IMG/VR virus record: IMGVR_UViG_3300045921_000463
Coordinates: 1 to 64,000 of that record
DNA from: a virus
Strand: one strand, 5' to 3'
DNA: 64,000 nucleotides
Each line of letters begins with the position of its first letter. Positions within the stretch are counted from its first letter, which is position 1. Below the pieces are notes generated by a model. It was not told the DNA's origin and made no database searches. It saw nothing but the letters and a program-made list of their open reading frames with translations. Both the position numbers and the translations under genes were made by a program. Shown here one piece after another: positions 1 to 64,000 of this stretch.

Positions 1-88
1 GGGGTGGGGGGTCTATGTGAGGGGGGTGGGGGGTCTATGTGAGGGGGGTGGGGGGTCTATGTGAGGGGGGTGGGGGGTCTATGTGAGG
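1..88. repeat. G-rich 22-bp tandem repeat, 4 perfect copies
   Basis: Four perfect head-to-tail copies of a 22-base unit, GGGGTGGGGGGTCTATGTGA followed by GG, occupy 1-22, 23-44, 45-66 and 67-88. The array starts at the first base, so it may continue to the left or mark a contig end. The runs of 4 and 6 G on the plus strand could form G-quadruplexes. No gene overlaps it. It could be a genome-end repeat or an assembly boundary artefact; the sequence alone does not decide. Confidence 0.95.
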
Positions 89-637
89 TCTATAGGGGCT
101 ATAGGCGAAGTCTGAGGGACTATGAGGGTGAGCCGCGATTGATAAGCCGCGTTATACCTTTGTTATAAGAGAAAAAGCCTTTTAGATCAATGACTTAGAT
201 TTATACTTAACAGATTGTATGATGATTTTGGGATAAACAGGCCGAGATTTGACGTATCTGGTAATGTTTCTTGTAGTTCTGGGCGGTAGAATTGAATCCC
301 GTTACAAGAACTTATGGTGATTTTTGTTGAATACTTCATGCACTGCAAAATTTGCAACTTTTTGATAGTCAGTTCATTTTATGTATTTCATTGTATGAGA
401 GATATGTTGGGGTGAGCCGCGATTGACAAGATCGAGTGTTTTACACGAGATACACGAGATACCTGTTGATCGAGTGTTTTACACGAGATAGCTGATCGAG
501 TGTTCGTATGTGAGCCGCGACATGATTTGGCTTGGTAGACGCTGTGAGTTACTCGCTGAGACTTTTTGTGAAGTAGCGTGTAGGGTGGTATGGGGAGCCG
601 CGAAAAAACTTTGTATGAGGCTTGTAGACAGCCGCGA
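89..637. other. Gene-free repeat-rich leader region
   Basis: No reading frame here has both a plausible ribosome-binding site and protein-like composition. The region is AT-rich around 170-400 and carries dispersed GAGCCGCGA motifs and a 23-bp direct repeat, listed separately. GTTATA occurs twice at 151-167 as a direct rather than inverted pair. No convincing promoter or terminator was found. Confidence 0.7.
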
Positions 638-638
638 T
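127..638. repeat. Dispersed GAGCCGCGA motif
   Basis: The string AGCCGCGA recurs five times in about 510 bases: within 127-142 and 411-426 (where a longer match GGTGAGCCGCGATTGA is shared), and near 512-520, 595-602 and 630-638. The copies share an orientation and have irregular spacing. They may be protein-binding sites or remnants of a decayed longer repeat. GCCGCG also occurs within coding sequence elsewhere, so part of the enrichment may reflect general composition. Confidence 0.6.
430..504. repeat. 23-bp direct repeat, two full copies and one partial (iteron-like)
   Basis: GATCGAGTGTTTTACACGAG plus ATA occurs at 430-452 and again at 468-490. A third, truncated copy (GATCGAGTGTT) lies at 494-504, and an extra TACACGAGATA sits between the first two. 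Each full copy contains GTGTTTTACAC, a short inverted repeat. Closely spaced direct repeats of this size resemble iterons or regulator sites. No adjacent initiator gene supports an origin here, so the role is open. Confidence 0.8.
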
Positions 639-820
639 TAGCTGTCGTTCTCGTAGCTATCGACAACTTTCAGATGTGCTCGATAGCCATCGTGGTCACA
701 TGAAATCTGGACTATAAGCAATTTTTTGTCAGGTTTGTTGAAATACTCTGTTTCCTTATTCTCGATTTTTTCAAGCAAACCTTGTTTGGTTTTGTCAAAC
801 AAGATGATATGTTTACTCAT
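638..820 (-). CDS. Small hypothetical protein (60 aa)
   Basis: A 60-residue soluble protein starting MSKHIILFDKTKQ, with charged Lys/Glu-rich central residues. I do not recognise a family. The ATG at 820 has a purine-rich stretch (GAGAGGG) about 8-10 bases upstream. It is the last gene of the minus-strand accessory block: downstream there are only repeats. The short gap to the next upstream gene (834) suggests co-transcription. Confidence 0.6.
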   Translation of the reverse strand: MSKHIILFDKTKQGLLEKIENKETEYFNKPDKKLLIVQISCDHDGYRAHLKVVDSYENDS

Positions 821-833
821 TTTTGGTGCCCTC

Positions 834-1109
834 TCACATATGGCAACGAAGTTGTGTCTTGGAGAACGAGAACCAAAGAGCTACGCCGTCAGTCGTCGTA
901 ATGTGACCAAGTGCTGATTCAGCTTTTGGGTATTTCACCTTGATGGTATTATGAACAAGCCGCAGAACTGTCGGTATCTCGCTCGAATCCCAATCTTGCG
1001 GAAAGTCGGAGTCGTTGACATGCCCCTGCGGAAATACGTCGAATTCTACGACGCAAGCCTTGGCGCTGTCATTCGATTTGGTTCTCACAGTAACCAGACT
1101 GGCGTTCAT
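834..1109 (-). CDS. Hypothetical protein (91 aa)
   Basis: The frame is open further upstream, but ATG at 1109 is preferred because AGGAG lies about 8 bases before it and a longer form would overlap the neighbouring gene by over 130 bases. The product begins MNASLVTVRTKSND and has a hydrophilic, mixed alpha/beta composition with no membrane segment. No family recognised. It belongs to the run of small phage genes from 0.6 to 13 kb. Confidence 0.65.
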   Translation of the reverse strand: MNASLVTVRTKSNDSAKACVVEFDVFPQGHVNDSDFPQDWDSSEIPTVLRLVHNTIKVKYPKAESALGHITTTDGVALWFSFSKTQLRCHM

Positions 1110-1153
1110 TGGTCGGCTCCTGTCAATACGGGTCAATACGGGCGTTGCGGGGG

Positions 1154-1432
1154 TCAGGCATTGACGTATTTCTCGTAGCGGTCGTGATCCTGTTGCGACC
1201 AGCCGCACATCCACCCGCCGTGGCACAGGTCCATGAGAGGTTGCGTGCGGAGATTCACAAGATCCGTAAGCGTGTCGTATTCCCGACATTTCGCCTCGAA
1301 CTCGTCTTTGGGGACGTTGTAGACGTAAACGCCATCCGCTCCGCTGAACTCGGGCGCAATGTCGGGAACAAACCGAACCGCATCATCCATGTAGGCTTCA
1401 AGGTCCGCGATTTTTTCGTGCAGGCTGGTCAT
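1154..1432 (-). CDS. Hypothetical protein (92 aa), Cys/His-containing
   Basis: A 92-residue acidic protein starting MTSLHEKIADLEAY. Its C-terminal half has Cys and His residues (CREYD, then DLCHGGWMCGW) that could bind metal, but spacing does not match a standard zinc finger. A GGGGT purine stretch precedes the ATG at 1432. A degenerate copy of the dispersed palindrome (around 1461-1480) lies in its leader. Confidence 0.6.
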   Translation of the reverse strand: MTSLHEKIADLEAYMDDAVRFVPDIAPEFSGADGVYVYNVPKDEFEAKCREYDTLTDLVNLRTQPLMDLCHGGWMCGWSQQDHDRYEKYVNA

Positions 1433-1509
1433 GGTATACCCCGATTAGCAGGTGGTTTCGCTGTAATCCGGTTATAGCAGGAATACTCCTGTGAGGCTAT
1501 AAGAATCCG

Positions 1510-1755
1510 TCAGTCAGCATCGGCGGATTCGCCCACTTCCATCCATCCGGGAAACGGTTCGTCACGAGACTTGAGGGGAGTGGTAGTGACCCCTTTGTTG
1601 TTTCTGAAAGCCCAGAAACAGTGTTTGCCGAGCCAAACGCGAGTGTTATGGTCGTTATGGTCTACGACCTTGCGCTGTTCGATTTCGCCAGTCTCGGCGT
1701 TATGAGTCGTGACAGCCAGATACAAGGGGGCGAGAGGGGGATTGGCGTCTTTCAT
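1510..1755 (-). CDS. Hypothetical protein (81 aa)
   Basis: Starts at ATG 1755 with AGGAAA about 8 bases upstream. The 81 residues include several Trp and Asp/His residues (VVDHNDHNTRVWLGKHCFWAF) and an acidic end. No family recognised. Its codon usage and ribosome-binding site resemble those of its neighbours, which supports a real gene. Confidence 0.6.
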   Translation of the reverse strand: MKDANPPLAPLYLAVTTHNAETGEIEQRKVVDHNDHNTRVWLGKHCFWAFRNNKGVTTTPLKSRDEPFPGWMEVGESADAD

Positions 1756-1807
1756 GGTGGTTTCCTGATGGTCGGTTGGTCTTGACGGTGAAGTACAGGT
1801 GAGCTTT

Positions 1808-2203
1808 TCAACGCTCCACGGTGAAGCTGAGAATTGTCAGAATTGCGTCTTTCCAATCAAATATCTTTACATACTTTGCGTTCATGGGAGCCAGTTTGCG
1901 AACCTCGTCAAGAATTGCATCCGAAGACGCAGGCTCTTGGAACCAGTGAAACTCGTCCTTTCCGACTTCTACAAGTCCGTTCCGCTGAATTATATCAGCA
2001 TCGTCGGGTTCCGGTTCTCGTAGAAAAACGAACAATACAACCTGTTGCGGAAATGGCATCGGAGTGCGACGATAGTGGCTAATCAGATTGTTAGCCGCGA
2101 ATCGCACATCGTCAGAGTATGTGGACGATGCGTAGAAATTGCATTTCAGCACACTGCTGAGTGGCATGTGGAGAGATTCATAGCTGCTGATTAGCAGATT
2201 CAT
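1808..2203 (-). CDS. Hypothetical protein (131 aa)
   Basis: The start at 2203 is chosen over a longer open frame because AGGAGT lies just upstream and the ATG overlaps the stop of the preceding gene as ATGA, the usual coupling here. The product begins MNLLISSYESLHMPL and contains a strongly hydrophobic strand (QQVVLFVFL) followed by an acidic PEPDDAD segment. No family recognised. Confidence 0.65.
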   Translation of the reverse strand: MNLLISSYESLHMPLSSVLKCNFYASSTYSDDVRFAANNLISHYRRTPMPFPQQVVLFVFLREPEPDDADIIQRNGLVEVGKDEFHWFQEPASSDAILDEVRKLAPMNAKYVKIFDWKDAILTILSFTVER

Positions 2204-2460
2204 TGAGCAGACTCCTGTTGACGGGAAAGAAAATTGGCATACTTTGCATGAGCCGAGACACAGCCCTCGCGGCTTTCCTCGAACTTTGAAATGATACCTT
2301 CTGCATGAAGCATCATACGACGATAAAATTGCGTATCGCTCATTTGCAGACACACGTTCGTATTCAAGCCGATGTGCATCTTTACATCTTCGATGGTTAT
2401 GCTGCACAGCTTGTTGTCGATGATGAGGAACGGACCAGTGATCATTTCCACAATGCGCAT
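2200..2460 (-). CDS. C-terminal part of a frameshifted gene
   Basis: This frame encodes 86 residues from ATG 2460, but that start lacks a good ribosome-binding site, and the frame stays protein-like for about 18 codons further upstream (reading GIGRITTGNYKKFYTR). The upstream 61-residue frame (2442-2627), which has a proper start, loses protein character at the same place. The two probably form one protein of about 142 residues split by a one-base shift at the CCC run at 2506-2508. Function unknown. Confidence 0.55.
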   Translation of the reverse strand: MRIVEMITGPFLIIDNKLCSITIEDVKMHIGLNTNVCLQMSDTQFYRRMMLHAEGIISKFEESREGCVSAHAKYANFLSRQQESAQ

Positions 2461-2627
2461 CCGCGTATAGAACTTCTTGTAGTTGCCCGTGGTGATACGC
2501 CCAATCCCACCAACGAGGTTGCGCTGATGATCGCGTTGGTCACAGGATGCCAGTTACGCTCGTTGGCAGGATCGACAGTGACGTTGGTGTGGTCCTTGAT
2601 GTTGGCAACACTGAAATTGAGCGACAT
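2442..2627 (-). CDS. N-terminal part of a frameshifted gene
   Basis: Starts at ATG 2627 with GGAGC about 8 bases upstream and reads MSLNFSVANIKDHTNVTVDP. After codon 40 or so the reading becomes Thr/Ser/Arg-rich and stops, while the -1 frame continues naturally into the 2200-2460 reading. One extra G in the minus-strand GGG at 2508-2506 would join them. A sequencing error is the simplest cause; a true mutation or recoding is possible. Confidence 0.55.
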   Translation of the reverse strand: MSLNFSVANIKDHTNVTVDPANERNWHPVTNAIISATSLVGLGVSPRATTRSSIRGCALWK

Positions 2628-2736
2628 GCTGGTGCTCCATGGAAGTGTATGCGAAGGTTTATGTATTGTGGCACGAGAACATTAGTTTGGCAACCGGCTG
2701 TTACTTGTCTATTGATTTTTAAGAGCAGCCTAAAGA

Positions 2737-2937
2737 CTAAAGATGAAAAATCAACAAGAAACAAGTAACGCCAACAAGACAGAACAACAGGGCTATAACG
2801 GTTATAACGACTGGTTTGCGGCGATATTGATGTTCGTCGGTTCCTTGTGACATTGCAATAATATCATTAATCATCGCGCTGCGAGCGGCATCAACGGCAT
2901 TCTTGAGGTTTTTTGGTGGAGTATGCGGGCTGGTCAT
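2737..2937 (-). CDS. Small C-tail-anchored membrane protein (66 aa)
   Basis: The first 40 residues are polar (start MTSPHTPPKNLKNAVDAA). Residues about 43-64 form one hydrophobic helix (VVITVIALLFCLVGVTCFLL) ending three residues from the C-terminus, preceded by RRK, which suggests an N-in tail anchor. The ribosome-binding site at the ATG 2937 is weak, and the gene lies 18 bases after the stop of the upstream gene, so coupled translation is likely. Function unknown. Confidence 0.6.
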   Translation of the reverse strand: MTSPHTPPKNLKNAVDAARSAMINDIIAMSQGTDEHQYRRKPVVITVIALLFCLVGVTCFLLIFHL

Positions 2938-2955
2938 TTCAGAAACACCGTTACT

Positions 2956-3399
2956 TTACAGGTTTTTGTTCTTGCCAATGGCGGCAAGGGCGTTGGCGAA
3001 ATGTTGCAGAAGCCGCTGCCAGATGTCTGGTCGCTTTGCCGCTGCTGGTCCGTTGTGGAAATCTATCATCCTGTTACCGGCTTCCACCAACGCTTGCACC
3101 CTCAGATCATCTAGGGGATCGGGCGCCGCGACGGACTTAAGGGCGGCCTCAGCAGCTTCGGCGCGGGCGAACAGCGCATCTATGTCGCTCTCCTTGTAGA
3201 ACGATCCGCTTCTCAATTCCGTTTCCAACTCCTGCACTTTGGCGCGAAGGGCGCCTGCGATGTGGGGCTCACATCGCAGGCGGGCCAGTTCGGCTTCCAA
3301 CTCGGCTATGCGGGCCTCGTATTCAGCGCGAATACGGGCGATCTGTGCAGGCCATGAAATATCGGAATCTTCGACCAGCGGGCTGTCAAGGTCAGTCAC
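2956..3399 (-). CDS. Coiled-coil hypothetical protein (147 aa)
   Basis: Starts at GTG 3399 with a clean AAGGAG seven bases upstream. Residues about 20-70 are a heptad-rich coiled coil (IARIRAEYEARIAELEAELARL). The rest is Ala-rich helix ending in AAIGKNKNL. Small coiled-coil proteins of this kind are common in phage accessory regions without an assigned role. Confidence 0.7.
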   Translation of the reverse strand: MTDLDSPLVEDSDISWPAQIARIRAEYEARIAELEAELARLRCEPHIAGALRAKVQELETELRSGSFYKESDIDALFARAEAAEAALKSVAAPDPLDDLRVQALVEAGNRMIDFHNGPAAAKRPDIWQRLLQHFANALAAIGKNKNL

Positions 3400-3485
3400 G
3401 GCATAACTCCTTCATTAAGCGCGGCATGTGCCAGAGCGTTGATCATGTGACTCGCGACAAGGCAGGTCAGGGCGGTGGCGGCGGG

Positions 3486-3893
3486 TCACGGCTGGCCCTT
3501 CCTGTTCAAGATGATTTCATTGGGAATCGGTTCCATCCTGTCGCGAATCATTCGCACCTTGTCGGCAGGAACCCCGTGAACATTCTGCCACAACCCATTG
3601 CAACGGTAAATGCGGGCACTAGGCCAGCGGTGCAGGTAGGATTTGATTTCCCAATAACGCGAGAAAGTATTCGCCACGACAAAGGGAATGCCCGCCTTGG
3701 ACGCGGCTTCTGCACGCCAAAGACAATGCTTGTGAGCATCTTCCAGCTTGGTGGGATCGAACAGATAGTGCTCACCGACCATGAAATAGTCATCCGCCTC
3801 GATCAGCACGTGATCGGGAAACATGTGACGTGCAGCGGTGCTCTTGCCCGATCCGGGCGGGCCGCGAAACAAGATGGGAGTGGTGTAATTCAT
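3486..3893 (-). CDS. P-loop ATPase / polynucleotide kinase-like protein
   Basis: Begins at ATG 3893 (GAGGA ribosome-binding site); a longer frame would run into the tRNA gene. Walker A is GPPGSGKST at residues 11-19, followed after about 15 residues by the strand LIEADDYF, the acidic motif seen in small nucleotide and polynucleotide kinases and in the N4BP2-type ATPase family. At 135 residues it is about the size of a single kinase core. The later segment FVVANTFSRYWEI fits the third strand. Substrate cannot be told; nucleic-acid end repair or nucleotide phosphorylation is likely. Confidence 0.75.
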   Translation of the reverse strand: MNYTTPILFRGPPGSGKSTAARHMFPDHVLIEADDYFMVGEHYLFDPTKLEDAHKHCLWRAEAASKAGIPFVVANTFSRYWEIKSYLHRWPSARIYRCNGLWQNVHGVPADKVRMIRDRMEPIPNEIILNRKGQP

Positions 3894-3914
3894 GGCGTCC
3901 TCGTCTTGTGGTAG

Positions 3915-3989
3915 TGGTCTGCCCGAAGGGATTCGAACCCCCAACCAAACCGTTATGAGCGGTCAGCTCTACCGTTGAGCTACGGGCAG
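3915..3989 (-). tRNA. trnM(cau): tRNA with CAU anticodon (elongator Met, or Ile-2 reading AUA)
   Basis: Folds fully on the minus strand: 7-bp acceptor CTGCCCG/CGGGCAG, D stem GCTC/GAGC, anticodon stem GACCG/CGGTT around loop CTCATAA, T arm with TTCGAAT, discriminator A and an encoded CCA at 3915-3917. The first acceptor pair is C-G, so it is not an initiator tRNA, which normally has an unpaired first position. CAU could be read as Met, or as Ile for AUA if lysidine-modified. It lies between two protein genes and is probably processed from their shared transcript. Confidence 0.93.
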
Positions 3990-4004
3990 TCTGATGGTGT
4001 AGTT

Positions 4005-4328
4005 CTAGTCCGTGCCTTTTTTGCCTGCCACAATTCTATCCAGAAAGCTTTTTGCTTCCTTTGCTACATCGCTTTCGTAAATCGAAACCATAGGTTCGCC
4101 AAGCGGATTCAACAATTTCATGGAAGCCGTCGGGGCGATGAAAAGCGGAGTCAACATGAGATTTTCGCCGAGTTCATTGACCACAATTATTGCCACGCTT
4201 TGTTCCCCATTGACATAAACGGGCATGATACCGAAATTGCTGTACATACCGGATTTCAGCGCAAGAAAATGCGCAACGCTTTCTTCGAAATTCACAAGTT
4301 CCGTTGGTTTTTTCATTTCCTCAGGCAT
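4005..4328 (-). CDS. Hypothetical protein (107 aa)
   Basis: Starts at ATG 4328 with a perfect AAGGAG 7 bases upstream. The product begins MPEEMKKPTELVNF and contains a hydrophobic strand (SVAIIVVNEL) and a second beta-rich stretch (LMLTPLFIAP), then a Lys-rich tail. No family recognised. A promoter candidate overlapping the dispersed palindrome lies just upstream (4358-4386), and tRNA(CAU) follows 15 bases after the stop. Confidence 0.7.
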   Translation of the reverse strand: MPEEMKKPTELVNFEESVAHFLALKSGMYSNFGIMPVYVNGEQSVAIIVVNELGENLMLTPLFIAPTASMKLLNPLGEPMVSIYESDVAKEAKSFLDRIVAGKKGTD

Positions 4329-4357
4329 GTGCGCTCCTTTTTCGCGCTGTATAACCC

Positions 4358-4386
4358 GTTATAGCATAGGTACCAGATTCGGACAA
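4358..4386 (-). promoter_or_regulatory. Candidate sigma70-type promoter overlapping a TATAAC palindrome
   Basis: On the minus strand TTGTCC (4386-4381) and TATAAC (4363-4358) are separated by exactly 17 bases, and the -10 element is one half of the palindrome TATAACCCGTTATA at 4350-4363. It would drive the 4005-4328 gene with a leader of about 20 bases. The overlap would allow control by a palindrome-binding protein. Confidence 0.5.
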
Positions 4387-4404
4387 TATGATAATACTGT
4401 ACAG

Positions 4405-4848
4405 TCATATGTTCCCCAGATCGGTAATAACACCGCAAAGTTTTTTCTTGTCTGTAATTTCAACAAGAAGGATTCGGATAATCCTGTCCCTGTAGAAGTG
4501 CAGATAGCTTGATACCGCCCTCGCGCACGTGTCTGACTGCCGCCAGTAAAAAACCTGCACTTCGTTAACAGCTACTATAACTAGCGCCTTCTGGTTTTCG
4601 CAGAGTGTTTTCAGCGTATTGAAAACTTTGTCGAACATGGACGAATCGCAATCTGCCATATCAATTCTCGTGGAACTGTAAATCTTTTCCAAACATCTTG
4701 GAAGGTTGCGTCTCAAACTCACGGGCAACGCGATTTCTTCGGTTGCAGCTTCGATCTTGCTGATCAATCTGTAAAAACTAGGGCTCTGCTCTATGGCAAA
4801 ATCATGTCTGCGAGCATTGACAGACCTTGATTTTGGGCGTTCTTGCAT
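4405..4848 (-). CDS. Hypothetical protein (147 aa)
   Basis: Start placed at ATG 4848, which has AAAGGA about 7 bases upstream; a longer frame to 4920 has no such site. The product starts MQERPKSRSVNARRHDFA, with a basic N-terminal 20 residues and a helical remainder (LVIVAVNEVQVFYW near the middle). No recognised family. A strong promoter sits about 190 bases upstream (5037-5065), leaving a long untranslated leader. Confidence 0.65.
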   Translation of the reverse strand: MQERPKSRSVNARRHDFAIEQSPSFYRLISKIEAATEEIALPVSLRRNLPRCLEKIYSSTRIDMADCDSSMFDKVFNTLKTLCENQKALVIVAVNEVQVFYWRQSDTCARAVSSYLHFYRDRIIRILLVEITDKKKLCGVITDLGNI

Positions 4849-5036
4849 AACGGTTTCCTTTCGTGACGAGTTCGAGAAGAGCGTTTCTTTTGGCAGGCTT
4901 GCAGGCTCGATGAGTGACACGTAGAAAACTTTGAAGGGTATTGGATATGGTGAGATAGCCGGTATCGTTTTCGTCTTTGCAGGAAGGCTTTTATTGACGT
5001 TTGCAACAGTGCTGGTTTTTTATCTTACCCGAGACC

Positions 5037-5065
5037 ATACAACCATAAAAAACGAAAGATGTCAA
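5037..5065 (-). promoter_or_regulatory. Candidate sigma70 promoter
   Basis: Minus-strand TTGACA (5065-5060), a 17-base spacer, then TTGTAT (5042-5037). It lies downstream of the stop of the 5104-5319 gene and points toward the 4405-4848 gene. The leader from the predicted start site to ATG 4848 is about 180 bases and contains no convincing gene. Confidence 0.65.
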
Positions 5066-5103
5066 TACCTTACAACAAGCCATATTGTGGCAGATGCCAG
5101 ATG

Positions 5104-5319
5104 CTACTCTGTCACCGAATGCACAAAGGAGTAGAGGGCTTCCATGTCGTTATCTGCCAGCGCAAGGTCTGTCAGATACAAAACACAGAGCGGTCTGCGG
5201 GATTCGGGCAGCTTGTGGAAGGCGAGCCGCGCATCCAACTTGTTACCCATTCTGTAGTTGTACCAGACTTGGCTGGCAATGTCGGCTACAGCCATACGGA
5301 CATTCTTGTTCATTTCCAC
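5104..5319 (-). CDS. Hypothetical protein (71 aa)
   Basis: Starts at ATG 5319 (GGGAG about 8 bases upstream), overlapping the end of the previous gene by 10 bases. The product begins MEMNKNVRMAVADIA and is mostly helical with a Leu-rich segment (CVLYLTDLALADNDM). No family recognised. Translationally coupled to the DUF3846-like gene upstream. Confidence 0.6.
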   Translation of the reverse strand: MEMNKNVRMAVADIASQVWYNYRMGNKLDARLAFHKLPESRRPLCVLYLTDLALADNDMEALYSFVHSVTE

Positions 5320-5831
5320 GCTCCCTTGTCACTCCACGTTTTGTTGTTTAGCCAAAACCGAACGGCATCGCCGGATGTCAACTCGAAACAATCGGGGTTC
5401 CTGTAGTTGAAGATCGCATTGTCAGACGCCAGCATTACGTTTCTGCGCAGCCATTCCAGTGTGGTCTTGCGCGGCGCGCACGAATTGCCGTGTCTGGTGG
5501 TTCCAAGAACAAGGCCCTTGCCAGCTAGCGGTTGCGGGTAGCCGCGCAGCAGAAACCACGTGTTCCTTGTATTGAACAAGCCCTCGTCGTCAACGAATAT
5601 GTCATCGTCTTTCAGCTTCGGATCGACGTATCCGACGGGAACCATGGTTACGCAACTCACTGTGTGCACGTTCGGCTCTGTCAAAGCCGCGTAGTAGCCT
5701 TGAAGATTATTCATGATCCAGACTTCCCGGACAGCTTGTTCGTAAACGTCTGCCATGGACGATGAAGCATCTTCGAAATGGCGTCGAATGGCATACGGGT
5801 CGATCAGGAAAGCATTAATAGGCTTGGTCAT
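5310..5831 (-). CDS. DUF3846-like phage protein (173 aa)
   Basis: The N-terminus (MTKPINAFLIDPYAI) and the central block DDDIFVDDEGLFN followed by GYPQPLAGKGLVLG resemble the pattern I associate with DUF3846 proteins, found widely in phages and of unknown function. GGAGG precedes the ATG at 5831, which overlaps the stop of the upstream gene as TAATG. No catalytic motif is visible. The family call is from memory of the motif pattern. Confidence 0.6.
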   Translation of the reverse strand: MTKPINAFLIDPYAIRRHFEDASSSMADVYEQAVREVWIMNNLQGYYAALTEPNVHTVSCVTMVPVGYVDPKLKDDDIFVDDEGLFNTRNTWFLLRGYPQPLAGKGLVLGTTRHGNSCAPRKTTLEWLRRNVMLASDNAIFNYRNPDCFELTSGDAVRFWLNNKTWSDKGAWK

Positions 5832-6199
5832 TAGGCAACCTCCCCCCTGTAGCTTTCCAGCGAGGCTGGAACGTTGTCAGGATGAACATAGATGGACATT
5901 AGCGCCGGTTTGCCGCGAAATGTTCCTGTTTGCGCGATAGCCACGCCCGGAATGAGAGCAACGCGGGCACCTTCGCGTTCGTTGAACATCTGGTGCACTC
6001 GGCAGGCTCCGGCAAGACTGACGTTACCGTTGCTCAGGTCGATGCCGTAGTAGACATTCTTGGTGCCGCCATCCCAGTTCAGGTTGTGCAGAAGCACACT
6101 TGTCGTGACGACGATGCTGACCTTTTTGCGGCGATAGCCGATCTGTGTCGCGATGCTGGCAACTTCGCTGGTAGGAATGTAGAACCTGTTGCGTGCCAT
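5831..6199 (-). CDS. Hypothetical protein (122 aa)
   Basis: Starts at ATG 6199 with GGAGGG about 5 bases upstream. Beta-rich sequence (VSIVVTTSVLLHN, NVYYGIDLSNGNVSL) with no membrane helix and no recognised motif. It is coupled to the DUF3846-like gene by a one-base TAATG overlap. The upstream gap holds a palindrome copy at 6273-6285. Confidence 0.6.
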   Translation of the reverse strand: MARNRFYIPTSEVASIATQIGYRRKKVSIVVTTSVLLHNLNWDGGTKNVYYGIDLSNGNVSLAGACRVHQMFNEREGARVALIPGVAIAQTGTFRGKPALMSIYVHPDNVPASLESYRGEVA

Positions 6200-6281
6200 T
6201 TTGCCCTCCGTATTTGGGTTACACAGTGGTTAGCAGCTTGTAGATGCCGCTAGTAGTGCTAGCTTAGCCGAAATAACATCG

Positions 6282-6566
6282 TTATAAAAGAAGATTTGCC
6301 AATACAATCACGGCAGTGACGATCCCTGCAACTACGAAAAAATAGAAAACATGCCATAGCACTCTCTGCGCTTGCTCGCCTATTTCAAAGCGATAAGTCT
6401 GTTGCCGCGCCTGCCCTTTCATTGCTTTTGCAATACGTTCGCGTTCGATCTGCCTGATGATACGAGTCACTTCCTGCTTGATGACTTGTGCGCGGATAGC
6501 CGTTAGTTCGGAAGCAGAGTTCTCCGGTGCAAAACTTCGATAGCTGTAGTCGTCTTTGTTGCTCAT
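6282..6566 (-). CDS. Small C-terminal membrane-anchored protein (94 aa)
   Basis: A polar, helical N-terminal 65 residues rich in Arg/Glu/Gln is followed by one hydrophobic helix at about residues 71-93 (VFYFFVVAGIVTAVIVLANLLL) that reaches the C-terminus. GAGGAGC lies upstream of ATG 6566, and the ATG overlaps the stop of the HerA-like gene as ATGA. It may anchor a complex with that ATPase, an inference from coupling only. Confidence 0.65.
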   Translation of the reverse strand: MSNKDDYSYRSFAPENSASELTAIRAQVIKQEVTRIIRQIERERIAKAMKGQARQQTYRFEIGEQAQRVLWHVFYFFVVAGIVTAVIVLANLLL

Positions 6567-7924
6567 TTTGCGCTCCTCAGATAGTCAGACAGTTCCCGAA
6601 TGAGTTGATCGCTTGGCGAGCCGCGCTCTGCGCCGCGTTTGCGCAGAATGGCCAACGCTCCGCCTTCGCTTTGTTCCTTCATGGTATACTTTATCGTCAT
6701 GGTATCCGACTGCACGATACGCTCGCGTTCTTGTGGCGTAAGCGGCCCTACTTGCGATGATGGCGGCCTGATCAGGGTGCGTTCAACCATGCTTGGCGTG
6801 CCGCGTTCATCCAGAAACGAGGTCAACGCTTCCCCGACTCCCAAATCTGTGATTGCTGTGGCCGTGCAGAAGCGATCATTGCGTCGAAACGTTTGGGCTG
6901 CCGCGTAGATAGCCTTCTGATCGCGTGCCGTGAACGCGCGTAGCGCGTGTTGAACCCTGTTTCCGAGTTGCCCGAGGATGGAATCCGGTATGTCAGTCGG
7001 ACTCTGGGTAACGAAGTAGACGCCAACGCCCTTGGACCGGATGAGCCGTACTACCTGCTCGACAGTTCGAAGCAGTAGCTTGGATGCGCCGGAAAACAAC
7101 ATGTGAGCTTCATCGAAGAAGAACACAAACTTGGGTTTGTCCATGTCTCCGACCTCTGGAAGCTTTCGAAACAATTCGGTGAGCATCCATAGCAGAAACA
7201 CGCCGTATACGGACGGACTCCGCATCAACTTTTCGGCTGCAAGAATGTTGATTCTGCCCATTCCGTTGACGACTTGCATCATGTCGGCAATGTCGAGCGA
7301 TGGTGTGCCGAACAAGTTAGCCGCGCCTGCGTTGTCCAAGACGAGCAGCTTGCGCTGAATGGCACCCACCGAAGCCGGAGATACATTGCCGTACCTCGCG
7401 GTGATCCTGACTGCATTTTCTGCTACAAACGTCAAAACTGCCCGCAGATCGTAAAGCGTGTGTAGACCCAACCCTTCGTCCCGTGCTACTGCAAAGACGA
7501 TGGACATGATGCCTTCCTGCGCATCAGTGAGTTCGAGCATCTTGGAAAAGAGTGTGGCACCCATGCTTTCTATTTTGACCCTTACTGGTGCTCCTTCGTT
7601 TCCAAACACGTCCCAGAATGTCACTGGAAATTGTCTATATGCGTAGTCGCGCAATCCGATAACTTTTGCACGATCCGTGAACACTTGATTAAGTCTGCTT
7701 CCTGCGCTGCCCGGTTTTGCCATACCTGAAAGATCGGATTTCGCATCGGCTAGGAACACAGGAACGCCTGCCGAACTGAATTGTTCAGCCATTACTTGCA
7801 AAGTGACGGTCTTGCCGGTTCCGGTCGAGCCTGCGATAAGGCCATGCCGGTTAGCGAACCGCAACAACAGATGCTGAGGTTGGCGGCGGCTGATGCCGCC
7901 GCCGCCGATGTTTATGCTGAACAT
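6563..7924 (-). CDS. HerA/DUF853-type P-loop ATPase
   Basis: A 453-residue ATPase of the HerA/FtsK superfamily, closest by eye to the YjgR/DUF853 family. Walker A GSTGTGKT is at residues 32-39, followed by the family-typical VPVFLADAKSDLSG. Walker B is FVFFFDEAHMLF around 267-277, with an Arg-rich block after it (VRLIRSKGVGVYFVTQSP) typical of the sensor region. Bacterial YjgR proteins are somewhat longer (about 500 residues). HerA-like ATPases translocate DNA as hexamers; the job of this branch is not settled. The ATG at 7924 has no clear ribosome-binding site and lies 6 bases after the upstream stop, so coupling is likely. A cellular-type ATPase is unusual in a siphophage accessory block. 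Confidence 0.88.
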   Translation of the reverse strand: MFSINIGGGGISRRQPQHLLLRFANRHGLIAGSTGTGKTVTLQVMAEQFSSAGVPVFLADAKSDLSGMAKPGSAGSRLNQVFTDRAKVIGLRDYAYRQFPVTFWDVFGNEGAPVRVKIESMGATLFSKMLELTDAQEGIMSIVFAVARDEGLGLHTLYDLRAVLTFVAENAVRITARYGNVSPASVGAIQRKLLVLDNAGAANLFGTPSLDIADMMQVVNGMGRINILAAEKLMRSPSVYGVFLLWMLTELFRKLPEVGDMDKPKFVFFFDEAHMLFSGASKLLLRTVEQVVRLIRSKGVGVYFVTQSPTDIPDSILGQLGNRVQHALRAFTARDQKAIYAAAQTFRRNDRFCTATAITDLGVGEALTSFLDERGTPSMVERTLIRPPSSQVGPLTPQERERIVQSDTMTIKYTMKEQSEGGALAILRKRGAERGSPSDQLIRELSDYLRSAK

Positions 7925-7930
7925 GCTTGG

Positions 7931-8167
7931 TTATTCGAGATAACCCGCCGCAGCGAGCGAAGGCGGGCTAACCTTCGTGGTATCGGTATCGTATCCGATA
8001 ACCGCAATCCACCAGACGCCGTTGCGATCCCGAATCGGCATTGCCGCAGTGAGGCGGCAGTAACCGTCGAACATCTTGGAAGCGTGAGGCAGAAAGGCTT
8101 CGGCCTTTTCCCGCGTGTCGTAGGGGCCGCCGACCGAAACAACATGGCAGTCGGGATGCTTGACCAT
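7931..8167 (-). CDS. Hypothetical protein (78 aa)
   Basis: The start at 8167 (MVKHPDCHVVSVGGPYDTRE) is preferred to an upstream ATG because it carries ACGGAGCC about 7 bases before it, a leader shared with the genes at 10867 and 36074. The protein reads like a small alpha/beta domain with paired Trp (VWWIAVIGY). No family recognised. It is immediately upstream of the HerA-like ATPase. Confidence 0.6.
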   Translation of the reverse strand: MVKHPDCHVVSVGGPYDTREKAEAFLPHASKMFDGYCRLTAAMPIRDRNGVWWIAVIGYDTDTTKVSPPSLAAAGYLE

Positions 8168-8282
8168 TTGTAGGCTCCGTAGTTGATGGTTAGCGGCAAG
8201 GGCCGCAATGCGCACGATAGCGGCTATAACAGGTTATGGCAACGCAGGATAGTCAAGCCTGTCAGTCGTTCTCGATAAGGTT

Positions 8283-8471
8283 CTAGTAACCTTCATTGCC
8301 GACAAAGACTTCGGTGCGCACATAGGTCATGTCGTTTCCGGTTTGCTCGTCGATTGGAGTGCCGCTCACCTCATAAAAATCAGGCGGGATGAAATGCTCG
8401 TTGCCTTGTGAATCGCGCCACACATGACGTACACAGGCATCTGAAACGATGATCCATTGCTCGTTGTTCAT
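8283..8471 (-). CDS. Hypothetical protein (62 aa)
   Basis: ATG 8471 follows AAAGGAG at good spacing. The 62 residues (start MNNEQWIIVSDACVRH) contain a beta-rich fold with the acidic insert IDEQTGNDM. No family recognised. Confidence 0.6.
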   Translation of the reverse strand: MNNEQWIIVSDACVRHVWRDSQGNEHFIPPDFYEVSGTPIDEQTGNDMTYVRTEVFVGNEGY

Positions 8472-8486
8472 GGCTCTAGCTCCTTT

Positions 8487-8834
8487 CTAGTAGGTGAACA
8501 CGATGGTGTATGCGTTATACGGTTCTGCGTAGCCCCATGGACCGCTGTCCATCTCGCCAGAAAGATTGATCGCCCATTCAAAAGGCCCTTCTTTCCAGCA
8601 AATGGTCCACGCCTTGCAGGCAGTAATGGTGCTTTCGGCAACATCGGGTGCCCACAACACGATGTTCTTTGGGTTGAAGCCACGAGGCTCGGCCCATTTC
8701 ACTATGGCAGCGTGGAGTGCCTTTGCAGCACTTTCTTGAGTGCTGTGCTCCTTGGGGTTGAAGTCTACGTGTCCAATGGGCACAAGAACATCGTGTCCTT
8801 TTTCAGGCACATAGGTCAATTTACGCATTTGCAT
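8487..8834 (-). CDS. Hypothetical protein (115 aa)
   Basis: Start placed at ATG 8834, with AAGGA 8 bases upstream; an in-frame TTG at 8861 extends it by 9 residues but has no site. The start lies inside the end of the broken small gene at 8821-8973. The product (MQMRKLTYVPEKGHDV) contains many Trp and a beta-rich C-terminal half (YAEPYNAYTIVFTY). Possibly a DUF-type phage domain; not recognised. Confidence 0.65.
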   Translation of the reverse strand: MQMRKLTYVPEKGHDVLVPIGHVDFNPKEHSTQESAAKALHAAIVKWAEPRGFNPKNIVLWAPDVAESTITACKAWTICWKEGPFEWAINLSGEMDSGPWGYAEPYNAYTIVFTY

Positions 8835-8973
8835 CGCGGCGATCCTTGAGCAGGTAGTCAATGCAGGGTTTCAGAACCTCTCAACGAAATGTCAGGTCTC
8901 CGATCATTTCATCCTTGTGGTACTGTGTTCCTGCGAGAAGGAGCGTGACGCTGCTGCGATCAGGCTTGGGCAT
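8821..8973 (-). pseudogene. Small gene interrupted by an in-frame TGA
   Basis: ATG 8973 has AAAGGA 8 bases upstream and overlaps the end of the preceding gene. It reads 30 codons (MPKPDRSSVTLLLAGTQYHK...) to TGA at 8883-8881, then stays open in the same frame for 19 further protein-like codons (EVLKPCIDYLLKDRRDANA) to TAA at 8823-8821. The full 51-codon reading overlaps the next gene's start by 14 bases, the normal coupling geometry here, which suggests that the full length was the original gene. The TGA may be a mutation, a base-call error or readthrough. Confidence 0.5.
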
Positions 8974-9382
8974 GCGGGGCATCCTTTGCCGCAATTACTC
9001 CCGCCGCGTCATCAAGAGCAAGAGCCTTGATCATGAGCACGGGATCGTAGACCTCCTGAGGAGTTTCCCATACTGCGTTGATGCGCTCCGCGTTCTTTCT
9101 GACCGTCGCAGCCAGTTCGTCGAGCGTCCTGCGATTGAAACGCTTGGCTGGGCGCAAAAGCATGTATCCGTCGCCACGCTGGCCCATCGTCCACGTTTTT
9201 ATGCCTCTTTCCACCTTGACGATGCTGGACGACAGGTAGTAACCGCGTTCCTTCTTCTTATAAGAGAAGTAGTTGACGCCGCCCTCGTCGTAGTAGACAG
9301 AAAGTTCACGAAAGATGTTTTCGCCTCGGTCAGATAAATGAAAGTTGGCAACATATATGCGACGATCCGCACGATAATCCAT
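8960..9382 (-). CDS. Hypothetical protein (140 aa)
   Basis: ATG 9382 has GGAGGT 7 bases upstream. The N-terminal 60 residues are basic and Tyr-rich (KKKERGYYLSSSIVKVERG), then a helical part with RRTLDELAATVRKNAERI. No family recognised. Its last codons overlap the start of the interrupted gene at 8973. Confidence 0.65.
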   Translation of the reverse strand: MDYRADRRIYVANFHLSDRGENIFRELSVYYDEGGVNYFSYKKKERGYYLSSSIVKVERGIKTWTMGQRGDGYMLLRPAKRFNRRTLDELAATVRKNAERINAVWETPQEVYDPVLMIKALALDDAAGVIAAKDAPHAQA

Positions 9383-9457
9383 TTGATGACCTCCGTTGTA
9401 GAGTTTTCGTAGAAATAAGGTAGCACCGCAACTACAACGACGCTACCCCCGAATGTC

Positions 9458-9895
9458 TTATCTCGGAACAAAAACGTGTCCTGTTTCGTTTTCCTCGCAA
9501 AACCTGATGAGCCTGCTGTAAGTGACGAAATCGGTATCTACTGTGCGAGAATCGACGATGTGCGAAAGCTGGTGCACGATCAACCTTACGGCAGGATCTT
9601 CACACTGACTCACGCCCTCGTCGATACATTCGAGACATGCATCTACCAGTGCCTTGGCAATAGCTACAGGATTGATAGCGCCGTCTTGGATTTCAAGGGC
9701 ATTTTCGAACCTGCGGGCTACGCGAACCCACTTGCCGTCCATTGGCAAACGGAGCGTCTTGGTATCTGCCTCGGTGAACACTGCTGCTGACTTGAAATCC
9801 GTCCAACCGTGTTCGTTAGACCAGAACTGCGATTCTGCCTTGTCGTCGTCGCACTTGTTGTTGGCGACACAACGGATAACGAAAGTCTTCTGCAT
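9458..9895 (-). CDS. Hypothetical protein (145 aa)
   Basis: ATG 9895 follows AGAGGG. The N-terminal half (MQKTFVIRCVANNKCDDDK, then FWSNEHGWTDFKSAAVFTEAD) resembles small conserved N-terminal domains seen in phage proteins with a Trp-Ser...Gly-Trp pattern, which I cannot name. The C-terminal half is helical with several Cys. Located among other small genes without a functional partner. Confidence 0.65.
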   Translation of the reverse strand: MQKTFVIRCVANNKCDDDKAESQFWSNEHGWTDFKSAAVFTEADTKTLRLPMDGKWVRVARRFENALEIQDGAINPVAIAKALVDACLECIDEGVSQCEDPAVRLIVHQLSHIVDSRTVDTDFVTYSRLIRFCEENETGHVFVPR

Positions 9896-9907
9896 GGTGT
9901 ATACCCT

Positions 9908-10159
9908 CTACACGCTCATGAAGCCGTAGTCGCTGGCGAATCCGACATATCCGCCAGTGTTGTTGGCGCGGAAGAACTCGGTGACAAGAAAGATCGCCGT
10001 CCAGCGACCCTCGGCATTGCGGCACTTGATGTAACGACAAGGAATCCTGTTGCCATCCGAGTAGTTGTCCAGACCAAGACGCGCGAGAGCCTTGTCCAGC
10101 GTATCCTCGCTGGCATAGCTCTTGCAGTTTTCAAGTGTGATGACGTGACTCGGTTTCAT
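9908..10159 (-). CDS. Hypothetical protein (83 aa)
   Basis: ATG 10159 is preceded by GGAGGAG. The product starts MKPSHVITLENCKSY and has two Cys in IPCRYIKCRN and an aromatic, beta-rich C-terminal half (AIFLVTEFFRANN). No family recognised. Upstream at 10191-10205 lies a palindrome copy preceded by a hairpin. Confidence 0.6.
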   Translation of the reverse strand: MKPSHVITLENCKSYASEDTLDKALARLGLDNYSDGNRIPCRYIKCRNAEGRWTAIFLVTEFFRANNTGGYVGFASDYGFMSV

Positions 10160-10204
10160 TGTGCTTGCTCCTCCGATTAGGGTGATTCGGTAACGTAGTT
10201 ATAG

Positions 10205-10234
10205 GATAGCGCGAACGACAAACCCGCGCTATCC
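10205..10234 (-). terminator. Hairpin after the 10247-10867 gene, terminator-like without a T tract
   Basis: GATAGCGCG at about 10205-10213 pairs with CGCGCTATC ending near 10234, a 9-bp stem, just after the stop of the 206-residue gene. On the minus strand the stem is followed directly by the palindrome half CTATAAC rather than a T run, so simple intrinsic termination is uncertain. Confidence 0.4.
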
Positions 10235-10246
10235 CGAAACGCCTCG

Positions 10247-10867
10247 TCAGGTATGAACGTGGCCATCACGCTCGATCACGAGCATCATGTTGCACCACGG
10301 TAACGTCACAGCGCCATCCATGCCGAACGTGGGCTGCACCAGAGAAGCAAACTGCTTCCACGTCATGCCCTGCTGATCGCACTTCCATTTGCGAAAGATC
10401 GCGGTTGCCTGTTCGTGAGTGACTTGCACCCCGTCGCTGGCGTCATGGCCGTGGCCGAACGTGACTTGCGGATAACATTCGTCGTCCAGCGCAAGAATGT
10501 CGTGCTTGTCACGCCAGATTTGCGGCGCGTTGCCGTCGTCGAAGATAAACACGGCAGGGGAGTGCGCCTTGATCGCTTCTTCAAGGTCGAGGTAGCATGC
10601 ACTGCTGCCGCGTTCGCCTGCGGGACCGTCGCTGATCTGCCATTCGGTATCTCCCACTATTCCTAAGTTTTCGGCGTGGGCTTCATCATCAGTGACCATG
10701 CCCTTTACGATGTAGTAAACGGGCAGGCTGGTCTGAGCCGACATAGCGGCCTTGGCCGCTTCCAGCGTCTCGATGATCTGGCTTTCGTAGCTGCTGGTAT
10801 ACATGCCAGTCGAAAGCATCTTGATGGCTTGCTGCACCAGTGCGGCAGGTCCGATTTTCTTGTCCAT
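10247..10867 (-). CDS. Hypothetical protein (206 aa)
   Basis: ATG 10867 follows ACGGAGCC, the leader also seen at 8167 and 36074, and a perfect palindrome CTATAAC-GA-GTTATAG sits about 18 bases above it. The product starts MDKKIGPAALVQQAIKML (helical). The middle has YYIVKGMVTDDEAHAENLG, and the C-terminal part repeats aromatic/Asp-rich segments. No membrane helix, no recognised family. Confidence 0.65.
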   Translation of the reverse strand: MDKKIGPAALVQQAIKMLSTGMYTSSYESQIIETLEAAKAAMSAQTSLPVYYIVKGMVTDDEAHAENLGIVGDTEWQISDGPAGERGSSACYLDLEEAIKAHSPAVFIFDDGNAPQIWRDKHDILALDDECYPQVTFGHGHDASDGVQVTHEQATAIFRKWKCDQQGMTWKQFASLVQPTFGMDGAVTLPWCNMMLVIERDGHVHT

Positions 10868-10938
10868 TGTAGGCTCCGTGGTTGCTATAACGAGTTATAG
10901 AATAGCGTGAGATTCAATCTCGGCGCAACCGAAATCCA

Positions 10939-11253
10939 TCAATCACGCCGCTTTGAACCTTTAAGTGTAGACATGTCAGTGACAACCATCAGCGGTCCTT
11001 TGTGATACGTTTGTGCGATTGGAAGGTCAGCAAAAAATACCTGTTTTCTTGCGAAACCGTTTCCTACCTTGTTGGAAAGCGGCGGAAGCTCCTGCTTGAC
11101 TGCGTGACGCTCTGCGTTCAGCGGATCAGGGGGAATGCCAACATGCTTGCTCTTGCGATCAGGGTCTATACCTTTACTACGCAAAAATGCGTCATGCGCT
11201 GCGCGAGCCTCGCGCAGCGACTTGGTGTTGGGTAGTCTGTAGCTGTTTCGCAT
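10939..11253 (-). CDS. Conserved phage hypothetical protein (104 aa)
   Basis: Start at ATG 11253 (GCGAGG upstream); the frame is open further upstream but would then lie over the neighbouring gene. The product starts MRNSYRLPNTKSLREARAAHD and is Lys/Arg-rich, with a helical N-terminal part and a C-terminal strand (PLMVVTDM). I recognise the general look of a conserved phage hypothetical but no function. It lies 14 bases from its upstream neighbour. Confidence 0.6.
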   Translation of the reverse strand: MRNSYRLPNTKSLREARAAHDAFLRSKGIDPDRKSKHVGIPPDPLNAERHAVKQELPPLSNKVGNGFARKQVFFADLPIAQTYHKGPLMVVTDMSTLKGSKRRD

Positions 11254-11266
11254 CAAAGCCTCGCTT

Positions 11267-11647
11267 TCACGGATCACCCCATTCGACAGGAGGCAACTCG
11301 ACGTTGTACTTGCTGGCAATTTTGTGCATTTCCTCCTCGAAGGATTTTCTCCAAACGTCATATTTGGAAGCGTACTTGTCATGCGCGTCTTGCAACTCTT
11401 GGAGCAGACCGGCATATGGCACGAAGCGAGTTGGCAGCCTGCCAGTGATCCGCAGTTGATGAAGAGATGAACCCTCGAAAATTTCTGCTTCCTCGTCAGT
11501 CAGGAACAAGCCGACTGCGCACTTCGAGTTGTGGGGACCGCGATACATGCACCCCTCGTTGGGATTATAAGAAGGATACCCCTGTGCGTGGATTTCCTTC
11601 CAGACGGTGAGAATGAGGTTCTGTCCGGTCGTGGGTTCGAAACTCAT
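11267..11647 (-). CDS. Hypothetical protein (126 aa)
   Basis: AAGGAGG precedes ATG 11647, and the start overlaps the upstream stop as TAATG. The product (MSFEPTTGQNLILTVWKEI) has CMYRGPHNSKCAVGLFLTDEEAE in the middle, with two Cys that might bind metal, and a long charged helix near the C-terminus. No family recognised. Confidence 0.65.
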   Translation of the reverse strand: MSFEPTTGQNLILTVWKEIHAQGYPSYNPNEGCMYRGPHNSKCAVGLFLTDEEAEIFEGSSLHQLRITGRLPTRFVPYAGLLQELQDAHDKYASKYDVWRKSFEEEMHKIASKYNVELPPVEWGDP

Positions 11648-11946
11648 TATCGCCTCCTTGTCCGAGTTGCGTCATTGGAGAAGGAACCCACGACGACAAC
11701 GCCGCCGTGAGACCAAGTTCCGAGGTCGTGTGTCTGGAAGATTGCATACCAGTCAACGCCATCGAGGTTGTCGCCGAGAAACATTGTCGCGGCGACGTTA
11801 AGCAGAGTATGAGGCATACGCCAGTTGATGGCAAACCGAAGTTTCTCGTCATCGCGGAGATTCTTCATGCGCTCATGAACAGCAGCGGTTTTCGCCGCGT
11901 CCCAGCCCTCATTCACATGCAAAACGTTTGTATACGGTTTTGCCAT
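11647..11946 (-). CDS. Hypothetical protein (99 aa)
   Basis: ATG 11946 follows GGGAG and lies inside the last 38 bases of the upstream gene. It starts MAKPYTNVLHVNEGWDAA and includes LNVAATMFLGDNLDGVDWYAI. Ends with a basic TRTRRR tail. No family recognised. Confidence 0.6.
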   Translation of the reverse strand: MAKPYTNVLHVNEGWDAAKTAAVHERMKNLRDDEKLRFAINWRMPHTLLNVAATMFLGDNLDGVDWYAIFQTHDLGTWSHGGVVVVGSFSNDATRTRRR

Positions 11947-12340
11947 TGGACACTACTCCCAGCTTGACAAGATTGCCGAACGATTTGTTGAACTTGCGGC
12001 TGATCTGATCACACCAGCGAACGGCAAGATGTTCGTTGTGCTTCTTGGGAACCATCCAGATCGCAGCTACACCGCAGTATTCGGAGATTCCGAAATACAC
12101 GAGGTCGTTTTCGAGGTAAACCCTGTCCTCGCGCCCAAGCCACCTCTCGCGCGTTTCCCGCAGCGAAGGCCAAAGCTGCTTGGCATACTCCGTTACGCTG
12201 TCCGTATAGCACTCCCAATCCATGTGATCGGGTTCGCGGTAACGAACCTCACCGTCCTCGTCTTCGTAATTTGAATCTGTGAACCAGTCACAGAACGTCA
12301 CAAGGTATGCGTCGTGTGGGGTAGAGACAGATCGGCCCAT
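11909..12340 (-). CDS. Conserved phage hypothetical protein (143 aa)
   Basis: Start at ATG 12340 with GGAGG 7 bases upstream; the frame is open 300 bases further up but overlaps two other genes. It begins MGRSVSTPHDAYLVTF, an N-terminus I associate with conserved hypothetical proteins in several phages. An acidic stretch (YEDEDGEVRYREPDHMDW) follows, then a beta-rich C-terminal domain. Function unknown. Confidence 0.65.
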   Translation of the reverse strand: MGRSVSTPHDAYLVTFCDWFTDSNYEDEDGEVRYREPDHMDWECYTDSVTEYAKQLWPSLRETRERWLGREDRVYLENDLVYFGISEYCGVAAIWMVPKKHNEHLAVRWCDQISRKFNKSFGNLVKLGVVSNGKTVYKRFACE

Positions 12341-12341
12341 G

Positions 12342-12548
12342 TTATCCTCCGTAGTATAGACGCTGTTCTTCGATGTGAAGATTCCACATTCTGTTGCGAT
12401 AGTAATCGCGCATCCTGACCAACCGCTTCGCGCGCGCGGTAAGGTAGCCGTGCTTTTCCAATTCCTGCTGCAACCTTCGTTCGCAGGAAAGAGAACATTT
12501 GGCAAAGCAAAGACGCTTGCGAGCGTATTCACGAGGGTCGATCTGCAT
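12342..12548 (-). CDS. Small basic hypothetical protein (68 aa)
   Basis: Start at ATG 12548, one base after the stop of the upstream membrane-protein gene, with only a weak site, so translation is probably coupled. The sequence is very basic (REYARKRL, TARAKRLVRMRDYYRNRM) with two Cys (CFAKCSLSC), suggesting nucleic-acid contact. No family recognised. Confidence 0.55.
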   Translation of the reverse strand: MQIDPREYARKRLCFAKCSLSCERRLQQELEKHGYLTARAKRLVRMRDYYRNRMWNLHIEEQRLYYGG

Positions 12549-12549
12549 G

Positions 12550-12699
12550 TCAGAAACCGAACGTGAAAAGGGTGTACTTGATGAAGAACCAGACAACCAT
12601 AATGAAGATCGGAGTCCAGAATGCCAGCTTGAAACAAGCGTCGATGAGTTCGAACAATACGAGCAAGACAGGTTTGTTGCGTTCCGGCTGTTCAGACAT
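12550..12699 (-). CDS. Small membrane protein (49 aa)
   Basis: ATG 12699 follows GGGAGC. The start MSEQPERNKPVLLVLF is followed by a hydrophobic stretch covering most of residues 10-47 (LLVLFELIDACFKLAF, then IFIMVVWFFIKYTL), one or two membrane helices. A perfect palindrome CTATAAC-GA-GTTATAG lies about 20 bases upstream at 12719-12734. Function unknown; a holin-like or superinfection role is possible but unsupported. Confidence 0.55.
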   Translation of the reverse strand: MSEQPERNKPVLLVLFELIDACFKLAFWTPIFIMVVWFFIKYTLFTFGF

Positions 12700-12779
12700 G
12701 GTGTAGTGCTCCCGTGCGCTATAACGAGTTATAGGTGCAGCATAGCGCATCGAGAACATTGTGGAAAGCGAAAAAACCA

Positions 12780-13262
12780 TTAAAACAACGGCAATTTGCG
12801 CAACTTGGCTGTAACTTTTTGAAATTTCAAACTATTAATCGGAATCTGGTCAAACACCTTGCGGTAATTGTCGTGCAAGGTATAAGCGCAGTATGAGACA
12901 AAACTCGGCTCCGTGTCTATGTCGTGAATATTTTCTGTTCTTGCCCGCTCAAGCTCGGAAACCATTGCCATAACAAACTCGACAGCCCCTAAATCATGAC
13001 ACCACTTGTCCAGCACTTGCTTTCTGGCTGCCGCAATCTTGCGAACCATGACTTTGTTTGTTTCGCTGCTTCTGCTTTCGAGAAGTTCTTCTATTGCACG
13101 CTCAATCCATACAACTGCCGGTGCTTTGGAGCGTTTTACATTGAACGGCGCGACTACCGACGAATACAGGTAAACTTGTTGGAGGGCGTCAACGAGTGCG
13201 GCGAGTGCTCCTACCAGATTTCCTGCCTGTAGGTTCGACAGGTTCGACAACCTTTTTTTCAT
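12780..13262 (-). CDS. Hypothetical protein (160 aa) starting inside a repeat
   Basis: ATG 13262 lies beside the 9-bp repeat of the upstream gene, and a repeat unit (GCGAGGC) provides its ribosome-binding site. It overlaps that gene by 74 bases. The product (start MKKRLSNLSNLQAGNLV) is helical, with a basic segment (NKVMVRKIAAARKQVLDKW). No family recognised. The overlap is unusually long, but no closer start is visible. Confidence 0.55.
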   Translation of the reverse strand: MKKRLSNLSNLQAGNLVGALAALVDALQQVYLYSSVVAPFNVKRSKAPAVVWIERAIEELLESRSSETNKVMVRKIAAARKQVLDKWCHDLGAVEFVMAMVSELERARTENIHDIDTEPSFVSYCAYTLHDNYRKVFDQIPINSLKFQKVTAKLRKLPLF

Positions 13263-13707
13263 GCTTTGCCTCGCCTGCCTCGCCTGCCTCGCCTGCCTCG
13301 CCTGCCTCGCCTGCCTCGCCTGCCTCGCCTGCCTCGCCTGCCTCGCCTGCCTCGCCTGCCTCGCCTACGTTTCTGTTGTCAACACCATGTTTATAACTGA
13401 TTTCAGCAACAGTACCTTGTTCGGTCGAAGCGTCGAAAACGGCAGGTTCATTTACAATCTCCGGTTCATTTACAATCTCCGCAATCAATAAGGCAGCTTC
13501 GTTTTTGGAAGAAACGACCGCAACAGGACTTGTCGTCGAAACTGTCAAATCGAAGACGCCATGGCCGCAAACGACTGTTGGGGCACTGTTTTGGTCCAGA
13601 GCGGCAACTGTTGCGTAGGATAGTGTCTTGTCGTAAAAGCAAAACTCGCCGTTTGGCGTGGTGGTGCGCCAAAAGTCACGGAAATCTGTCACTAGAAATT
13701 TTGACAT
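13189..13707 (-). CDS. Protein with an (Gly-Glu-Ala)11 collagen-like repeat (172 aa)
   Basis: Start at ATG 13707 with AAAGGA upstream. Residues 1-110 form a beta-rich domain (MSKFLVTDFRDFWRTTTPNG). Residues about 114-147 are eleven uninterrupted Gly-Glu-Ala triplets encoded by a 9-bp tandem repeat at 13268-13366. The tail is basic (KHEKKVVEPVEPTGRKSGRS). The Gly-X-Y pattern could form a collagen-like triple helix, as in some phage fibres, but the gene lies in the accessory block, not with structural genes. Confidence 0.65.
   Translation of the reverse strand: MSKFLVTDFRDFWRTTTPNGEFCFYDKTLSYATVAALDQNSAPTVVCGHGVFDLTVSTTSPVAVVSSKNEAALLIAEIVNEPEIVNEPAVFDASTEQGTVAEISYKHGVDNRNVGEAGEAGEAGEAGEAGEAGEAGEAGEAGEAGEAKHEKKVVEPVEPTGRKSGRSTRRTR
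13268..13366. repeat. 9-bp tandem repeat, 11 perfect copies, in coding sequence
   Basis: GCCTCGCCT on the plus strand (GGCGAGGCA register on the minus) repeats eleven times without a mismatch, encoding Gly-Glu-Ala. The absence of synonymous drift indicates recent expansion by slippage, so copy number is probably variable between isolates and may also be collapsed in short-read assemblies. Confidence 0.97.
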
Positions 13708-13727
13708 TTGCAGTTTTCCTTTCCGAG

Positions 13728-14204
13728 TCAGGTTGTTTTCTTTTTTCTGTGAGCAGATGCAGCTTCCAGCATGACAGAAGAGTCCAGAAGCTTCATGTTT
13801 GGTAACCCGATTATTTCTTCCTTCGTAAGAAAGCTGTGGCACATTAGTGAGCGAATAATAGGGTTAGGGTGATCCAGGATCAACACTTTGCTGCGTTTGT
13901 TAGCATGAAGGGATGTGATGGGTATCAGCCTTCCATTCGTGTGCGTTAGATGTGTAATAAGGAATCTTACTATAGCCGCGCTTATATTCCAAGAACCAGT
14001 TTCCATGTATTCCTTGTAGGAATCGTACTCCATGATGGACATGCCGGATTGCGGGTAGCGAAAATCCCGTACAAGACGTTCACGAAAAGCCTGAGGCCAG
14101 CGTACAACAGCCGTAGGTGTGCGCAATTCGTATGTCCTAGTTGCATGATCGTACCTGATATAGCGCGAAGTTTTGTCCAGCATTGTTCTTTTTCGGATTA
14201 CCAT
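13728..14204 (-). CDS. Hypothetical basic protein (158 aa)
   Basis: ATG 14204 has GGAGAAA upstream; an earlier in-frame start would overlap the neighbour. It begins MVIRKRTMLDKTSRYIRYDH and is Arg/Tyr-rich in the first 60 residues with PQAFRERLVRDFRYPQSG. The end is basic (SAHRKKKTT). No family recognised. Confidence 0.6.
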   Translation of the reverse strand: MVIRKRTMLDKTSRYIRYDHATRTYELRTPTAVVRWPQAFRERLVRDFRYPQSGMSIMEYDSYKEYMETGSWNISAAIVRFLITHLTHTNGRLIPITSLHANKRSKVLILDHPNPIIRSLMCHSFLTKEEIIGLPNMKLLDSSVMLEAASAHRKKKTT

Positions 14205-14220
14205 AATGTTTCTCCAAAAG

Positions 14221-14721
14221 TTAGAAACGGGGGTCATGCCGTTGTGCCAAGGCATTTCTGTATTGCCTTGTCCGCAGTATGGTTGAAACATCGAGGGCTA
14301 GTTTGCTCATGGCTAACAGAGCCGCAAGAGTAAGCGAATCGCTTGTTACCTGCGAAAGGACTGTACCGCTCTTTTCTCCAAGGAAGAAAGCCGTTCCTTT
14401 GTATAGATGCCGGTTGGATTTGTTGAAGGACACACCTGAAAATACCCTTATGTTTTCGTACCTCGGCAGCCAGACAGTTTTCAAGTAGCTGTACGAGTCC
14501 GAGTCGGGTTCCTGCATGAGCTTGGCCACGTCTATAGGTTCGTATAGCTGGTTATTAGGGATATTGGACTTAACCAGATATTCCTTGAACACACGATTTG
14601 CATGGAAAGAAAAGATCGGGTCTGTCAGGTTTTCGCAAGAATCGAAACTTTCGAATACATAAAGTGCCAACGTATCAACGACCATGTTTTTTTCGTCGAG
14701 CGCAAACCTTGTTTCGTACAT
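14221..14721 (-). CDS. Hypothetical protein (166 aa)
   Basis: ATG 14721 is chosen; AGAGAAC lies about 9 bases upstream. A GTG at 14748 overlapping the upstream stop would add 9 residues and cannot be excluded. The protein contains a mixed alpha/beta middle (SYLKTVWLPRYENIRVF) and an Ala/Leu-rich helix (LTLAALLAMSKLALDV). No family recognised. Confidence 0.6.
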   Translation of the reverse strand: MYETRFALDEKNMVVDTLALYVFESFDSCENLTDPIFSFHANRVFKEYLVKSNIPNNQLYEPIDVAKLMQEPDSDSYSYLKTVWLPRYENIRVFSGVSFNKSNRHLYKGTAFFLGEKSGTVLSQVTSDSLTLAALLAMSKLALDVSTILRTRQYRNALAQRHDPRF

Positions 14722-14738
14722 TGGATACGTTCTCTGGT

Positions 14739-16124
14739 TCAGTACCACATGAAATCAAGATGTTTCCATAGCCAAGGCACTTGGTTCCACTTTACTTTTT
14801 CCCACGGAATATCGCAAGTCTTGAACTGATGAAATGCAAAATAGCGCCACGCAACGCCCATATATGCTCCGCACCATCTGAAATCTATGTGTTCTTGTTT
14901 TGCTCCGGGCAAGAGTTCCGTTTTACCCCACATACGCATCAAGTGCTTGCCACGGTGATTGTGATTATCGAGAGCATATAGTGGTATAGGGCGGACGATC
15001 CCTAGCGGCGGCGCATAGGAAGGCTTTGGCTGGCCGTAGAGCCTTGTTAGGCGGGGGCTTAGGGTGTTGCTTGCGTCCGTGTAGGCTTCGCCCGTTAGCG
15101 CATCGCATAGGGCATTTAGTTCATGGTATCCGAAGTCGCCGACCGTCTGATAGCGACGCAATACAAGCGAATGAAGCCTGTATGCATAGTCCTCGTCGAA
15201 AATCCAGTGCCGTTTTACGCTCGTAAACGCACCCTCGGCATTTAACACATCTGTAAGAATGTTGAAAATCTGCACTTTGAGGTGCAAATGCCCCTTCGGG
15301 TGGCTGGATTTGTAAAGACCTTTTAGGCCATACTGTACCAGCTTTCTATTGCCTGAACATATGCCCTCTACAAGAGCCGAAGCAAGCTTGTCATTTTCAG
15401 TGAAAGGTATGATGTCGCTATGGCGAGCGACTGCGTAGGTGTAATTCGTGGCAAGCTCCTTGTAGCCGCGCATCTCGTCGAGAAAAATGGCAAGTCTCGG
15501 CGCAAGCTCCCACTTTTTCGGCATCTTGCAGAAAAGACGAACAGTAGACATTACCTCATCGTAGGATACGGAACGTCCCTTTTCTGCAAGTCGCAGAAGG
15601 CGAAGATACATGTCAAGATCGCGCGCTTCCTCGAACAGGATATTGAGCATGTAGCGAATAACACCATGCAAGCCGCGATGCGCGGCTACACTCAATGCCC
15701 AATACTGTGCTTCCTTATGGTCGCCGCGCCTTAGCTCCTTGTGAAAGGCGGAGACGCTTTCCCATATGATATACCGCTCTCCAAGTAACCTGTTATAGAC
15801 TAGTTGCAGCGACGGGTCTTTTGAAGATGCAAGAATTGAGGATGCCGCGCGCATCTTGTGCGCACACCACGAATTTGAAATCCATTTGCCTGAGGACCAG
15901 CGCCAGGCTTTGCCCTGTCTGCAAGTGCATTCGCCGGTATCGAAATTAACATAATACCTTACGTCATTGTTGCTAAGCGACACAACCTCGTGAACGCCAG
16001 CAAGCGCATGATGCGGGGTTTTGTACTTGGACGGGTCGGGGTAGTTGTCTTGCATAGGATAGCGGCTCGCTGTTGTCCGTTTTGGTGTATGATAACGCAC
16101 CGAAAACAGCATAACAAGCTGCAT
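14739..16124 (-). CDS. SWIM zinc finger protein with RarA/MgsA-C-terminal-like region (461 aa)
   Basis: Residues about 58-92 contain a SWIM-type Cys-X-Cys...Cys-X-His arrangement (GECTCRQGK ... SWCAHKMR). Residues about 120-185 read ESVSAFHKELRRGDHKEAQYW and on, close to the start of the C-terminal helical domain of RarA/MgsA clamp-loader-related ATPases (typically SALHKSLRGSDPDAALYW). No Walker A or B motif is present, so the ATPase part of RarA is missing. This combination would suggest a DNA-binding replication or recombination accessory factor. The ATG at 16124 overlaps the upstream stop as TAATG; ATG 16055 is an alternative. The family calls are by motif reading only. Confidence 0.6.
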   Translation of the reverse strand: MQLVMLFSVRYHTPKRTTASRYPMQDNYPDPSKYKTPHHALAGVHEVVSLSNNDVRYYVNFDTGECTCRQGKAWRWSSGKWISNSWCAHKMRAASSILASSKDPSLQLVYNRLLGERYIIWESVSAFHKELRRGDHKEAQYWALSVAAHRGLHGVIRYMLNILFEEARDLDMYLRLLRLAEKGRSVSYDEVMSTVRLFCKMPKKWELAPRLAIFLDEMRGYKELATNYTYAVARHSDIIPFTENDKLASALVEGICSGNRKLVQYGLKGLYKSSHPKGHLHLKVQIFNILTDVLNAEGAFTSVKRHWIFDEDYAYRLHSLVLRRYQTVGDFGYHELNALCDALTGEAYTDASNTLSPRLTRLYGQPKPSYAPPLGIVRPIPLYALDNHNHRGKHLMRMWGKTELLPGAKQEHIDFRWCGAYMGVAWRYFAFHQFKTCDIPWEKVKWNQVPWLWKHLDFMWY

Positions 16125-16669
16125 TATCCTATTCTTCTTACTCCAAACTTGTCAAAATCCAATAGCGTTGTTTGCTCGTATTGCCTTCGGTAATAGTCTT
16201 CCAATACGCGGCAACCATGGTCTATCAGTTCAAGACACGAGGTATAATCCTTGCGAATAGTCATGATTCCATTCGCTTCAAGATGCCTCAAAACGCTGTC
16301 TATGACAACAAGCTGAATACGCGACCAGTAGTATGCCCTATGGTTTCTTGATGTAGCAACCTGAAACGGATCAGGCAGTATGAAACGCCGCCAATAGGTT
16401 TTGGTTTTGTGCGACAACCCGTAGTGCCGCGCTACCTCATTGAGGTTATAAAGTTCAACCATGTAGCCGCCATTAACGGGAGTTAGTTCGGTGTAGCGTT
16501 TCCAGTGCTTTGAGGGCTTGAAGTCGAGGCCGACACGAAAAACGGTAGTCGTGCTGCTTTCCTTTACCGGAAGCGCACGAAGGCTCTTGTGAGGACGCCT
16601 CAGCTTATTGGGTAACTCTGGATCGAACCACCAGAGTTTTCTATTAGGCATTATACGTTTTTTCAGCAT
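16124..16669 (-). CDS. Helix-turn-helix (MerR-like) DNA-binding protein (181 aa)
   Basis: Residues about 75-125 form a MerR-type winged-helix pattern: LNEVARHYGLSHKTKTYWRR, a loop with LPDPFQ, then HRAYYWSRIQLVVIDSVL, where the Tyr-Trp-Ser ... Ile-Gln segment resembles the wing and exit helix. The N-terminal 70 residues are basic. It sits 19 bases downstream of a terminator, so it may start a new unit. It is one of two MerR-like proteins here (the other at 21724) and a candidate to bind the dispersed palindrome, an inference only. Confidence 0.6.
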   Translation of the reverse strand: MLKKRIMPNRKLWWFDPELPNKLRRPHKSLRALPVKESSTTTVFRVGLDFKPSKHWKRYTELTPVNGGYMVELYNLNEVARHYGLSHKTKTYWRRFILPDPFQVATSRNHRAYYWSRIQLVVIDSVLRHLEANGIMTIRKDYTSCLELIDHGCRVLEDYYRRQYEQTTLLDFDKFGVRRIG

Positions 16670-16685
16670 TCGGCATAGCCCTGGT

Positions 16686-16718
16686 CAAAACAAAGGGCGC
16701 GGTTGTGCGCGCCCTTTG
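16686..16718 (-). terminator. Rho-independent terminator
   Basis: On the minus strand CAAAGGGCGC (16718-16709), an 8-base loop and GCGCCCTTTG (16700-16691) make a 10-bp GC-rich stem followed by TTTT (16690-16687). It closes the unit ending at the 16742 stop. A palindrome copy (16718-16732) abuts the stem on the upstream side. Confidence 0.85.
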
Positions 16719-16741
16719 TAACCGGTTATAGCAGAACCGTA

Positions 16742-17878
16742 TCAGGCCGCATCTTTTTCGGCTTTGACGATCTTTGCAGTAATCCGCTTCTGCTTGGTGG
16801 CGGAAGCCACGTGTTCTTCGGCCCACGCCATGATGATTCGAGCAAGGGCTTCTGCATCCGATTCGACGCCGTAGAGCTTCTTGGCTTCTGCAAGCGCCAA
16901 CTGCACAGCAGTTGCGTTTTCCTCGACCAGCTTGAAGTTGAGCGTGATCGTCTTGATCGCATTGCGACCGCCAGTGCGCTGCGCAACAGCACCGCTAGGA
17001 GTCCTGCCCGATTCGTCAACGTACTTGGTGACGAGAGAGGTCTTGAGTTCCTCGCGCGTCATGTTGCGGGCATCCTCAATGAGGTTTTCATAGTTGTCCT
17101 CGGTCACGTAACGCTGAATTTCACGGACCTTGGACCAGCCGATGTCGGACAGCTTGGACGGATCGAAGTTAGGGATCGCTGCAAACGTGGCGTACATCCG
17201 CGCAAGGTCGCCGCCTTTCGCTCCGCTGAAACCGAATTCGGCTTGGCAGAAGTCGTCCCACGCCGTTTCGCCTTCGTACTGGCCGCCATTCTCCTTGAGG
17301 TAGATGCCCTCGCGTTTGATGCGAGCCAGCAGACCACCGAGGTAGAAGAACGACTGCTCGATCTTGCCGAAGGTTGTCTCGGCAGCGGCGAGAAGATCGC
17401 CATTCGCCTGCTGGATGATGTCTTCCAGTTCGCCAACCGAAGGAATCGGCAGATAGTTGTCGTTCGCTTCTGCAAGCGCACGGCCCGTCAAAGCCTGCAC
17501 TTCCTGAACGGCAAGTTCCTGACCGTCGATGTTTTCATCGTCGGGATTTTCGAGGAACGCCACATAATCGGCAGCCCGGATGCACTCGTACTTCGGAGGC
17601 GAATCCTCGGTAGCCTCGTGCACTGCAACGATGACGAGAGTATCGCCTTTCTCGAAAATGCGATCCTCGTCCGGCGTTTCGTTGACATAGCCGGTAAACT
17701 TGACAAAGGTGTTTGCCGGAAGAATGACGATTTCCGAAACCTCTTTTGAAGTTTTTTCTTTCGCCGCAGTCGCTTTCTTGGCGCGCTGCTTGGTGGCGGT
17801 GTCGGAGGCAGCTTTTTCCTTGCTGCCAGCTTTACGAGTGGTGTCCTTGGGAATGACCTTGGGTTTGCGTGTTGCCAT
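16742..17878 (-). CDS. Basic-tailed DNA-binding-like protein (378 aa)
   Basis: The first 45 residues are Lys/Ala/Thr-rich (MATRKPKVIPKDTTRKAGSK and on), resembling histone H1-like tails. Residues about 170-270 (FFYLGGLLARIKREGIYLKE, then TAWDDFCQAEFGFSGAKGG) recall a helical module in plasmid and phage proteins of the DUF3102/partition-like type. The C-terminal third is helical and ends KIVKAEKDAA. AAAGGA precedes ATG 17878. It has its own promoter (17928-17955) and a terminator (16686-16718), a single-gene unit, suggesting an abundant protein. DNA binding or condensation is an inference. Confidence 0.6.
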   Translation of the reverse strand: MATRKPKVIPKDTTRKAGSKEKAASDTATKQRAKKATAAKEKTSKEVSEIVILPANTFVKFTGYVNETPDEDRIFEKGDTLVIVAVHEATEDSPPKYECIRAADYVAFLENPDDENIDGQELAVQEVQALTGRALAEANDNYLPIPSVGELEDIIQQANGDLLAAAETTFGKIEQSFFYLGGLLARIKREGIYLKENGGQYEGETAWDDFCQAEFGFSGAKGGDLARMYATFAAIPNFDPSKLSDIGWSKVREIQRYVTEDNYENLIEDARNMTREELKTSLVTKYVDESGRTPSGAVAQRTGGRNAIKTITLNFKLVEENATAVQLALAEAKKLYGVESDAEALARIIMAWAEEHVASATKQKRITAKIVKAEKDAA

Positions 17879-17927
17879 TTCCGTATCCTTTCGCGGTATA
17901 GGCAGCGGTTAGCAGGTAGTGGCCGTG

Positions 17928-17955
17928 AGTATATGAATCGGTATCTTGTTGTCAA
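17928..17955 (-). promoter_or_regulatory. Strong candidate sigma70 promoter
   Basis: Minus-strand TTGACA (17955-17950), a 16-base spacer and TATACT (17933-17928), overlapping the end of the RuvC-like gene. It drives the 16742-17878 gene with a leader of about 45 bases. Confidence 0.75.
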
Positions 17956-18569
17956 GCGAATTGCGCAGCTTTGTCGAGAAAAGTGAAATCCCTTGGATTG
18001 GTTCGGCGAAAATCGACCGAGAGCTTCTCCCCGCGAACAAAAGCCGCGCAAAGTCTGGCTGCGTGAAAGGCGTCGGCTTCATCGTCATTTTTGGTTGTAA
18101 AGCCAAACCGCTGTGCAGCAAGGATTTTTAGCTGCTTTCCATTATAGCCGCGAGGAACGCGACCGTATCCTGTCGCGGCCTTGATAAGACCGTTTGGACT
18201 AACGGTCATGTAGGGAATTCTTAAACCATTACGCAAACTTCGCTTGACGATACCGACAAGTTCTGCCCGAACAAGAATCTTGCCTGCGAATCGCCCGACG
18301 GGGCCATAGTCTTCGATACAAGCGGCTATAACGGGGTATTGCGGATTGGAAAGGTCGGCAACGATGGTATCCACTACCGAATCTATACGACTTGTGTCGG
18401 CAGTATTTTTGGATGTGGTCGTTATGTGATAGTGAAAATCAGGATGACTTTCGTCCGGTTTCAAGGACATGAGATACACGCCAGTAGAGGTAAGGGATAT
18501 GTCCAGCCCTACGACATAGGGATAATCTTTTTCGAGCGCCGCCCGAAACAACTTGTCACAACTGAGCAT
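17952..18569 (-). CDS. RuvC-like Holliday junction resolvase / RNase H-fold nuclease
   Basis: Start at ATG 18569 with AAGGA 7 bases upstream. The first strand VVGLDISLTSTG places Asp23 as the first catalytic residue, CIEDYGP places Glu86 as the second, and NDDEADAFHAA near the C-terminus supplies the final Asp pair, the D..E..DxxD pattern of RuvC-type resolvases. Length (205 aa) is near the family norm (about 170-190). Its predicted role is cutting branched recombination or replication intermediates. It overlaps the Cas4-like gene by 61 bases. Confidence 0.82.
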   Translation of the reverse strand: MLSCDKLFRAALEKDYPYVVGLDISLTSTGVYLMSLKPDESHPDFHYHITTTSKNTADTSRIDSVVDTIVADLSNPQYPVIAACIEDYGPVGRFAGKILVRAELVGIVKRSLRNGLRIPYMTVSPNGLIKAATGYGRVPRGYNGKQLKILAAQRFGFTTKNDDEADAFHAARLCAAFVRGEKLSVDFRRTNPRDFTFLDKAAQFA

Positions 18570-19399
18570 CTTGCTGTCCTTGTATCCTTTACGCCTTTGC
18601 ATACCCTGTGCGGCAGCAGCCCGTTTTCTATACCAGCAACAACAGACCTGCAACGCTCTATTAAAGGCTGTATTCTTTTGGCTGGAAGGACCGCAGCTTC
18701 CAGTTCCTTGAACGGCAATTCGCTGTACATTCTTGAAACACTGCGGTCGATATATATGAACCTTACAAAATCGGCAGCATCGTAGCCGAGCTTTTTCAGA
18801 ATGTAATAGTATAAGCTTGCCTGAACATGGTGATCGCCAAGAGGTGCTTTCATGTCGGAAAAAACAATATCCTGACGATCTATGGTCTTTATTTCATAAA
18901 TGATGATCTTGCCGTTGTCCATGCGAAACAACAAATCAGGATGCCCCACGAGTCTTATATCTTCTACGCGAAGATCGACTTCACGATAACACATGTTGCT
19001 TTTTTCAGCGCCGCATTTTTCGCAGGCTGCCGGTCTGTAGCAAAAACTGTACCTATGCCCACACTTCTGACATTCCCAATCACCCCATACAAGATGACCG
19101 TATTCGACCGACGTTTCCATGAATCTCTTTATGACTACATGATCGCCTATCAGGTTTCCAGTATCCCAGAGCAGTCGCATCTTGGGGGGTACCGTACCTG
19201 TCGGAGCTACTCTGCGCTCAAAGTACCTCAGCACAAACTCCCTTGCACAGAACTTGTCCGCCGTTCCGTTTTTCAGAAGATCGGAAACATGGACATAAGG
19301 CATACCCCTGCCGGTGTTGTTTGTTCTTCCGTATACAACAGTGGGAGCATTCAACAAGGCAGCAACCGAACCTAGCGGCAGTTCATTGACCGGCATCAT
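18509..19399 (-). CDS. Cas4/RecB-like PD-(D/E)XK nuclease with Fe-S cysteines
   Basis: The nuclease core shows GHPD (motif II Asp), YEIKT (ExK) and HHVQASLYYY (Gln motif). A Cys in the N-terminal part (KFCAREFVL) plus three near the C-terminus (HRVCKGVKDTRTARC, then SC) match the four-cysteine Fe-S arrangement of Cas4 and AddB nucleases. A Cys-X2-Cys pair repeated in residues about 100-125 (ECQKCGHRY ... CEKCGAEK) adds a zinc ribbon inside the domain. Starts at ATG 19399 with AAGG upstream and follows a PD-(D/E)XK gene and RecA, implying DNA end processing in recombination. No CRISPR array is present, so the Cas4 similarity is structural. Confidence 0.8.
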   Translation of the reverse strand: MMPVNELPLGSVAALLNAPTVVYGRTNNTGRGMPYVHVSDLLKNGTADKFCAREFVLRYFERRVAPTGTVPPKMRLLWDTGNLIGDHVVIKRFMETSVEYGHLVWGDWECQKCGHRYSFCYRPAACEKCGAEKSNMCYREVDLRVEDIRLVGHPDLLFRMDNGKIIIYEIKTIDRQDIVFSDMKAPLGDHHVQASLYYYILKKLGYDAADFVRFIYIDRSVSRMYSELPFKELEAAVLPAKRIQPLIERCRSVVAGIENGLLPHRVCKGVKDTRTARCSVVTSCFGRRSKKIIPMS

Positions 19400-19760
19400 T
19401 CAACAACCTTACCAGATCGTTTACGGGTATGCACGCCACTTCACCTTCGCTCTTTCCGGTTTGTCTGTCTATGAACTCGATAACAATAGCAGGAACCTCA
19501 TTGCAGGCCAAGCCTGCATTTACAATCTTGTCAATCATTTCACGAGTAACAGAAAAGGATTTGCGTGAAGTCGTCTTGTGTTCGATGCGAACAATGCCAA
19601 CTTTTCTCACATCGCCTTTTTCGATCTTGTTTCCGCTTCCGTTCACTTTTCTGCCACCAATGCGAACCGCAAGTTTCTTTTCATTGTTTTTGGATTGCCA
19701 ATAGGACTTGGGTTGAGACGCCTTGCGTTCAAGTCTTTTGATAAGCGGATTCTTGTTCAT
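19383..19760 (-). CDS. PD-(D/E)XK nuclease-like protein (125 aa)
   Basis: The core reads GDVRKVGIVRIEHKTTSRKSF: Asp in GDV and Glu-X-Lys in IEHKT, the arrangement of small archaeal Hjc-like or phage PD-(D/E)XK resolvases. A basic segment (GGRKVNGSGNK) lies before it. The ATG overlaps the RecA stop as ATGA, and it is followed by the Cas4-like nuclease, so the three form a recombination operon. The exact substrate is not determined. Confidence 0.7.
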   Translation of the reverse strand: MNKNPLIKRLERKASQPKSYWQSKNNEKKLAVRIGGRKVNGSGNKIEKGDVRKVGIVRIEHKTTSRKSFSVTREMIDKIVNAGLACNEVPAIVIEFIDRQTGKSEGEVACIPVNDLVRLLNDAGQ

Positions 19761-20923
19761 TCCAAATTCCAGCGGCGGCGGTAGGCGTCTACGATATTGC
19801 TAATAACGCGGTTATAGACGGTCTGGTTTTCGATTGCCCATTCGGTAAGCTGCCCTGAGCCTCTGAATTTGGTCGAAACGCCGTCAATGCTAAAAGCCGA
19901 TGGGGAGCCGTGAATTACTCCTACCTTGAGCCCCGAGCTTACAACTGCCTTTGCTTGATCTACCCAACCCTCTAGCATACCGCTGTGTGGTGCACGAACA
20001 AGTCTGAACATGCCCTCTCTCAAGGGACCGCCTGTCTTGTTTTTTGTAATCTTGATCATATGTTCGTTATACAAAACGATGTCGTCGCCAACATCGTCCT
20101 TTCCGAAATGCTCCTTGTTCTTGATTTCGAGTTGCTGCGACATGAAAAACTCGATTGCCTTGCCACCCGGCAATGTTCTTGGGTCTCCAAACACAAGGCC
20201 GATTTTCATTCGAAACTGATTCAAGCACATATGGTGCACAAGATGATCACGCTTTCGTTCAGAAAGCAGTGCGTTCTGTGCCTTTCGCACATATTTGCCG
20301 ATAAGCCTTGCCTGCAAGCCCATGAATTCCTGCATTGCGCTTTCTTCGATTTCCTTCATGGGAACGAGCGCCGCGATGGAATCCGTGACAACCATTGAAA
20401 CTTCCTTGGCGCGGATCACACCATCACATATGTCGATTGCGTGTTCGCCGGATTCTGGTTCTGCAATAACTATACGAGAAAGATCGCACCCGAGTTTGCG
20501 TGCCCATGCCTTATCGAAAGTTCCCTCGGCATCTATAATTACAACAGCACTGTCTGGGTATTTGCGTTGAACACTTGCAATGCACAGACATGCCGTGGTT
20601 GACTTACCGGCGGAACGCTCGCCATAGACCATTGAGGCACGGCCCATGCTGAATCCGCCACCCAAGGTCAGATCAAGCGCAAGCACGCCTGTTTCGAGAC
20701 GTGGTGCTGTGAATTTCTTTGAATTCGCAATATGGAACGCTTCGCCGTAATCACCGGAATCCGTTATCTTTCGAACAAGTATTGCAAGTTCGGAGTCTGG
20801 TTTCTGCAAAATGGTTTCCGTCGGTATTTCTCGTTTCTTTACACGAGAGCTTGACACGGCAGAGGGGGCATCGCTGCCCCCTCCTGAATTCGCGGACATT
20901 GTATTTCGCCGCTTTATTGCCAT
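19757..20923 (-). CDS. recA: RecA-like recombinase
   Basis: A RecA/UvsX-type strand-exchange ATPase. Walker A GERSAGKST is at residues 101-109. Walker B (VVIIDAEG, Asp131) follows at the usual distance, then MVVTDSIAALVP. Later, NQFRMKIGLVFGDPRTLPGG matches the region before the conserved C-terminal part of RecA. At 388 residues it is close to bacterial RecA (about 350), with an extra N-terminal Ser/Gly-rich tail. It would form filaments on ssDNA for recombination-dependent replication or repair. The start at 20923 sits in a palindrome copy joining it to the upstream stop. Confidence 0.9.
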   Translation of the reverse strand: MAIKRRNTMSANSGGGSDAPSAVSSSRVKKREIPTETILQKPDSELAILVRKITDSGDYGEAFHIANSKKFTAPRLETGVLALDLTLGGGFSMGRASMVYGERSAGKSTTACLCIASVQRKYPDSAVVIIDAEGTFDKAWARKLGCDLSRIVIAEPESGEHAIDICDGVIRAKEVSMVVTDSIAALVPMKEIEESAMQEFMGLQARLIGKYVRKAQNALLSERKRDHLVHHMCLNQFRMKIGLVFGDPRTLPGGKAIEFFMSQQLEIKNKEHFGKDDVGDDIVLYNEHMIKITKNKTGGPLREGMFRLVRAPHSGMLEGWVDQAKAVVSSGLKVGVIHGSPSAFSIDGVSTKFRGSGQLTEWAIENQTVYNRVISNIVDAYRRRWNLE

Positions 20924-20929
20924 AACAGG

Positions 20930-21727
20930 TTATTCCTCGCTGGCTTCTTCCTGAAATTTCAGAATGGCATTGATGTAGGCTGTTTTCTTTGCCTTAAGGT
21001 CAGCGCCCTTTTTCATGGTAACTTCGACTTCCCACGCTTCGGCAATTTCTTGAAGTTCGGAAAGTTTCATCCCCTTAAGTTCTTCCTCGGTGTAAGGCTC
21101 GTCTTGCTCGTCGTCGGACTCGTCGTCGGATTCCTCATCTTCGGATTCCTCATCTTCGGATTCCTCATCTTCGGATTCCTCGTCTTCGGATTCCTCATCT
21201 TCGGATTCCTCGTCTTCGGACTCGTCGTCTTCGAACAACGCCGCGAGAACAGCTTCTCGCAGTTCCTTGATGCCAAGTTTCGAGTCCACATCAAGATCGT
21301 ATTCCTTGATGAGTGCACGAAGTTCCGGCGCTTTCATTGCGGCAACGTCATCGTAGGTGAGTTCGTCCGACTCTTCGGATTCCTCGGAATCGTCCGATTC
21401 GTCGGCATCTTCGGCATGGGCCTTTGCCTTGGTTTCTTCCAGTTTCTTGCCAAAGTCGGTTTCGATTTCGGCTTTCCCCTCATCGGGATCGGAATAGGAA
21501 TCGAAAACAGAACCGGCAACCGAAGTGATGCGAGCCGTCAACCAATCGCTGATCGCAGCGTCGAGTTTGGTCTTGTATTCGTCTGCCTGATCAACAGGAA
21601 CGTTATGAAATTCCTGTCCGACAGACACAAAAACCTCGTCTCCGACTTCGGAACGCTGTTTTACCGACACGGTTTGCTTGATCACCGTGAAAACCGGCAC
21701 GGTAGCCTTGTCGTTCGTAATGGTCAT
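20930..21727 (-). CDS. Acidic protein with SEDEE repeats and two helix-extended-helix-like domains (265 aa)
   Basis: Start at ATG 21727 (ATGA overlap with the upstream stop). The N-terminal 110 residues are a beta-rich domain. Residues about 140-185 (LTYDDVAAMKAPELRALIKE) and 225-265 (YTEEELKGMKLSELQEIAEA) resemble HeH/LEM or SAP-like helical modules that often bind DNA. Between them six SEDEE units form a highly acidic linker. Location between RecA and a MerR-like regulator suggests a nucleic-acid or protein-interaction factor in recombination. The function call is tentative. Confidence 0.6.
   Translation of the reverse strand: MTITNDKATVPVFTVIKQTVSVKQRSEVGDEVFVSVGQEFHNVPVDQADEYKTKLDAAISDWLTARITSVAGSVFDSYSDPDEGKAEIETDFGKKLEETKAKAHAEDADESDDSEESEESDELTYDDVAAMKAPELRALIKEYDLDVDSKLGIKELREAVLAALFEDDESEDEESEDEESEDEESEDEESEDEESEDEESDDESDDEQDEPYTEEELKGMKLSELQEIAEAWEVEVTMKKGADLKAKKTAYINAILKFQEEASEE
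21127..21216. repeat. 15-bp tandem repeat encoding Ser-Glu-Asp-Glu-Glu, about 6 copies
   Basis: The plus-strand unit TTCGGATTCCTCATC repeats about six times with synonymous CATC/CGTC changes, encoding SEDEE. Unlike the perfect 13.3 kb repeat, the synonymous drift indicates that the array is older or selected at the protein level for acidity. Confidence 0.85.
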
Positions 21728-22350
21728 TTGCGCATCACCCTCACTGGTCTTTTGAATTTGGGGCGGTCGCCCTGCTTTCCTGATAGCCATTGTGCTGTAG
21801 TCTCCCATTGCTGACGAAGTTGACGGATTGTACTGTAAAGCTTTTCCTTCGTATCGAAGTGGTCTTTTCTGTAGTAGGCGAAACGTCGTTTGTGGTCGCC
21901 GATGATTGTAAGGATAGCCCGAACTTCTTCAAGATGATAGACAAGCAACTCTTTCTTGCTGATTCTTGTAAGAAGCACAGGTGACGGAATGATGGCGTCA
22001 TCGCCCGAAGTCTGTCGCCAGAACGTCTGCAAACTCACTTGCAGCAGTTCTGCAACCTTTGTCTTTGTAAAGCACGGAGCCTTGAATACCCGTCCTTTAT
22101 ATTCGACTTCCATGATTTCAGCCATGGTCGCAAAATAGCTAAGCGACCGCATCGGATTGACGATTTCGAAATCCTTTGCCTTTTTCTTGCGATAATAGGC
22201 TCGCTGGTTTTCTAGGTGTTTCTGGCGAAACTCTGGATCAGTCCGGTAGCGTTCCGTACTACGATTTACGCCAATGGATTTTGCCTTTTTTTCTGTATTC
22301 TTGGACAACCGCTTGATAGCTTTTTTCGGCGGTTTGCGAATATTACGCAT
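21724..22350 (-). CDS. MerR-like helix-turn-helix protein with basic N-terminus (208 aa)
   Basis: Start at ATG 22350 (AGGAGC at good distance), overlapping the helicase stop. The N-terminal 65 residues are strongly basic (MRNIRKPPKKAIKRLSKNTE and on). The middle (FTKTKVAELLQVSLQTFWRQ, then LLTRISKKELLVYHLEEVRA) fits a winged helix of the MerR type: HTH, wing, and exit helix. Likely a DNA-binding regulator or architectural factor. Paired in kind with the protein at 16124. Confidence 0.6.
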   Translation of the reverse strand: MRNIRKPPKKAIKRLSKNTEKKAKSIGVNRSTERYRTDPEFRQKHLENQRAYYRKKKAKDFEIVNPMRSLSYFATMAEIMEVEYKGRVFKAPCFTKTKVAELLQVSLQTFWRQTSGDDAIIPSPVLLTRISKKELLVYHLEEVRAILTIIGDHKRRFAYYRKDHFDTKEKLYSTIRQLRQQWETTAQWLSGKQGDRPKFKRPVRVMRK

Positions 22351-24019
22351 TATCCGTGCTCCTGTAAGTGCTGCCACTTATGTAAGTGATCGTTGCTTTA
22401 GCATTTAGCAGAGATTTCTCCCGAGCAGAAGCTTTTTTATCAAAAAAATGATTCATTGCTTGAGCGATCTTGATTTGCTTGTCCCAATCGGATGAAAAGC
22501 CCTTTCTAGGTGGCATAACGAAACGATCATGAATCGCATACCATTCCGGTTGAGGCTTGTAAAAACCGTCTGCGCTGCGCAGGGTTCGCCCAAGGGGCTG
22601 TGTTATGTTTCCATATGGTGTAGCTTCAACGCCCATGTCGATTCTCGGATAGTCCACGCCTTTGGCGAATATTTTATAGGTAGCCAGTATAATATTGCAA
22701 AAATTTGCGATAGTGTCAAGAGCTTCCTGAGAAGCCTTTACTGTATTGCGAACGACAGAGAAAGAGACGGGCATTCCTTGTCTCAGATTTTTTTTAAGGG
22801 CGAAAGGCAGAATGTCGGCGATGTCCTTGTAGTCGCCGCTATCGAGCAACATGGCTATTCTGTTAGCTTCTGCGTTCGTAACCGCAAGATCGAGACGCTG
22901 CTGTGTCTTTCCATAGCTGTACGAGACCGTGAAGGTTTGAGCGTCATATTCGGCAACATGCAAACCTACGCGATCTGGCTCAACGCCCATCGACAACAAG
23001 ATATGCTGAATGGCTTGAAGTTGCGCAACCCTGTCTGACAATACCAGACACACACGGTTTCGCTTGTAACCGTGTTCGAATATGATGTTCGCCACGAGTT
23101 TGTTACGTCTTTTGTCGCTTGCCAGCGAATTGATCAACGTCCCGTCGCTGTAAACGTTGTACAAGGTATCTAGACGGTTTCTGACGATAAACGCCTTGGG
23201 CTTTAGAACTTCCTGTCTGGATACGACAGCCGGGGTTCCCAGATAATCGTTTACAAGTGTGCCGAACCGGCCCTTCTTGTTGGTTGCTGTCATTCCCACA
23301 AGCACTCTGGCCTTGAACATGCCGAGCGCCTTGTGGTAGCGGCTGCCGAAAATCTGAACCTCATCGTATACGACAAGGCCGAAATGACTATACAAACCTT
23401 CTGGATATTTTCTGGACATCAGGGATTGAACCATGGCGATGCAGAACGGCTTGTCGTTATAGTTGCATGAATCCTGTTGTATGCGACCTACGTTTCTGCT
23501 GGTCCATTCCCTTCCGAAGAACTTGGTGAAGTTGCGAAGAAAGCCAGCCGCGATCTTGTTGCTGTCAACGACTATGAGGGTCGGCGTATCCAGCATTATG
23601 CCGAGGTTGATAGCGGCTAGACTTTTGCCCGAACCGGTCTGCGCGTTAGCCAATATCTGCCTAGGTCCGCGTTCTCTTGCCTGGATATGTATACCACGAA
23701 AGAAGGTTGACTGCGCGTTGTCACGCGGAGGTATCGGCTTGATGTCCATGTTGGCGCGAGGAAACACTGTCCTGTCATCAAAGAAAGACACTCCAAACCT
23801 GTTGAACGCCCAAGATCGGGGAACACCCACGTAATCGCCTTTGTAAACAAAGGCACGAAGGACTACTGTTTCTTGTTCCTTGTGTCCCCATATTGCTCTG
23901 TACTCAGCGGAAGTTCTGACTATATCAGGAATGCTTTGTCTGTATGTCAATTCGGAACGCATACCCTTGGTAAAGGATAGGCGCGGAATGAATGCAAGGT
24001 TTGAAACACGGGCTTTCAT
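22343..24019 (-). CDS. SF2 DNA helicase (UvsW-like)
   Basis: A 558-residue superfamily 2 helicase. Motif I is QTGSGKS (residues about 126-132), motif II is VVYDEVQ (DEVQ), motif III GMTATN, and the C-terminal RecA-like domain ends with motif VI LGRTLRS. The N-terminal 110 residues are a separate domain as in UvsW-like proteins. Predicted to remodel branched DNA during recombination-dependent replication. AAGG precedes ATG 24019. A palindrome copy and a hairpin lie in the short upstream gap. Confidence 0.85.
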   Translation of the reverse strand: MKARVSNLAFIPRLSFTKGMRSELTYRQSIPDIVRTSAEYRAIWGHKEQETVVLRAFVYKGDYVGVPRSWAFNRFGVSFFDDRTVFPRANMDIKPIPPRDNAQSTFFRGIHIQARERGPRQILANAQTGSGKSLAAINLGIMLDTPTLIVVDSNKIAAGFLRNFTKFFGREWTSRNVGRIQQDSCNYNDKPFCIAMVQSLMSRKYPEGLYSHFGLVVYDEVQIFGSRYHKALGMFKARVLVGMTATNKKGRFGTLVNDYLGTPAVVSRQEVLKPKAFIVRNRLDTLYNVYSDGTLINSLASDKRRNKLVANIIFEHGYKRNRVCLVLSDRVAQLQAIQHILLSMGVEPDRVGLHVAEYDAQTFTVSYSYGKTQQRLDLAVTNAEANRIAMLLDSGDYKDIADILPFALKKNLRQGMPVSFSVVRNTVKASQEALDTIANFCNIILATYKIFAKGVDYPRIDMGVEATPYGNITQPLGRTLRSADGFYKPQPEWYAIHDRFVMPPRKGFSSDWDKQIKIAQAMNHFFDKKASAREKSLLNAKATITYISGSTYRSTDNA

Positions 24020-24037
24020 TTACAGCCTTCGAAGATT

Positions 24038-24061
24038 GCAGCGGCGCACATACGCCGCTGC
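24038..24061 (-). terminator. Hairpin between ssDNA-binding protein and helicase genes
   Basis: GCAGCGGCG (24038-24046) pairs with CGCCGCTGC (24053-24061), a 9-bp stem with a 6-base loop. On the minus strand it is followed by AATCTTCG, not a T run, so termination is uncertain; it may only limit transcription or protect the RNA end. It abuts the palindrome at 24064. Confidence 0.45.
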
Positions 24062-24080
24062 TGTAACGCTGTTATAGGGC

Positions 24081-24902
24081 TTAGCCCCAATTTATACCGT
24101 CTTCCTCGTCGTCGAAACCGCCGGACTGTTCGGCAAGAAGCTTGTTGCCGCCGTACCTTTCGATCAATTCCTGTGCAGTCGGCGTCGGGAAAATCTTGAA
24201 GTAGTCCGGCGGGCTCAGAAGTTCCTGCTTGCCGCGAACGAGTTTTTGAATCGTTTCTTCGGAAACCAGCCTATCCTTGAATTCGATGTCCTCGCCGATT
24301 GATGCTTCCTTTGCACCATGACGACGATGAATCGCAACAAGGCCACGGAAAGTTCCGTGCTTCTTCCATTGCCTTTCGAACTTGGCAATGTTTCTGGACT
24401 TGATCGGGATCAGTTTCTTGCTCAATTTGACGAGCTGACCTTCACGGTTTCGATAAGGTCTCTTGTCTAGAGCCGTGAGCATGAGCGTGTAGGTTCCTTC
24501 CTTGCCGAGCATCTTGCACAGCGGGCAGATTTCGCCTGTGTCCGCAATACATACCTCATCGTCGAAACCGCCGCGCGGATTCTTGATCGTGTGAAGTCGC
24601 ACAAAGAAAGGTTGCTGGTCCAGATACAGCAATTCTACCGTGTTGTTGCCCTTGCTGATGTCTCCTTGTGTAATACGAAACGCGAAAGGCTTTTCTCTGC
24701 GCCGTTCGTATTCTTCCTGCTGACGTTTTTGCTGACGATTTGCAATGGCAAAACCGGCCTCGCCTGTGATTGCTGCCGACTTTGCCTTGCTGGTTTCGTC
24801 TTCGATAAGAGTGGAGATATGGCTTGCTCTGGAAGACGGTTTGGTAGCGGAGGTTTCGACTCTCTTGGGCTTTTGCGATTTTACGGGTCTCTTGATTACC
24901 AT
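24081..24902 (-). CDS. Single-stranded DNA-binding protein (gp32/SSB-like, phage type)
   Basis: Start at ATG 24902 (AAAGG upstream), fixed by the promoter that lies between it and the alternative start at 25004. The protein has a basic N-terminus, a central OB-like region with GGFDDEVCIADTG and a CPLC zinc-binding motif, and an acidic C-terminal tail (GGFDDEEDGINWG), the typical form of phage SSBs that recruit partners. Basic patches follow the motif. Its position next to primase and helicase supports replication. Confidence 0.75.
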   Translation of the reverse strand: MVIKRPVKSQKPKRVETSATKPSSRASHISTLIEDETSKAKSAAITGEAGFAIANRQQKRQQEEYERRREKPFAFRITQGDISKGNNTVELLYLDQQPFFVRLHTIKNPRGGFDDEVCIADTGEICPLCKMLGKEGTYTLMLTALDKRPYRNREGQLVKLSKKLIPIKSRNIAKFERQWKKHGTFRGLVAIHRRHGAKEASIGEDIEFKDRLVSEETIQKLVRGKQELLSPPDYFKIFPTPTAQELIERYGGNKLLAEQSGGFDDEEDGINWG

Positions 24903-24975
24903 GCTTCTGGCCTTTCGACGATTTTGGTTCCAGCGGGTTTGTGCGTTTGCAGCTTGTCCATGTGTGGACGAGGAT

Positions 24976-25004
24976 AAATTAGCATGTCGAATAATGTATG
25001 TCAA
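24976..25004 (-). promoter_or_regulatory. Candidate sigma70 promoter for the ssDNA-binding protein
   Basis: Minus-strand TTGACA (25004-24999), a 17-base spacer, then TAATTT (24981-24976). The leader to ATG 24902 is about 70 bases. A dedicated promoter fits a protein needed in high amount. Confidence 0.65.
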
Positions 25005-25018
25005 AGATTTTTTGCTTC

Positions 25019-26116
25019 CTAAAACGGAATGTTATCGCTGTTCTTCCTGTACTCTGGAAGGAAAAACAAGCCGCGATAAAGCCATGAACTGGAAATCGCA
25101 TGTCGTATTTCATGTATTGTAAGGCTATCCGGGTCTTTTCTGTTATCCGAGATTGCGCTTTTTGGGTATCTGGCGATCCAGACCGGAACGTGTGAGAACA
25201 AACGCTCGGCCCATGAAAGGTATGTGTTTTCCCTGAGACCTGTCTGGATGTTTATATTTCCGAATGTAGCTGCATCGCCAGCCGCGTCGTTATCCAGAAA
25301 AAGCGTTACCGGTCGATTAAGTCTTATCAGATAGTTCACCTTGTGATCCGTTACTGCTGTTCCAAGAATAGCATGTGTGCCTCGATAGCCTGCCTGCTGA
25401 CAGCGTGCATAGTCGAAAGGTCCCTCGACAAGAATGATTCGAGAATTTCCGGGCTTTCTTTTCCAGCGCGGATTGAACAAGAACAATCTGTCTTTCTGGA
25501 GACCGCCGTAGTCACGGCTTTTGGGATTCGCGCTGCTGCTTTTGCCTATGTAGCGGTCGGACATTACAGACCTGCCTGTAAATCCGCAAAGCTGCAAATT
25601 TTCGTCATATACGGGAAAAAGTACTCGTTGCTGGTTTTCGTCAAAGCGCAAACCAAGCCTCACGGCATCTAAAGGACTGTATCCGCGTTTCTTCAAGTAC
25701 GGGTGAAGCGCCACGCCACCAAAGGATGGCATATTGAGCAATTTCGCATTGTCTTCCTTGGACTCATTTACAATTCCTGTATCGTCATCCCATTCCGGTA
25801 CCGGCGATGTTTCGGATTCTTCGAACTCGGCCCGCTCGGCCCACGCAACAAGTTCGGAATAATCTGCCCCACGCAATTTTCCAAGCCTTGCTGGCAAAAG
25901 TGCCAGCGATCCTTTGGAGCCGCATGAGAAACACTTGTAGTGTGAGCGGCGATTGCCACTCGCAAGAACCCCAAACGACGGATGGTTATCAACTCTGTTT
26001 TTATGGTACCAAGGCGCAAACGGGCACTGATAGTTATACCAACTTCCAGATACCTGCCTTGGTTTTAGCGGTACACCAAGTTTTGAAAGTAATGCCTCAG
26101 CGGTTTCTATCTTCAT
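25019..26116 (-). CDS. DnaG-like DNA primase
   Basis: A 365-residue DnaG-type primase. The N-terminal zinc-binding module shows CPFAPWYHKNRVDNHPSF followed by HYKCFSCGSKG. The TOPRIM core shows the conserved Glu in ILVEGPFDYAR and the Asp pair in TLFLDNDAAGDA. It is shorter than bacterial DnaG (about 580), lacking the C-terminal helicase-binding domain. The ATG at 26116 has no good ribosome-binding site and lies directly after a TATAAC palindrome, so translation may depend on coupling from thyX. Confidence 0.85.
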   Translation of the reverse strand: MKIETAEALLSKLGVPLKPRQVSGSWYNYQCPFAPWYHKNRVDNHPSFGVLASGNRRSHYKCFSCGSKGSLALLPARLGKLRGADYSELVAWAERAEFEESETSPVPEWDDDTGIVNESKEDNAKLLNMPSFGGVALHPYLKKRGYSPLDAVRLGLRFDENQQRVLFPVYDENLQLCGFTGRSVMSDRYIGKSSSANPKSRDYGGLQKDRLFLFNPRWKRKPGNSRIILVEGPFDYARCQQAGYRGTHAILGTAVTDHKVNYLIRLNRPVTLFLDNDAAGDAATFGNINIQTGLRENTYLSWAERLFSHVPVWIARYPKSAISDNRKDPDSLTIHEIRHAISSSWLYRGLFFLPEYRKNSDNIPF

Positions 26117-26128
26117 CCATATAACGGG

Positions 26129-26770
26129 TTATAGCATGTTGGGGAAGTGTTTTGCGAGTTCCTTGCGTATCGCTTCTGCAACTTCGACATGTTCAAGCTG
26201 CGTACCGTTTCCCTCTCGAACTTCAAGATAATGTATCCACGAGCGCAAGCTTCCTGCCATGTAAAGGCGGCTCATGGTCAATCCTTCTGGAAGTATTGTA
26301 CGAGCAGTTTCCTTTGCTACATCTAACCTGAGCGCATTGGAATAAACAAAATCAACATAACGAACAAGTATCGAAACAAGGATTTTCCACAGACGTTTTT
26401 TCCATTTCGGAAGATCATCTATGCTGTTTTGCCTGTTTTTGTGATCCTGTCGTCTTATGTTTCGTTCACAGAACGTGGTTGCGGACGCATACCGCTGGGA
26501 GAACTCCTGAAACGAAAAACTTCTGTGTCTCAGTATCTGTCGCGCTATGTCGCGCGGACATTCTATTTCTACAACAGCGTGAACCATTTCGAAAGGGGAC
26601 CAGTGCCCTTCTTTCACAAGGTAATCGAGCAGTTTTCCGCCAGTGTGATGGTGGTTTTGATTCTTTGGGTTGGAAACGCGAGCACAATACGCAACAAGAG
26701 CTTCCGGCTCCGGCGGAATACCGGAAGATTCAAGCGGCATGGTAACTGCTACAACGCGAACCCTTGTCAT
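26129..26770 (-). CDS. thyX: FAD-dependent thymidylate synthase ThyX
   Basis: Residues 81-94 read RHRSFSFQEFSQRY, matching the ThyX signature RHRxxSxNExSxRY apart from Gln in place of Asn. The 213-residue length is typical. The enzyme makes dTMP from dUMP using methylene-tetrahydrofolate and FAD, which boosts dTTP supply during replication. The ATG overlaps the upstream stop as ATGA, and the stop (26129) lies in a palindrome copy that continues to the primase start. Confidence 0.95.
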   Translation of the reverse strand: MTRVRVVAVTMPLESSGIPPEPEALVAYCARVSNPKNQNHHHTGGKLLDYLVKEGHWSPFEMVHAVVEIECPRDIARQILRHRSFSFQEFSQRYASATTFCERNIRRQDHKNRQNSIDDLPKWKKRLWKILVSILVRYVDFVYSNALRLDVAKETARTILPEGLTMSRLYMAGSLRSWIHYLEVREGNGTQLEHVEVAEAIRKELAKHFPNML

Positions 26771-27312
26771 TGATCGCTTCTTTTGATCCTGATCTTGCGA
26801 CTGACAACAGATGGAGTCTTTGCAGAAACCGTTTTGTCGAGGGAACGCCGCGTCTTGCGCTTTATGTCGGTAGCCTGCGGAACCACGATGAACTCGTCAT
26901 TTGAGTTCTCAAGATCGAGTTCCTTGATGCGGATGTTGTAGTTGTCGCCCTTGACCGGCGTTTCCAATAACAGGGTTACATCGGAACCGAGAATATTGGT
27001 AACGTCAGTCTTGCTGACGCGAATGCAGCGAAGGAACTGGTCTTCCGTGATTTCGCCGCCTTTCAACTTGGCGTACAGATCGGCAGGGTTGATGATGCTC
27101 GACTCCGCTGCATCGTAGGTAATCTCGTGACCGTTGGTGCGTATGGTTGTACCAAGCGTCCATTCGTTGGACTGAATCCTGTTCTTGAAGATGTTGCGAA
27201 TTTCCGTGGAAAGACGATTGAAAGCGTTGGTGTGCTCCTTTTTCAGGCTATGCTGTTCAAGAAGCTTTACGAGAGCGGTTTTCAATTCGTTCGGAAGGGG
27301 CAACCTTGGCAT
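26767..27312 (-). CDS. Hypothetical protein (181 aa) in the replication operon
   Basis: ATG 27312 follows GGAGC. The N-terminal helix-rich part (MPRLPLPNELKTALVKLLEQ) is followed by KKEHTNAFNRLSTEIRNIFK, then a beta-rich middle and a strongly basic C-terminus (KRKTRRSLD ... RKIRIKRSDQ). It lies between the polymerase and ThyX and is translationally coupled to both, which suggests a replication role, but I recognise no family. Confidence 0.65.
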   Translation of the reverse strand: MPRLPLPNELKTALVKLLEQHSLKKEHTNAFNRLSTEIRNIFKNRIQSNEWTLGTTIRTNGHEITYDAAESSIINPADLYAKLKGGEITEDQFLRCIRVSKTDVTNILGSDVTLLLETPVKGDNYNIRIKELDLENSNDEFIVVPQATDIKRKTRRSLDKTVSAKTPSVVSRKIRIKRSDQ

Positions 27313-30300
27313 TGCAACGCTCCATGGGTTTTGTAGTGGTTTTATTGTATCGAGAATTACTACTGTTGTAAAGTTTTTTCGTCGATAGTGCTGCTAGCTT
27401 TTCTTCAACCTCGCGCATTTTTGCAATAGTCTTTTCGTCCTGTGAATTTATATCTCTTAATTTTTTAAGCTCATCATTAAGAATGTGTCTGATTATATCC
27501 GTGTAAGTCCTGTTGCCGGACTCTACAGAGAAGTACTTTGGTTTTACTTCGTAGGTTTCGGCGAGGTTTCTGCCGATTTCGGCGTCAGCTACAATAGGAA
27601 CGGTAGGCTTCCATCCGAACCACTTTTCGAGCGGCAGATTTTCCATTGTTTTCTTGACAAGCCGCATCGTTTTGGCGGCATACTCTTCCTTGGCAATACA
27701 GATGATGGAATCGTGGATGAATCCGCATATCTTGATGTGCTCCCACAACCCTGTATTGCGCAGATAGGGAACAAGAAGACCGATTGCCATGAGCCCAAGA
27801 TCGGAAGCAAAGCTCTGCACTGGCGAGTTGATGCCCTGACGTATTGCCTGCTTCGCAATGGCCTCGTCGGAACTGTCAACCATCGGAAGATGTCGTATGC
27901 GTCCGTTGAAGGCCCGCACATATTTGTGCTTCTTTACCCATTGCTCGACGCGGCTATGCCATTCTGCAAGGCGGGGATACGTCTCAAAGAACATTTCTCT
28001 AAGAGATGCCGCTTCCTCGTCCGTAAAGTCGATACCGTAATCGGTTTTGGCGTATTCGCGGAATTTTTTCCACCACATGCCGTATAAAAACCCGAAATTG
28101 ACGCTGTTTCCAGAGATGGTGACACGTCCGTTTCGTCTGACAACAACATAGGAGGACGGCACAGTGACACAGTATACTGTCTGATTGTCAGCAGTCGATA
28201 CGGACCAGTTATTGCGCTTGAACGGATTACGCTCATTGCTTCTGAAAGAAACCTTGAATGTCTTGTTTGAGCAAGAAACGAGATTGCTTGTTCTGTTGGA
28301 CAACGTACAGACAATCTGCACAAAATTGGCGTTCTTCCTTTTAGAAGACGAATAGAAACACAAGCTTCGTGACGACTTTTTGTAACTATGCCCATCCCAA
28401 CGGGGCAACTCGTCGAGAAAGGCTTCCTTATCTATTACCGACAGTAGCGACACATCAAAAGTCTTGTCCGGCATGTATGCCATTATACGCTTTGCGACAG
28501 AATCCTTTTTCGGCAAGTAAAAGAAAGTTACTGCCTTTTTGTCAGAATCGAAAAACACACTGGTAGAGTAATCGACTCCAGCGGCGTCGAGCAGTTCACG
28601 GCATCTGTTTATTTTACGTTGCTTTGAAAAACCCAAACGGATTGCTCCATTGTTTTGGTAGCTTCCGTCAGCCTGAACCATTACAAGCAATCTGGTAAAC
28701 AAGGGATCAGCATCAGTTGAATCTGGATAGTAACCTGCATGGCAGCTTAGTACGCTGCCAGCCGTATCGTTGTAGGTAAGGTCTTCCGCAGCACGCTCAT
28801 ACGGCATCTTTGTGTACCGACTGAACAAGAGCAGCCTGTGGTTTGGGGTTACGGCAAGATCGGTACTCTTGTCTTGTATGATTACTACTTTCTGATTTTC
28901 GTAGCGATGAAAAGCCAACGGCTTTACAAAGCTGATCACGCCGCTTTCCCACTGCGCAACTTCAACATCCTGCGGCAACCTGTCGAACCTGACAAATCCT
29001 GAGGTTGTCAGGATTTCCGTATCGCCAGTGTAGCATTTTGATTGGAATCTTTTGAGGTCTTGAACCTCTTTTGAAAGCTTCAAGAATTCTTCAACAGATA
29101 TGCCCATGATACCCGCCGCAGTCGAGCGGTGAATGTCGCCGCCTTCCTGATAGACCTGCATCATACGTTCGTCGCCGCTGATCATTGCTGCGATTCGCAA
29201 CTCGGCCTGCGAAAGGTCAAGCTGAATGTAGACATGGCCTTCCGGGGCTTGAAACGCCTTTCTGAAAGTCTTTGCCATTTTCCCGCGCTTGGGAAAATTC
29301 TGACCATTGGGCGAATCTGAGCAACTACGACCTGTAGTCGTCTTGTGAAGAGAATAAGAAGGTCTGATACGCCCGTCATAGATGTACTTGTAGAAGCCCG
29401 AAATGTATGTATTCAGCATTTTCTGGTTCTTGATGTAGTCAGTAAGCCGCGCAATGAACGGATGGTCAGCAACATAGTAGGGAAGCGCCGTCTTTGACGA
29501 AACGGACGGCTTGCCGGTCTTGGTGTACTGCATTGGCTTCAAGCGCAGACCGTCGGGATGGTTGTAAAGGTAATCGACAAGGATTGCGTCACGATCAGGT
29601 TGCAGACCTACGCCTGTGTCTTTGTGAATGGACTTGATACTTACTGGAATCTGCGAAAGCAGCCATTCCTTTTCCTTCTCTTGGATGCCTCGCAAGTATT
29701 GCTCGAACTCTCTTAGGGCATCCACGTTTATGTAAAAGCCGGTCTGCTCCATGTAGCAGAAGGCGCGAATAGCGCGCATTACAGTCTTGCGATAGCAAGC
29801 CCAAAGTCTCTTGTCGCGCCGCAGTTTCGGCAATAACGTGTTATAGAGACGCAAGGCAGCGTCTGTATCGCCGCATCCGTAAGCTATCATCTTGTACGGC
29901 GGAACAAGGTCCATGCGCGTCTTGGACTGATGCACGGGGTCTTTGTTGAACTCGTCCGCATACCCCGCCATGGCAGGGACATGAAGTCTTGCAAGATCGT
30001 CTAGACTCTTGGAAAGGAGGTTTTCATCAATAAGGTGCGCCATCAGGATGGTATCGGCATGATAATTGGCAATCTGTATGCCGAGCTTGTAATGAAGCAT
30101 CAGCCAGTCAAATTTCAGGTTATGGCCGATGACCTTTACTTTCGTATTCTCAAGCAGCCGTTTCAGTTGGGCAACTATTTTCGGTCTGTAGGTTTCATAG
30201 CCGCCCGGAAAGTCGATCACGTTGTGAAAGCGCAGATCGCCTGCATCATAATCTACAGGCACAATGATACTTTCACCCGGCTTGATGCCGAGTTGAACCG

Positions 30301-30985
30301 TGAGAAGCCTAGTACTCGGATCGAACGGATACAATCCGACACTTTCGACATCGAGGGAAATGAGGCTTGGCGGGTCTTTCAGCAGATGTTCAAGATCGTA
30401 ACACCAACGATAATTCACAGCGATCCTTGCGTGTGAGGCTTCGGCCTTGAACCCTCCTCTTGCAACGCGACCGAGAGTTTCAAGGTCTGCGAGGAAGATG
30501 TTCTCGGACTCCGGGTGCTTCCTTGCGAAGAATGGTGAGGTCATGGGAAGAACAGGAGTAGTTCCGAAGCTTTTGCTGGACTCCAGTACCTGCCCTCGAA
30601 CCTTGGTTATCTGGACACTGCGCCCGATCACCTGTTGACAGGCTTTGGCACCCATCGGAACGATAATGAATGGCCGGAGTTCGTTTACAACCTCGACAAA
30701 GTGAGGCTCCCATTCCTTTAGAATCGAAGATACTGTCCTGTTGCTTGTGGATTCTTCGTAGGTAATGGAACGCGCGCACGAGAGAAATATTACGTCCTTT
30801 TCTTTCAGGCCGGTATGTTTCAATACGCGGGAACCAAGCCATTCAAGATCGTCCTTGCGAAGTGGAATGCTCAATGGCTGCGCAGAAATTACCGGATCGA
30901 GTACGACCATTACCTTGGCAGTCGTTCTTCCGAGGTGCGGAAGTCGTATTTCTACGCTGGCGTTTCTGTTGGTTGCCGCACTCAT
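27257..30985 (-). CDS. polA: Family A DNA polymerase with N-terminal UDG-like domain and an intein
   Basis: 1242 residues. About 20-195 resemble a family 4/X-type uracil-DNA-glycosylase fold (KVMVVLDPVISAQ, LRPFIIVPMGAKACQQVIG). A DnaQ-type 3'-5' exonuclease follows: Asp212/Glu214 in SLDVESVG, Asp293 in HNLKFD, Tyr369/Asp373 in YGCGDTD. Polymerase motif A is DLSQAELR from Asp590. Motif B (R646, K650, then SVNFGFLYG) is split after K650 by a 310-residue intein. Motif C is FIHDSI. The ATG overlaps the helicase stop as ATGA. This is the replicative polymerase of the phage; active enzyme requires intein excision. Confidence 0.9.
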   Translation of the reverse strand: MSAATNRNASVEIRLPHLGRTTAKVMVVLDPVISAQPLSIPLRKDDLEWLGSRVLKHTGLKEKDVIFLSCARSITYEESTSNRTVSSILKEWEPHFVEVVNELRPFIIVPMGAKACQQVIGRSVQITKVRGQVLESSKSFGTTPVLPMTSPFFARKHPESENIFLADLETLGRVARGGFKAEASHARIAVNYRWCYDLEHLLKDPPSLISLDVESVGLYPFDPSTRLLTVQLGIKPGESIIVPVDYDAGDLRFHNVIDFPGGYETYRPKIVAQLKRLLENTKVKVIGHNLKFDWLMLHYKLGIQIANYHADTILMAHLIDENLLSKSLDDLARLHVPAMAGYADEFNKDPVHQSKTRMDLVPPYKMIAYGCGDTDAALRLYNTLLPKLRRDKRLWACYRKTVMRAIRAFCYMEQTGFYINVDALREFEQYLRGIQEKEKEWLLSQIPVSIKSIHKDTGVGLQPDRDAILVDYLYNHPDGLRLKPMQYTKTGKPSVSSKTALPYYVADHPFIARLTDYIKNQKMLNTYISGFYKYIYDGRIRPSYSLHKTTTGRSCSDSPNGQNFPKRGKMAKTFRKAFQAPEGHVYIQLDLSQAELRIAAMISGDERMMQVYQEGGDIHRSTAAGIMGISVEEFLKLSKEVQDLKRFQSKCYTGDTEILTTSGFVRFDRLPQDVEVAQWESGVISFVKPLAFHRYENQKVVIIQDKSTDLAVTPNHRLLLFSRYTKMPYERAAEDLTYNDTAGSVLSCHAGYYPDSTDADPLFTRLLVMVQADGSYQNNGAIRLGFSKQRKINRCRELLDAAGVDYSTSVFFDSDKKAVTFFYLPKKDSVAKRIMAYMPDKTFDVSLLSVIDKEAFLDELPRWDGHSYKKSSRSLCFYSSSKRKNANFVQIVCTLSNRTSNLVSCSNKTFKVSFRSNERNPFKRNNWSVSTADNQTVYCVTVPSSYVVVRRNGRVTISGNSVNFGFLYGMWWKKFREYAKTDYGIDFTDEEAASLREMFFETYPRLAEWHSRVEQWVKKHKYVRAFNGRIRHLPMVDSSDEAIAKQAIRQGINSPVQSFASDLGLMAIGLLVPYLRNTGLWEHIKICGFIHDSIICIAKEEYAAKTMRLVKKTMENLPLEKWFGWKPTVPIVADAEIGRNLAETYEVKPKYFSVESGNRTYTDIIRHILNDELKKLRDINSQDEKTIAKMREVEEKLAALSTKKLYNSSNSRYNKTTTKPMERCNAKVAPSERIENRSRKAS
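28106..29035 (-). other. Intein with LAGLIDADG homing endonuclease, inserted in polymerase motif B
   Basis: The intein runs from Cys651 to Asn960 of the polymerase (310 residues). It begins CYTGDTEIL (block A), has TPNHR at intein residues 64-68 (block B, with His), LAGLIDADG-like blocks LLVMVQADGSY (116-126) and FLDELPRWDG (206-215), and ends RNGRVTISGN before Ser961. The penultimate residue is Gly instead of the usual His, as in some active inteins. Excision would restore R-x3-K-x7-YG of motif B. The insertion point lies in the catalytic fingers, a favoured intein site. Confidence 0.88.
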
Positions 30986-32373
30986 CGCATGAAATCCAAC
31001 ATGCTGGGGTTGGGTGCAAGCGAGTTTCCTCGGCTTCGGGAAGATCGTGCCTGCGGCCTTTCCATTATTTCGATTCGCGGATCGTCCGGCTGCAAGAGCG
31101 AAAGGTCTATCGGCGAAGTCCTGTTTTCAGGATAGTTGCAGTACCAGTATCCGTCCTCGCCCTCGCGGCCCTTGAGAATGCCGAACACCCTTACCGATTT
31201 CTCGAAAGGATGAGGTCCGAGGTCCAGTCCGAAAACATGCGAAGCGGATTGGCCGATAACGTCGGTTTCGCCGATTACCTCGACTCCAAGGTGTGCTATC
31301 GGATTGAAGCGCCGCGTCGATCCTGCCTGCTGTTCTTCATTGCGCTTTTGTGCGGCGCGGCGTCTTTCCTCGGCCTGCCTGTTGAACTGCATGGTGCTGA
31401 CGATGGGTATTTTCCTGTCGGCAGCGCATTTTTTAAGTTCCTCAGCAACATCGGATATGGTTTCTCTGCGACCCGAGGAACCATATCTCTTTGTCTGCGG
31501 TTTTAGCAGGTACCCCGCGTCTATGTAGGAAATGTCGGGCTGGAACTGGTCTATGTAGGCTTCTACCTGCGGAACGGACCTGTCGAAATTGGCAGTCACC
31601 ATGAACAAGGGCTGCATTTCGTTCATTTCCGCTATGGAGCGGCGAACAAGGTCTTGAGACGCGGTTGACACCGTTCCTGTGCGTATCAGGTTCGGGTTTA
31701 TGCGGGAATGGAGACCTACCATTCGCCGCATCGTGGCACGTCCTTCCATCTCGTTCGAGACGAAAAGGATGCGATGACCCGCTTTCCATGCGTTATAGCA
31801 CTGGTATAGAAGCGACCACGATTTTCCACGACCTACCCTGCCTACCCACACGATGTGATCGCCGGGCTGATAACCGCCGGTAACGTCATCAACCGCATCC
31901 CAGCCCGTAGTTACGCCGCGAAGTCCGTGGTAGGTGCTGCTGTCTTCGAACTCTTGAAGAATCTGCGCAAGAAGCGCGCGGCTGTCCTCGACACCGGAAG
32001 AGTCCGGCCCGAACCTGCGGCGTATGCTCGCAATCTCGTCGATGATCGCAAGCATCGCGGATACGTCGGATTGAGAACCCTTGAAACTTTCTCCGAGTCT
32101 GGCATACGGCTCCCGTAACAGGTTATAGAAAGCCCTGCGCTTTGCTTCATCGTAGTAGTATGAAGATGGCTCGTCAGGGTATGCGTTGATGCTGAAACGC
32201 CGCCGAAGCGTGTTGATAGTCGGAAACTTGTTGTGCTGCGCTACATGTACTCTGACAAATTCGTAAAGTCGTTTTTCATCGTCTGTCCTGAGAAACTCGG
32301 ATGGTATGTTCAGGAGACGGGAGCGTGACTTTTCCTTTACGACGGAAAGGACGAGGCTGATACCGACGCTCAT
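30982..32373 (-). CDS. dnaB: DnaB-like replicative helicase
   Basis: A 463-residue DnaB/RecA-fold helicase. Walker A reads GRVGRGKSW around residue 179, after the typical TGWDAVDDVTGGYQPGDHIVWV. The following FVSNEMEGRATMRRMV and the later SYIDAGYLLKP, where the Asp replaces the Walker B acidic pair, then IVSTMQFNRQAEERRR match the DnaB core. N-terminal 130 residues form the helical domain. It unwinds DNA at the fork. It is coupled to the polymerase by ATGA. A palindrome copy lies in its coding sequence at 32115-32128. Confidence 0.85.
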   Translation of the reverse strand: MSVGISLVLSVVKEKSRSRLLNIPSEFLRTDDEKRLYEFVRVHVAQHNKFPTINTLRRRFSINAYPDEPSSYYYDEAKRRAFYNLLREPYARLGESFKGSQSDVSAMLAIIDEIASIRRRFGPDSSGVEDSRALLAQILQEFEDSSTYHGLRGVTTGWDAVDDVTGGYQPGDHIVWVGRVGRGKSWSLLYQCYNAWKAGHRILFVSNEMEGRATMRRMVGLHSRINPNLIRTGTVSTASQDLVRRSIAEMNEMQPLFMVTANFDRSVPQVEAYIDQFQPDISYIDAGYLLKPQTKRYGSSGRRETISDVAEELKKCAADRKIPIVSTMQFNRQAEERRRAAQKRNEEQQAGSTRRFNPIAHLGVEVIGETDVIGQSASHVFGLDLGPHPFEKSVRVFGILKGREGEDGYWYCNYPENRTSPIDLSLLQPDDPRIEIMERPQARSSRSRGNSLAPNPSMLDFMR

Positions 32374-32379
32374 GTGCGC

Positions 32380-33018
32380 TTAAGCGATTACGGTATCGTA
32401 CAGTATCAGGTCCACAGTAGAGTCGGTGTAGATCGCTTCAAGATGCTTTCGAACAGTTGGCATATCCGGTTTCTTGGTTGGAAACCGCCAAGCCCCGAAA
32501 ATTATCCTTCCGTGCAGGGAATGCTTGGCGATGCTGAGAAACTCGTAGAAGTGAGCCATAGCAGCAGGCTCGGACTTGAAGAATTGCTGCTGATGGCCGG
32601 ACACTGCATCCGCGATGAAGATGTAATCCGATTCTTCTGCGTATTCGATGATACTTGGGGTGCCTCGCAGCGTGTTCTTGATCTGCGCAAGAGCAATGGT
32701 TGCTGGCGTGGCGTAGAAGACTGTTCCGATGCCGCACAGCAGGAATTCCGTTGCCGATCCGCTGAAATCGGATTCATTCGTGATGAAAAGGCTGCGCGGA
32801 GCAACTTCGGCATTGACGATGTATTGAAGTTGCTTCTGGATTTCGGAAGAAACAAGTGATTTCGGAAGATCGCAAACTTTCATGTCTTTGATGGAGCGAT
32901 TGCCGATCAGGGAACGAAAATAATCCAGCGGAACAACCGCCTTCGAAAGGTCTTCCATGAGAACAGTAACCGGCATACTGCTTTCGCGAGGAAATAGCGT
33001 GTTATTGGCAGACGGCAT
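32380..33018 (-). CDS. Hypothetical protein (212 aa) between replication genes
   Basis: Start at ATG 33018 (GGGAG 5 bases upstream); a start at 33030 overlaps the upstream stop. The product contains alternating strands and helices (SLFITNESDFSGSATEFLL, YIFIADAVSGHQQQFF, GRIIFGAWRFP) in an order like a P-loop fold, but no Walker A motif is present. The position before DnaB would suit a helicase loader or accessory factor; this is inference. Confidence 0.6.
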   Translation of the reverse strand: MPSANNTLFPRESSMPVTVLMEDLSKAVVPLDYFRSLIGNRSIKDMKVCDLPKSLVSSEIQKQLQYIVNAEVAPRSLFITNESDFSGSATEFLLCGIGTVFYATPATIALAQIKNTLRGTPSIIEYAEESDYIFIADAVSGHQQQFFKSEPAAMAHFYEFLSIAKHSLHGRIIFGAWRFPTKKPDMPTVRKHLEAIYTDSTVDLILYDTVIA

Positions 33019-33020
33019 GG

Positions 33021-33674
33021 TTACTCCCATTCAGGTATGTTTTTCGCAGGTTTCGCTTTGCGAGGTCGCTTTATAGCAGGCTTTTTCTCGGATTGCAAGT
33101 CCCGGATTTTTGCTCTCAGCTTCATGATTTCGAATTCGCGTTTTCTGATTTCTTCCTGAGCGATGCGAACGACCTTGATGAGCGATTCCTGCTTCTCGGC
33201 AGCGCGCTCGTTTTCGCGCTTCCGTTCCGGCTCCTCGAAAACGCCATCCTTGAGCCGCTGGTAGTCGTAGAAGCACGAAACGTACAAGTCCGCGAAACGG
33301 AAAAGCCACGCCAGCGCAGGATACTCGGGATACTTCGAAAAACTGCGGAACTGCCGGGAATGCCGTATCGGCTTCCAGTTGTGAACGACGAAACCGGCAA
33401 AGTCCTGTACCGACAAACCCGCATCGCGGAGCGGTACCACGATCAACCGTTTCAGTTGCGGCACATCCCGTTTCTTCGACATCTGCATTACGGGAGCCGC
33501 AGGGAAGGACTCCCTGATCGCGGCACGCCAATAGCTATCGAAGATTCGAACGCCATCTTCGATAGTATACCGCTTCGACCACTGGTCCAGCTTTTGCGCT
33601 TTCAGCGTCAGCGCGTGCGCTATCGCTTCCTGAGCGGAGGTGAACTGCTTGAGTGTATGTGTACGTTTTTTCAT
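33021..33674 (-). CDS. Hypothetical replication-region protein with coiled-coil C-terminus (217 aa)
   Basis: First gene of the replication operon after the control region, with AAGGGTAGAG before ATG 33674. The N-terminal 130 residues are mixed (VVPLRDAGLSVQDFAGFVVH), then residues about 140-200 form a charged coiled coil (RKRENERAAEKQESLIKVVR and on) with a basic Lys/Pro-rich tail (KKPAIKRPRKAKPAKN). No family recognised. Position suggests an initiator or regulator, unsupported by motifs. Confidence 0.6.
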   Translation of the reverse strand: MKKRTHTLKQFTSAQEAIAHALTLKAQKLDQWSKRYTIEDGVRIFDSYWRAAIRESFPAAPVMQMSKKRDVPQLKRLIVVPLRDAGLSVQDFAGFVVHNWKPIRHSRQFRSFSKYPEYPALAWLFRFADLYVSCFYDYQRLKDGVFEEPERKRENERAAEKQESLIKVVRIAQEEIRKREFEIMKLRAKIRDLQSEKKPAIKRPRKAKPAKNIPEWE

Positions 33675-33822
33675 ACTCTACCCTTGTTTAGATTTTTCTC
33701 GATTACACTAATTTCACATTTTTACTCTGATCTTTAGTTTTTAGATTTTTCCCTTTCTGCCTCGCGCGCGTACGCGCGCGTAGGTTGTATGTTGTTTAAT
33801 ATACCGTAAGGTATATTATATA

Positions 33823-33842
33823 GAGTCCGGCTGACCGGACTC
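33823..33842. repeat. Inverted repeat GAGTCCGG-N4-CCGGACTC, copy 1
   Basis: A perfect 8+4+8 palindrome with spacer CTGA. It lies immediately upstream (minus-strand sense) of TATAAT at 33820-33815, so a bound protein would cover the -35 region of a promoter for the replication operon. Confidence 0.9.
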
Positions 33843-33844
33843 TG

Positions 33845-33864
33845 GAGTCCGGCTGACCGGACTT
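33845..33864. repeat. Inverted repeat GAGTCCGG-N4-CCGGACTT, copy 2
   Basis: Same sequence as copy 1 (spacer CTGA) with one mismatch in the outermost base pair, 2 bases after copy 1. The two copies start 22 bases apart, about two helical turns, so two dimers could bind on one face. Confidence 0.9.
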
Positions 33865-33959
33865 AGATTTTTCACAAAAACTGCTTTGTTTTGACCATTT
33901 TTTGAAGAATCCAGAATGTATGTTGAAGAATACGAGATATAAGAATTTGACATTTGAAC

Positions 33960-33979
33960 GAGTCCGGTGGACCGGACTC
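33960..33979. repeat. Inverted repeat GAGTCCGG-N4-CCGGACTC, copy 3
   Basis: Perfect 8+4+8 palindrome, spacer TGGA, located just after the stop of the winged-helix gene and 95 bases from copy 2. No T run follows on either strand, so it is not an intrinsic terminator. Copies 1-3 together look like an operator or looping array. Confidence 0.9.
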
Positions 33980-33991
33980 TGTAAAAATTTG

Positions 33992-34549
33992 TCAACGGTT
34001 TTCATCTTTTTCCCTCGCAATAAAGCCGCGAAGTGCCGCTCTGTCGAGCAAAATTTCATACTTGGAAGCGTAATGGATTGTGGCTTCCATTATAGCTGAC
34101 ATTATGGCTTGTCCGCGTTTTTTGTCGGATAGTAGGGCTTTTTTCAGTTCTTTTTCCGAACACACGTAATCGTACGGATAACAAGTTATTGAGAAGCCGC
34201 GTTTTTCTTGTTTTATCAGACCCATTTGTTTTAGTTTGTTGACAGACTCGTAAAATTGTGATCGTCCTACTGCTGGCGCAGGTATGAGGAATTTCAGTTT
34301 CGCATAAGGCGTTTTTCCGCGTATGAGGTCTTCATACGTCATTGGTACGGGATCGGCTGCTCCAAACCTTGAAGTACGATCCCATATCCCCATGATTATC
34401 GCCTGCTCTGTCAGAGTCAAATATGGCAATATTGCGAACCGCAGAAACGTGACCGAATCAAGCGCGTCATTGCGCAGATAATCGAAGGCTTGACAAACTT
34501 TCCGGTATTCGCTATTTATCATGACAGCTCCTCTCGTGGCTTCGTGCAT
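33992..34549 (-). CDS. Winged-helix DNA-binding protein (replication initiator- or regulator-like)
   Basis: Residues about 40-125 (LTEQAIIMGIWDRTSRFG, then MTYEDLIRG ... GRSQFYESVNKLKQMGLIKQ) form a winged helix with the typical recognition helix and a wing containing KRGFSITCY. Both ATG 34549 (GGGAG) and ATG 34522 (GAGGAG) have good sites. Initiator or regulator function is inferred from position: it sits between the inverted-repeat control region and an antisense small RNA that covers its leader. No nuclease or ATPase motif. Two starts could give two isoforms. Confidence 0.65.
   Translation of the reverse strand: MHEATRGAVMINSEYRKVCQAFDYLRNDALDSVTFLRFAILPYLTLTEQAIIMGIWDRTSRFGAADPVPMTYEDLIRGKTPYAKLKFLIPAPAVGRSQFYESVNKLKQMGLIKQEKRGFSITCYPYDYVCSEKELKKALLSDKKRGQAIMSAIMEATIHYASKYEILLDRAALRGFIAREKDENR
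34490..34518 (+). promoter_or_regulatory. Consensus-like plus-strand promoter
   Basis: TTGACA (34490-34495), a 17-base spacer and TATTTA (34513-34518), on the plus strand. Predicted transcription starts near 34525, inside the 5' end of the winged-helix gene, and runs outward. It is the only plus-strand promoter in the window that is paired with a plus-strand terminator. Confidence 0.7.
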
Positions 34550-34619
34550 TGAGTCTCCCTTTGCAGCTCCCTGTATGGGTGCTTCTCTGGTAGTTTTTCA
34601 ATGCAGGTTTCGCAGCTTG

Positions 34620-34648
34620 AAGTTACGACGAGGGGCGGCTGGAGTCAA
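34620..34648 (-). promoter_or_regulatory. Minus-strand promoter for the winged-helix gene
   Basis: Minus-strand TTGACT (34648-34643), a 17-base spacer and TAACTT (34625-34620). Leader to ATG 34549 is about 65 bases and lies entirely within the antisense RNA region. Confidence 0.55.
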
Positions 34649-34669
34649 GCAGACGGGCTTCGGCCTTTG

Positions 34670-34704
34670 GGGGGAGAGCAGGCAAGCACTCTCCCCCTTT
34701 TTTT
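34670..34704 (+). terminator. Plus-strand rho-independent terminator
   Basis: GGGGGAGAG (34670-34678) pairs with CTCTCCCCC (34689-34697) around a 10-base loop, followed by seven T (34698-34704). On the minus strand the stem is preceded by A7 and followed by CCAAAGG, so it works only for plus-strand transcription. Confidence 0.85.
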
Positions 34705-34760
34705 ATTTCATGTTTTTGATTGGCGCGCGATCCAGCAGTGCCTTACCGTTTATAACAATG

Positions 34761-35147
34761 TTATAGCTCCTTTCTCTTGTCTATCAGACGTATTGGTAGC
34801 CCTGATTTGATGGCTTTTCGAACCCTGTTAACCATGTCGTCTGTTTCGCGTCCACCCGGAGCCGCCAATACCACGTGCGGGTTTGTTTCGCGCAGCATCT
34901 GGTTGTTTCTTATGACGCCCGCGGCGTCTCCAAGCTCGGACCACCTGGCAGGGAACACCCGTATTCTGAATCCTGCTTGTCTTGCAATACGGCCAGCCAA
35001 TCTGTCTGCGCCACGAGCACCGCCGTGTATAAGTTGTATCTGATCGCTTTCAAGATCATTACCGACAGCTTCGAAAATCCAGCGACGAAGTTTGTCTTCA
35101 TCGTGGAAATCCCTGCCGCCAGTAACAAGTAACCGCATTTTGATCAT
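34761..35147 (-). CDS. SLOG/DUF2493-family protein (128 aa)
   Basis: The N-terminal strand and loop MRLLVTGGRDF, the block IQLIHGGARGADRLAGRIA, and ARWSELGDAAGVIRNNQML match the DUF2493 (YspA/cpYpsA-related) branch of the SLOG superfamily, which binds nucleotides or related ligands with a Rossmann-like fold. At 128 residues it is the usual size. The biological role in phages is not established. Start at 35147 or ATG 35138; both have weak sites, so coupling to the upstream gene is likely. Confidence 0.8.
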   Translation of the reverse strand: MIKMRLLVTGGRDFHDEDKLRRWIFEAVGNDLESDQIQLIHGGARGADRLAGRIARQAGFRIRVFPARWSELGDAAGVIRNNQMLRETNPHVVLAAPGGRETDDMVNRVRKAIKSGLPIRLIDKRKEL

Positions 35148-35443
35148 TTACAATCTTTCAAGTAGTAAAAAGATTGTATGCCGAACGATTTGTCTATTTC
35201 CAAAAATACCAGAGAAACGGGTTTTGAGGGCAAAGTGGCAGGAACATCGACAGGGGGCGTTTGAATGTCGTAGTACAGCGGTTTTCTCGGGGGTCTTCTG
35301 TATACAGGGGTGGTAGGAAGAAAAGGGCGCGGCGGGTCGTCAAGGATTGGCGGAAAGGGCTCCCTGACAGGATATGCAACAACAACATCAAGACAGGGAG
35401 GCGAGGTCATAAGCAATGCAGCCGCCACAACAAGGTATTTCAC
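35144..35443 (-). CDS. Secreted proline-rich protein (99 aa)
   Basis: GTG start at 35443 with AGGAAAGGA upstream. A signal peptide occupies about residues 1-22 (MKYLVVAAALLMTSPPCLD then VVVA), and residues 25-75 are proline-rich (REPFPPILDDPPRPFLPTTP). A Cys at 17 lacks a typical lipobox context, so periplasmic secretion is more likely than lipidation. No family recognised. Proline-rich periplasmic proteins sometimes act in lysis (Rz1-like), but the lysis cassette is elsewhere. Confidence 0.6.
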   Translation of the reverse strand: MKYLVVAAALLMTSPPCLDVVVAYPVREPFPPILDDPPRPFLPTTPVYRRPPRKPLYYDIQTPPVDVPATLPSKPVSLVFLEIDKSFGIQSFYYLKDCK

Positions 35444-35715
35444 GTCCAGTCCTTTCCTGATGCATCGAATTCAGGCAGTTCAAGAACACCGATGCTGATA
35501 CCGTGCACAAGATCGTCGGCTCTGGCGCAGCCCAGAAAATTGCTCGCACATCTTGCCATGTCGTTTTTGGAAAGCCCGCAGTAAACACACTTGTAAGTGC
35601 TATCGGCAAGAAATGCGCAAAACTTGTCGTTCTCGGCGACAAGGCGCTCGTTTTTTTCTTTTCGGAACCTGTTGCACAAACCGAACGCCTTGCTTATGCT
35701 GTCAAGAAGACGCAT
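35440..35715 (-). CDS. Small Cys-rich, possibly zinc-binding protein (91 aa)
   Basis: Starts with MRLLDSISKAFGLCNRFRKE; the middle contains CVYCGLSKNDMARCASNFLG then CARADD: four Cys, the first pair spaced Cys-X2-Cys, as in a zinc site. The ATG at 35715 overlaps the upstream stop as TGATG. No family recognised. Confidence 0.6.
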   Translation of the reverse strand: MRLLDSISKAFGLCNRFRKEKNERLVAENDKFCAFLADSTYKCVYCGLSKNDMARCASNFLGCARADDLVHGISIGVLELPEFDASGKDWT

Positions 35716-36074
35716 CAGAATACTATTCCCTTTTTACGAAGTGCCACAAGACACATGCGTTCGTATTCGACGGCCCTTTCGTATGTATCGAACAGCAGGG
35801 TTTCATTTTCTATGAGAATTGCCGTCGAAGATGTGATACCAAACCCAAAAATGCTACAATGCATGTAAATTTTATGCACGTCATTGGCGTAAGGGCCCTT
35901 GAGCCATTTGACCATGTAGCGTTTGGTTTCCTTGTGCATACAGATGTCGGTTACTCGAAGCATGTCTCCGATTTCAAACATGTCATCGAGAATGGCGTGG
36001 GCTGCGCTGTCGCCGCGAGTAAATTGCGCATTGCCTTCCGGCGTAAAAGTAATGACTGTGGGGATGTCGATCAT
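35715..36074 (-). CDS. Hypothetical protein (119 aa)
   Basis: ATG 36074 has the ACGGAGCC leader found at 8167 and 10867. The product (MIDIPTVITFTPEGNAQFTR) is beta-rich with a central HKETKRYMVKWLKGPYA segment that resembles small regulatory-type SH3-like folds; not recognised further. It is the first gene after the promoter at 36099-36127. Confidence 0.6.
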   Translation of the reverse strand: MIDIPTVITFTPEGNAQFTRGDSAAHAILDDMFEIGDMLRVTDICMHKETKRYMVKWLKGPYANDVHKIYMHCSIFGFGITSSTAILIENETLLFDTYERAVEYERMCLVALRKKGIVF

Positions 36075-36098
36075 GCTTAGGCTCCGTAGTCGGCTTTT

Positions 36099-36127
36099 AT
36101 TATAACCCGTTTATAACAACCGAACAA
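36099..36127 (-). promoter_or_regulatory. Candidate promoter overlapping a palindrome copy
   Basis: Minus-strand TTGTTC (36127-36122), a 17-base spacer and TATAAT (36104-36099). The -10 element is half of the palindrome at 36101-36117, and the -35 lies in the T tract of the terminator at 36124-36157. It would drive the 34761-36074 gene group. Confidence 0.55.
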
Positions 36128-36157
36128 GAAAAAGTCCTCGGCCTTTCGACCGAGGAC
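36124..36157 (-). terminator. Rho-independent terminator of the Ig-domain protein gene
   Basis: Minus-strand GTCCTCGG (36157-36150), 8-base loop, CCGAGGAC (36141-36134), then TTTTTCTTG. An 8-bp GC-rich stem with a T-rich tail, placed about 35 bases after the stop at 36192. Confidence 0.9.
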
Positions 36158-36191
36158 AGTTGCTTCCGTAAGGGAGGACCGGAAGATGTTA

Positions 36192-36929
36192 TCAGGGGGC
36201 AACCACGACAATGCCGGGCGAAAGCCACGAATTGCTGCTGTTCGCGTTGGTCGCGGTGACACGAACCTGAATGGTCCTGCCAAGATCACCGGGCGTCGGC
36301 GGCACCGGCGGATCGTCGTTCGGGTCTCCGGGATCGGTTACAACGAGCGCAAACGTGTTGTTCGTTGCGCCAGCCACTGCAACAGAGTTGCGGTACCACT
36401 GGTAGGCAAAGGTCGGAGTCGGGCCAGTCCACGTGCCGTTCGTGACGGAAAGCGTCTGACCTTCGTTCGGCGTACCGCTGACAGTCGGAGCCGTCAACAG
36501 TTGCGGCGGCTGCAACGCATCCTCGATGAAGTCGGAGTTCGCATCGGTCCATGTCGGCGTGTAGTTGTTGTAGGAAATGCCGAACACGCTTCCGGGGGCT
36601 GTGTCTTCCCGCAAATCCTTGATGATCCGGTCAACAAGTTTCACGATGAGTTCGCGCTTTGCGTTCGCATTGGACCAGTTAAACGAGCGATCAACCAGTT
36701 TATTCTCAAACTCGTCCAGTGCAAGTTCAAGGCCGTAGCTGCCATAATACACGTATCCGGGCTCGCCGCGAGCGGGAGGGACGGCCACGCCGGTTGCGCT
36801 TGCAAGCATGTCAAGGAGAAGCTGCCTCTTGTGAGTCGGGGCAACACCGTTTCTATGGAAGGAACGCCACGCATCGAGCTTTGCCAGTGCGTTGGTTACT
36901 GTGGCGTGCGTCAGGTCTGCCTGCGGCAT
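36192..36929 (-). CDS. Virion-associated protein with C-terminal bacterial Ig-like domain (245 aa)
   Basis: Residues about 1-140 are a helical and mixed domain (start MPQADLTHATVTNALAK). Residues about 145-245 form an Ig-like fold: TPNEGQTLSVTNGTWTGPTP, AYQWYRNSVAVAGATNNTFA, and TIQVRVTATNANSS, typical of Ig domains on phage capsid and tail proteins, often for weak host-surface binding. AAAGGA precedes ATG 36929. It has its own promoter (37110-37138) and terminator, a single-gene unit, so likely abundant. Whether it sits on head or tail is unknown. Confidence 0.75.
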   Translation of the reverse strand: MPQADLTHATVTNALAKLDAWRSFHRNGVAPTHKRQLLLDMLASATGVAVPPARGEPGYVYYGSYGLELALDEFENKLVDRSFNWSNANAKRELIVKLVDRIIKDLREDTAPGSVFGISYNNYTPTWTDANSDFIEDALQPPQLLTAPTVSGTPNEGQTLSVTNGTWTGPTPTFAYQWYRNSVAVAGATNNTFALVVTDPGDPNDDPPVPPTPGDLGRTIQVRVTATNANSSNSWLSPGIVVVAP

Positions 36930-37322
36930 TTCATATCCTTTCGGTTCCTGTCGGTTTTCTTTATCGTAGAATGACCGGATTTGTCTTAAACGGTTCGATA
37001 CGACATAGTGAAAGCGCGTTTGTACTTTTGCGCGTCTTGCTGACTATATAGAAACAAAGACACGGGCGCTGCCCGCATAGAAGATGCTTGTAGTCGATTA
37101 CTCGTTTACTTTATATAGCGATTTACTGTAACTGGCAACTTTTTCGTTTTTGGTTGAGTCGCTGTAACAGCGTTACAATCTTCTGCGGCTACTTTTGCCA
37201 CAAATCTTGCATGGCTTGTGTTTTTTTCTTGAATTGCGATTTCTTCGACAAACGCATGGGGCAAAAGGATACCCAGATGCAACTCTGGGCACCTTTACAA
37301 TCTTTGCTTTGGTATGCTGTAG
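36930..37322. other. Intergenic control region
   Basis: A 393-base stretch with no supported gene. It holds the strong promoter at 37110-37138, a perfect palindrome variant TGTAAC-AGC-GTTACA at 37163-37177, a CCCAGA/TCTGGG hairpin near 37271-37289, and the short inverted repeat CGGGCGCTGCCCG near 37062-37074. The 3' end borders the tRNA-Arg gene. Confidence 0.6.
37110..37138 (-). promoter_or_regulatory. Strong candidate sigma70 promoter
   Basis: Minus-strand TTGCCA (37138-37133), 17-base spacer, TATAAA (37115-37110). Drives the Ig-domain protein gene (ATG 36929) with a leader of about 175 bases. Confidence 0.7.
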
Positions 37323-37398
37323 TGGTCCGCCCCGCAGGATTCGAACCTGCAACCGATGGATTAGAAGTCCATTGCTCTATCCGTTGAGCTAGGGGCGG
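37323..37398 (-). tRNA. trnR(ucu): tRNA-Arg (UCU)
   Basis: A complete cloverleaf on the minus strand: acceptor CCGCCCC/GGGGCGG, D stem GCTC/GAGC, anticodon stem ATGGA/TCCAT around CTTCTAA (anticodon TCT), T arm GCAGG/CCTGC with TTCGAAT, discriminator A and encoded CCA (37325-37323). It decodes AGA, a rare codon in many GC-rich alphaproteobacteria but usable by this moderate-GC phage. It follows the DUF2997 gene by 21 bases. Confidence 0.96.
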
Positions 37399-37418
37399 GG
37401 ATATGTTCGGCAATCGCG

Positions 37419-37613
37419 TCAGTAGATGACACGCTCGCCGTTATCCTTTCTTGGTCCGCATTCGCCTGCGGATTGTCGTTCTCGCTCTACCTTGCCGAGC
37501 AAGGATTCGAAGGGCGCGGTGGCATCAACACAGGTACCGCCCTGAAACCCCTCGGCCTCGATTTTTGTCACGCCGATACTGTCGATTGTCATCACGATCC
37601 GCTGAACTGCCAT
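37419..37613 (-). CDS. DUF2997-like protein (64 aa)
   Basis: The segment MTIDSIGVTKIEAEGFQGGT followed by CVDATAPFESLLG matches the pattern of DUF2997: a short beta hairpin, a Gly-X-X-Cys, then a helix ending in a Leu-Gly. The family often sits beside DUF1257 and an AAA+ ATPase, as here. ATG 37613 overlaps the DUF1257-like stop as TAATG. Function unknown. Confidence 0.75.
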   Translation of the reverse strand: MAVQRIVMTIDSIGVTKIEAEGFQGGTCVDATAPFESLLGKVERERQSAGECGPRKDNGERVIY

Positions 37614-38035
37614 TATGCTGCCCTTTCCATGACGAGAGAGACTGATCCGTTATCGTGTTTGATTCGCTGTGTGCCGAATCCGCTTTGCGCTGCCTTTATT
37701 TCTGCGGCCCGCAGTAGGTATTCCTGCGCGAGTGCGCCAACGTAGATGTTCTCGTTGTATCCGTTGTGTACGCTTCTGGCAGCGAAAACCATGTCCATTG
37801 CATACGGATCGAAAACAAGGTCATACCCGCCATCGTTGCGGCGACGAAGACCAATATCGTGAGGGCCGGGCATCACGATGCAATGGTCGCAATCGTCGGG
37901 TTGGCCCTTGAAAGTCCTGAATCTGGTTTGGTTACGTACGAGACGCGCTTTTCCATTAGACAAGTCATGTACGACTTGTTCAAGCAGTTTCAAGTCGTCG
38001 TAACGCACTTTGGACAGTACTATGTTGTGCGACAT
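37613..38035 (-). CDS. DUF1257/Ycf35-like protein (140 aa)
   Basis: The N-terminus MSHNIVLSKVRYDDLKLLEQ and the later MPGPHDIGLRRRNDGGYDLV match the DUF1257 pattern (MSHFTTI... and ...DIGF...GYELV). Its neighbours, a DUF2997-like gene and an AAA+ ATPase, form the set seen in cyanobacteria and several phages. No enzyme activity is known. The site before ATG 38035 is weak. Confidence 0.75.
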   Translation of the reverse strand: MSHNIVLSKVRYDDLKLLEQVVHDLSNGKARLVRNQTRFRTFKGQPDDCDHCIVMPGPHDIGLRRRNDGGYDLVFDPYAMDMVFAARSVHNGYNENIYVGALAQEYLLRAAEIKAAQSGFGTQRIKHDNGSVSLVMERAA

Positions 38036-38111
38036 GGTGTGTTGGTCCGTTTCGTGGTTGTCGTGTTGTTAGTGTAGCTTGCGAGTTCTTTTGTCGCAAG
38101 CGATTATGGGG

Positions 38112-38756
38112 TTAAAGTTTCAACCTCTTTACTCTTTGGATTGCAATCGGCTTGTCCCTGACCTTGATGGTTTTTCTGATTTGCGGTTTTGCTTTTTCAA
38201 GCTCTGTGAAGCTCCATGAAGAAAGTTCGGAGTCTTTCTGCGTTGCTTCGACAACGAAGTTGCTGGTTGCTCCGAGCAACTTCTTGAACGCGGCGAGTTC
38301 GTTTGCCGTCAGCTTGTCGTGCGAAACCACTCTTTGCGCATTCCATATGAAATCGAGGTATGTCAGGTTTGCGTGCGGATGCTCTGGAAAGGAAAGCTGG
38401 GCGCGAAGCAGCGAGGCATCACGAAAGGATCGAACAAGAAGGGTTTGTGTGTCGAATTCGAATATGCCACCTGAACGTTTCTTGTAGATCAGGCACCAGA
38501 GGGCACCGGAACGAACCTCGGCCCTGTAGTAATACCAATTACCCGGAGATACTGCCAAGACGTTGCTTGCAGGCACAACCTTGTGCACCTTGTCAACTTT
38601 ACAGACATCGCCCTTGTTTGTGAGATATTTCGGATTTTCGAACAGGCCCGACTTCGGGTTATACACAAGAGCGGTAAGTGTTACCGCTCTCGGGTCGTGT
38701 CCTTGCGCTGCCCGAAAGCTGTCCGATCCTGTAACGTATTCGAATATTCCAGACAT
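38112..38756 (-). CDS. Hypothetical protein (214 aa) between AAA+ ATPase and DUF1257 genes
   Basis: AAGGAG precedes ATG 38756. The product starts MSGIFEYVTGSDSFRAAQGH and combines a beta-rich first half (GNWYYYRAEVRSGALWCLIY) with a helical second half (KLTANELAAFKKLLGATS) and a basic end (KVRDKPIAIQRVKRLKL). No family recognised. It lies within the AAA+/DUF1257/DUF2997 set and may belong to that system. Confidence 0.6.
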   Translation of the reverse strand: MSGIFEYVTGSDSFRAAQGHDPRAVTLTALVYNPKSGLFENPKYLTNKGDVCKVDKVHKVVPASNVLAVSPGNWYYYRAEVRSGALWCLIYKKRSGGIFEFDTQTLLVRSFRDASLLRAQLSFPEHPHANLTYLDFIWNAQRVVSHDKLTANELAAFKKLLGATSNFVVEATQKDSELSSWSFTELEKAKPQIRKTIKVRDKPIAIQRVKRLKL

Positions 38757-38788
38757 GTATTCTCCTTGCTTGTAACACGGTTATAGAC

Positions 38789-40516
38789 TCAGTGCAACCT
38801 GTCAGGCGCTTTTTTGAGTGATGGGCGTTTTGCCGGATTGACCTTGCGTACATTATTGTACGTTTTCGGCTCCGCCGAGGCAATTCTGGCATGTGTCCGG
38901 CCCCATTCCTCGATTGCTCTGAAATCCTCTGCAAAGCTTTCTTTCAAGGGTTTCAGGTACTGTCTTTCTTTCAGAAAGTTTTTTAGCGTAAGAGTCGTGT
39001 GTCCTTCCTGATATGCGCGAATCAGGCATTGCTCGACGATGGACTCGATTTCAGCACCGACAAGGCCATCCGAGTGCGTAACCATCTGGTTTATTTCGTC
39101 TTCGATTATACGCAACTTGCGCTTTTTTGCATGAATACGAACGATTTCCTCGCGCTCGTCACGGTTAGGACTGTTTACTGCCCAAAGCTCGTCCAGACGC
39201 CCTTTTCGCATCAGTTCGGGCGGAAGTCCATGTACGCGATTTGCCGTAAAGACGATGAACACCGGACGTTCGCTCTGTTTGCGTTCCTGCATCCACGTCA
39301 AAAATGTGCCAAACACGCGCATGGACGTTCCGCTGTCGTTGTTGCCGCCGCGTGCAGTTCCTGCAAACCCCTTGTCTACCTCATCTACCATAAGCACGAG
39401 CGGTGCCATCGCGTCGATGAGTTTCAATGCGCTTCGCATCTTGCTTTCGGATTGTCCCACATACGAACCGAATACCCTGCCGATGTCGAATCGGATAACA
39501 GGAAGATCGAGTTGTGCACCCGCTGCCTTGGCGATCAAGGATTTGCCGGTTCCGGGCACACCAAGAACAAGAACGCCGCGCGACGGTGTGATGCCTTGAG
39601 CGATGGCATTTGCCTCATAGGTCAGGCGGCGTATTTCCATCCATTCCTTGTAGTTCTGCAAGCCGCCGATCTGATTTATACCGACGGGTTCCTGTAATTC
39701 CAGAACCTCGGTTTTTCGCAGAGCTTCTGTCTTGTATTGCCGTATCCAGCAACAAACATGGTCGAAACTCACGGGCGTGGGTGTTTCTCCGTTGTGCGAT
39801 GCATCCTGATGCCAATCGGTAATGGATAGAGCCAAGGCATTTTCGAACGCGGTCTTGCTCATGCCAAGACCGTTTCGGCATATGGTTCGCTTTTCGTTTT
39901 CGCTGAAATCGGGCTGGTGCTCTGGTTCAAGGTTCTCGATCATAAGATCGAACAGCATCCTGAGTTCGGTTAGCTTGGGGTATTCATATTCGATAAGGTG
40001 CAGAAACGGGGCAATGTTGTCAGGCAGGCTCGCCGTTTCCGGCATGACCATGAACAGCCGCTGATCGCTGTCATAGGCACGCTGCGCCTGCCGCCTGATC
40101 GCGGCTTCCATTTGCGGTTCTTCAAGATAATGATGCGCGTCGATCATGACATAATAGCAGTCGTCGGGGTATTGTCGAATGTCCCGATCATCGTCCGCGA
40201 TTTTTTGCAATGCCGTCGCATACGAAATGGCCGACTTGTCTTCCGAATACGGCTTTATCGGGTTAAAGGTCTTTTCCTCGCCGTCCATAAGGCTGGCAAG
40301 GTCTGAAACGATGTCTTCCTCGTATTGCGCCCAGCCCGTAAGCATGGACCACATACGAAATGCGGAACCATTGGACCGTGCAGCAAGATAGATTGTTTCG
40401 ACCACCCGAAAAACTTCGGTTACGGGGCATCGTATTGCAATTATTCCCATGCTGGCGCGCGTAGTAATGTCTATCTGCCGCCGCAGCGAATCCATCGAAG
40501 TAGATTCATTGTCCAT
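38789..40516 (-). CDS. AAA+ ATPase (FtsH/CDC48-like core) of the DUF1257/DUF2997 module
   Basis: Starts at ATG 40516 (a TTG at 40600 lies inside a terminator-like stem and is rejected). In the second half Walker A is GVPGTGKS, Walker B is LVLMVDEVDKGF, sensor 1 is VFTANRVHG, and the arginine-finger region reads ELMRKGRLDELWAVN. These features match the FtsH-type AAA+ core. The N-terminal 300 residues are a separate domain. AAA+ enzymes of this kind remodel proteins; targets are unknown. Confidence 0.85.
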   Translation of the reverse strand: MDNESTSMDSLRRQIDITTRASMGIIAIRCPVTEVFRVVETIYLAARSNGSAFRMWSMLTGWAQYEEDIVSDLASLMDGEEKTFNPIKPYSEDKSAISYATALQKIADDDRDIRQYPDDCYYVMIDAHHYLEEPQMEAAIRRQAQRAYDSDQRLFMVMPETASLPDNIAPFLHLIEYEYPKLTELRMLFDLMIENLEPEHQPDFSENEKRTICRNGLGMSKTAFENALALSITDWHQDASHNGETPTPVSFDHVCCWIRQYKTEALRKTEVLELQEPVGINQIGGLQNYKEWMEIRRLTYEANAIAQGITPSRGVLVLGVPGTGKSLIAKAAGAQLDLPVIRFDIGRVFGSYVGQSESKMRSALKLIDAMAPLVLMVDEVDKGFAGTARGGNNDSGTSMRVFGTFLTWMQERKQSERPVFIVFTANRVHGLPPELMRKGRLDELWAVNSPNRDEREEIVRIHAKKRKLRIIEDEINQMVTHSDGLVGAEIESIVEQCLIRAYQEGHTTLTLKNFLKERQYLKPLKESFAEDFRAIEEWGRTHARIASAEPKTYNNVRKVNPAKRPSLKKAPDRLH

Positions 40517-40579
40517 GCAGGATACCGTGGTGTTTTCGTTTCGGTTTCCCGAAATATATACGTGGCACACCTGAAAGAA

Positions 40580-40672
40580 AAGAGTAAAACGCGGGGCCAA
40601 TGACTAGGTAAGGTCGTCAGCCCCGCGTCATTTTTTCCAGAAGGAAACCAACAGGTATCCTTTTCAACCACA
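40580..40672 (-). ncRNA. Promoter-terminator unit upstream of the AAA+ gene (small RNA or attenuator)
   Basis: A near-consensus promoter (40679-40706) would start transcription near 40672, and a hairpin ACGCGGGGC ... GCCCCGCGT (40628-40620 with 40597-40589) followed by TTTTAC ends it near 40585. This yields an RNA of about 90 bases before the AAA+ start at 40516. A short frame in it reads TTG-GTT-TCC-TTC-TGG-AAA-AAA-TGA after AAAGGA. It may be a leader peptide attenuator or a free small RNA. The hairpin also has six T on the plus side, so it could terminate both ways. Confidence 0.5.
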
Positions 40673-40678
40673 ACTCAA

Positions 40679-40706
40679 ATAATACACATTCAATAATTTT
40701 TGTCAA
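40679..40706 (-). promoter_or_regulatory. Strong candidate sigma70 promoter
   Basis: Minus-strand TTGACA (40706-40701), a 16-base spacer, TATTAT (40684-40679). It follows the methyltransferase stop by about 70 bases and precedes the attenuator-like hairpin and the AAA+ gene. A perfect palindrome CAATAAC-TG-GTTATTG lies upstream at 40733-40748. Confidence 0.75.
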
Positions 40707-40777
40707 GAACTCTTTTCAACTATTTTTACACGCAATAACTGGTTATTGGCATCGGCACAGGCGACACGCACTGGCAA

Positions 40778-41854
40778 CTAGCGCAATATGTGAGGCAGCA
40801 TGTGACGTGCGACTGCCTCGATCATCGGAACAACAACCGAGTTGCCAAACTGCTTGTATGCCTGACTGTCGGAAACGACGATCCTGAACCGCGACTCTCC
40901 GGGTTTGTCGAAACCCATCAATCTGGCACATTCGCGCGGTGTGAGTCTGCGCGGGTTTGCTCCTTTGCCTCTGTTTACCAGAATGTCAGAGCCGTCCTTG
41001 TGGTACCTTGCCAACAAGGCACGTGCTACGCCGGAATTATCAACAAGGCTAAATCCGAAATTGCATCCACGAACACGCAGCTCAGCCGCACGATTTTTCA
41101 GGTATTGCCACAAACGATCACTCAGAATGTATTTCGGATTTACGCTGCCATCAGGCAGAGTGTATGGCAGTTCCGGTTCTTCCGTTCCGTCTTCTGGATG
41201 CAGGATTGTGTGTAGCTTTGGTCCATCCTGCGGCGATGGTATGTACAAATCGTCAAAACTAAACTCGCATCTTTCCCTGAAACCGACGATGATTATGCGC
41301 TCTCTGTTTTGAGGAACGTAACCGCGAGCATTGATTATGCAAGGCGACGGAACGTAATACCCAAGGTTTCTCAAGGTGTGCATAATGACGGCAAACGTAA
41401 ATCCGCCATCATGCTTTACAAGATTCTTGACGTTTTCCAGAAGGAATGCTTTTGGGCGACAATCTCTCAGTATACGCTCAATCTCAAAGAACAGGTTTCC
41501 CTGTTTTTCGCACGCAAAGCCGTGCGGCTGACCTAATGCCTTTCTGCTGCTTACACCTGCGATGCTGAACGGTTGACACGGAAAACCCGCAACAAGCACA
41601 TCGTGTTCTGGTATGTCCTTTGTTGAGACATCCCTGATGTCGCCTGCAATTTCATGCTTGTCCTGCGTAAAATTTGCTCTGTATGTCTGCTGCGCAAACT
41701 TGTTGTATTCAGACGTAAAGACACATTTTCCACCAACGGCTTCAAAACCAAGTCTGATACCGCCTATGCCCGCAAACAGATCAATGAATGTAAACGTTGA
41801 ACACTTCTTTGTCTCGAATCTGTTTCGATATGCAGCCTTGAGTCTTTTTGCCAT
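40778..41854 (-). CDS. DNA (cytosine-5) methyltransferase
   Basis: Motif I is FIDLFAGIGGIRLGFE, motif IV is AGFPCQPFS with the catalytic Cys, motif VI contains LLENVKN, motif VIII PQNRERIIIVGF, and motifs IX-X end RLTPRECARLMGF ... QFGNSVVVPMIEA. The middle part (about 185-300) is the target recognition domain. 362 residues from 41866 is a full-length enzyme; no restriction endonuclease gene lies next to it, so it is an orphan, probably protecting phage DNA from host restriction. Start taken at ATG 41854; ATG 41863 and TTG 41866 are also possible. Confidence 0.93.
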   Translation of the reverse strand: MAKRLKAAYRNRFETKKCSTFTFIDLFAGIGGIRLGFEAVGGKCVFTSEYNKFAQQTYRANFTQDKHEIAGDIRDVSTKDIPEHDVLVAGFPCQPFSIAGVSSRKALGQPHGFACEKQGNLFFEIERILRDCRPKAFLLENVKNLVKHDGGFTFAVIMHTLRNLGYYVPSPCIINARGYVPQNRERIIIVGFRERCEFSFDDLYIPSPQDGPKLHTILHPEDGTEEPELPYTLPDGSVNPKYILSDRLWQYLKNRAAELRVRGCNFGFSLVDNSGVARALLARYHKDGSDILVNRGKGANPRRLTPRECARLMGFDKPGESRFRIVVSDSQAYKQFGNSVVVPMIEAVARHMLPHILR

Positions 41855-42002
41855 AGCTGTCATCAACCTCGCTTGACTTCTACAACAGGAGTGAAGGCAC
41901 GCTGCGGAGCAACTCCTTGCCTATATGGCATAAAATGCACTACCTTAAAACGAGTTGCCTTGCAAGACATATGCTATAACCGGTTATTACTTCCCTCGCG
42001 GT

Positions 42003-42227
42003 TTACCGATTCTTTACACACGCTGCCTCGAAGCCGATCACTACGTCTGCGCCCGCATTGCCAACCGCATCCGGCGTCTCTGGATGAGCCAGAAGCTGCC
42101 GCCTAAGGTTAGCGACATACGGGGCCAGCGGCGCGCATACTGCATCACTTGCGACGATGCGGGTCTGTGGCGCGCAAGCGGCGAATCCAGTCAGGCTCGC
42201 CAGTGTAAGTAGCAGAATTCGGCTCAT
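42003..42227 (-). CDS. Rz1-like outer membrane lipoprotein (74 aa)
   Basis: Start at ATG 42227 (AAAGGAG) gives MSRILLLTLASLTGFAACAP, a signal peptide with lipobox FAAC (Cys18). The mature part is short with a hydrophilic helix. It overlaps the 3' end of the 42145-42456 gene out of frame, the arrangement of nested Rz/Rz1 spanin genes. It probably acts in fusion of the outer membrane at lysis. Confidence 0.7.
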   Translation of the reverse strand: MSRILLLTLASLTGFAACAPQTRIVASDAVCAPLAPYVANLRRQLLAHPETPDAVGNAGADVVIGFEAACVKNR

Positions 42228-42456
42228 CTGTTTTACTCCTTTCCTCTCTTTCAACAATAGCAGTTCGGCTTTCGGCGATTGCCTGCTCTACAGCGCCAGC
42301 AACCATGTCCCGTCGTTCTATTTCTCGCATGGCAGCCTTGCCTTGTGCTTCGATGGAACCGATTTTTCGTCCACGCCTAGTACCCAAGACAGCACCAAGC
42401 ACACCACCTAAAACAGTGCCGATTACAGTAACAACCGTTGCAAGAAACCACGTCAC
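42145..42456 (-). CDS. i-spanin-like membrane protein (103 aa)
   Basis: GTG start at 42456 with AAGGAG 7 bases upstream; the TTG at 42486 is less likely. Residues about 4-30 form one membrane helix (TWFLATVVTVIGTVLGGVLG) followed by a charged helical part (REIERRDMVAGAVEQAIAES) and a Lys/Arg tail, consistent with an inner-membrane spanin whose periplasmic coiled coil pairs with the lipoprotein of the overlapping gene. A different topology cannot be excluded. Confidence 0.6.
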   Translation of the reverse strand: MTWFLATVVTVIGTVLGGVLGAVLGTRRGRKIGSIEAQGKAAMREIERRDMVAGAVEQAIAESRTAIVEREERSKTDEPNSATYTGEPDWIRRLRATDPHRRK

Positions 42457-42510
42457 ATTCGAACTCCTTGTGTTTGCGTCTGGCAAGTTAGAGGTTTGTC
42501 AGACCGTTGC

Positions 42511-43107
42511 TCATTCTCTTTCGAGAAGATGAAAAATAACCGCATCTGTTCTATCCGGCGTTCTCACACCGGCACAATCGTATTCCAAGTCTAGATACAA
42601 TTCTACCCTACCCGGTTGTAGTTGTTGCGGCGGTATCACGTCTAGCCGCAACCTTGTCGATTCTACCCCAATCTGTCTAACGGGGGGAATTGGTCTCCCT
42701 GCGTATGTAATTCCAGTCTCGTCTGTAAATAACGGGATTGCCTCAAGGAACCGGCACAGGGCACCTAGTCGTGTTCTCTGAATTACGAGATAAAGCTTTA
42801 CGTTATCACCTACGTAGACGGGTTCCCGGACGTAAGACAAACCGGGTGTTTGGCGAATTACACGATCTTCGCCGGTAGCGCGAGCTACATCTACGCTTAT
42901 GCTGCGTAGTGTCTGCTCCAACTCATGAATATCGTGACGAATCACGGAAATGTCGTTTGTACTATTCCAAACCGCAGTTATCTTATCCCATACAGGTGTC
43001 AGGACAAATACGAATGCGACGATCACGCTCCACAGCATACCGCGTACCAGCAGTTTCTTGGCTTCCTCGACAAAGAGTTTGCCAGTGTTCGTGATTTGCT
43101 GGTTCAT
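42511..43107 (-). CDS. Membrane protein in the lysis cassette (198 aa)
   Basis: ATG 43107 follows GGAAAGA. The N-terminal part holds one membrane helix at about 23-46 (MLWSVIVAFVFVLTPVW), then a helical linker (IRHDIHELEQTLRSISV) and a C-terminal beta-rich domain (DNVKLYLVIQRTRLG, VELYLDLEYDCA). Domain layout suggests a bitopic membrane protein with a folded external domain. Its place next to the holin-like gene suggests lysis or superinfection control, but no family is recognised. Confidence 0.6.
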   Translation of the reverse strand: MNQQITNTGKLFVEEAKKLLVRGMLWSVIVAFVFVLTPVWDKITAVWNSTNDISVIRHDIHELEQTLRSISVDVARATGEDRVIRQTPGLSYVREPVYVGDNVKLYLVIQRTRLGALCRFLEAIPLFTDETGITYAGRPIPPVRQIGVESTRLRLDVIPPQQLQPGRVELYLDLEYDCAGVRTPDRTDAVIFHLLERE

Positions 43108-43207
43108 CTGGTCTTTCCGTCAGGCAAAGGTTTCCTCTCGGTACAGGCTCGACTCGTACGCACTCTGTTTTTTTGCGATTTTGTTCAGTGACGAATCTAC
43201 GAGAAAC

Positions 43208-43438
43208 TCAGTCACCATCGCGAAAACCTCGTTCGAGCCGGTCACGCAGACCAATAAGGCCCAGACCGAGGGCGATCAACGCGGCTGGCGATGCATCGCT
43301 AGACCCGGCAAGAATTATGATAATGCGAGCCAATTCTCCAAGAGGTCTTGTAGTTGGCATTACCATTAATGCAACACCGACAGATAAGGCAAAAACTCCC
43401 GACCACCAAGTAAGCGAAGTTGGACGAATGTAACGCAT
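43208..43438 (-). CDS. Holin-like small membrane protein (76 aa)
   Basis: AGAGGAG precedes ATG 43438, 4 bases after the endolysin stop. Residues about 10-30 (SLTWWSGVFALSVGVALMV) and 38-63 (RIIIILAGSSDASPAALIALGLGLIGL) form two membrane helices, followed by a charged tail (RDRLERGFRDGD). The size, topology and position next to the endolysin fit a class II-type holin. Confidence 0.7.
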   Translation of the reverse strand: MRYIRPTSLTWWSGVFALSVGVALMVMPTTRPLGELARIIIILAGSSDASPAALIALGLGLIGLRDRLERGFRDGD

Positions 43439-43442
43439 GGGA

Positions 43443-44114
43443 TCAGCTCCTCTTTGTCAAGTTGATGAAAAACTGGATCAACCTAGATAGCCAACTGGAC
43501 GTTATAACCGGTTGTTGCGAAGATACAGGCACTGTGGTTGCAGGCTGCGCGCGCAACAGTTCCAGCGCTTCAACCTCGGTCAATCGTCGGATCGCTCGCG
43601 AAAAATCCACACGACCGCTTTCGTTCACTGTCCAGACCGGAATCTGGCCACTAGGGTAACGGCCATGACGGAACAGATCGCGCTCAGCTTCACGGCGCGG
43701 GATAATCGAGGCCGGTCGCCGCCAATTCATAAACGCCTCAGCCGCTGTCTCCCGCTTGCCTTCGTTCAGTTTTTGCGTCAAGGCGGCCCTCGCAATGCCA
43801 CCTGTATTGTAGTGAAACGAAACCAGCGCGTCAAACTCATGCTGAGCAAGCGGAACCTTTACAGCACGGCGCACATCTGCTTCGTAGGCAGCTATGTCAG
43901 ACGCAAATAGCCGAAATGCCTGACGGATTGCAGCATCAAGATCGGCTGGCATACCGCGCGACATTTTTTCGGGGTCCGGCGGCCCGGCTGAGGCGGTATG
44001 TCCTATTCCAAACGTCCAGACGTTTTTGCTGTCGAGATATGGTCCGGGCACTACGCCTTCGTGCCGGACGATGGCCAGCTTGCCACGGTCGGTGGTTCGA
44101 ATTGCTCCTGTCAT
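43443..44114 (-). CDS. Endolysin, GH24 (T4-lysozyme-like) muramidase
   Basis: The N-terminal EGVVPGPYLDSKNVWTFGIG fits the E-(x8)-D-(x5)-T triad of glycoside hydrolase 24: Glu19, Asp28 and Thr34. GIGHT completes the pattern. FHYNTGGIA follows, as in related lysozymes. It cleaves peptidoglycan glycan strands at lysis. At 223 residues it is longer than T4 lysozyme by a C-terminal extension ending in a hydrophobic segment (SWLSRLIQFFINLTKRS), which could act as a membrane or membrane-proximal tail. AGGGACA precedes ATG 44114. Confidence 0.93.
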   Translation of the reverse strand: MTGAIRTTDRGKLAIVRHEGVVPGPYLDSKNVWTFGIGHTASAGPPDPEKMSRGMPADLDAAIRQAFRLFASDIAAYEADVRRAVKVPLAQHEFDALVSFHYNTGGIARAALTQKLNEGKRETAAEAFMNWRRPASIIPRREAERDLFRHGRYPSGQIPVWTVNESGRVDFSRAIRRLTEVEALELLRAQPATTVPVSSQQPVITSSWLSRLIQFFINLTKRS

Positions 44115-44131
44115 TGTCCCTGCTCCCGCGT

Positions 44132-44314
44132 TTATGGTGAACCAGATAATGCCAAATCAAGCGTGAATTTCGGCAACTCCGCAAGCAATATCTCCGGGTT
44201 TAGCGACAACAAACCGCTCCGTTTATGCACCGCAACCGCCGTTTGCCAAACAATATCTTGCCATTTGGCGATTCGGGTAGTTAGGGTGAAAGCCGTAACA
44301 GCATCATCACTCAT
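44132..44314 (-). CDS. Small hypothetical protein (60 aa)
   Basis: ATG 44314 follows AAAGGAGG and lies within the end of the previous gene. The product starts MSDDAVTAFTLTTRIA with a helical middle (WQDIVWQTAVAVHKRSGLL). No family recognised. It closes the fibre cassette before the endolysin. Confidence 0.6.
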   Translation of the reverse strand: MSDDAVTAFTLTTRIAKWQDIVWQTAVAVHKRSGLLSLNPEILLAELPKFTLDLALSGSP

Positions 44315-44693
44315 TGTCCTCCTTTACTGCTGTCGAATCCATTGCTTTCACAGCGGTGTCAACTTCGCGCCAGCCGTCGGCGCCCGGCTCCGAGACGTTG
44401 CCCGCCGTGGTGCTGGCCCATGCTTTTCCTTTGTGCCAGACCTCGAATCCCTCGGGAAAGCCGCGCGCGCCCCCGTCGGCCTCGGTGTCGGCCCCGAATA
44501 TCTGCTGCCAGTGGGGCAGATACCGACCCTCGTGATGGCGAGTCCCCAGCCTCGGCAAGTCGGCGCAATCGCGCCAGATGCCGGGCAGGCCGATGCTGGC
44601 GCAGTAGGCAGCCGCGTCGGCTTCCTCGGGCGGGATTACGATGACTTGCACCACATTTTCGTTGTCGTCCAAGCGCGCTGCATAACGTTCCAT
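44307..44693 (-). CDS. Tail-fibre accessory protein with carbohydrate-binding-like C-terminus (128 aa)
   Basis: The start overlaps the glycine-rich protein stop as TGATG (GGAG upstream). Residues about 80-112 read EVWHKGKAWASTTAGNVSEP then GWREV, matching the chitin-binding-type module (W, aromatic-Gly-Asn, then W) found in phage fibres. The rest is an alpha/beta region (LDDNENVVQVIVIPPEEAD). Likely associates with the receptor-binding complex. Confidence 0.65.
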   Translation of the reverse strand: MERYAARLDDNENVVQVIVIPPEEADAAAYCASIGLPGIWRDCADLPRLGTRHHEGRYLPHWQQIFGADTEADGGARGFPEGFEVWHKGKAWASTTAGNVSEPGADGWREVDTAVKAMDSTAVKEDNE

Positions 44694-45565
44694 CAGGCCA
44701 CTCCGATCTTGTAGCGCACCACGACGATGCCCGACCCGCCGTTGCCGCCAAGCCCCGCCTGAGCGCCGCCACCACCGCCGCCCCTGTTTGTGGCGCCGTT
44801 CTGGGCGTTCACCGACAGGTTCGCCCCGTTGCCGCCGCCACCCGTGCCGCCAGCGCCGCCGGTGTTGCCGCCACTACCGCCGGTGCGTCCGCCGCCGCCG
44901 CCCCCGGCATAGACAACCGAGGTTCCGGTGATCGACGATGCAAGCCCGGCTCCGCCATTCCCGCCAAACCCATTGACCGCTGTCTGCCCCGCGGCGCCCG
45001 CTCCACCGCCCCCGCCGCCCGCCGCGATGTTGTTTCCGCCATTGGGCGAGCCCGCGCCACCCGCGTTGCCCTGCCCGGCGGTCCCCGCTCCGCCCGCGGA
45101 CTGCCGCGTTCCGCCGCCGCCGCTGCCGCCGGGCAGGCCCTGGGACGACTGCCCGGTGCCGACAACACCGCCCCCACCCCCGCCCAGCGCGGTGATGGCA
45201 TTGAAGCTGCTGCTGCTGCCCGACGATCCATTCGTGCCACCGGCGCCACCCGCCCCGCCAGCCCCCACCACGATGGGAAAGCTACCGGCGCTGATTTCGA
45301 CCGTGCCGCTCAGCATACCCCCCGCGCCGCCGCCGCCGCCCGCCGAGGTGCCCGCGCCCCCTCCGCCCCCGCCCCCGACGATGAGGTATTCGACCTCGCC
45401 GCCGCGCGTGACCGCAAGGATGCCCGAGGCGGTGAAGGTGTGCACCCGCCACTGGAAGCCGCCTGCGGTGATCGTGGTCTCGGCGCCGCCTGTGGCGGCG
45501 GTGTTGAAGCCTCTCCGCCCCCCGAATGGCGAACGAAGGCCGAAAGTGTCGAAGGGGTCACGCAT
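44693..45565 (-). CDS. Glycine-rich receptor-binding-type tail protein (290 aa)
   Basis: Start at ATG 45565. The first 60 residues form a beta-rich base (ETTITAGGFQWRVHTFTASG then LIVGG), followed by about 220 residues of Gly-rich runs (GGGGGGGAGTSAGGGGGAG and many others), the type that packs as polyglycine II helices in phage receptor-binding domains. The end reads GSGIVVVRYKIGVA. GC content is clearly above that of the neighbouring regions, and the gene belongs to the fibre cassette. Confidence 0.8.
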   Translation of the reverse strand: MRDPFDTFGLRSPFGGRRGFNTAATGGAETTITAGGFQWRVHTFTASGILAVTRGGEVEYLIVGGGGGGGAGTSAGGGGGAGGMLSGTVEISAGSFPIVVGAGGAGGAGGTNGSSGSSSSFNAITALGGGGGGVVGTGQSSQGLPGGSGGGGTRQSAGGAGTAGQGNAGGAGSPNGGNNIAAGGGGGGAGAAGQTAVNGFGGNGGAGLASSITGTSVVYAGGGGGGRTGGSGGNTGGAGGTGGGGNGANLSVNAQNGATNRGGGGGGAQAGLGGNGGSGIVVVRYKIGVA

Positions 45566-45836
45566 GGCTGACGCTCGCCACCGCTTGACCTTGGTAAGTG
45601 CGGGCATAGAGGCGGTTCGCACCAGTCAGCCCGGCAAAGTGCTCCGACATGACAATCACCAGCCCCTGACCTGACCTCAACAAAATCGCCCCGCGAAAAC
45701 TGGACGGCGGAGTTACGCCTACTGCTGCCTGTACAAGTATTGGAATATTGGAAATATTTTGCACTCGGCAGGTCGTGACGTTCGATGATGTCAGAAGCGT
45801 GGCCGTGGTGGTCACTGTGATGTTGGCAACAGGCAT
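45558..45836 (-). CDS. Small beta-rich fibre-cassette protein (92 aa)
   Basis: AGGAGG precedes ATG 45836. The product (MPVANITVTTTATLLTSSNV) is rich in Thr/Val with CRVQNISNIPILVQAAVG, and looks like a small beta-sandwich subunit. Its place between fibre genes suggests a tail-fibre or baseplate accessory. No name for the family. Confidence 0.6.
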   Translation of the reverse strand: MPVANITVTTTATLLTSSNVTTCRVQNISNIPILVQAAVGVTPPSSFRGAILLRSGQGLVIVMSEHFAGLTGANRLYARTYQGQAVASVSHA

Positions 45837-46081
45837 CGGGGCCTCCTGAGGTTCGGCAGGAAAAATCGGTGCAAGAGCGTAACGCTGGCTTTCGCCGCCC
45901 GTTTGGGCATGTCAATGGCGGTGTAGCGGGCCAGATGCGCGGCTGATTCATGGCCGAGCGCCTGCACCACGATATGGAAACGTCCGGTGCGCGCATCAAC
46001 GTCAGTCCAGACAATGCTGCTTGCAGTGCCACAACCACGACAGGTGGCATTGTTTGCAGAATTTGCTGTAAACTGTACCAT
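45812..46081 (-). CDS. Small Cys-containing fibre-cassette protein (89 aa)
   Basis: ATG 46081 overlaps the DUF2793 stop as TGATG. The N-terminal 45 residues read MVQFTANSANNATCRGCGTA, with a Cys-X2-Cys pair, then HIVVQALGHESAAHLARYTA. The last 35 residues are basic and lower in complexity. A zinc-binding or assembly role is possible; not recognised. Confidence 0.55.
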   Translation of the reverse strand: MVQFTANSANNATCRGCGTASSIVWTDVDARTGRFHIVVQALGHESAAHLARYTAIDMPKRAAKASVTLLHRFFLPNLRRPRCLLPTSQ

Positions 46082-47550
46082 CAGCTCCGCCCCGTCGCCC
46101 TCTGGTAGCCCGCGATTGTGCCCATCCCCATGGAATAGGGCACGACAATCGTGGTCGCGGTTCCTTCGCTGGCCGTGGCGACAATGCCAGCGCCGAAAGC
46201 ATTGGCGGCTGAAACGGGAATGTCCGAGGTGTTGATCACGTCGAGCACTGGCGTAGCGTTCAAGCCCTCCCAGACGCGGAACCGAACTGATGCAGCATTA
46301 GCCGGAACGTCGATTTCGAGCACATAAGCCTGCGCAACGTCTAGGGTCAGCGTCGTGCCATGGGTGGTTCTGGTGCCGTCCGCCGCAGTCTTGCAGGACA
46401 GGACATTGCCATTGATTTCGAAGTAAGCGCCATCGGTTGCGTCGGCGTGAGTTGTGGTGTCCAGCCAGCCGACCCGCACGAGGCCGGTGGCGACAGTCGT
46501 TTCCGGCGTGCCGATCCGGCCACGGAATTTGCGGGAGGTCACGCCGAACCAGTCGGAAGCGAATGCGTTGGTAACATACCGGTAGCCGCTGTTGGCCGAG
46601 GTCGATGACCGCAGCGCAAAGCCGTACGGATTGAACGCCTGCCGCAGGATGTTCAATGCGACATTGGCGATAGTGCCGGACGCGATTGCTGTTCCCGCCC
46701 ACAGGTCGTAGGAATTGGCATTGACATTCGAAAACCAGTTTTCGTTCCAATGATCCCACTGATCCAGCACCGGACCCGCAGTCGAGGGCGCGATGACAAC
46801 GCTTTGCCCGGCAGACCGACATTTTACCTCGCCCGTCGTGCTGTTCAGCCAGAGCATCCCATTGGTCGGGCTTGGGGGATCACTGGCCTGCCCGCCCAGC
46901 AGGACGGGTTCGGGCAACGTGACGCGCCCCGAGGCAGGATCGGTTCCCAGCGCCGTGAACCACGCCGCCCCGTCGGCGCTGACCTTGATTTCGAAGCTGT
47001 CGCTGCCTGCGGTGCCCATTTCGGCGCGGCCCGAAAAGCCGGTCTGGAACAAAAGACTGGCTGTGTTGCTCGCAGCAGCCTTGTTGATTTTTATTTGATG
47101 ACCATTACCGGCATGGTTAAACAACGAAGCCGCAGACGACAGCGCAAGTTTGTTTGTGTTGTCGAACGATGTGTTGATTCCTATTCCTGCAAGGTTGTTG
47201 AAATTGAGCGAGGACGCAAAATCTATCCAGTTGGATCCGTTATAAATGCGAAAAAGACCGGTTGATTGTACATATGCGAGATAGCCAGTGGCAGGAAGCA
47301 GGCGTATCCATGCGTTACCGACACGAAAGGCTATGCTTTTGTCCCAGCCGGACCAGCTTCCAGTTGCACCTGTCGGTACGATGTATCTGTCGCCGTTGTT
47401 TGGAGAACCCGGTGGACTGCTTGTGCTGTCGGACAGCACCGAAATTTGCGCAAGTGCATCAATGAAGCGCAACGCTTCATTGATCGTAACGTGCTTTTGC
47501 GCCTGACCCGCCGCTAGCAGCGGCAACCCCATGATGGTGGTGACGGCCAT
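46081..47550 (-). CDS. DUF2793 tail-fibre protein (489 aa)
   Basis: The N-terminus MGLPLLAAGQAQKHVTINEA followed by LRFIDALAQISVLSDS and GDRYIVPTGATGSWSGW is the DUF2793 pattern, common at the start of tail fibres of alphaproteobacterial phages and prophages. The remaining 350 residues are repetitive beta structure, the receptor-contacting part. AAGGTG lies before ATG 47550. It is the first gene of the GC-rich fibre cassette. Confidence 0.9.
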   Translation of the reverse strand: MAVTTIMGLPLLAAGQAQKHVTINEALRFIDALAQISVLSDSTSSPPGSPNNGDRYIVPTGATGSWSGWDKSIAFRVGNAWIRLLPATGYLAYVQSTGLFRIYNGSNWIDFASSLNFNNLAGIGINTSFDNTNKLALSSAASLFNHAGNGHQIKINKAAASNTASLLFQTGFSGRAEMGTAGSDSFEIKVSADGAAWFTALGTDPASGRVTLPEPVLLGGQASDPPSPTNGMLWLNSTTGEVKCRSAGQSVVIAPSTAGPVLDQWDHWNENWFSNVNANSYDLWAGTAIASGTIANVALNILRQAFNPYGFALRSSTSANSGYRYVTNAFASDWFGVTSRKFRGRIGTPETTVATGLVRVGWLDTTTHADATDGAYFEINGNVLSCKTAADGTRTTHGTTLTLDVAQAYVLEIDVPANAASVRFRVWEGLNATPVLDVINTSDIPVSAANAFGAGIVATASEGTATTIVVPYSMGMGTIAGYQRATGRS

Positions 47551-47551
47551 T

Positions 47552-50500
47552 TTACACCTTGAGCTCGTATTCGGCTACCAGGGGTTTGACAAGAACATTC
47601 GATAGCTGCCTGATTCGTACCCTCAGGGTAGAGTTTCTCGGCAGTACGATTCCAAAATCGGCTATCTGCTGACTACCTGTATACGTATAGGTTGTACTGT
47701 TGTTTACAGTAACTTCTCTGACAATATCGGTATTGTCCAATATTGTCAATCTGTAGGACTCAGAGGACTCGGAAAGCGGGATTTCCTCTAGGTTGAATGA
47801 ATCGGACTGCAAGGAACGATCCCTGCGAATCCAGTTTATAACGATGTTATTATCCGTTCTGTATGTTATCGGGTGTACCGAAATAACCGGAGCATACGGA
47901 GAAAGTCCCCTGCCATCCGGTGTATATTCGATTTCAGAAAACCGTTGGTCTGACAACGGTACACCCAGAGGGCCTACTGTTATACTGGTTTCGATGCCGA
48001 TGTCTTCGATGCCGTAAGGTAGTTCGTTTCCTTGTCTGCGCAGTAGCACAAGTATGCTATCGACAGGTTTTTCCTGCGAACTGTTCACATCGGTTCCGAA
48101 CAAACCCCTTATCAGTTTGCTGAAACGGTAGGTTCTTGTTCCTACAAGTTGTATGTTCTGTACAGAAATGATTTCGTATTCGTTATTCGGGTGTACTACC
48201 GCAAACAGATTTATGTTGTTCAGGAATTCGCTGTCGCTAACGCTGACCATCGTCTGTTCGCTCATTACGGCAGTAAATTCTGTCCCGTGATCTATGACAT
48301 GAGGCTGGCCCGGCGGTAACTCTGTCAACAGAACACCGAAAATGGACGGTGTTTCTATAGCCACGGACTCGCCTCCTTCCGTGATGACTACGGCGCCAAG
48401 CCCCCACTGCGGAGAGAACGACCTCACTTCTACGCTGGTTTGGCTCTGTTCGTTTCTATATACCGGCAAATCTAGAACCTGTGTAAAGAACCCGCTGATG
48501 CGTCTGTCTGTTTGCGTAGTATCCTTCGGGATTATATCGTCATAAAACGCTGCATCGAGAATTGCCGGATTGAACGACCTGCATTCGATTTTCAGCATGT
48601 CGAGAAAATCTGTACGAGCAACCGTATACCTGTAGACATTGCCGTTTTCGTTCACTACTTCTATGCTATCGCCGGGATGAACAACGCCATAGGACGGCGG
48701 AAGCGATCCTTGAAGTATGTTGCGGGAAGCCCATGTGTTGTAGTGATAGATGTGGGCCTGCCTGTAAAGACATGCAGGATATGCCGAAAACGGGAAGTTT
48801 TCGGCGTTTCTCGAATCAGAAACCGGAGACTCATAGTAGCTGTCAACCATGATGGTCTTGTAGCCGCCATCGGACCTCTGCGCCGACCATGACAGATATG
48901 CAGGCAATTCCTTGTCTGCTATTCTCTCTACCGACACGGATGGTTCTTCATCTCCTTCGTTCCAGAGAAAATGCTCGAACGGTATTCTGTGATCGGAGCC
49001 GTTACCCCTGTGTGAAAATTGCAGTATGCCTTCCTTTTCGTATCCGTCGAAAAGGAAAAATCTTGCAACAGGCTCTATACACTGTGTCGCAGACATTGCG
49101 GTGATTATGACGTAACCCTCTACCTGCCCGTATAGTTTGTAGGTATCTATCCTGTTTGGATCGACACCGGCTTCTTTGCACAATTCGTAAACAAGCCCAG
49201 CTACGTCGGCTGATCCTATACGTCCGGTAATCCAGTGCCCGAACTCCCAGTTTGCACGGTCATTCCACATGTCGTTTTCGACTGGAAACTCTGGATAAGG
49301 CCGAGCATCCCAAGTCCATATGGACGTGTTGTTCAGATCGAGCATCGGAAGGTTGGTAACAGTCGATAACGGGTTATTGGCGGAGTCCGACCAATAGTAA
49401 TGTAGCGCCTTTATGTATTGTCTTTGAATTATCGTATCGAACCACGATCTTGAGAAATAGGGAACCGCACTTTCCGAGGACTTCGGATCGAAAAACACGT
49501 TTGGCTGGTTCGTGCCTCGGTCGATGGCGGGGCATCCGGCTTCCGTAAACCAGAACTGTTTCGACTCCGGCACCCATGCCGTAGGTGCACCGCTTTCTAT
49601 CCCGTTCGGGCGATTGAAGTGTTGATTCGACCACCAGTTGCGCAAATCCTTGTAACGAAATACCCACGGCTTGTTGTACGCACCATCTGTTATTGGCGTT
49701 CTGATCTGCGCTTCGCGGTCGGCATTCGAAGCGTAGAACCAGTCATAGCCCTCACCACGTGCAATGTTGTTTTTCAGGTAATCTATGTCGTATATTGTCT
49801 TCCACCCCTCTTGCGCGTCGAGGTGATTGAACCCGTCGCGCCAGTCGGAGAGCGGCATGTAGTTGTCGATGCCGATAAAGTCGATGTTCGAGTCTGACCA
49901 GAGCGGGTCGAGGTGGAAGAACACATCCCCACTGCCATCTTGCGGCTGGTGGCCGAAGTATTCCGACCAGTCCGCAGCATAGCTTATCTTGGTGCTGGAC
50001 CCAAGAATGGCTCTGACATCGGCAGCAAGTTCTATAAATTTTTGCACTGCGGGGTAGTTGGATGCGTTAGAGCGGATTGTGGTAAGCCCGCGCATTTCTG
50101 AACCGATCAAAAAAGCATCCACACCTCCCGCTGCTGCACAGAGGTGTGCATAGTGCAAAATCATCCTGCGAAAACCCCACTCTGTCGGCGATCCGGTCCA
50201 CGACACGTTTGTGCCGGAGACAGAAAAATCTGTGATAGAGGCATTTCCAAAAAAACTGTTCACTTGCGCAGCGGCAGCGGCAGTTTTATCTACGCTTCCC
50301 GCATATCCACTTGCCGGGGAACAGGTAATCCTGCCCCGCCAAGGAAAAACGGATTGTCCCGTCTGCGAGGCGTTATCGCTGTAGGGATCGGGCAGAGTAT
50401 TGTCAGGCGGCACGTCCATCAGGATAAACGGGTAAAAGGTGACTTTCAGCCCGCGCGCCTTTATGGCTGCAATAGTCTCGACAATGGAGTTATCAGAAGG

Positions 50501-51538
50501 CGTGCCGCCATAATAAGGTCGATTATTCGAGTCTTGACTTACCAAGTAAGCAGAACTGCGCGTAACGCCGTTTACAGACCAAGACAACGGATCGGTTGCT
50601 ACGCCGAACGTTTCCACGCCGGGACGAATTGTGCAGTCACCCGCTCTAAGATCGGTACCAAACCAGGATACGACAATGGATACGGATTCCACATTCGGGC
50701 ACGACGCTACGAGATTCGACAACGACTGCTCGACATGTGCAACACCGTGGCTGGTCAAGTTTACAAGTTCTGCTGTGTCTTCCGAGTTGGTTATGATCTG
50801 TATATCGTTTGGCGGAAGCACATTAGATGTTATCGGCGTAGTGGCATAAACGAACTCGCCGGAAGAAGGTATCAGTGTTACGGACCTGATCATTGTTTCT
50901 GCGCTGTATTCGTTATCGACAGGTTTCATTACCTCAAACTGTATCTGCGGAATCCTGTTTCCGTAGTCGGTAAGCAGCAAGTCTTCGAACACCACATAGC
51001 ACAGCCCACGGTAGGCAGGTGTATTGTCTACCCCTTCTATGCCTTGTATGAGTGTGTCCGGCTGCTGGCCTTCCGTTCCTAGGTATACACGTGCATTGAA
51101 ATCGGCGATATTGGCCGGTTCGCCGTCAACCCACATTCTGCCCAGACCGCCGACCGGCCCCTCGCATATACCGATGGCAAAACTGGCATAGTAGTTGTAA
51201 GTAGTCTGTGTTTGTTTACGAACTCCCTTGCGACCTCCTACTTTTTGTGTGACGATTTCCTCGCGAAAATCCGTAGCCCATATGATGTTTCCGCCTATGC
51301 GTACCCTTCCGTAAACACGCGGTATCGGAACACCCTCTGTAGAAGTTGTGACAAGCAGATTGTCCAATCTTGGCCCGTATATGGGCTGAGGTCTCGGACC
51401 GAACAACCAACTATCGACATAGCCGCCGAGGAGCTTGCCAGCATAGGTGCCGATTGATGCGGCACTTATTCCAAGAATAGCACCTCCGATCTTGCTGCCT
51501 ACCAAACCACCTACTGCTGCAAACAGTAACGTTGCCAT
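47552..51538 (-). CDS. GTA-type host specificity / tail tip protein (GTA_TIM), 1328 aa
   Basis: The first 60 residues are Gly/Ala-rich and hydrophobic (FAAVGGLVGSKIGGAILGIS), then IPRVYGRVRIGGNIIWATDF begins a long fold. The central region (IDFIGIDNYMPLSDW, LRGLTTIRSN) has the signature of the GTA TIM-barrel domain (GH-like), and the later part resembles the phage tail hub domain (rcc01698-like). At 1328 residues it is similar in size to the GTA gp15 protein. It likely forms the tail tip and digests or binds the host surface. Confidence 0.9.
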   Translation of the reverse strand: MATLLFAAVGGLVGSKIGGAILGISAASIGTYAGKLLGGYVDSWLFGPRPQPIYGPRLDNLLVTTSTEGVPIPRVYGRVRIGGNIIWATDFREEIVTQKVGGRKGVRKQTQTTYNYYASFAIGICEGPVGGLGRMWVDGEPANIADFNARVYLGTEGQQPDTLIQGIEGVDNTPAYRGLCYVVFEDLLLTDYGNRIPQIQFEVMKPVDNEYSAETMIRSVTLIPSSGEFVYATTPITSNVLPPNDIQIITNSEDTAELVNLTSHGVAHVEQSLSNLVASCPNVESVSIVVSWFGTDLRAGDCTIRPGVETFGVATDPLSWSVNGVTRSSAYLVSQDSNNRPYYGGTPSDNSIVETIAAIKARGLKVTFYPFILMDVPPDNTLPDPYSDNASQTGQSVFPWRGRITCSPASGYAGSVDKTAAAAAQVNSFFGNASITDFSVSGTNVSWTGSPTEWGFRRMILHYAHLCAAAGGVDAFLIGSEMRGLTTIRSNASNYPAVQKFIELAADVRAILGSSTKISYAADWSEYFGHQPQDGSGDVFFHLDPLWSDSNIDFIGIDNYMPLSDWRDGFNHLDAQEGWKTIYDIDYLKNNIARGEGYDWFYASNADREAQIRTPITDGAYNKPWVFRYKDLRNWWSNQHFNRPNGIESGAPTAWVPESKQFWFTEAGCPAIDRGTNQPNVFFDPKSSESAVPYFSRSWFDTIIQRQYIKALHYYWSDSANNPLSTVTNLPMLDLNNTSIWTWDARPYPEFPVENDMWNDRANWEFGHWITGRIGSADVAGLVYELCKEAGVDPNRIDTYKLYGQVEGYVIITAMSATQCIEPVARFFLFDGYEKEGILQFSHRGNGSDHRIPFEHFLWNEGDEEPSVSVERIADKELPAYLSWSAQRSDGGYKTIMVDSYYESPVSDSRNAENFPFSAYPACLYRQAHIYHYNTWASRNILQGSLPPSYGVVHPGDSIEVVNENGNVYRYTVARTDFLDMLKIECRSFNPAILDAAFYDDIIPKDTTQTDRRISGFFTQVLDLPVYRNEQSQTSVEVRSFSPQWGLGAVVITEGGESVAIETPSIFGVLLTELPPGQPHVIDHGTEFTAVMSEQTMVSVSDSEFLNNINLFAVVHPNNEYEIISVQNIQLVGTRTYRFSKLIRGLFGTDVNSSQEKPVDSILVLLRRQGNELPYGIEDIGIETSITVGPLGVPLSDQRFSEIEYTPDGRGLSPYAPVISVHPITYRTDNNIVINWIRRDRSLQSDSFNLEEIPLSESSESYRLTILDNTDIVREVTVNNSTTYTYTGSQQIADFGIVLPRNSTLRVRIRQLSNVLVKPLVAEYELKV

Positions 51539-51539
51539 G

Positions 51540-51998
51540 TCAGGTCAGCCCCTTTGGTTGTGCCGGAAAAGCTGCAACAGCCGCAATTCGCTTGATCCAG
51601 AAAGCAGAAAGTGCCTGATACACTACTCCCCTACCTTCGTAGGCATGTATGAACATGTCGTTATAACCGGTTATGCCGACATGTTTACAATCTGCGTTCG
51701 GAAACATCCTGAACACTATGACTCTGCCCGAGGTTCGATACGTCATCGGGTTGCACTCGACAAGGTACTTTCTGACGGAATTCAACAGCAAGTCGTCGCC
51801 ACGCCGTTCACCCCACAAGCGATTGTATGGCGGAACCGCCTGCGGCTCCTCCAAATCGTAAAGGTCACGCCAGATGCCGCGTAACAAACCAAGACAATCG
51901 CATCCGACACCTTTCAAGGATGCCTGATCGACATAGGGCGTTCCAAGCCAGGATTCGGCTACAGCCAACACAACATTATCGGGAATTGTGCCGAGCAT
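51540..51998 (-). CDS. NlpC/P60-type peptidase, GTA gp14-like
   Basis: Residues 30-37 read GVGCDCLG, placing the catalytic Cys35; His106 in ADCKHVGI completes the Cys-His pair. The 152-residue length is that of the tail-associated NlpC/P60 proteins. It probably cuts peptidoglycan peptides during DNA entry. It sits between the DUF2163 and tail-tip genes, as in GTAs. Confidence 0.88.
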   Translation of the reverse strand: MLGTIPDNVVLAVAESWLGTPYVDQASLKGVGCDCLGLLRGIWRDLYDLEEPQAVPPYNRLWGERRGDDLLLNSVRKYLVECNPMTYRTSGRVIVFRMFPNADCKHVGITGYNDMFIHAYEGRGVVYQALSAFWIKRIAAVAAFPAQPKGLT

Positions 51999-52006
51999 CT
52001 AGATTT

Positions 52007-52876
52007 TTACTCCTTGACCTTCGGTATTGCGACTCTCAACACGCTATCGCTACTTGGTATGTGCGGAAAACCTCGAAAGTTTGTAACATTGTTGAACTTG
52101 TTGGTACATGCAGAGAGCGACTTGTTGCATCCGGCTACTATGTTGAACACGTCACCCGCCTGCATATCCTTGGTGGTAGCTTCGTTGAACGTCAGAAACG
52201 CATTCGATCCGATACGCCGATGAACAGCGACATGAACCTTTTTGGTTTGCAATATTCCTGTATTGAAGGTAGCGTATCCGCGTGAAAAAAACTTGTCATC
52301 GAAAGACAACAACCCTGAAACTCTGACATCCGTATCCGAAAGCACCTCGACAATGGCTCCCGATCCGTTATAGACCGGGAGGCTCAGATCGACACCGCAA
52401 CGAGTGTCTCCAAGCCGCGCATCACACATCGACTGGTAAAATCTTCCACGTTCCTGAGAAAGCATGGAAGTCATGCCGGAAACTTCGGCTACGAACTTGC
52501 CGACCTTTCTTGTGACCTTGCCTATCTCGCCAAACCTTACGAGCTTTCGTTCGTTGGTGTTTTTCCAGTTTACAAGGTAGACTTCAACTGTTGCGCCATT
52601 CCAGAAACCATTGATGATGTCGTCTTCCGTTATCCTGTCGTCCGTTATGACGCCATCTATGTCTTGAAAATCTTCACCAAGATTGTTTTCATACCTCAAT
52701 GCCGTTGGGTCGATCAAGTCGGATGGTGAATAAGTAACCGCGCCGAATACAAGATTTTCGTCGTGATCTGTAAAACCCAGCACAGTTCCGTTAGCAAGAG
52801 AAATCTTCCAGCAAAAGCATACTGTCGAAGCACCGAGGGACATGTGCCTTTCAAGATCGCGTGCAGCCTGACTCAT
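52007..52876 (-). CDS. DUF2163/phage BR0599-like tail protein, GTA gp13-like
   Basis: The N-terminal ANGTVLGFTDHDENL, the middle NWKNTNERKLVRFGEIGKVT, then RFYQSMCDARLGDTRCGVDL and the C-terminal NIVAGCNKSLSACTNKFNNV followed by FRGFPHIPS are strong DUF2163 hallmarks (the Cys pattern and GFP at the end). It builds the tail-tip hub. GAGGAAAT precedes ATG 52876, coupled by ATGA to the upstream gene. Confidence 0.9.
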   Translation of the reverse strand: MSQAARDLERHMSLGASTVCFCWKISLANGTVLGFTDHDENLVFGAVTYSPSDLIDPTALRYENNLGEDFQDIDGVITDDRITEDDIINGFWNGATVEVYLVNWKNTNERKLVRFGEIGKVTRKVGKFVAEVSGMTSMLSQERGRFYQSMCDARLGDTRCGVDLSLPVYNGSGAIVEVLSDTDVRVSGLLSFDDKFFSRGYATFNTGILQTKKVHVAVHRRIGSNAFLTFNEATTKDMQAGDVFNIVAGCNKSLSACTNKFNNVTNFRGFPHIPSSDSVLRVAIPKVKE

Positions 52877-53493
52877 TTTATTTCCTCAAGCTTGATATTG
52901 CCAAACTCGAACAACTCAGGGATCGGTAAGGTTCTGGTCAGGGTATCGGTTACAAATCGTACTTCTACATGATAAGCAAAACCCGCAGTTATTTCTACTC
53001 CCGAAGCGGGGGCTGTGGCAAAGGTTATCACACCGCCTGATTCGGAATAACCGGAAAGCTGCACAACGTTGTTTAACGCCACCAAAAGCGAACCGGGAAC
53101 AATTCTACGAATTTTTCTGTTGTAGACAAAACCATCGTACTCGTAGGGTTTGACTATCTGAAACGACGTGGTTGTATTATTCCCCAGCCCTATCAGACAA
53201 TCGTTTGCGCTTATGGTATTTCGCATTGACCTGGTTGACTTGTAATCCGATACGTCGTTGAACAGGAAAGACGCATTGTTCTCGTGCACGTTTTCAAAGA
53301 AAGCTGTAACGGATTCGAAACGATGCAATTTGTCCAAGGAGTAGGAAATTTCATACACTCTCTTGGAGTGCGCTATTCTGGAAAGCCGCTCTTCGTGGCC
53401 TGCTATCGAGACCATTACCGATGTTTTTCTGCTTATGGTTATCTTGGGTTTTGCCGACAGTTCGAGAGGAAAGAGTGCAGCTATGAAAGTCAT
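52873..53493 (-). CDS. DUF2460-like tail protein (206 aa)
   Basis: Start at ATG 53493, overlapping the upstream stop as ATGA. The N-terminal MTFIAALFPLELSAKP, then TSVMVSIAGHEERLSRIAHS and FLFNDVSDYKS match DUF2460 (GTA gp12), a distal tail subunit. The C-terminal FAYHVEVRFVTDTLTRTLP also fits. It is one of two adjacent paralogues. Confidence 0.8.
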   Translation of the reverse strand: MTFIAALFPLELSAKPKITISRKTSVMVSIAGHEERLSRIAHSKRVYEISYSLDKLHRFESVTAFFENVHENNASFLFNDVSDYKSTRSMRNTISANDCLIGLGNNTTTSFQIVKPYEYDGFVYNRKIRRIVPGSLLVALNNVVQLSGYSESGGVITFATAPASGVEITAGFAYHVEVRFVTDTLTRTLPIPELFEFGNIKLEEIK

Positions 53494-54245
53494 GGTTCTA
53501 CCCACTCATACATGTGCCATTCTTGGAGAAACGTTAGCCACTGAGAGACTGTAGGCGTAGGTCCGTACTGCTCCATAAAGCTACGATAGATGGTAGATTC
53601 CGCGTGAACCATCGGCCTAAGAACCTCTTTTAGCTCTACGGAACCAGCAACCATGTACATGCCATTTTGAAGCACCAGCGACAAATTATCGCTGCCGAAG
53701 CGCGTCACGGTATGAAAGAGGAAACCACACGTAATAACCGCGTTATTGGCGGGCGGAGAATCGAAAAGCAGCACTCCAGAGTCCGTAATCTTGTATCCGC
53801 TGTTCAACGGAGTTCCGTCTACTGCAACCGTAAATGTATCAGGTACCAGCGCCTGTATCGGTCTTTTGTAGTGTTGCGGCCCTGTCCCGTAGGTTTTCGT
53901 TACCTGAAACATGTTGGATACGCCGTTTCCGATACCTATGGTCTGATCCAACGGGGTTATGTCTGTGCCTATTCCCTTTCCCGTAGAGGAATAGTCGGAC
54001 CAGTCGTGAAACCTGAAAGAATACAGTCTGCCCATACGGCACTCGAAAAAGCTTATCAGATTTCGATGAACTGCGGCATCCTTTATCGAGAATGACAAAT
54101 CGTAGTTGCGAAAGGTGTACTTGCTGACAAATGATACCTTTGCATGGCCGGAATCGGCTTCCTTGGTAACACGTCTGCGCACATGCTGTATGCGGGGTTC
54201 CAAGTCCGCACAGTCGATGAACAGCGTATCGTGAAAGGTTCCCAT
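53490..54245 (-). CDS. DUF2460-like tail protein, second copy (251 aa)
   Basis: The middle part SFRFHDWSDYSSTG and the later GFLFHTVTRFGSDNLSL parallel the sister gene (FLFNDVSDYKS, FAYHVEVRFVTDTLT), so the pair arose by duplication. The C-terminal 40 residues (SQWLTFLQEWHMYEWVEP) are an addition. The ATG overlaps the tape-measure stop as TAATG. Confidence 0.75.
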   Translation of the reverse strand: MGTFHDTLFIDCADLEPRIQHVRRRVTKEADSGHAKVSFVSKYTFRNYDLSFSIKDAAVHRNLISFFECRMGRLYSFRFHDWSDYSSTGKGIGTDITPLDQTIGIGNGVSNMFQVTKTYGTGPQHYKRPIQALVPDTFTVAVDGTPLNSGYKITDSGVLLFDSPPANNAVITCGFLFHTVTRFGSDNLSLVLQNGMYMVAGSVELKEVLRPMVHAESTIYRSFMEQYGPTPTVSQWLTFLQEWHMYEWVEP

Positions 54246-57200
54246 TATCTAACCATTCTGTTAAGGTCCGCCATGATCTGTGCGCGGCTTTGCCGAAAAC
54301 TTTCTGGATTCGGAGACTGTACATTGAAAACGACGGTCTGCGGCTGTCTGCTCGAAGTTAACAATTCCTTCAATATTGCGGCAGTGTCCGACCGTCCGAT
54401 TACTTGTGCTGGTCCGGTTACAATCTCCGGGCCGCGCTCGCCAACGATTCCGAACCGGTTCCTGCCGATGGTGCCGCCATTGTCATAGAACCCCGAAAAA
54501 GCTCTGAACAGACCACCAAACAGAGTTCTGAAAAGGCTTCTGCCCGCACCTGCGGGTTGTGTGCCTTGCATGGCGAGATTCAATACCTGTCCGAACTGAG
54601 TTCCAAAATCATTCAATAGCTGAATCAGGTTTTGCAGAAAATCATTGAATACCTGAGACATTCCTTGAACAAGCTGGTTCAGGGCATCGCTGATCGCTAT
54701 AACATGTTCTTGGAACGGCCCGGCGTATTGCGGCGCTGCGGCTGCTGCTGTTACGCCGCTGCCTGCGGGAATGCCGAAGATGCTGCCGAAAATTCTTGCG
54801 AATATCCCGGCACCGACCTGTGCGGCACCGGCACCTACAGGCGATACGCCTGCGGCAGTCCCGGATGCCATCATGCTAGACAAAGACATTGCAAACTCTT
54901 GTAGAATTCGTCTTGTAGCGTTCGTTATAAGCTCTCTGGTTGCATTAAGGAAAGTTTCTCTTAGCATTTCGAGGAAATCGCCTTGACCTGTAATCCAGCG
55001 TCCAACGGCATCCGACAAGCCGTCGAGTATGGTGACGCTATACTGCGCAACGTTATCTACCGTAGTGAGCAGGTCACGCTGATACTGCAACAATCCGGCC
55101 TGTATGCCTAGGAACACACGCTGCGACTCGCGATTTACTGTCATGGACAAGTTGCGCAACTGGTCTATCTGCATATCTATAGCGCGATTGCGACGTTCGA
55201 CCATTGCGGTGAATGTCTGTGTATAGGCAATCTCCGCGTCTCGCGCTGCCTCGACTTCTCTGATTATTTCCCGATATGCTTCCGCAAGTCTGTTCAATTC
55301 GAGGGGTTGTCCCTCGAAACGTTTGTTCAGGTCTTCGAGTTCGCGTTGCAGCCTTATGATCTGATATTCGTAACGACTGCGAATGTCGGCAACATCCAGT
55401 TCCAGCAGTATATCGACCCGAGTTCGAATATCGAATACCCCGGATTCAAGTTGTGCACGCTGAGCTTGCCTGCGTATACTCTCTATTTCTCTAAGCGCAT
55501 CCTCGAATTGGCGGCGAGCGCGCTTGGCTTCTTCTGCGGGGTCTCTGCCCCTACCCCCGCTGTTGCGACGGTTGAAACGATCTGTTGCAACCGTCGTTTG
55601 CGCTTCAAGTGCGGCTATCCCTGCGTTGATTGCATCTACGAGGTTTCGAGACGATTCTTCCAACGATTGGCGTATCTGATCCGCTACGTTATCAGTGATT
55701 GCGCCTGCTTGAAGCATTTCTGCAAGAATGGCATTAACAAGTAGCAGGTACTCGTTTCGTCTTGTTTCTGCAAAGGCAAATATGTCTTCGTAGCTCACAC
55801 CGGCATCGACCATTTCTTCGATGGCTTCGGCAAACCCGGTAAACGACAATGCCTCGCCAAGCGAGAGACCGGCAGCATCAAGGGTCAGATTGAGTGCTCT
55901 TGCAATTTCACCAGCGTCGATGCCTAGACGCCTGTTGAACAGGTTTATTTCTCCAAAGGCGGCCTGAATGCCCTTGGATTGTTCGTTCACCACGTCCCTT
56001 ACGATAGAAATAAGTCTGGAATTCTCGGAAAGACGAATAGAGCGAAGTTCTGTTTCAAGGTCTTCTGTAGCAGATGCCTGCGCTCTTGCAATCTGCAAGG
56101 CGAGTTCCCTCGCTCTGTCTCTTGCGGCAGCCCTTACTTCTGAAAAGTTCAATGCAAGCTGATTGATTTGATTGGCGGTAAGGTCGATCAGGCCGTCTCT
56201 GATCTGCTGAGGAATGGTTTGATCACGCCGCAGCCGTTCGAATACATCGCCTATTTGAAGAAACCCGGTTTCCCCGCTCTCAAAAGCTTCGATCAAGCCT
56301 TGTACGAGCGCGTTCTGGTTTTCCCGAAGATACGCGATTACAGATTCGCGCGCATCTTCCCGTATGAATCTGCGAGCCTCAGGAGAACGCTCGGTGATGA
56401 TGTCGTCGAAAAACTGGTTATAGCCTAGAGTCAGATTGTTAAGAGCATTGGCAAGCTCGGTATCGGCTTGCTGTACAAGAGTCTCAAGTTCTTCCATACG
56501 CTGTTGTCGGGCTGCGACAGCCGCTGCAAATACAGGATCACGCAACGCATCGCTTTGACGATCAAAACTTTGTCGAAGTCTATCGAGTTCTTCGACAAGT
56601 TGACTTTCCTGATTCTCTAGAGAATTTAGCTGAGACCTTCTTTCTTCGGTAAAGGTTCCCCCCTCCGACAGCAATCCGAATATGCTGTTACGAACATCTT
56701 GAAGGTTTTGTTCCACCTCTCTTATAGCGTTTCGGAAATTGGCAACAGGCATCCTGAAATCAGAGAAATTGGTCGAAAGCTCCGCGCGAAGATTTTCCAA
56801 CTCGTCAATCAGAATTTGCCGTTCTTCCCTGATGGAATTACGCAAGACAGAGATAGTAGCGTTCGAAAGATCGAGACCGGAACCCGGTCTGCCAGCGTAG
56901 AGGTTGTATGCGGCTTGCAGATCAAACTGCGCTGTTTCTATGCGCCGTCGAGAATCCGCCAGATTCATCAGGTTATTAAGCCTGACAAGATCATCGTAGG
57001 CGCCTTGCAGCGCCTCTCTGGAAGCTTCGCGGTTTTCCCGCCACCGCCTTGTGAGTTCGACAACACCCCAAATTACGCCACCCACTCCAAGCAGGGCAAG
57101 ACCTATTGCGCCAAAACCCGTTGCTGTAGCAACTGCGGCAGCCTTGGCCGTACCAAGGGCAGAAACAAAGGAGAGCAGGCGCGGCAATGCCGCCATTATG

Positions 57201-58519
57201 TTGAAACCGATAGCCTGAATAAATCCGATGAAGTTCAGACTCATGACACCCATAATGGCCGTTCTTGTAGCTCCGAGAGCGCCGACCAGTACGGTTGTGG
57301 ATGTAACCAGAGAAAAGACCGCCGCAACAGCCCTTGCAATAAAAGACACCAAGCCAAGAATGGAAACTCCAATGGACTTGATTATCGTGAAGGCAACCGT
57401 GGCTATCGCCACATAGGCGACCCACCGCACGATGTTTTCTCTTGTTGCTTCATCAAGTTCTCTAAATGCAACAACAGCATAACGAACATATCCGACAAAT
57501 TCCTGAATAACACCGGCACCGGCTCGACCTATTTCGATAAAGAAATCGTTGATAGCGTTTCGTGCCAGATTCATGGCACCATCGAACGTATTCAACTGCC
57601 TGACAAAAAGTTCGAACGCCCGGTTTGTTCCGGTAATGGATTCTCTCATGCGATCAAGCGAGCCGGACATGGCAGCCTCGATCAAGGCAATACCGCCTGC
57701 AACGCCCTCGACACCGAAAATGACGGAAAGATCGGACGTGGAGAGTCCGGCTCTTCCCAAATCTATGAGTATGTCTCTCAGATTTCGCAGCGAACCGTCT
57801 GCCTCGACAGTCTGTATGTTGAATTGGCGCATCAAGTCCCGTGCGGTACCAACCGGGCGGGCAAGACGAACATAGAGGTTGCGAAGCTGGGTACCGGCCT
57901 GCTCGCCTCGCAGACCTATGTTGTAAAGCTCGGCAAGCTGTGCGGTAACGTCTTCAAGACTTGCGCCCATTGCAGCCGCAGCAGGAGCCACCTGACGCAT
58001 CGAGAAAGCGATCTTGTCCAGAGTCGCTTGCGAGTTGGTAATTGCGGCTGCAAACACGTTTGAGAGGCGTGTGGTATCTGCGGCTTCGAGGCCAAAGGCC
58101 CTGATGTTGGAAGCAACGACATCCGCAGTAAAAGCCACGTCCATGAGGGTAGACTGCGAAAGCAGCAGCACGCCGTTCATGGCAGCCAGGGATTCTTCGA
58201 CACTGAAACCTGCGGATGCCAGAAAATAAAGAGCCGAAGCCGCTTCTGTAGCTGACGTAGAAGTAGCAAGTGCAAACTGCCGAACCGCCTGTTCCATCTG
58301 GCGAAACTGCTCGGCGGTTCCGCCAGCGACGGAGTTTGTCAGCACAAGCTGACGTTCGAACTCGCGAAAAACGCTTACTGTCTGCCCAAAAAGCGTAGCA
58401 CCGGATACAAGCGAGGCAAAGTTGAAAACTGCCTGTTGCAGTTGTTCATTGAGCGAACTGAACTGGTTAAAGCCCTGACCCGCGTTCCGACCCGCGTTCC
58501 GACCTGTGCTACCGGCCAT
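54245..58519 (-). CDS. Tail tape measure protein (1424 aa)
   Basis: Start at ATG 58519 with GAGAGG 6 bases upstream. Residues about 80-290 match the tape measure core (ALYFLASAGFSVEESLAAMN, SQATLDKIAFSMRQVAPAAA, RGEQAGTQLRNLYVRLARP). Hydrophobic segments around 360-480 would form the pore-forming part. Coiled-coil rich after that (EELETLVQQADTELANALNN). Length sets tail length at roughly 200 nm by the usual 0.15 nm per residue. It lies right after the chaperone pair, the classical order. Confidence 0.93.
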   Translation of the reverse strand: MAGSTGRNAGRNAGQGFNQFSSLNEQLQQAVFNFASLVSGATLFGQTVSVFREFERQLVLTNSVAGGTAEQFRQMEQAVRQFALATSTSATEAASALYFLASAGFSVEESLAAMNGVLLLSQSTLMDVAFTADVVASNIRAFGLEAADTTRLSNVFAAAITNSQATLDKIAFSMRQVAPAAAAMGASLEDVTAQLAELYNIGLRGEQAGTQLRNLYVRLARPVGTARDLMRQFNIQTVEADGSLRNLRDILIDLGRAGLSTSDLSVIFGVEGVAGGIALIEAAMSGSLDRMRESITGTNRAFELFVRQLNTFDGAMNLARNAINDFFIEIGRAGAGVIQEFVGYVRYAVVAFRELDEATRENIVRWVAYVAIATVAFTIIKSIGVSILGLVSFIARAVAAVFSLVTSTTVLVGALGATRTAIMGVMSLNFIGFIQAIGFNIMAALPRLLSFVSALGTAKAAAVATATGFGAIGLALLGVGGVIWGVVELTRRWRENREASREALQGAYDDLVRLNNLMNLADSRRRIETAQFDLQAAYNLYAGRPGSGLDLSNATISVLRNSIREERQILIDELENLRAELSTNFSDFRMPVANFRNAIREVEQNLQDVRNSIFGLLSEGGTFTEERRSQLNSLENQESQLVEELDRLRQSFDRQSDALRDPVFAAAVAARQQRMEELETLVQQADTELANALNNLTLGYNQFFDDIITERSPEARRFIREDARESVIAYLRENQNALVQGLIEAFESGETGFLQIGDVFERLRRDQTIPQQIRDGLIDLTANQINQLALNFSEVRAAARDRARELALQIARAQASATEDLETELRSIRLSENSRLISIVRDVVNEQSKGIQAAFGEINLFNRRLGIDAGEIARALNLTLDAAGLSLGEALSFTGFAEAIEEMVDAGVSYEDIFAFAETRRNEYLLLVNAILAEMLQAGAITDNVADQIRQSLEESSRNLVDAINAGIAALEAQTTVATDRFNRRNSGGRGRDPAEEAKRARRQFEDALREIESIRRQAQRAQLESGVFDIRTRVDILLELDVADIRSRYEYQIIRLQRELEDLNKRFEGQPLELNRLAEAYREIIREVEAARDAEIAYTQTFTAMVERRNRAIDMQIDQLRNLSMTVNRESQRVFLGIQAGLLQYQRDLLTTVDNVAQYSVTILDGLSDAVGRWITGQGDFLEMLRETFLNATRELITNATRRILQEFAMSLSSMMASGTAAGVSPVGAGAAQVGAGIFARIFGSIFGIPAGSGVTAAAAAPQYAGPFQEHVIAISDALNQLVQGMSQVFNDFLQNLIQLLNDFGTQFGQVLNLAMQGTQPAGAGRSLFRTLFGGLFRAFSGFYDNGGTIGRNRFGIVGERGPEIVTGPAQVIGRSDTAAILKELLTSSRQPQTVVFNVQSPNPESFRQSRAQIMADLNRMVR

Positions 58520-58521
58520 AG

Positions 58522-59007
58522 TCAACCTCTCCCAAGTATCCTTGTCGGTTTTCTGGGTACATGTACCGGAGCCTGTGCATCTGGATTTACAACCTTTGGA
58601 TCAATCATGCCCTGATTGTCCACATAGGCTTCGGTAGGAGAAATTCGTGACCCGACTTTTCGTTTTTCGTTTTCCTGCAACTCTCTTTCGGCGTTGATCT
58701 TCAAACCAACCATCGCCATTATTGCAGGATAAAGGCAGGGTTGCGAACCTAGACCTCCGGGTTCTGGAAGTATACCCTTGTCATAGGCACTGTAGGCGAT
58801 GCTTACTTCATTCCACCAAAAACCGCCATCTTCCTTGATCGGATAGAGCGGGCATATGTCATCCCACTCTCCGTTGGCATGTTTCCAGTACCGGCCCTTG
58901 CTGCTGCTTACGCCGCATCCTCGTTCTCTTTGCTGCCGCTCGTCACAGCTTTTACAAGACCATCCAGAGAAGGCGGGTCTGAGGGTTGCCGCAACAGCCC
59001 TTCCAAC
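58522..59007 (-). CDS. GT-type -1 frameshift extension of the tail assembly chaperone
   Basis: This frame has no usable start: the first in-frame ATG (58719) lacks a ribosome-binding site, yet the sequence is clearly coding from at least 58880 (RYWKHANGEWDDICPLYPIK) to the stop at 58522. The frame is open back through the 3' end of the gpG-like gene, in its -1 frame, with no stop up to a canonical slippery heptamer A AAA AAG at 59013-59007. This is the organisation of lambda G/GT. The exact slip point is not proved and may be nearer the end of G. Confidence 0.7.
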   Translation of the reverse strand, partial: VGRAVAATLRPAFSGWSCKSCDERQQRERGCGVSSSKGRYWKHANGEWDDICPLYPIKEDGGFWWNEVSIAYSAYDKGILPEPGGLGSQPCLYPAIMAMVGLKINAERELQENEKRKVGSRISPTEAYVDNQGMIDPKVVNPDAQAPVHVPRKPTRILGRG

Positions 59008-59531
59008 TTTTTTTCGAGTTCGCTGGTCACTCCATTGATACGCAGGATTTCACCGGCAAGTTCGCGCACCACGTCGATATGCAGCATGTTGAGCGATTTT
59101 TCCGAAACAACCTTGCGTGGCTGTCCTGTTTCAGAAACGCCGGGAACAATTTCAAACGGAATTTGGTTGCCGTTTTCGTCGAGATAGTTTTCCCATCCGA
59201 GTAGGGCGCGTTTCACACACTCGTACATGCGCAATGTGTTCTGGTTTTTCATTCGCATGTTGCCTTCTCTGGTCTGCTCGATATTGCCGAGAAGGTCCGA
59301 AAGGAAAATCTTGTCGCTGTGGGCAAGGTTTCCGAGAATAAAGACAGTGGGTTCACCTGCTTCGTTGCGAACGGCGATTTCTACAGCCATGCGCTCCTGT
59401 TCGCCGATTTTATTGCCACCAATAGCGGCAAGACGTTTTTCGACCTCTGCTGAAATATTGTCAGGATGTGCAGGGTCATCCTTGAGAATGTAACGATGGC
59501 GCTCGGCCATCGAAAGTCCGCGAACTGCCAT
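58908..59531 (-). CDS. Tail assembly chaperone (gpG-like, 207 aa)
   Basis: AAAGGAAG precedes ATG 59531. The product (MAVRGLSMAERHRYILKDDP) is helical with NMRMKNQNTLRMYECVKRAL in the middle and ends with a low-complexity linker. It sits just before the tape measure gene and after the tail tube gene, the canonical place of tail chaperones that coat the tape measure protein. A -1 frameshift at its 3' end would make a longer GT form. Confidence 0.8.
   Translation of the reverse strand: MAVRGLSMAERHRYILKDDPAHPDNISAEVEKRLAAIGGNKIGEQERMAVEIAVRNEAGEPTVFILGNLAHSDKIFLSDLLGNIEQTREGNMRMKNQNTLRMYECVKRALLGWENYLDENGNQIPFEIVPGVSETGQPRKVVSEKSLNMLHIDVVRELAGEILRINGVTSELEKKLEGLLRQPSDPPSLDGLVKAVTSGSKENEDAA
59007..59013 (-). 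promoter_or_regulatory. Slippery heptamer A AAA AAG (candidate -1 ribosomal frameshift site)
   Basis: The gpG-like codons GAA-AAA-AAG place A AAA AAG in the right register. The next bases (TTGGAAGGGCTGTTGCGGCAACCC) can form a small stem with GGG...CCC and GTTG...CAAC. A shift here would join the 58522 frame. A slip site closer to the stop is equally possible. Confidence 0.5.
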
Positions 59532-59554
59532 AAGTGCTTCCTTTCCCGATGCTG

Positions 59555-59728
59555 CTATGGCGTTTCCTTGTCGGCTTGTAGCTTTATGACCTCTGCTCCT
59601 TCATAGCGAGCCGCGATTGTTTCGGCTGCCAGACGAGTGAGCTTCACATCAACTACGACGACATACTCTACCCCATCTTCCCTGTATTGTCCAGTTCTTT
59701 GCCTGACAAGATAGACGGGTATTTTCAT
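59555..59728 (-). CDS. Small hypothetical protein (57 aa)
   Basis: ATG 59728 gives MKIPVYLVRQRTGQYREDG, with strands (EYVVVVDVKLTRLAAETIAA). The upstream TTG at 59764 lies in the terminator and is rejected. The ribosome-binding site is weak. It sits between the tail tube terminator and the chaperone genes. No family recognised. Confidence 0.5.
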   Translation of the reverse strand: MKIPVYLVRQRTGQYREDGVEYVVVVDVKLTRLAAETIAARYEGAEVIKLQADKETP

Positions 59729-59749
59729 CGCTTGTAACCCGGTTATAAG

Positions 59750-59778
59750 AGAAAGGCGGCGCAATTCTGTGCGCCGCC
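59750..59778 (-). terminator. Rho-independent terminator after the tail tube gene
   Basis: Minus-strand GGCGGCGCA (59778-59770), loop CAGAAT, TGCGCCGCC (59763-59755), then TTTCTCTT. A 9-bp GC stem with a T-rich tail. A palindrome copy (59735-59746) follows directly, then the small gene at 59728. Confidence 0.9.
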
Positions 59779-59815
59779 TCGTTCCATCGTTGTACTACAT
59801 CTCCGAAAACCGGTA

Positions 59816-61393
59816 TCAGGTGATCGGGAAGGCGATTCTCAATTCGTCGTCGCCAAAAGGCGATACGGCGTTCAACCGAAAAGTTGGTTCCATAACCTGC
59901 GAACGGTTTCTGTCGGATAGGGAAATGCCGGTATAGGTAGTGTTGTCCATGTAGAACCTGACCATGTTGTTAAGCTGCGTTCCAACACGAAGATGAAGCG
60001 GTACTTCTTCGCCGCTTGAAAAGTCGCCCCACATGTTGGTGTATACTTCAAGCGTACCTTCGGGGTTGACGGTTGCAGTGGGCGAGCGACCGGAAACCTG
60101 AGAGCCGGAGTACCCGTCTGCGGCATTCATGCACAAGCGTTCGTTGATTTCGTTCGCATATGTGATCGTAAAGCTTTCGGCACAGAAATCCGAATCTCCA
60201 CGAATCGACATTTGCGCCAATTCCACTTTTGGCGGACGCGACAGTTCGTACCGCAAGTTCGGAGGAAGCGGCTGTTGCTCAGGCGGGTTATAGTTTCCGG
60301 TAAACTCGAATTGCGCAGAACCGTATTCTCCTGCGGTTCCGTTGAAGGTAACGGTGCCGAGAGCCGCAGTGCAGCGATACATTTGCCCGTCGATATAGAC
60401 ATGAATTGTCATCGTCGGCGTTTCTTCGCTGTCCGAGGTCGGGCGATACATGTACCCGGTTTCGTAAAGCTGGACAATCCACATCTGACCCTTTACGAGG
60501 CTTCCGGTCCACGTCATTGTCAACTGCGCGCCGGAATCTCCGAGAGGAATCTGTGTAGTGCCCGAGGTGACGGTAACAGGTGCCGCATTGCTGGCAAACG
60601 TCACAGTCACGACGTTGCTCGAAGCTGATGCAACCAACAAGGGATGCGGGTTGATCAACGCGGCAAGAGCCGTTGCAACGGCCTGATCCGGGTTGGGATC
60701 GCCTGCCATCGCCGCTGTCACACGAAGGCGGAACACATTACCTCCAACTACTGCGTAAAGCGTATCGCCCTCGGTGACGGTGCCGCCTACGGTAAAGGTG
60801 AGCGAAGTTTCGTTGGACATGTTCAGCGTCAGTGTAGTCTGCGCGTAGTAGTTTGTAACCGCTTCGTGCCTTGTATTCATCAGGACGGTGTTATCGGTGT
60901 CTGCCTGATTCCAGCGGAAAACCTGGACCTGAGCCGTTCCGGAAACACCGCCAGTAACAACTCTGAGGAGGTAGGAACCGAAGCGTTGCGTAGGTGCAGC
61001 AGTCTTTCCGAACGTAACACTCGGGCCATTGATCGTCCCTGCGATGATCGGGTTTTCGATCTGGTTGGCAGGACCAGCCGTGACAAGCGTTTCGCGCATC
61101 ATGCAGCCGTTGAGCAGGGTGCCCAACTTGGGGCGAGTTGCAGAATTGCCGCTGCCCTTGATTTCATGCGTAAAGGAAACCTTCATTACTTTGCGACCAA
61201 CCACAGCCGGAGTCGCCGAAAACGAAGGCCGGTAGATGTCGCGCTCAAGAAGCTGTGGTTCAAGGCCGATTTCGACGTTGCCGCAGAGAAATGCATCAAC
61301 AAGCGGATCGGGTGCCGAATCGACACCGCGAACAGCTTCGGGTTTGACCAGTACCGCTGTACGTTCGATAAAAACACGAGGTCCGTTGCTCAT
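59816..61393 (-). CDS. Major tail (tube) protein, 525 aa
   Basis: AAAGGAAT precedes ATG 61393. The N-terminal (FIERTAVLVKPEAVRGVDSA) and C-terminal parts (SFTITYANEINERLCMNAAD then EVYTNMW) match the phage tail tube fold, with a long beta-rich insertion between (VQVFRWNQADTDNTVLMNTR). Followed by a strong terminator, it is a high-level structural gene. Confidence 0.75.
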   Translation of the reverse strand: MSNGPRVFIERTAVLVKPEAVRGVDSAPDPLVDAFLCGNVEIGLEPQLLERDIYRPSFSATPAVVGRKVMKVSFTHEIKGSGNSATRPKLGTLLNGCMMRETLVTAGPANQIENPIIAGTINGPSVTFGKTAAPTQRFGSYLLRVVTGGVSGTAQVQVFRWNQADTDNTVLMNTRHEAVTNYYAQTTLTLNMSNETSLTFTVGGTVTEGDTLYAVVGGNVFRLRVTAAMAGDPNPDQAVATALAALINPHPLLVASASSNVVTVTFASNAAPVTVTSGTTQIPLGDSGAQLTMTWTGSLVKGQMWIVQLYETGYMYRPTSDSEETPTMTIHVYIDGQMYRCTAALGTVTFNGTAGEYGSAQFEFTGNYNPPEQQPLPPNLRYELSRPPKVELAQMSIRGDSDFCAESFTITYANEINERLCMNAADGYSGSQVSGRSPTATVNPEGTLEVYTNMWGDFSSGEEVPLHLRVGTQLNNMVRFYMDNTTYTGISLSDRNRSQVMEPTFRLNAVSPFGDDELRIAFPIT

Positions 61394-61413
61394 GGTCGAT
61401 TCCTTTCAATGGG

Positions 61414-61920
61414 TCAGCCGGGATCGCCTGCACGTCTGTAAGGATCGTGTCTGGCGTGTTCGTATTCAACTACAAAGACAACTGTGCCACCGGGGTAGGC
61501 ATCCTTCGTGTTCAGGATGCGATGGGCGTTGCTGTCTTCTCTTATGTCGCGCAGATGAGGGTACTGATCGTGGTTTTCATGTAACGATAGAAAGGCAAAC
61601 TGTATCAAGCCCAGATAATACTTGAATACATCCAGTTCATCAACCCCCTTGGGAGCGTTAAAGCGAAAATGAACAAATACAGGTAGCTCCTTTATTGTGC
61701 AACCGCCGTACATTTCTATGTTGTTTTCCGTACCCTCGTCCAGTGAAGCAAAAGGTGCACCTCTGTTATCGAGGTCTTCAATATCTCCGACATAGACTTT
61801 TTGCCACACCGGAACCGGAGGGTTTCCGTCTGTCATGTTTTCCAGAGTTGATTTCAACCCGTCGATTATCTGTTGTCTTAAAGTTCGACCGCGTACTGAT
61901 GTTGTAATTGTGGTGGTCAT
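61414..61920 (-). CDS. Tail terminator-like protein (168 aa)
   Basis: GGAGG precedes ATG 61920, coupled by ATGA to the gene upstream. The N-terminal helix and strand order (TLRQQIIDGLKSTLENM, VWQKVYVGDIEDL) and the central ELPVFVHFRFNAP resemble tail terminator (gpU-like) proteins. Position between the tail completion and tail tube genes fits. Similarity is weak by eye. Confidence 0.65.
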   Translation of the reverse strand: MTTTITTSVRGRTLRQQIIDGLKSTLENMTDGNPPVPVWQKVYVGDIEDLDNRGAPFASLDEGTENNIEMYGGCTIKELPVFVHFRFNAPKGVDELDVFKYYLGLIQFAFLSLHENHDQYPHLRDIREDSNAHRILNTKDAYPGGTVVFVVEYEHARHDPYRRAGDPG

Positions 61921-62585
61921 GTGAAAGAACCTCCGCCTTTAACATAGGCATCATTCACAAGCGAAACGCCAAGATTGCTTATGACGATATTCCCCCATTC
62001 AGTTGCAAGCGAGGGTAACTGGTTGTTCCATGCGTTCTGCGCCCACCCCTTGTGCTTGCGAAGCTGCACCTGATCAAGCAGCAGATATAGTACGGAAACC
62101 TTGCCGGAAGCGGTTTTTCTTGCGATATACAACTGCCCGGTTCTTTTGGATTTGTATACGAAGCTGCCGAGCATCTTCCAACTGCGCGCACTAGGAAGTT
62201 TTGGTGTGCCGTCTGCCCGCAAACCATCGAACACAGGTACGGTAAGGTATTTCGAATTTACGGGGGTTATGGTTGAACCGCGATCTTGAGCTATGAGATA
62301 CAAAGGAGCCGTTATATGACCCCTGAGATAGCGAATTCCGGTGCCGAACGCTTGCGCCCTTTTCCTTACCATTGCATACCCCCTTCCAGTCCTTTTTGGA
62401 AAGGAGCCGTCCTGATATGCGTTGTCCATCGCTTCATTTAGCGCATTTCTCAACGCTTCTCGCATCTGTCGCGCAATTACAGTCTGCAACTTGCGAGTAA
62501 CAGGAGACCTCGAAAGGGCAGACATCAGACCTGACGCCTCGCGCCCCAGGTCAACGTCAAGAAGTCTGGCGCGGCGCGAAGCCAT
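61917..62585 (-). CDS. Tail completion protein, HK97 gp10-like (222 aa)
   Basis: The gene starts at ATG 62585 overlapping the connector stop as TGATG. Early helices (TRKLQTVIARQMREALRNAL then NEAMDNAY) and a beta-rich C-terminal half (QLYIARKTASGKVSVLYLLL) match gp10-like tail completion proteins, placed between connector and tail terminator genes. Joins tail to head. Confidence 0.65.
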   Translation of the reverse strand: MASRRARLLDVDLGREASGLMSALSRSPVTRKLQTVIARQMREALRNALNEAMDNAYQDGSFPKRTGRGYAMVRKRAQAFGTGIRYLRGHITAPLYLIAQDRGSTITPVNSKYLTVPVFDGLRADGTPKLPSARSWKMLGSFVYKSKRTGQLYIARKTASGKVSVLYLLLDQVQLRKHKGWAQNAWNNQLPSLATEWGNIVISNLGVSLVNDAYVKGGGSFT

Positions 62586-63229
62586 CAGAACCCCGTCAAC
62601 GAACGCACATGAGGAGAAATCAGGCCGTGAACTTCACGGATAAACCCCGATCCTAGTATATCGAACGTCTTTCCGCCTGACTTGTCCTGATGGCGAGAAA
62701 AACCGATGGTTTCGTTTTTGGCGCGCGAGAACATGAAAGCCGCCTGCATTGCGCAGGCTTCGCGTATATCCTGACTGGCTAAAAAAAGGTCTGGATCGTT
62801 AGGGTCGGTTTCAAACCCTGCGTAATATTCTATTTTCAGTGCACGCGGCATTTGCGGAGCGTTATGCAATAACAAGGTTATAGAGTGGCTGTGCTCATCG
62901 ACCGCGAAATCGGATGGTTCGAAAACCAGATTCGAATGTATGGCAGACAAAGGCTCGTAGGTAATGACGGGTCTTGGTGTCGAACGCAGCGGGCGTTCCC
63001 TTGTAAATATCTTTTGCAGGCGCCGCTCTGGTTGAATTTGCCAGTTTATATTGGAAATATCAACGAAATCCACATATTTTCCGTAGAGCCAATTCCTGCG
63101 GGTAAATGAAACTATCTTGGCCGTAACCTGCTCGATGAACCTGATGATTTCCTGATCGGAACCAGCATATTGCATTGCAACATTGGCATAGGTTTTCACG
63201 TCATCGACAGTGCAGAAACGCTTGGCCAT
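62585..63229 (-). CDS. Head-tail connector protein (gp6-like), 214 aa
   Basis: The early part MAKRFCTVDDVKTYANVAMQ followed by IIRFIEQVTAKIVSFTRRN is characteristic of gp6-type connectors, an N-terminal helical bundle. The rest is beta-rich with a helix (DIREACAMQAAFMFSRAK). AGAAG precedes ATG 63229, 10 bases downstream of the 63239 stop. Confidence 0.75.
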   Translation of the reverse strand: MAKRFCTVDDVKTYANVAMQYAGSDQEIIRFIEQVTAKIVSFTRRNWLYGKYVDFVDISNINWQIQPERRLQKIFTRERPLRSTPRPVITYEPLSAIHSNLVFEPSDFAVDEHSHSITLLLHNAPQMPRALKIEYYAGFETDPNDPDLFLASQDIREACAMQAAFMFSRAKNETIGFSRHQDKSGGKTFDILGSGFIREVHGLISPHVRSLTGF

Positions 63230-63238
63230 GACTGACTT

Positions 63239-63544
63239 CTAGATTTTTCGGATGGTTCTACGACCGCGAGACTCGCCAGCGGGTATTCTTTTTCTCTCGG
63301 AAGAATCGGATGTAGTCTGCATTGCAACGCCGCGCTCTACCATAAAGATGGGCTTTTCCACTTCCTCGTCGTCCGAATCCGTTACAATCTCATGAAGTTC
63401 CTCGCAGAGACGAATGATGTTTTCGTCGTCAACAAAACGCGGCTTGCCGCGCTCGAAAGTGTAGGAACCCTTTCTCCTGTCCATCGGATGGACGACGGAA
63501 TAGTTACGTCCGCGAACAAGAGTGATGGTTGCGCCTTTAGACAT
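63239..63544 (-). CDS. Small head-tail region protein (101 aa)
   Basis: GGAG precedes ATG 63544. The product (start MSKGATITLVRGRNYSVVHP) has a small beta-rich domain (FERGKPRFVDDENIIRLCE) and a basic end (ERKRIPAGESRGRRTIRKI). The gene lies between the capsid gene and the connector, where head completion or decoration proteins are found, but no family is recognised. Confidence 0.6.
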   Translation of the reverse strand: MSKGATITLVRGRNYSVVHPMDRRKGSYTFERGKPRFVDDENIIRLCEELHEIVTDSDDEEVEKPIFMVERGVAMQTTSDSSERKRIPAGESRGRRTIRKI

Positions 63545-63607
63545 CGGTACAATCTCCGCAATGTGTGATGGTTAGGTTTGAAGTGGTCGAAAAGGATAAC
63601 TGTAAAT

Positions 63608-63631
63608 GCAGGGGCGACAACGCGCCCCTGC
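63608..63631 (-). terminator. Hairpin after the capsid gene
   Basis: GCAGGGGCG (63608-63616) pairs with CGCCCCTGC (63623-63631), 9 bp with a 6-base loop. On the minus strand the tail is ATTTACAG, a weak T tract, so it may terminate only in part, which is typical after an abundant capsid gene. Confidence 0.55.
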
Positions 63632-63647
63632 TTGTTATACGGTGTTA

Positions 63648-64000
63648 TCAGGTCGGAACGTAGAGGCCGAGGTTGTCCACACGAACCACCTGATCTTCCT
63701 GTTCGAGCTTGACATCGAAACGCATCGTAACGACGATGATCAGGACACGTTCGCGGGTATCCTTGTCGTACTCGATCCGCATCTGCCGCTGCATACCCAT
63801 GATGATGTTTTGCGGATCAATGAGAATTGCCTTGTCGTTCGGCATGTTCGGAACGCCGACCATAGGAACGCCGAAGGGCGAGAACGGACCCATGCCGCGA
63901 CCAGTGCCACCGCCCTGACCGCCACCGACAAGAACCGTATCGCCAAGCGCCGTTTGCCGCATCGCAATCTGCAACATGTAGTCAAGCACCCGCGAATGCG
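63648..64000 (-). CDS. Major capsid protein, C-terminal part (gene continues beyond the window)
   Basis: The reading is open to the end of the window in frame with HSRVLDYMLQIAMRQTAL..., then KAILIDPQNIIMGMQRQMRI and ERVLIIVVTMRFDVKLEQED to the stop at 63648. The pattern of a final beta-hairpin with ILIDPQNI...GM and a long strand matches the HK97-fold capsid C-terminal part, and the gene order (capsid then connector) supports this. The N-terminus is outside the window. Confidence 0.75.
   Translation of the reverse strand, partial: HSRVLDYMLQIAMRQTALGDTVLVGGGQGGGTGRGMGPFSPFGVPMVGVPNMPNDKAILIDPQNIIMGMQRQMRIEYDKDTRERVLIIVVTMRFDVKLEQEDQVVRVDNLGLYVPT

Follow-up and report, generated by a model that had tools for sequence, protein, structure and literature searches.

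The genome of this virus carries an evenly spaced array of a short palindrome, and the array very probably consists of binding sites for a dimeric, phage-encoded protein that has diverged together with its sites. The analyzed window of 64,000 nucleotides is part of a virus record of 80,456 bp (G000). In the window, TAACN2GTTAT occurred 15 times on the plus strand (0.29 expected when both strands were counted) and TAACN3GTTAT 10 times on the plus strand and once more on the minus strand only (0.20 expected); none of 100 shuffles reached the observed counts of either form. The shorter core TAACN2-3GTTA was present 27 times, compared to about 0.5 expected, and was extended by a further T in 25 cases on the plus strand and in 26 cases if either strand was accepted. 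The 24 exact matches reported in the initial annotation were therefore a slight undercount, while the claimed enrichment over random sequence (about 0.5 matches expected) was borne out by the shuffles. The complete G000 record contained 35 N2-3 sites, compared to a mean of 0.8 and a maximum of 3 in 30 second-order Markov sequences, and also a single site whose spacer is N1. A relative, the IMG/VR contig 3300001605_000015 (G001; 70% identity of the DNA polymerase), contained 55 sites. The sites of the window are given below without strand assignment (N2 and N3, spacers of two and three bases), together with coinciding sites in G001 and in the relatives G003, RcDurkin, and JP1.

4352 to 4361, N2, intergenic
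6274 to 6284, N3, intergenic
8227 to 8236, N2, intergenic
10191 to 10201, N3, intergenic
10888 to 10897, N2, perfect 7+7 palindrome (CTATAAC/GTTATAG)
12722 to 12731, N2, perfect 7+7 palindrome, position common to G001
15786 to 15795, N2, within gene 14739-16112, codon position common to G001
16719 to 16728, N2, intergenic, between 16742-17878 and 16124-16669
19804 to 19814, N3, 3' end of the recA-like gene, position kept in G001 and, with another spelling, in G003
20923 to 20932, N2, between 20930-21727 and the recA-like gene
24064 to 24074, N3, intergenic, upstream of the helicase gene, common to G001
26122 to 26131, N2, intergenic
26968 to 26978, N3, within gene 26767-27312
29834 to 29843, N2, within the DNA polymerase gene, same codon in G001
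32116 to 32125, N2, within the DnaB-like helicase gene
34179 to 34188, N2, within gene 33992-34522, common to G001
34753 to 34763, N3, intergenic
37165 to 37175, N3, GTTAC on each side
38773 to 38783, N3, upstream of gene 38112-38756, common to G001, JP1 site of another spelling nearby
40736 to 40745, N2, intergenic
41977 to 41986, N2, intergenic
47839 to 47849, N3, within gene 47552-51538
49367 to 49376, N2, within gene 47552-51538
51664 to 51673, N2, within gene 51540-51998
53735 to 53745, N3, within gene 53490-54245
59735 to 59745, N3, intergenic, common to G001, sites of another spelling at the same boundary in RcDurkin and JP1
62870 to 62880, N3, within gene 62585-63229, same codon in G001
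2796 to 2804, possible site with an N1 spacer

Almost all genes are encoded on one strand, on which the full site was C(T/A)ATAAC-N2/3-GTTAT(A/T)G. Strong conservation ended about 8 bases from the site center, and the sequence is that of a two-fold symmetric element of 16 to 17 bp. Only spacers of 2 (15 sites) and 3 (12 sites) were enriched; the other gaps between 0 and 8 yielded 0 or 1 site each. The two half-sites varied independently of each other, and their outer bases showed no covariation (35/18/18/10; Fisher p=1.0). As an inverted repeat, the site could also be imagined to act in RNA as a hairpin or terminator element. However, covariation is lacking, full pairing of the N2 form would leave no loop, and it is the sequence that is conserved and not the pairing, so that we rejected this reading as extremely unlikely.

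Selection on the sites was apparent within genes. In G000, 15 sites were coding, compared to 1.5 in synonymous-codon shuffles (maximum of 5 in 100 shuffles). The same excess over codon-aware shuffles, which had been proposed as a check, was seen in G001 (21 versus 3.1), RcDurkin (22 versus 0.7), G003 (16 versus 0.5), and JP1 (9 versus 0.12). About 40% of the sites are located inside genes, and 20 of the 35 sites of G000 were intergenic, even though noncoding DNA makes up about 10% of this genome (p=9e-12); an intergenic preference was found in five genomes, with p values from 4e-7 to 3e-15, where the gene calls for these statistics, and with them the flank and class assignments, come from our own simple caller. 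The shuffles, the Markov sequences, and the synonymous-codon tests contradict an origin by chance or codon usage, and conserved amino acids do not account for the array, since shared positions encode different residues; the likelihood of such an origin is vanishingly small, and it was rejected.

The near-regular intervals noted in the initial annotation proved to be real. The spacing of the G000 sites had a coefficient of variation (CV) of 0.53, compared to 0.96 for random placement and 1.13 under a null model that keeps the coding and intergenic classes, and the evenness survived this class-preserving null model in five genomes. Altogether, 14 of the 15 genomes tested were spaced more evenly than random (CV of 0.46 to 0.67 versus about 0.95), the exception being HJ05, for which no significant evenness was found (CV of 0.76). 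The region from 42 to 47.8 kb of the window, which had been described as GC rich and devoid of sites, is indeed site free for 5.86 kb and has a GC content of 0.58 versus 0.51, reaching 68% per kb. Its interpretation as a later insert is, however, not supported by the missing sites, because the largest site-free gap (6.00 kb) covers the tape-measure gene region, where the GC content is normal (0.516).

Relatives were collected by means of the DNA polymerase and comprised the IMG/VR contigs G001, G002, G003, and G005 as well as cultured phages. Siphophages of 80 to 110 kb that infect Rhodobacter, Agrobacterium, Rhizobium, Pseudomonas, Stenotrophomonas, Aeromonas, and Vibrio displayed the same architecture with other spellings, and a search for enriched gapped palindromes revealed that almost all phages of the group have a single dominant spelling. 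The recommended count across the complete genome and its relatives thus gave 35 sites in G000 and 16 to 55 per relative genome, with the genomes of TM16, RcZahn, L338C, and VHS1 analyzed minus their last 1 to 10 kb. RcDurkin, RcTiptonus, G002, G003, and G022 to G025 use CAATCGATTG, in extended form TTGCAATCGATTGCAA, and JP1 uses TTGCAAACGTTTGCAA. L338C, HJ05, and DLP3 (31 sites) carry a TGCAAYN2RTTGCA-type spelling, SM1 and TM16 carry GTGCAAN4TTGCAC, and RcZahn and KarBoss have looser TGCAN6TGCA forms. A degenerate form was found in VHS1 (20 matches at up to 2 mismatches, compared to 0 to 1 in three random sequences), and G005 showed a weak form only, confined mainly to part of its genome. No palindrome was found in the Arthrobacter phage KellEzio, which lies outside the group. 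Across the spellings, the half-sites align as Y-T-R-Y-A-A in a single 16-bp frame, in which the N2 form of the window reads CTATAA-N4-TTATAG and the N3 form is one base longer. A one-base variation of the spacer was also seen in L338C, with 43 copies of TGCAAN4TTGCA and 12 of TGCAAN3TTGCA. JP1 contains a second palindrome, GTATATAC, whose 28 copies are not spread but clustered, mostly at 83 to 87 kb. A search for phages nearly identical to G000 gave no match, and a terminase search of bacterial genomes returned no relative and hence no direct prophage for this lineage. The corresponding search of plasmids yielded one relative (30% identity) on the 109-kb Rhizobium bangladeshense plasmid NZ_CP071625, which is possibly a phage-plasmid of this wider group.

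The positions of the sites were compared by the use of tblastn-derived maps, with 300 rotations as the null model. Thirteen of the 24 alignable G000 sites coincided with sites of G001, usually at most 1 base apart (null mean, 1.1), so that a lack of conserved positions in relatives, which would have spoken against the array, was not observed. A contig 82% identical to G000 retained both of the sites in its alignable stretch. Comparison with RcDurkin, G003, and JP1, all of which use a different spelling, still gave 3 to 5 coinciding sites (null, 0.2 to 0.9); for G000 sites, the number was 3 to 4 (null, 0.2 to 0.7; P <=0.003). These small numbers are to be read with care, as some of the matches by flank allow offsets of up to 90 bases. 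Where the terminase gene begins, G000 and G001 encode A-I-T-R-L-Q by TATAACNCGGTTACA, whereas RcDurkin encodes L-Q-S-I-A by TGCAATCGATTGCA; at the 3' end of recA, G003 has TACAATCGATTGCA in the place of TATAACCGCGTTAT in G000. The ancestral (old) spelling had no match in G000 and one in G001. Positions common to lineages that differ in spelling and in encoded residues indicate that the motif changed in concert, and a co-diverging phage protein is most likely bound there. As judged from these genomes, the spelling is replaced in concert between lineages, and the array is kept by selection at even intervals. No other observation argues as strongly for a putative trans-acting reader as this joint respelling of sites that stay in place. 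The dimeric protein at dispersed sites that had been suggested in the initial annotation is thus strongly supported by symmetric, independent half-sites, by conserved positions, and by a single spelling per lineage.

The reader could in principle be supplied by the host, which is possible for any single phage. However, RcDurkin and RcZahn share one host, R. capsulatus YW1, and differ in spelling, while related spellings span alpha- and gammaproteobacterial hosts, which makes a host-encoded protein improbable. The C5-methyltransferase encoded in the window at 40778-41854 raises the alternative that the palindrome is the target of this enzyme or of a restriction system. Among the compared relatives, a tblastn match to the enzyme was obtained in G005 only and none in G001 with its 55 sites, and neither variable spacers nor even spacing would be expected of such a target. 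We therefore rejected this scarcely credible alternative.

The sites were also polar relative to transcription. The base preceding the core was A in 88 of 90 cases on the upstream side and, read as the complement, in 62 of 90 cases on the downstream side (p=1e-7). The polarity persisted when intergenic sites alone were considered (p=3e-6; p=4e-3 for RcF-type sites), so that avoidance of stop codons does not account for it. Polarity along transcription and the resemblance of the upstream half to a -10 hexamer (in gene-strand orientation, TATAAC or TACAAT) would fit promoter elements, but no conserved bases were found upstream of the sites, -35 and extended -10 sequences were not enriched on the sense side over the antisense side, and the sites are intragenic in about 40% of cases. 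A promoter function was accordingly considered very improbable and was rejected.

Iterated profile searches over all open reading frames were used to find candidate reader proteins. The best candidates are the first two of the following.

16742 to 17878, minus strand, candidate reader of 378 amino acids with a helix-turn-helix (HTH) at about residues 206 to 233 and a disordered basic N-terminal tail, orthologues in 14 of 14 phages
21724 to 22350, minus strand, candidate reader of 208 amino acids, MerR-like winged HTH protein encoded directly after the helicase gene, orthologues in 12 of 14 phages
16124 to 16669, minus strand, MerR-like paralogue of 21724-22350

The 16742-17878 family was present in all site-bearing phages examined, including VHS1 and G005, and was not found in KellEzio. 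The structure model displayed an SH3-like N-terminal domain, the HTH, and a disordered Lys/Ala-rich N terminus. The members from KarBoss and VHS1 matched borfam_49 (NF033725), an NCBIfam family of Borrelia replication/partitioning proteins, over the HTH core (2.8e-4 and 5.6e-4), a weak match of 20 to 21 bits that lies below the curated cutoff of 60. Among independent IMG/VR contigs found with recA, every contig with TGCAA-type palindromes also encoded this family, and the three contigs lacking the family had no such palindromes. Three further contigs encoded both candidate families without a clear TGCAA palindrome, so that presence alone is insufficient for this spelling. Contig L205, which encodes both families, contains a different palindrome (TGTCT-N8-AGACA, AGACAA-N3-TTGTCT), which might represent yet another spelling.

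TM16 and RcZahn were the two phages in which no member of the MerR-like family of 21724-22350 was found. The profile of this family matched MerR DNA-binding domains (2jml, 8e-6; CarH, 1.2e-3; BldC, 1.3e-3; RacA, 0.04), and the nearest solved structures by profile were CarA/CarH, BldC, and RacA. Pfam MerR_1 was matched by 5 of 17 members (up to 3e-6), the member of the window remaining below the Pfam cutoff. The structure model (pLDDT of 73) gave weak fold matches only, and fold searches with the candidate readers returned no decisive relative. The recognition helix reads SLQTFWRQ or SPQTLWRQ in the TATAAC lineage versus YQxxWRW in the RcF lineage. These differences track the motif groups and are suggestive of palindrome binding by this candidate, but the match does not constitute independent evidence, because the motif groups are also clades. 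Both candidates are encoded in the replication/recombination block. Of the four proteins proposed in the initial annotation, 16124 and 21724 are genuinely MerR-like and 16742 occurs in all 14 site-bearing phages examined; the winged-helix protein 33992 is an unlikely reader, since it is present in G000 and G001 only. A ParB_N-domain protein (record positions 72947-73786, minus strand) was considered a less likely reader by its presence and absence. Its gene adjoins that of the large terminase in most phages and also in KellEzio, which has no palindrome; orthologues were full length in most phages and weaker, fragmentary, or differently sized in SM1, HJ05, and L338C.

How the sites would work is less certain. 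With somewhat less than even confidence, we propose that they act like stoperators and block transcription through the putative phage reader, a reading that is slightly favored over a nucleoid or partition scaffold. The reader would occupy all sites across the genome and would block or tune RNA polymerase as it crosses the co-directional gene blocks, so that the genome would probably be held quiet in a phage-plasmid-like state; folding of the DNA might be a second effect of the bound protein. The polarity of the sites speaks for transcription blocking, as stoperators are oriented too. Of the temperate phages DLP3 and DLP5, the former forms lysogens and the latter was recovered as a phagemid (PMC7326821). 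Against this role, the candidate readers are encoded outside a typical immunity region, and the MerR-like candidate was not found in two site-bearing phages. RcF phages, which have been described as virulent (PMC8601537), retain 40 and 38 sites, and this also counts against stoperators.

Alternatively, the protein may bind every 2 to 3 kb to form a genome-wide nucleoprotein scaffold that folds, condenses, or segregates the phage DNA during lytic growth or in a phage-plasmid; we regard this as possible but rather doubtful. Such a scaffold or partition role would better explain the even spacing and the persistence of arrays in phages described as virulent as well as in temperate ones than stoperators do, but not the polarity, which is unexpected for a pure scaffold. 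The Lys/Ala-rich tail and HTH of 16742, its remote match to the Borrelia partition family, and the profile matches of 21724 to the DNA-binding domains of BldC and RacA are consistent with it; the low score of the Borrelia match and the lack of a partner ATPase tied to 16742 are not. In a broader form, which we hold with similar reserve, this proteobacterial lineage of 80- to 110-kb phages might encode a genome-spanning organizer that is loaded at evenly spaced palindromes and folds and segregates, or silences, the DNA, its recognition code having been replaced genome-wide several times.

Two other genes of the window deserve mention. The family A DNA polymerase (27257-30985, minus strand, 1,242 amino acids) matched Pfam Intein_splicing (8.6e-5) at about residues 687 to 944; polymerase motifs lie on either side of the predicted intein, intein-less orthologues are shorter, and the gene appears to carry an intein. 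The AAA+ ATPase (38789-40516, minus strand) has a long, unassigned N-terminal part and is conserved in all phages of the group, with two copies in DLP3.

In a limited search of the open-access literature (TTGCAA palindromes, RcDurkin, L338C, Delepquintavirus, and stoperators), no published description of these arrays was found. Dozens of sites appear to have been respelled together while some positions stayed fixed, and these phages therefore offer a natural series in which to follow how a DNA-binding protein and its sites throughout a genome change their specificity jointly. Should the conserved, uncharacterized 16742-17878 family prove to be the reader, it would gain a function, and it could become clear by what means large phages that lack a known integrase keep their genomes silent or organized.

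Several known systems resemble the arrays in part. RacA-ram, Noc-NBS, and MatP-matS are short dispersed palindromes read by a dimeric protein, and RacA, Noc, MatP, and ParZ are the chromosome-organizing comparators of a scaffold. The DNA-binding domain of RacA is MerR-like, as is candidate 21724; however, the three palindrome systems are bacterial and regional or sparse, whereas the array described here covers a whole phage genome at 2 to 5 kb. The C1 operators of P1 are dispersed operators of a phage-plasmid repressor, but they are fewer and asymmetric, and no C1-like protein was identified in the phages examined here. In a control with an assumed Bxb1 stoperator consensus, the Bxb1 sites were not evenly spaced overall (CV of 0.88 with one mismatch allowed), unlike the arrays described here, and this counts against a stoperator role. 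ParZ is presumably a member of borfam_49, the profile that is weakly matched by the 16742 orthologues over their HTH core. It is the centromere-binding protein of Borrelia burgdorferi, has been proposed to be phage derived, and has a single binding region close to the gene that encodes it (PMC9712426); the arrays described here are genome-wide. The stoperators of Cluster A phages (L5, Bxb1, and Trixie) are the most similar: they form tens of genome-wide sites within and between genes, are oriented with transcription, and have a consensus that varies from lineage to lineage along with the repressor (PMC6550527). Related phages that differ in consensus keep syntenic sites, as was found here. Cluster A stoperators are, however, asymmetric, while the sites reported here are palindromic and only weakly polar, in the base next to the core, and they differ further in their even spacing, their one-base-variable spacer, their occurrence in proteobacterial phages of 80 to 110 kb, and their candidate reader.

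Follow-up and report, generated by a model that had tools for sequence, protein, structure and literature searches.

Does the leader of a phage replication initiator gene carry an antisense RNA gene, and what would such an RNA act on? The question was raised by a stretch of 64,000 nucleotides, called the window here, which is part of an 80,456-b virus record. In this window an earlier note had placed a promoter and a terminator on the plus strand, over the leader of a minus-strand winged-helix (WH) gene, and had read the pair as a plasmid-like antisense control of the initiator. We analyzed the elements in the window, the same region in its relatives, and the known systems that resemble it.

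Promoter and terminator elements over the WH gene leader

The three elements on which the earlier note was built, the plus-strand promoter TTGACA-17-TATTTA, the plus-strand 9-bp stem with T7, and the minus-strand promoter TTGACT-17-TAACTT nested in the same region, were found again with exact coordinates (Table 1). The stem of the terminator is formed by GGGGGAGAG (34670-34678) and CTCTCCCCC (34689-34697), separated by a 10-nt loop and followed by T7 at 34698-34704.

Table 1. Features of the initiator region in the window (predicted or observed by computation)
Feature	Position	Strand	Remark
DnaB-like helicase	30982..32373	-	anchor for finding relatives
g217, C-terminal half of split initiator (most likely)	33021..33674	-	
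AT-rich stretch beside iterons	33788..33822	.	candidate unwinding element
Two adjoining 22-nt palindromic iterons	33823..33866	.	
Iteron, 22-nt palindromic unit	33960..33981	.	GAGTCCGGTGGACCGGACTCTG
WH gene, N-terminal half of split lambda-O-like initiator (most likely)	33992..34522	-	176 aa
Antisense (pO-like) promoter TTGACA-17-TATTTA	34490..34518	+	-35 34490-34495, -10 34513-34518
Predicted leader of initiator mRNA	34523..34613	-	TSS inferred
Predicted antisense RNA	34525..34704	+	about 180 nt; 5' end inferred from promoter spacing
Shine-Dalgarno (SD) AGGAG of WH gene	34528..34532	-	complementary to antisense RNA
Sense promoter TTGACT-17-TAACTT	34620..34648	-	-35 34648-34643, -10 34625-34620
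Intrinsic terminator of antisense RNA, hairpin and T7	34669..34704	+	predicted from sequence
Upstream SLOG-family gene	34761..35147	-	

Neither plus-strand element was listed by a generic promoter and terminator scanner, whose counts were at the chance level of shuffled sequences. The scanner misses these sites because the -10 lacks the final T and the loop is longer than 8. On the E. coli matrix the antisense promoter scored 8.5, while the cut-off of the main test below was 10. The promoter consensus of alphaproteobacteria is CTTGAC-N17-CTATAT. This consensus was applied to the window, whose closest isolate phages infect Rhodobacter; the site starting at 34489 (CTTGAC-17-CTATTT) agreed with it at 11 of 12 positions and was the sole plus-strand site that good in the 64 kb. 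The hairpin had the best T-tract (7 of 8) among the 13 plus-strand terminator candidates in the window. Taken alone, without relatives, the window elements make a modest case.

The earlier note had left two candidate starts for the WH gene, 34549 and 34522. The latter is most likely the start, because AGGAG lies just upstream of it and it aligns with the start in the related locus L002; 34549 was not favoured. With this start, the predicted leader lies entirely within the span of the antisense RNA except for its last 2 nt.

A probable split initiator around a candidate origin

Between the WH gene and g217 are an AT-rich stretch and three interrupted palindromes of 22 nt, and in most relatives one gene of about 300-600 aa stands in place of the two. 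g217 matched two proteins in their C-halves, RcKickapoo gp71 (E 6e-14) and HJ05_70 (4e-5). Profile comparison connected WH with the N-domains of the JP1_058/HJ05_70 group at prob 92.8 and E 3.8e-7; for g217, the link was to the C-halves, at prob 96.5 and E 9.3e-10. Two members of the group, HJ05_70 and JP1_058, match families of O-like initiators (phrog_678, 5e-8; PF04492, E 6e-5, which is below the curated cut-off). WH had no direct match in Pfam or PHROG, and Foldseek of its model (pLDDT 76, three sequences) returned nothing significant. Because of the profile links of both proteins and the iterons between their genes, WH and g217 are most likely the two parts of a lambda-O-type initiator that is divided at its origin. 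In JP1 and in the loci L044, L050, and L053, iterons were found with a spacing of 21-23 nt.

Conservation of the antisense unit in relatives

Relatives were collected with the helicase. A DNA search among phages gave no match to the window, the WH protein alone as a query found no relative in IMG/VR and phage records, and nothing was obtained with the helicase profile against bacterial genomes or with the HJ05 helicase as a query in IMG/VR. The helicase search led to L002 (68% identity), to the Rhodobacter phages RcKickapoo, RcDurkin, RcMenchie, and RcTiptonus (42%), and further to Agrobacterium JP1, Rhizobium RHph_I4, Aeromonas HJ05, and Pseudomonas PA_L9; 42 IMG/VR loci (L002 included) and the 109-kb circular Rhizobium plasmid p7 were among the helicase relatives.

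The WH protein of L002 is only 34% identical to that of the window, yet every element of the layout is present. The -10 of the antisense promoter, TTGACA-17-TATAAA, lies on the start codon, an antisense terminator follows, and a sense promoter stronger than its window counterpart is nested between the two. The promoter-terminator unit was also found in the Rhodobacter phages, two viral contigs, HJ05, and the 109-kb Rhizobium plasmid. Its promoter reads TTGACT-16-TATATT in the Rhodobacter phages and L017, TTGACT-17-TAGAAT in L018, TTGACT-17-CATAAT in L021 (where the terminator is weak), and TTGACC-17-TACTAT in HJ05. The -10 is again on the start codon in the Rhodobacter phages, L017, L018, and L021. 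Relative to the start codon, the -10 ends at +4 in the window, -5 in L002 and L018, -7 in the Rhodobacter phages and L017, -3 in L021, and -39 in HJ05. A distant group (L033, L041, L044, L050, and L053) has its unit further upstream, 218-301 nt from the initiator gene. Thus the conservation in related phages, on which the earlier note had let its reading depend, was observed.

Units were counted with one fixed scanner, which required an antisense promoter with a score of 10 or more and, within the next 230 nt, an intrinsic terminator. Units were present in 12 of 43 homologous initiator leaders, where 0.17 were expected from the 5 units found on this strand outside the leaders, in 620,063 b (binomial P 1.5e-19), and in a narrower test near the start codon they were present in 7/42 against 2/563 genes (P 1.5e-7); both figures refer to loci that are related and not independent (L009 and L017 are close), to starts called by a simple method, and to thresholds chosen after inspection of several relatives. 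The window's own promoter (8.5) is outside the 12 and was counted in the narrower test only. No unit was detectable in the other 31 of the 43 leaders, including those of Rhizobium RHph_I4 and L338C, Pseudomonas PA_L9, and Agrobacterium JP1. The comparison with relatives makes the unit convincing and more than a product of chance, and it is very probably a genuine conserved sequence feature.

The plasmid relative (L064, NZ_CP071625.1), from Rhizobium bangladeshense, carries the same replication module with the antisense unit upstream of the initiator, and is probably a phage-plasmid. Several other features of the window were recorded. Its family A DNA polymerase (27257-30985) has an intein-like insertion of about 310 aa, with a Pfam Intein_splicing match below cut-off; the L002 polymerase has no such insertion, and that of RcKickapoo has a different insertion of similar size at another site, missing in RcDurkin. 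Positions 1-88 consist of four perfect 22-bp tandem repeats (GGGGTGGGGGGTCTATGTGAGG), and the GC content at 44001-46000 reaches 65%, compared with about 50% in the flanking sequence.

Extent and fold of the predicted antisense RNA

The predicted RNA of the window had a folding z-score of -4.3 against shuffled sequences (-4.0 without the terminator), and that of L002 had -7.0 and -6.6 in two runs (-5.6 without the terminator). Sixty random stretches of the window gave a mean z of -0.4 and a minimum of -3.6. Both predicted RNAs are structured even beyond the terminator, with z below all 60 control stretches. An Rfam search of the window returned two tRNAs only and no known RNA family.

The RNA would end at 34704, short of the upstream gene, and the two do not overlap in the window, L002, or RcKickapoo. 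A cII-like cis target is therefore excluded there, leaving the initiator leader and the origin as cis targets. In the Rhodobacter phages (L009-L012, at about 4915-4960) the inner loop of the antisense hairpin is TTAGCGG in RcKickapoo and RcTiptonus and is inverted to CCGCTAA in RcDurkin and RcMenchie; differences flanking this loop group the four phages differently. The inverted loop is a hint, from four phages, of what would be expected if loop specificity mattered.

Given the long antisense stem in the window, pairing of the SD with sequence from the promoter region would be possible in read-through mRNA. The sequence at 34626-34642, GCCCCTCGTCGT, would be present in transcripts entering from upstream, where it could base-pair with the region around the initiator SD, and it is missing from the mRNA made by the initiator gene's own promoter. 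Sequestration of the SD in read-through mRNA is given as a side remark only, because the sense fold was unexceptional (z -0.9) and, by eye, the L002 fold did not share it.

Comparison with known antisense systems

The closest known system is lambda pO/OOP. Like lambda pO-oop-tO, the window has a leftward promoter of the sigma70 type at the start codon of the initiator, a short self-terminating RNA (predicted here), and an O-like initiator with iterons downstream, which in lambda are inside gene O. Used as a positive control, lambda gave pO as TTGAGT-17-CATAAT with a score of 11.0; its -10 stops 3 nt short of the O start codon, an offset within the range of the window and its relatives (+4 to -7). 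The likeness to OOP that we describe is one of position and layout. OOP is 77 nt, whereas the window RNA is predicted to be about 180 nt and, unlike OOP, spans the initiator SD and the nested sense promoter. In lambda, 52 bases of oop overlap cII (PMC5869508); in the window, the upstream gene belongs to the SLOG family and the predicted RNA does not overlap it. The window also differs in having the initiator as two genes with the iterons between them.

The P1 lytic replicon (repL) is a second precedent, set beside the window by description: it has a phage initiator, an origin thought to be inside the initiator gene, and antisense RNA control, the last as given in the title of Heinrich et al. 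1995 (cited in PMC9948254). Its initiator is unrelated as far as is known. Plasmid countertranscripts resemble the window in layout only. The repABC ctRNA gene, between repB and repC, also lies just upstream of an initiator gene and belongs to alphaproteobacterial hosts, and in p42d the origin is inside the initiator gene (PMC3155836). Membership in repABC was ruled out, since WH had no match to Pfam RepC at E<0.001 and no ParA was found. No clear sense-strand attenuator was seen in the window leader. The predicted antisense gene over the leader that the earlier note described held up, with its position conserved in related phages, and the plasmid as its closest precedent gave way to lambda pO.

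Proposed mechanism and alternative explanations

We consider it somewhat more probable than not that an OOP-like antisense RNA lowers initiator synthesis, by pairing and by convergent transcription, at an O-type split initiator. The antisense promoter on the first initiator codons would drive leftward transcription, and a structured RNA of ~180 nt would extend backwards across the leader with its ribosome-binding site and across the nested sense promoter before transcription halts at the intrinsic terminator ahead of the upstream gene. The RNA would pair with the initiator leader and mask the SD, and transcription from the antisense promoter would traverse the sense promoter. More genome copies would then give more antisense RNA and less initiator per genome copy, with the three 22-nt palindromic iterons and the AT-rich stretch between the initiator halves as the candidate origin. 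The elements and their conserved position, the split O-like gene, and the iterons come from the computational results, whereas production of the RNA, its pairing in the cell, and its effect on replication are what we infer. In lambda, a plasmid that carries oop and iterons inhibits rep-lambda phages (PMC3349717).

The promoter, not the RNA, may be what matters: leftward transcription would adjust initiation in cis, in line with a proposal made for lambda pR/pO, either by running away from the origin or by colliding with the sense transcript, and the RNA would be a by-product. Lambda pO mutants replicate less although oop RNA has no effect on the stability of O-P mRNA (PMC3985674), which counts against RNA pairing. 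The unit of L044, L050, and L053 is located to the left of the iterons, where it probably does not reach the initiator mRNA, and this placement points to action at the origin instead of on translation. In the window the sense promoter lies inside the antisense unit. The strong RNA folding past the terminator in the window and L002, and the inverted loop of the Rhodobacter phages, would however be unneeded for mere transcription, and we regard this explanation as clearly less probable than pairing with the leader, though one to be taken seriously. An older proposal for lambda oop, that the RNA primes or activates leftward DNA synthesis at a nearby origin, would fit the short leftward RNA upstream of the iterons in several relatives; it appears very unlikely here, as the predicted RNA end in the window is over 800 nt from the iterons and points away from them, and lambda experiments found DnaG primase sufficient (PMC3985674).

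It is also unlikely, though less so than priming, that there is no RNA gene; the hairpin would then serve the upstream operon as a bidirectional terminator, and chance or protein coding would account for the promoter match. Such an explanation would agree with the failure of the generic scan to find either element, with the weak promoter score of 8.5, and with the sense-strand T-tracts that the hairpins of L002 and the R. bangladeshense plasmid carry as well. The sense side of the window hairpin, however, has no T-tract, and the promoter-terminator unit is enriched among the leaders (12/43). Protein-coding constraint as the source of the conserved -35 was ruled out, because the motif occurs in differing codon phases, one shared by the window, L002, the Rhodobacter phages, L017, and L018 and another by L021 and lambda, and is located before the start codon in HJ05.

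Lifestyle and meaning for the phage clade

A ParB-N match was obtained in 6 of the 7 records searched, and neither ParA (PF13614) nor a tyrosine integrase (PF00589) was found in these seven. In the record of the window (G000), the ParB N-domain protein is at 73445-73714, outside the 64 kb; it occurs in related phages, with no detectable ParA. Within the wider clade, phagemid replication is documented for DLP5 (PMC5834331), and the Rhizobium p7 record is a circular plasmid. A phage-plasmid lifestyle of the window phage is plausible, and the idea of copy-number control fits a clade containing the phagemid DLP5 and a 109-kb circular plasmid. Since the arrangement, much like that of lambda OOP, recurs in distantly related phages, the RNA probably determines the timing or the frequency of genome replication.

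What is new is, very probably, a lambda pO/OOP-type arrangement in a phage clade outside the lambdoid phages, judged from the arrangement of the elements. It is possible, though on the doubtful side, that pO-type antisense RNA is an old and general control of O-type modules far beyond the lambdoids, acting on the initiator or the origin, with its use on cII a later addition and with loops setting incompatibility; the inverted loop would be a hint of such incompatibility between related phages. What lambda pO/OOP does in replication has been a matter of dispute for decades, in part since oop also acts on cII. Because the predicted RNA ends before an upstream gene that is not cII, any cis role would concern the initiator or the origin, and this pO/OOP geometry without a cII target opens the long-standing question to tests in phage isolates, for example RcDurkin. 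The results indicate an overlooked RNA gene in a clade of phages and phage-plasmids of roughly 80-110 kb.
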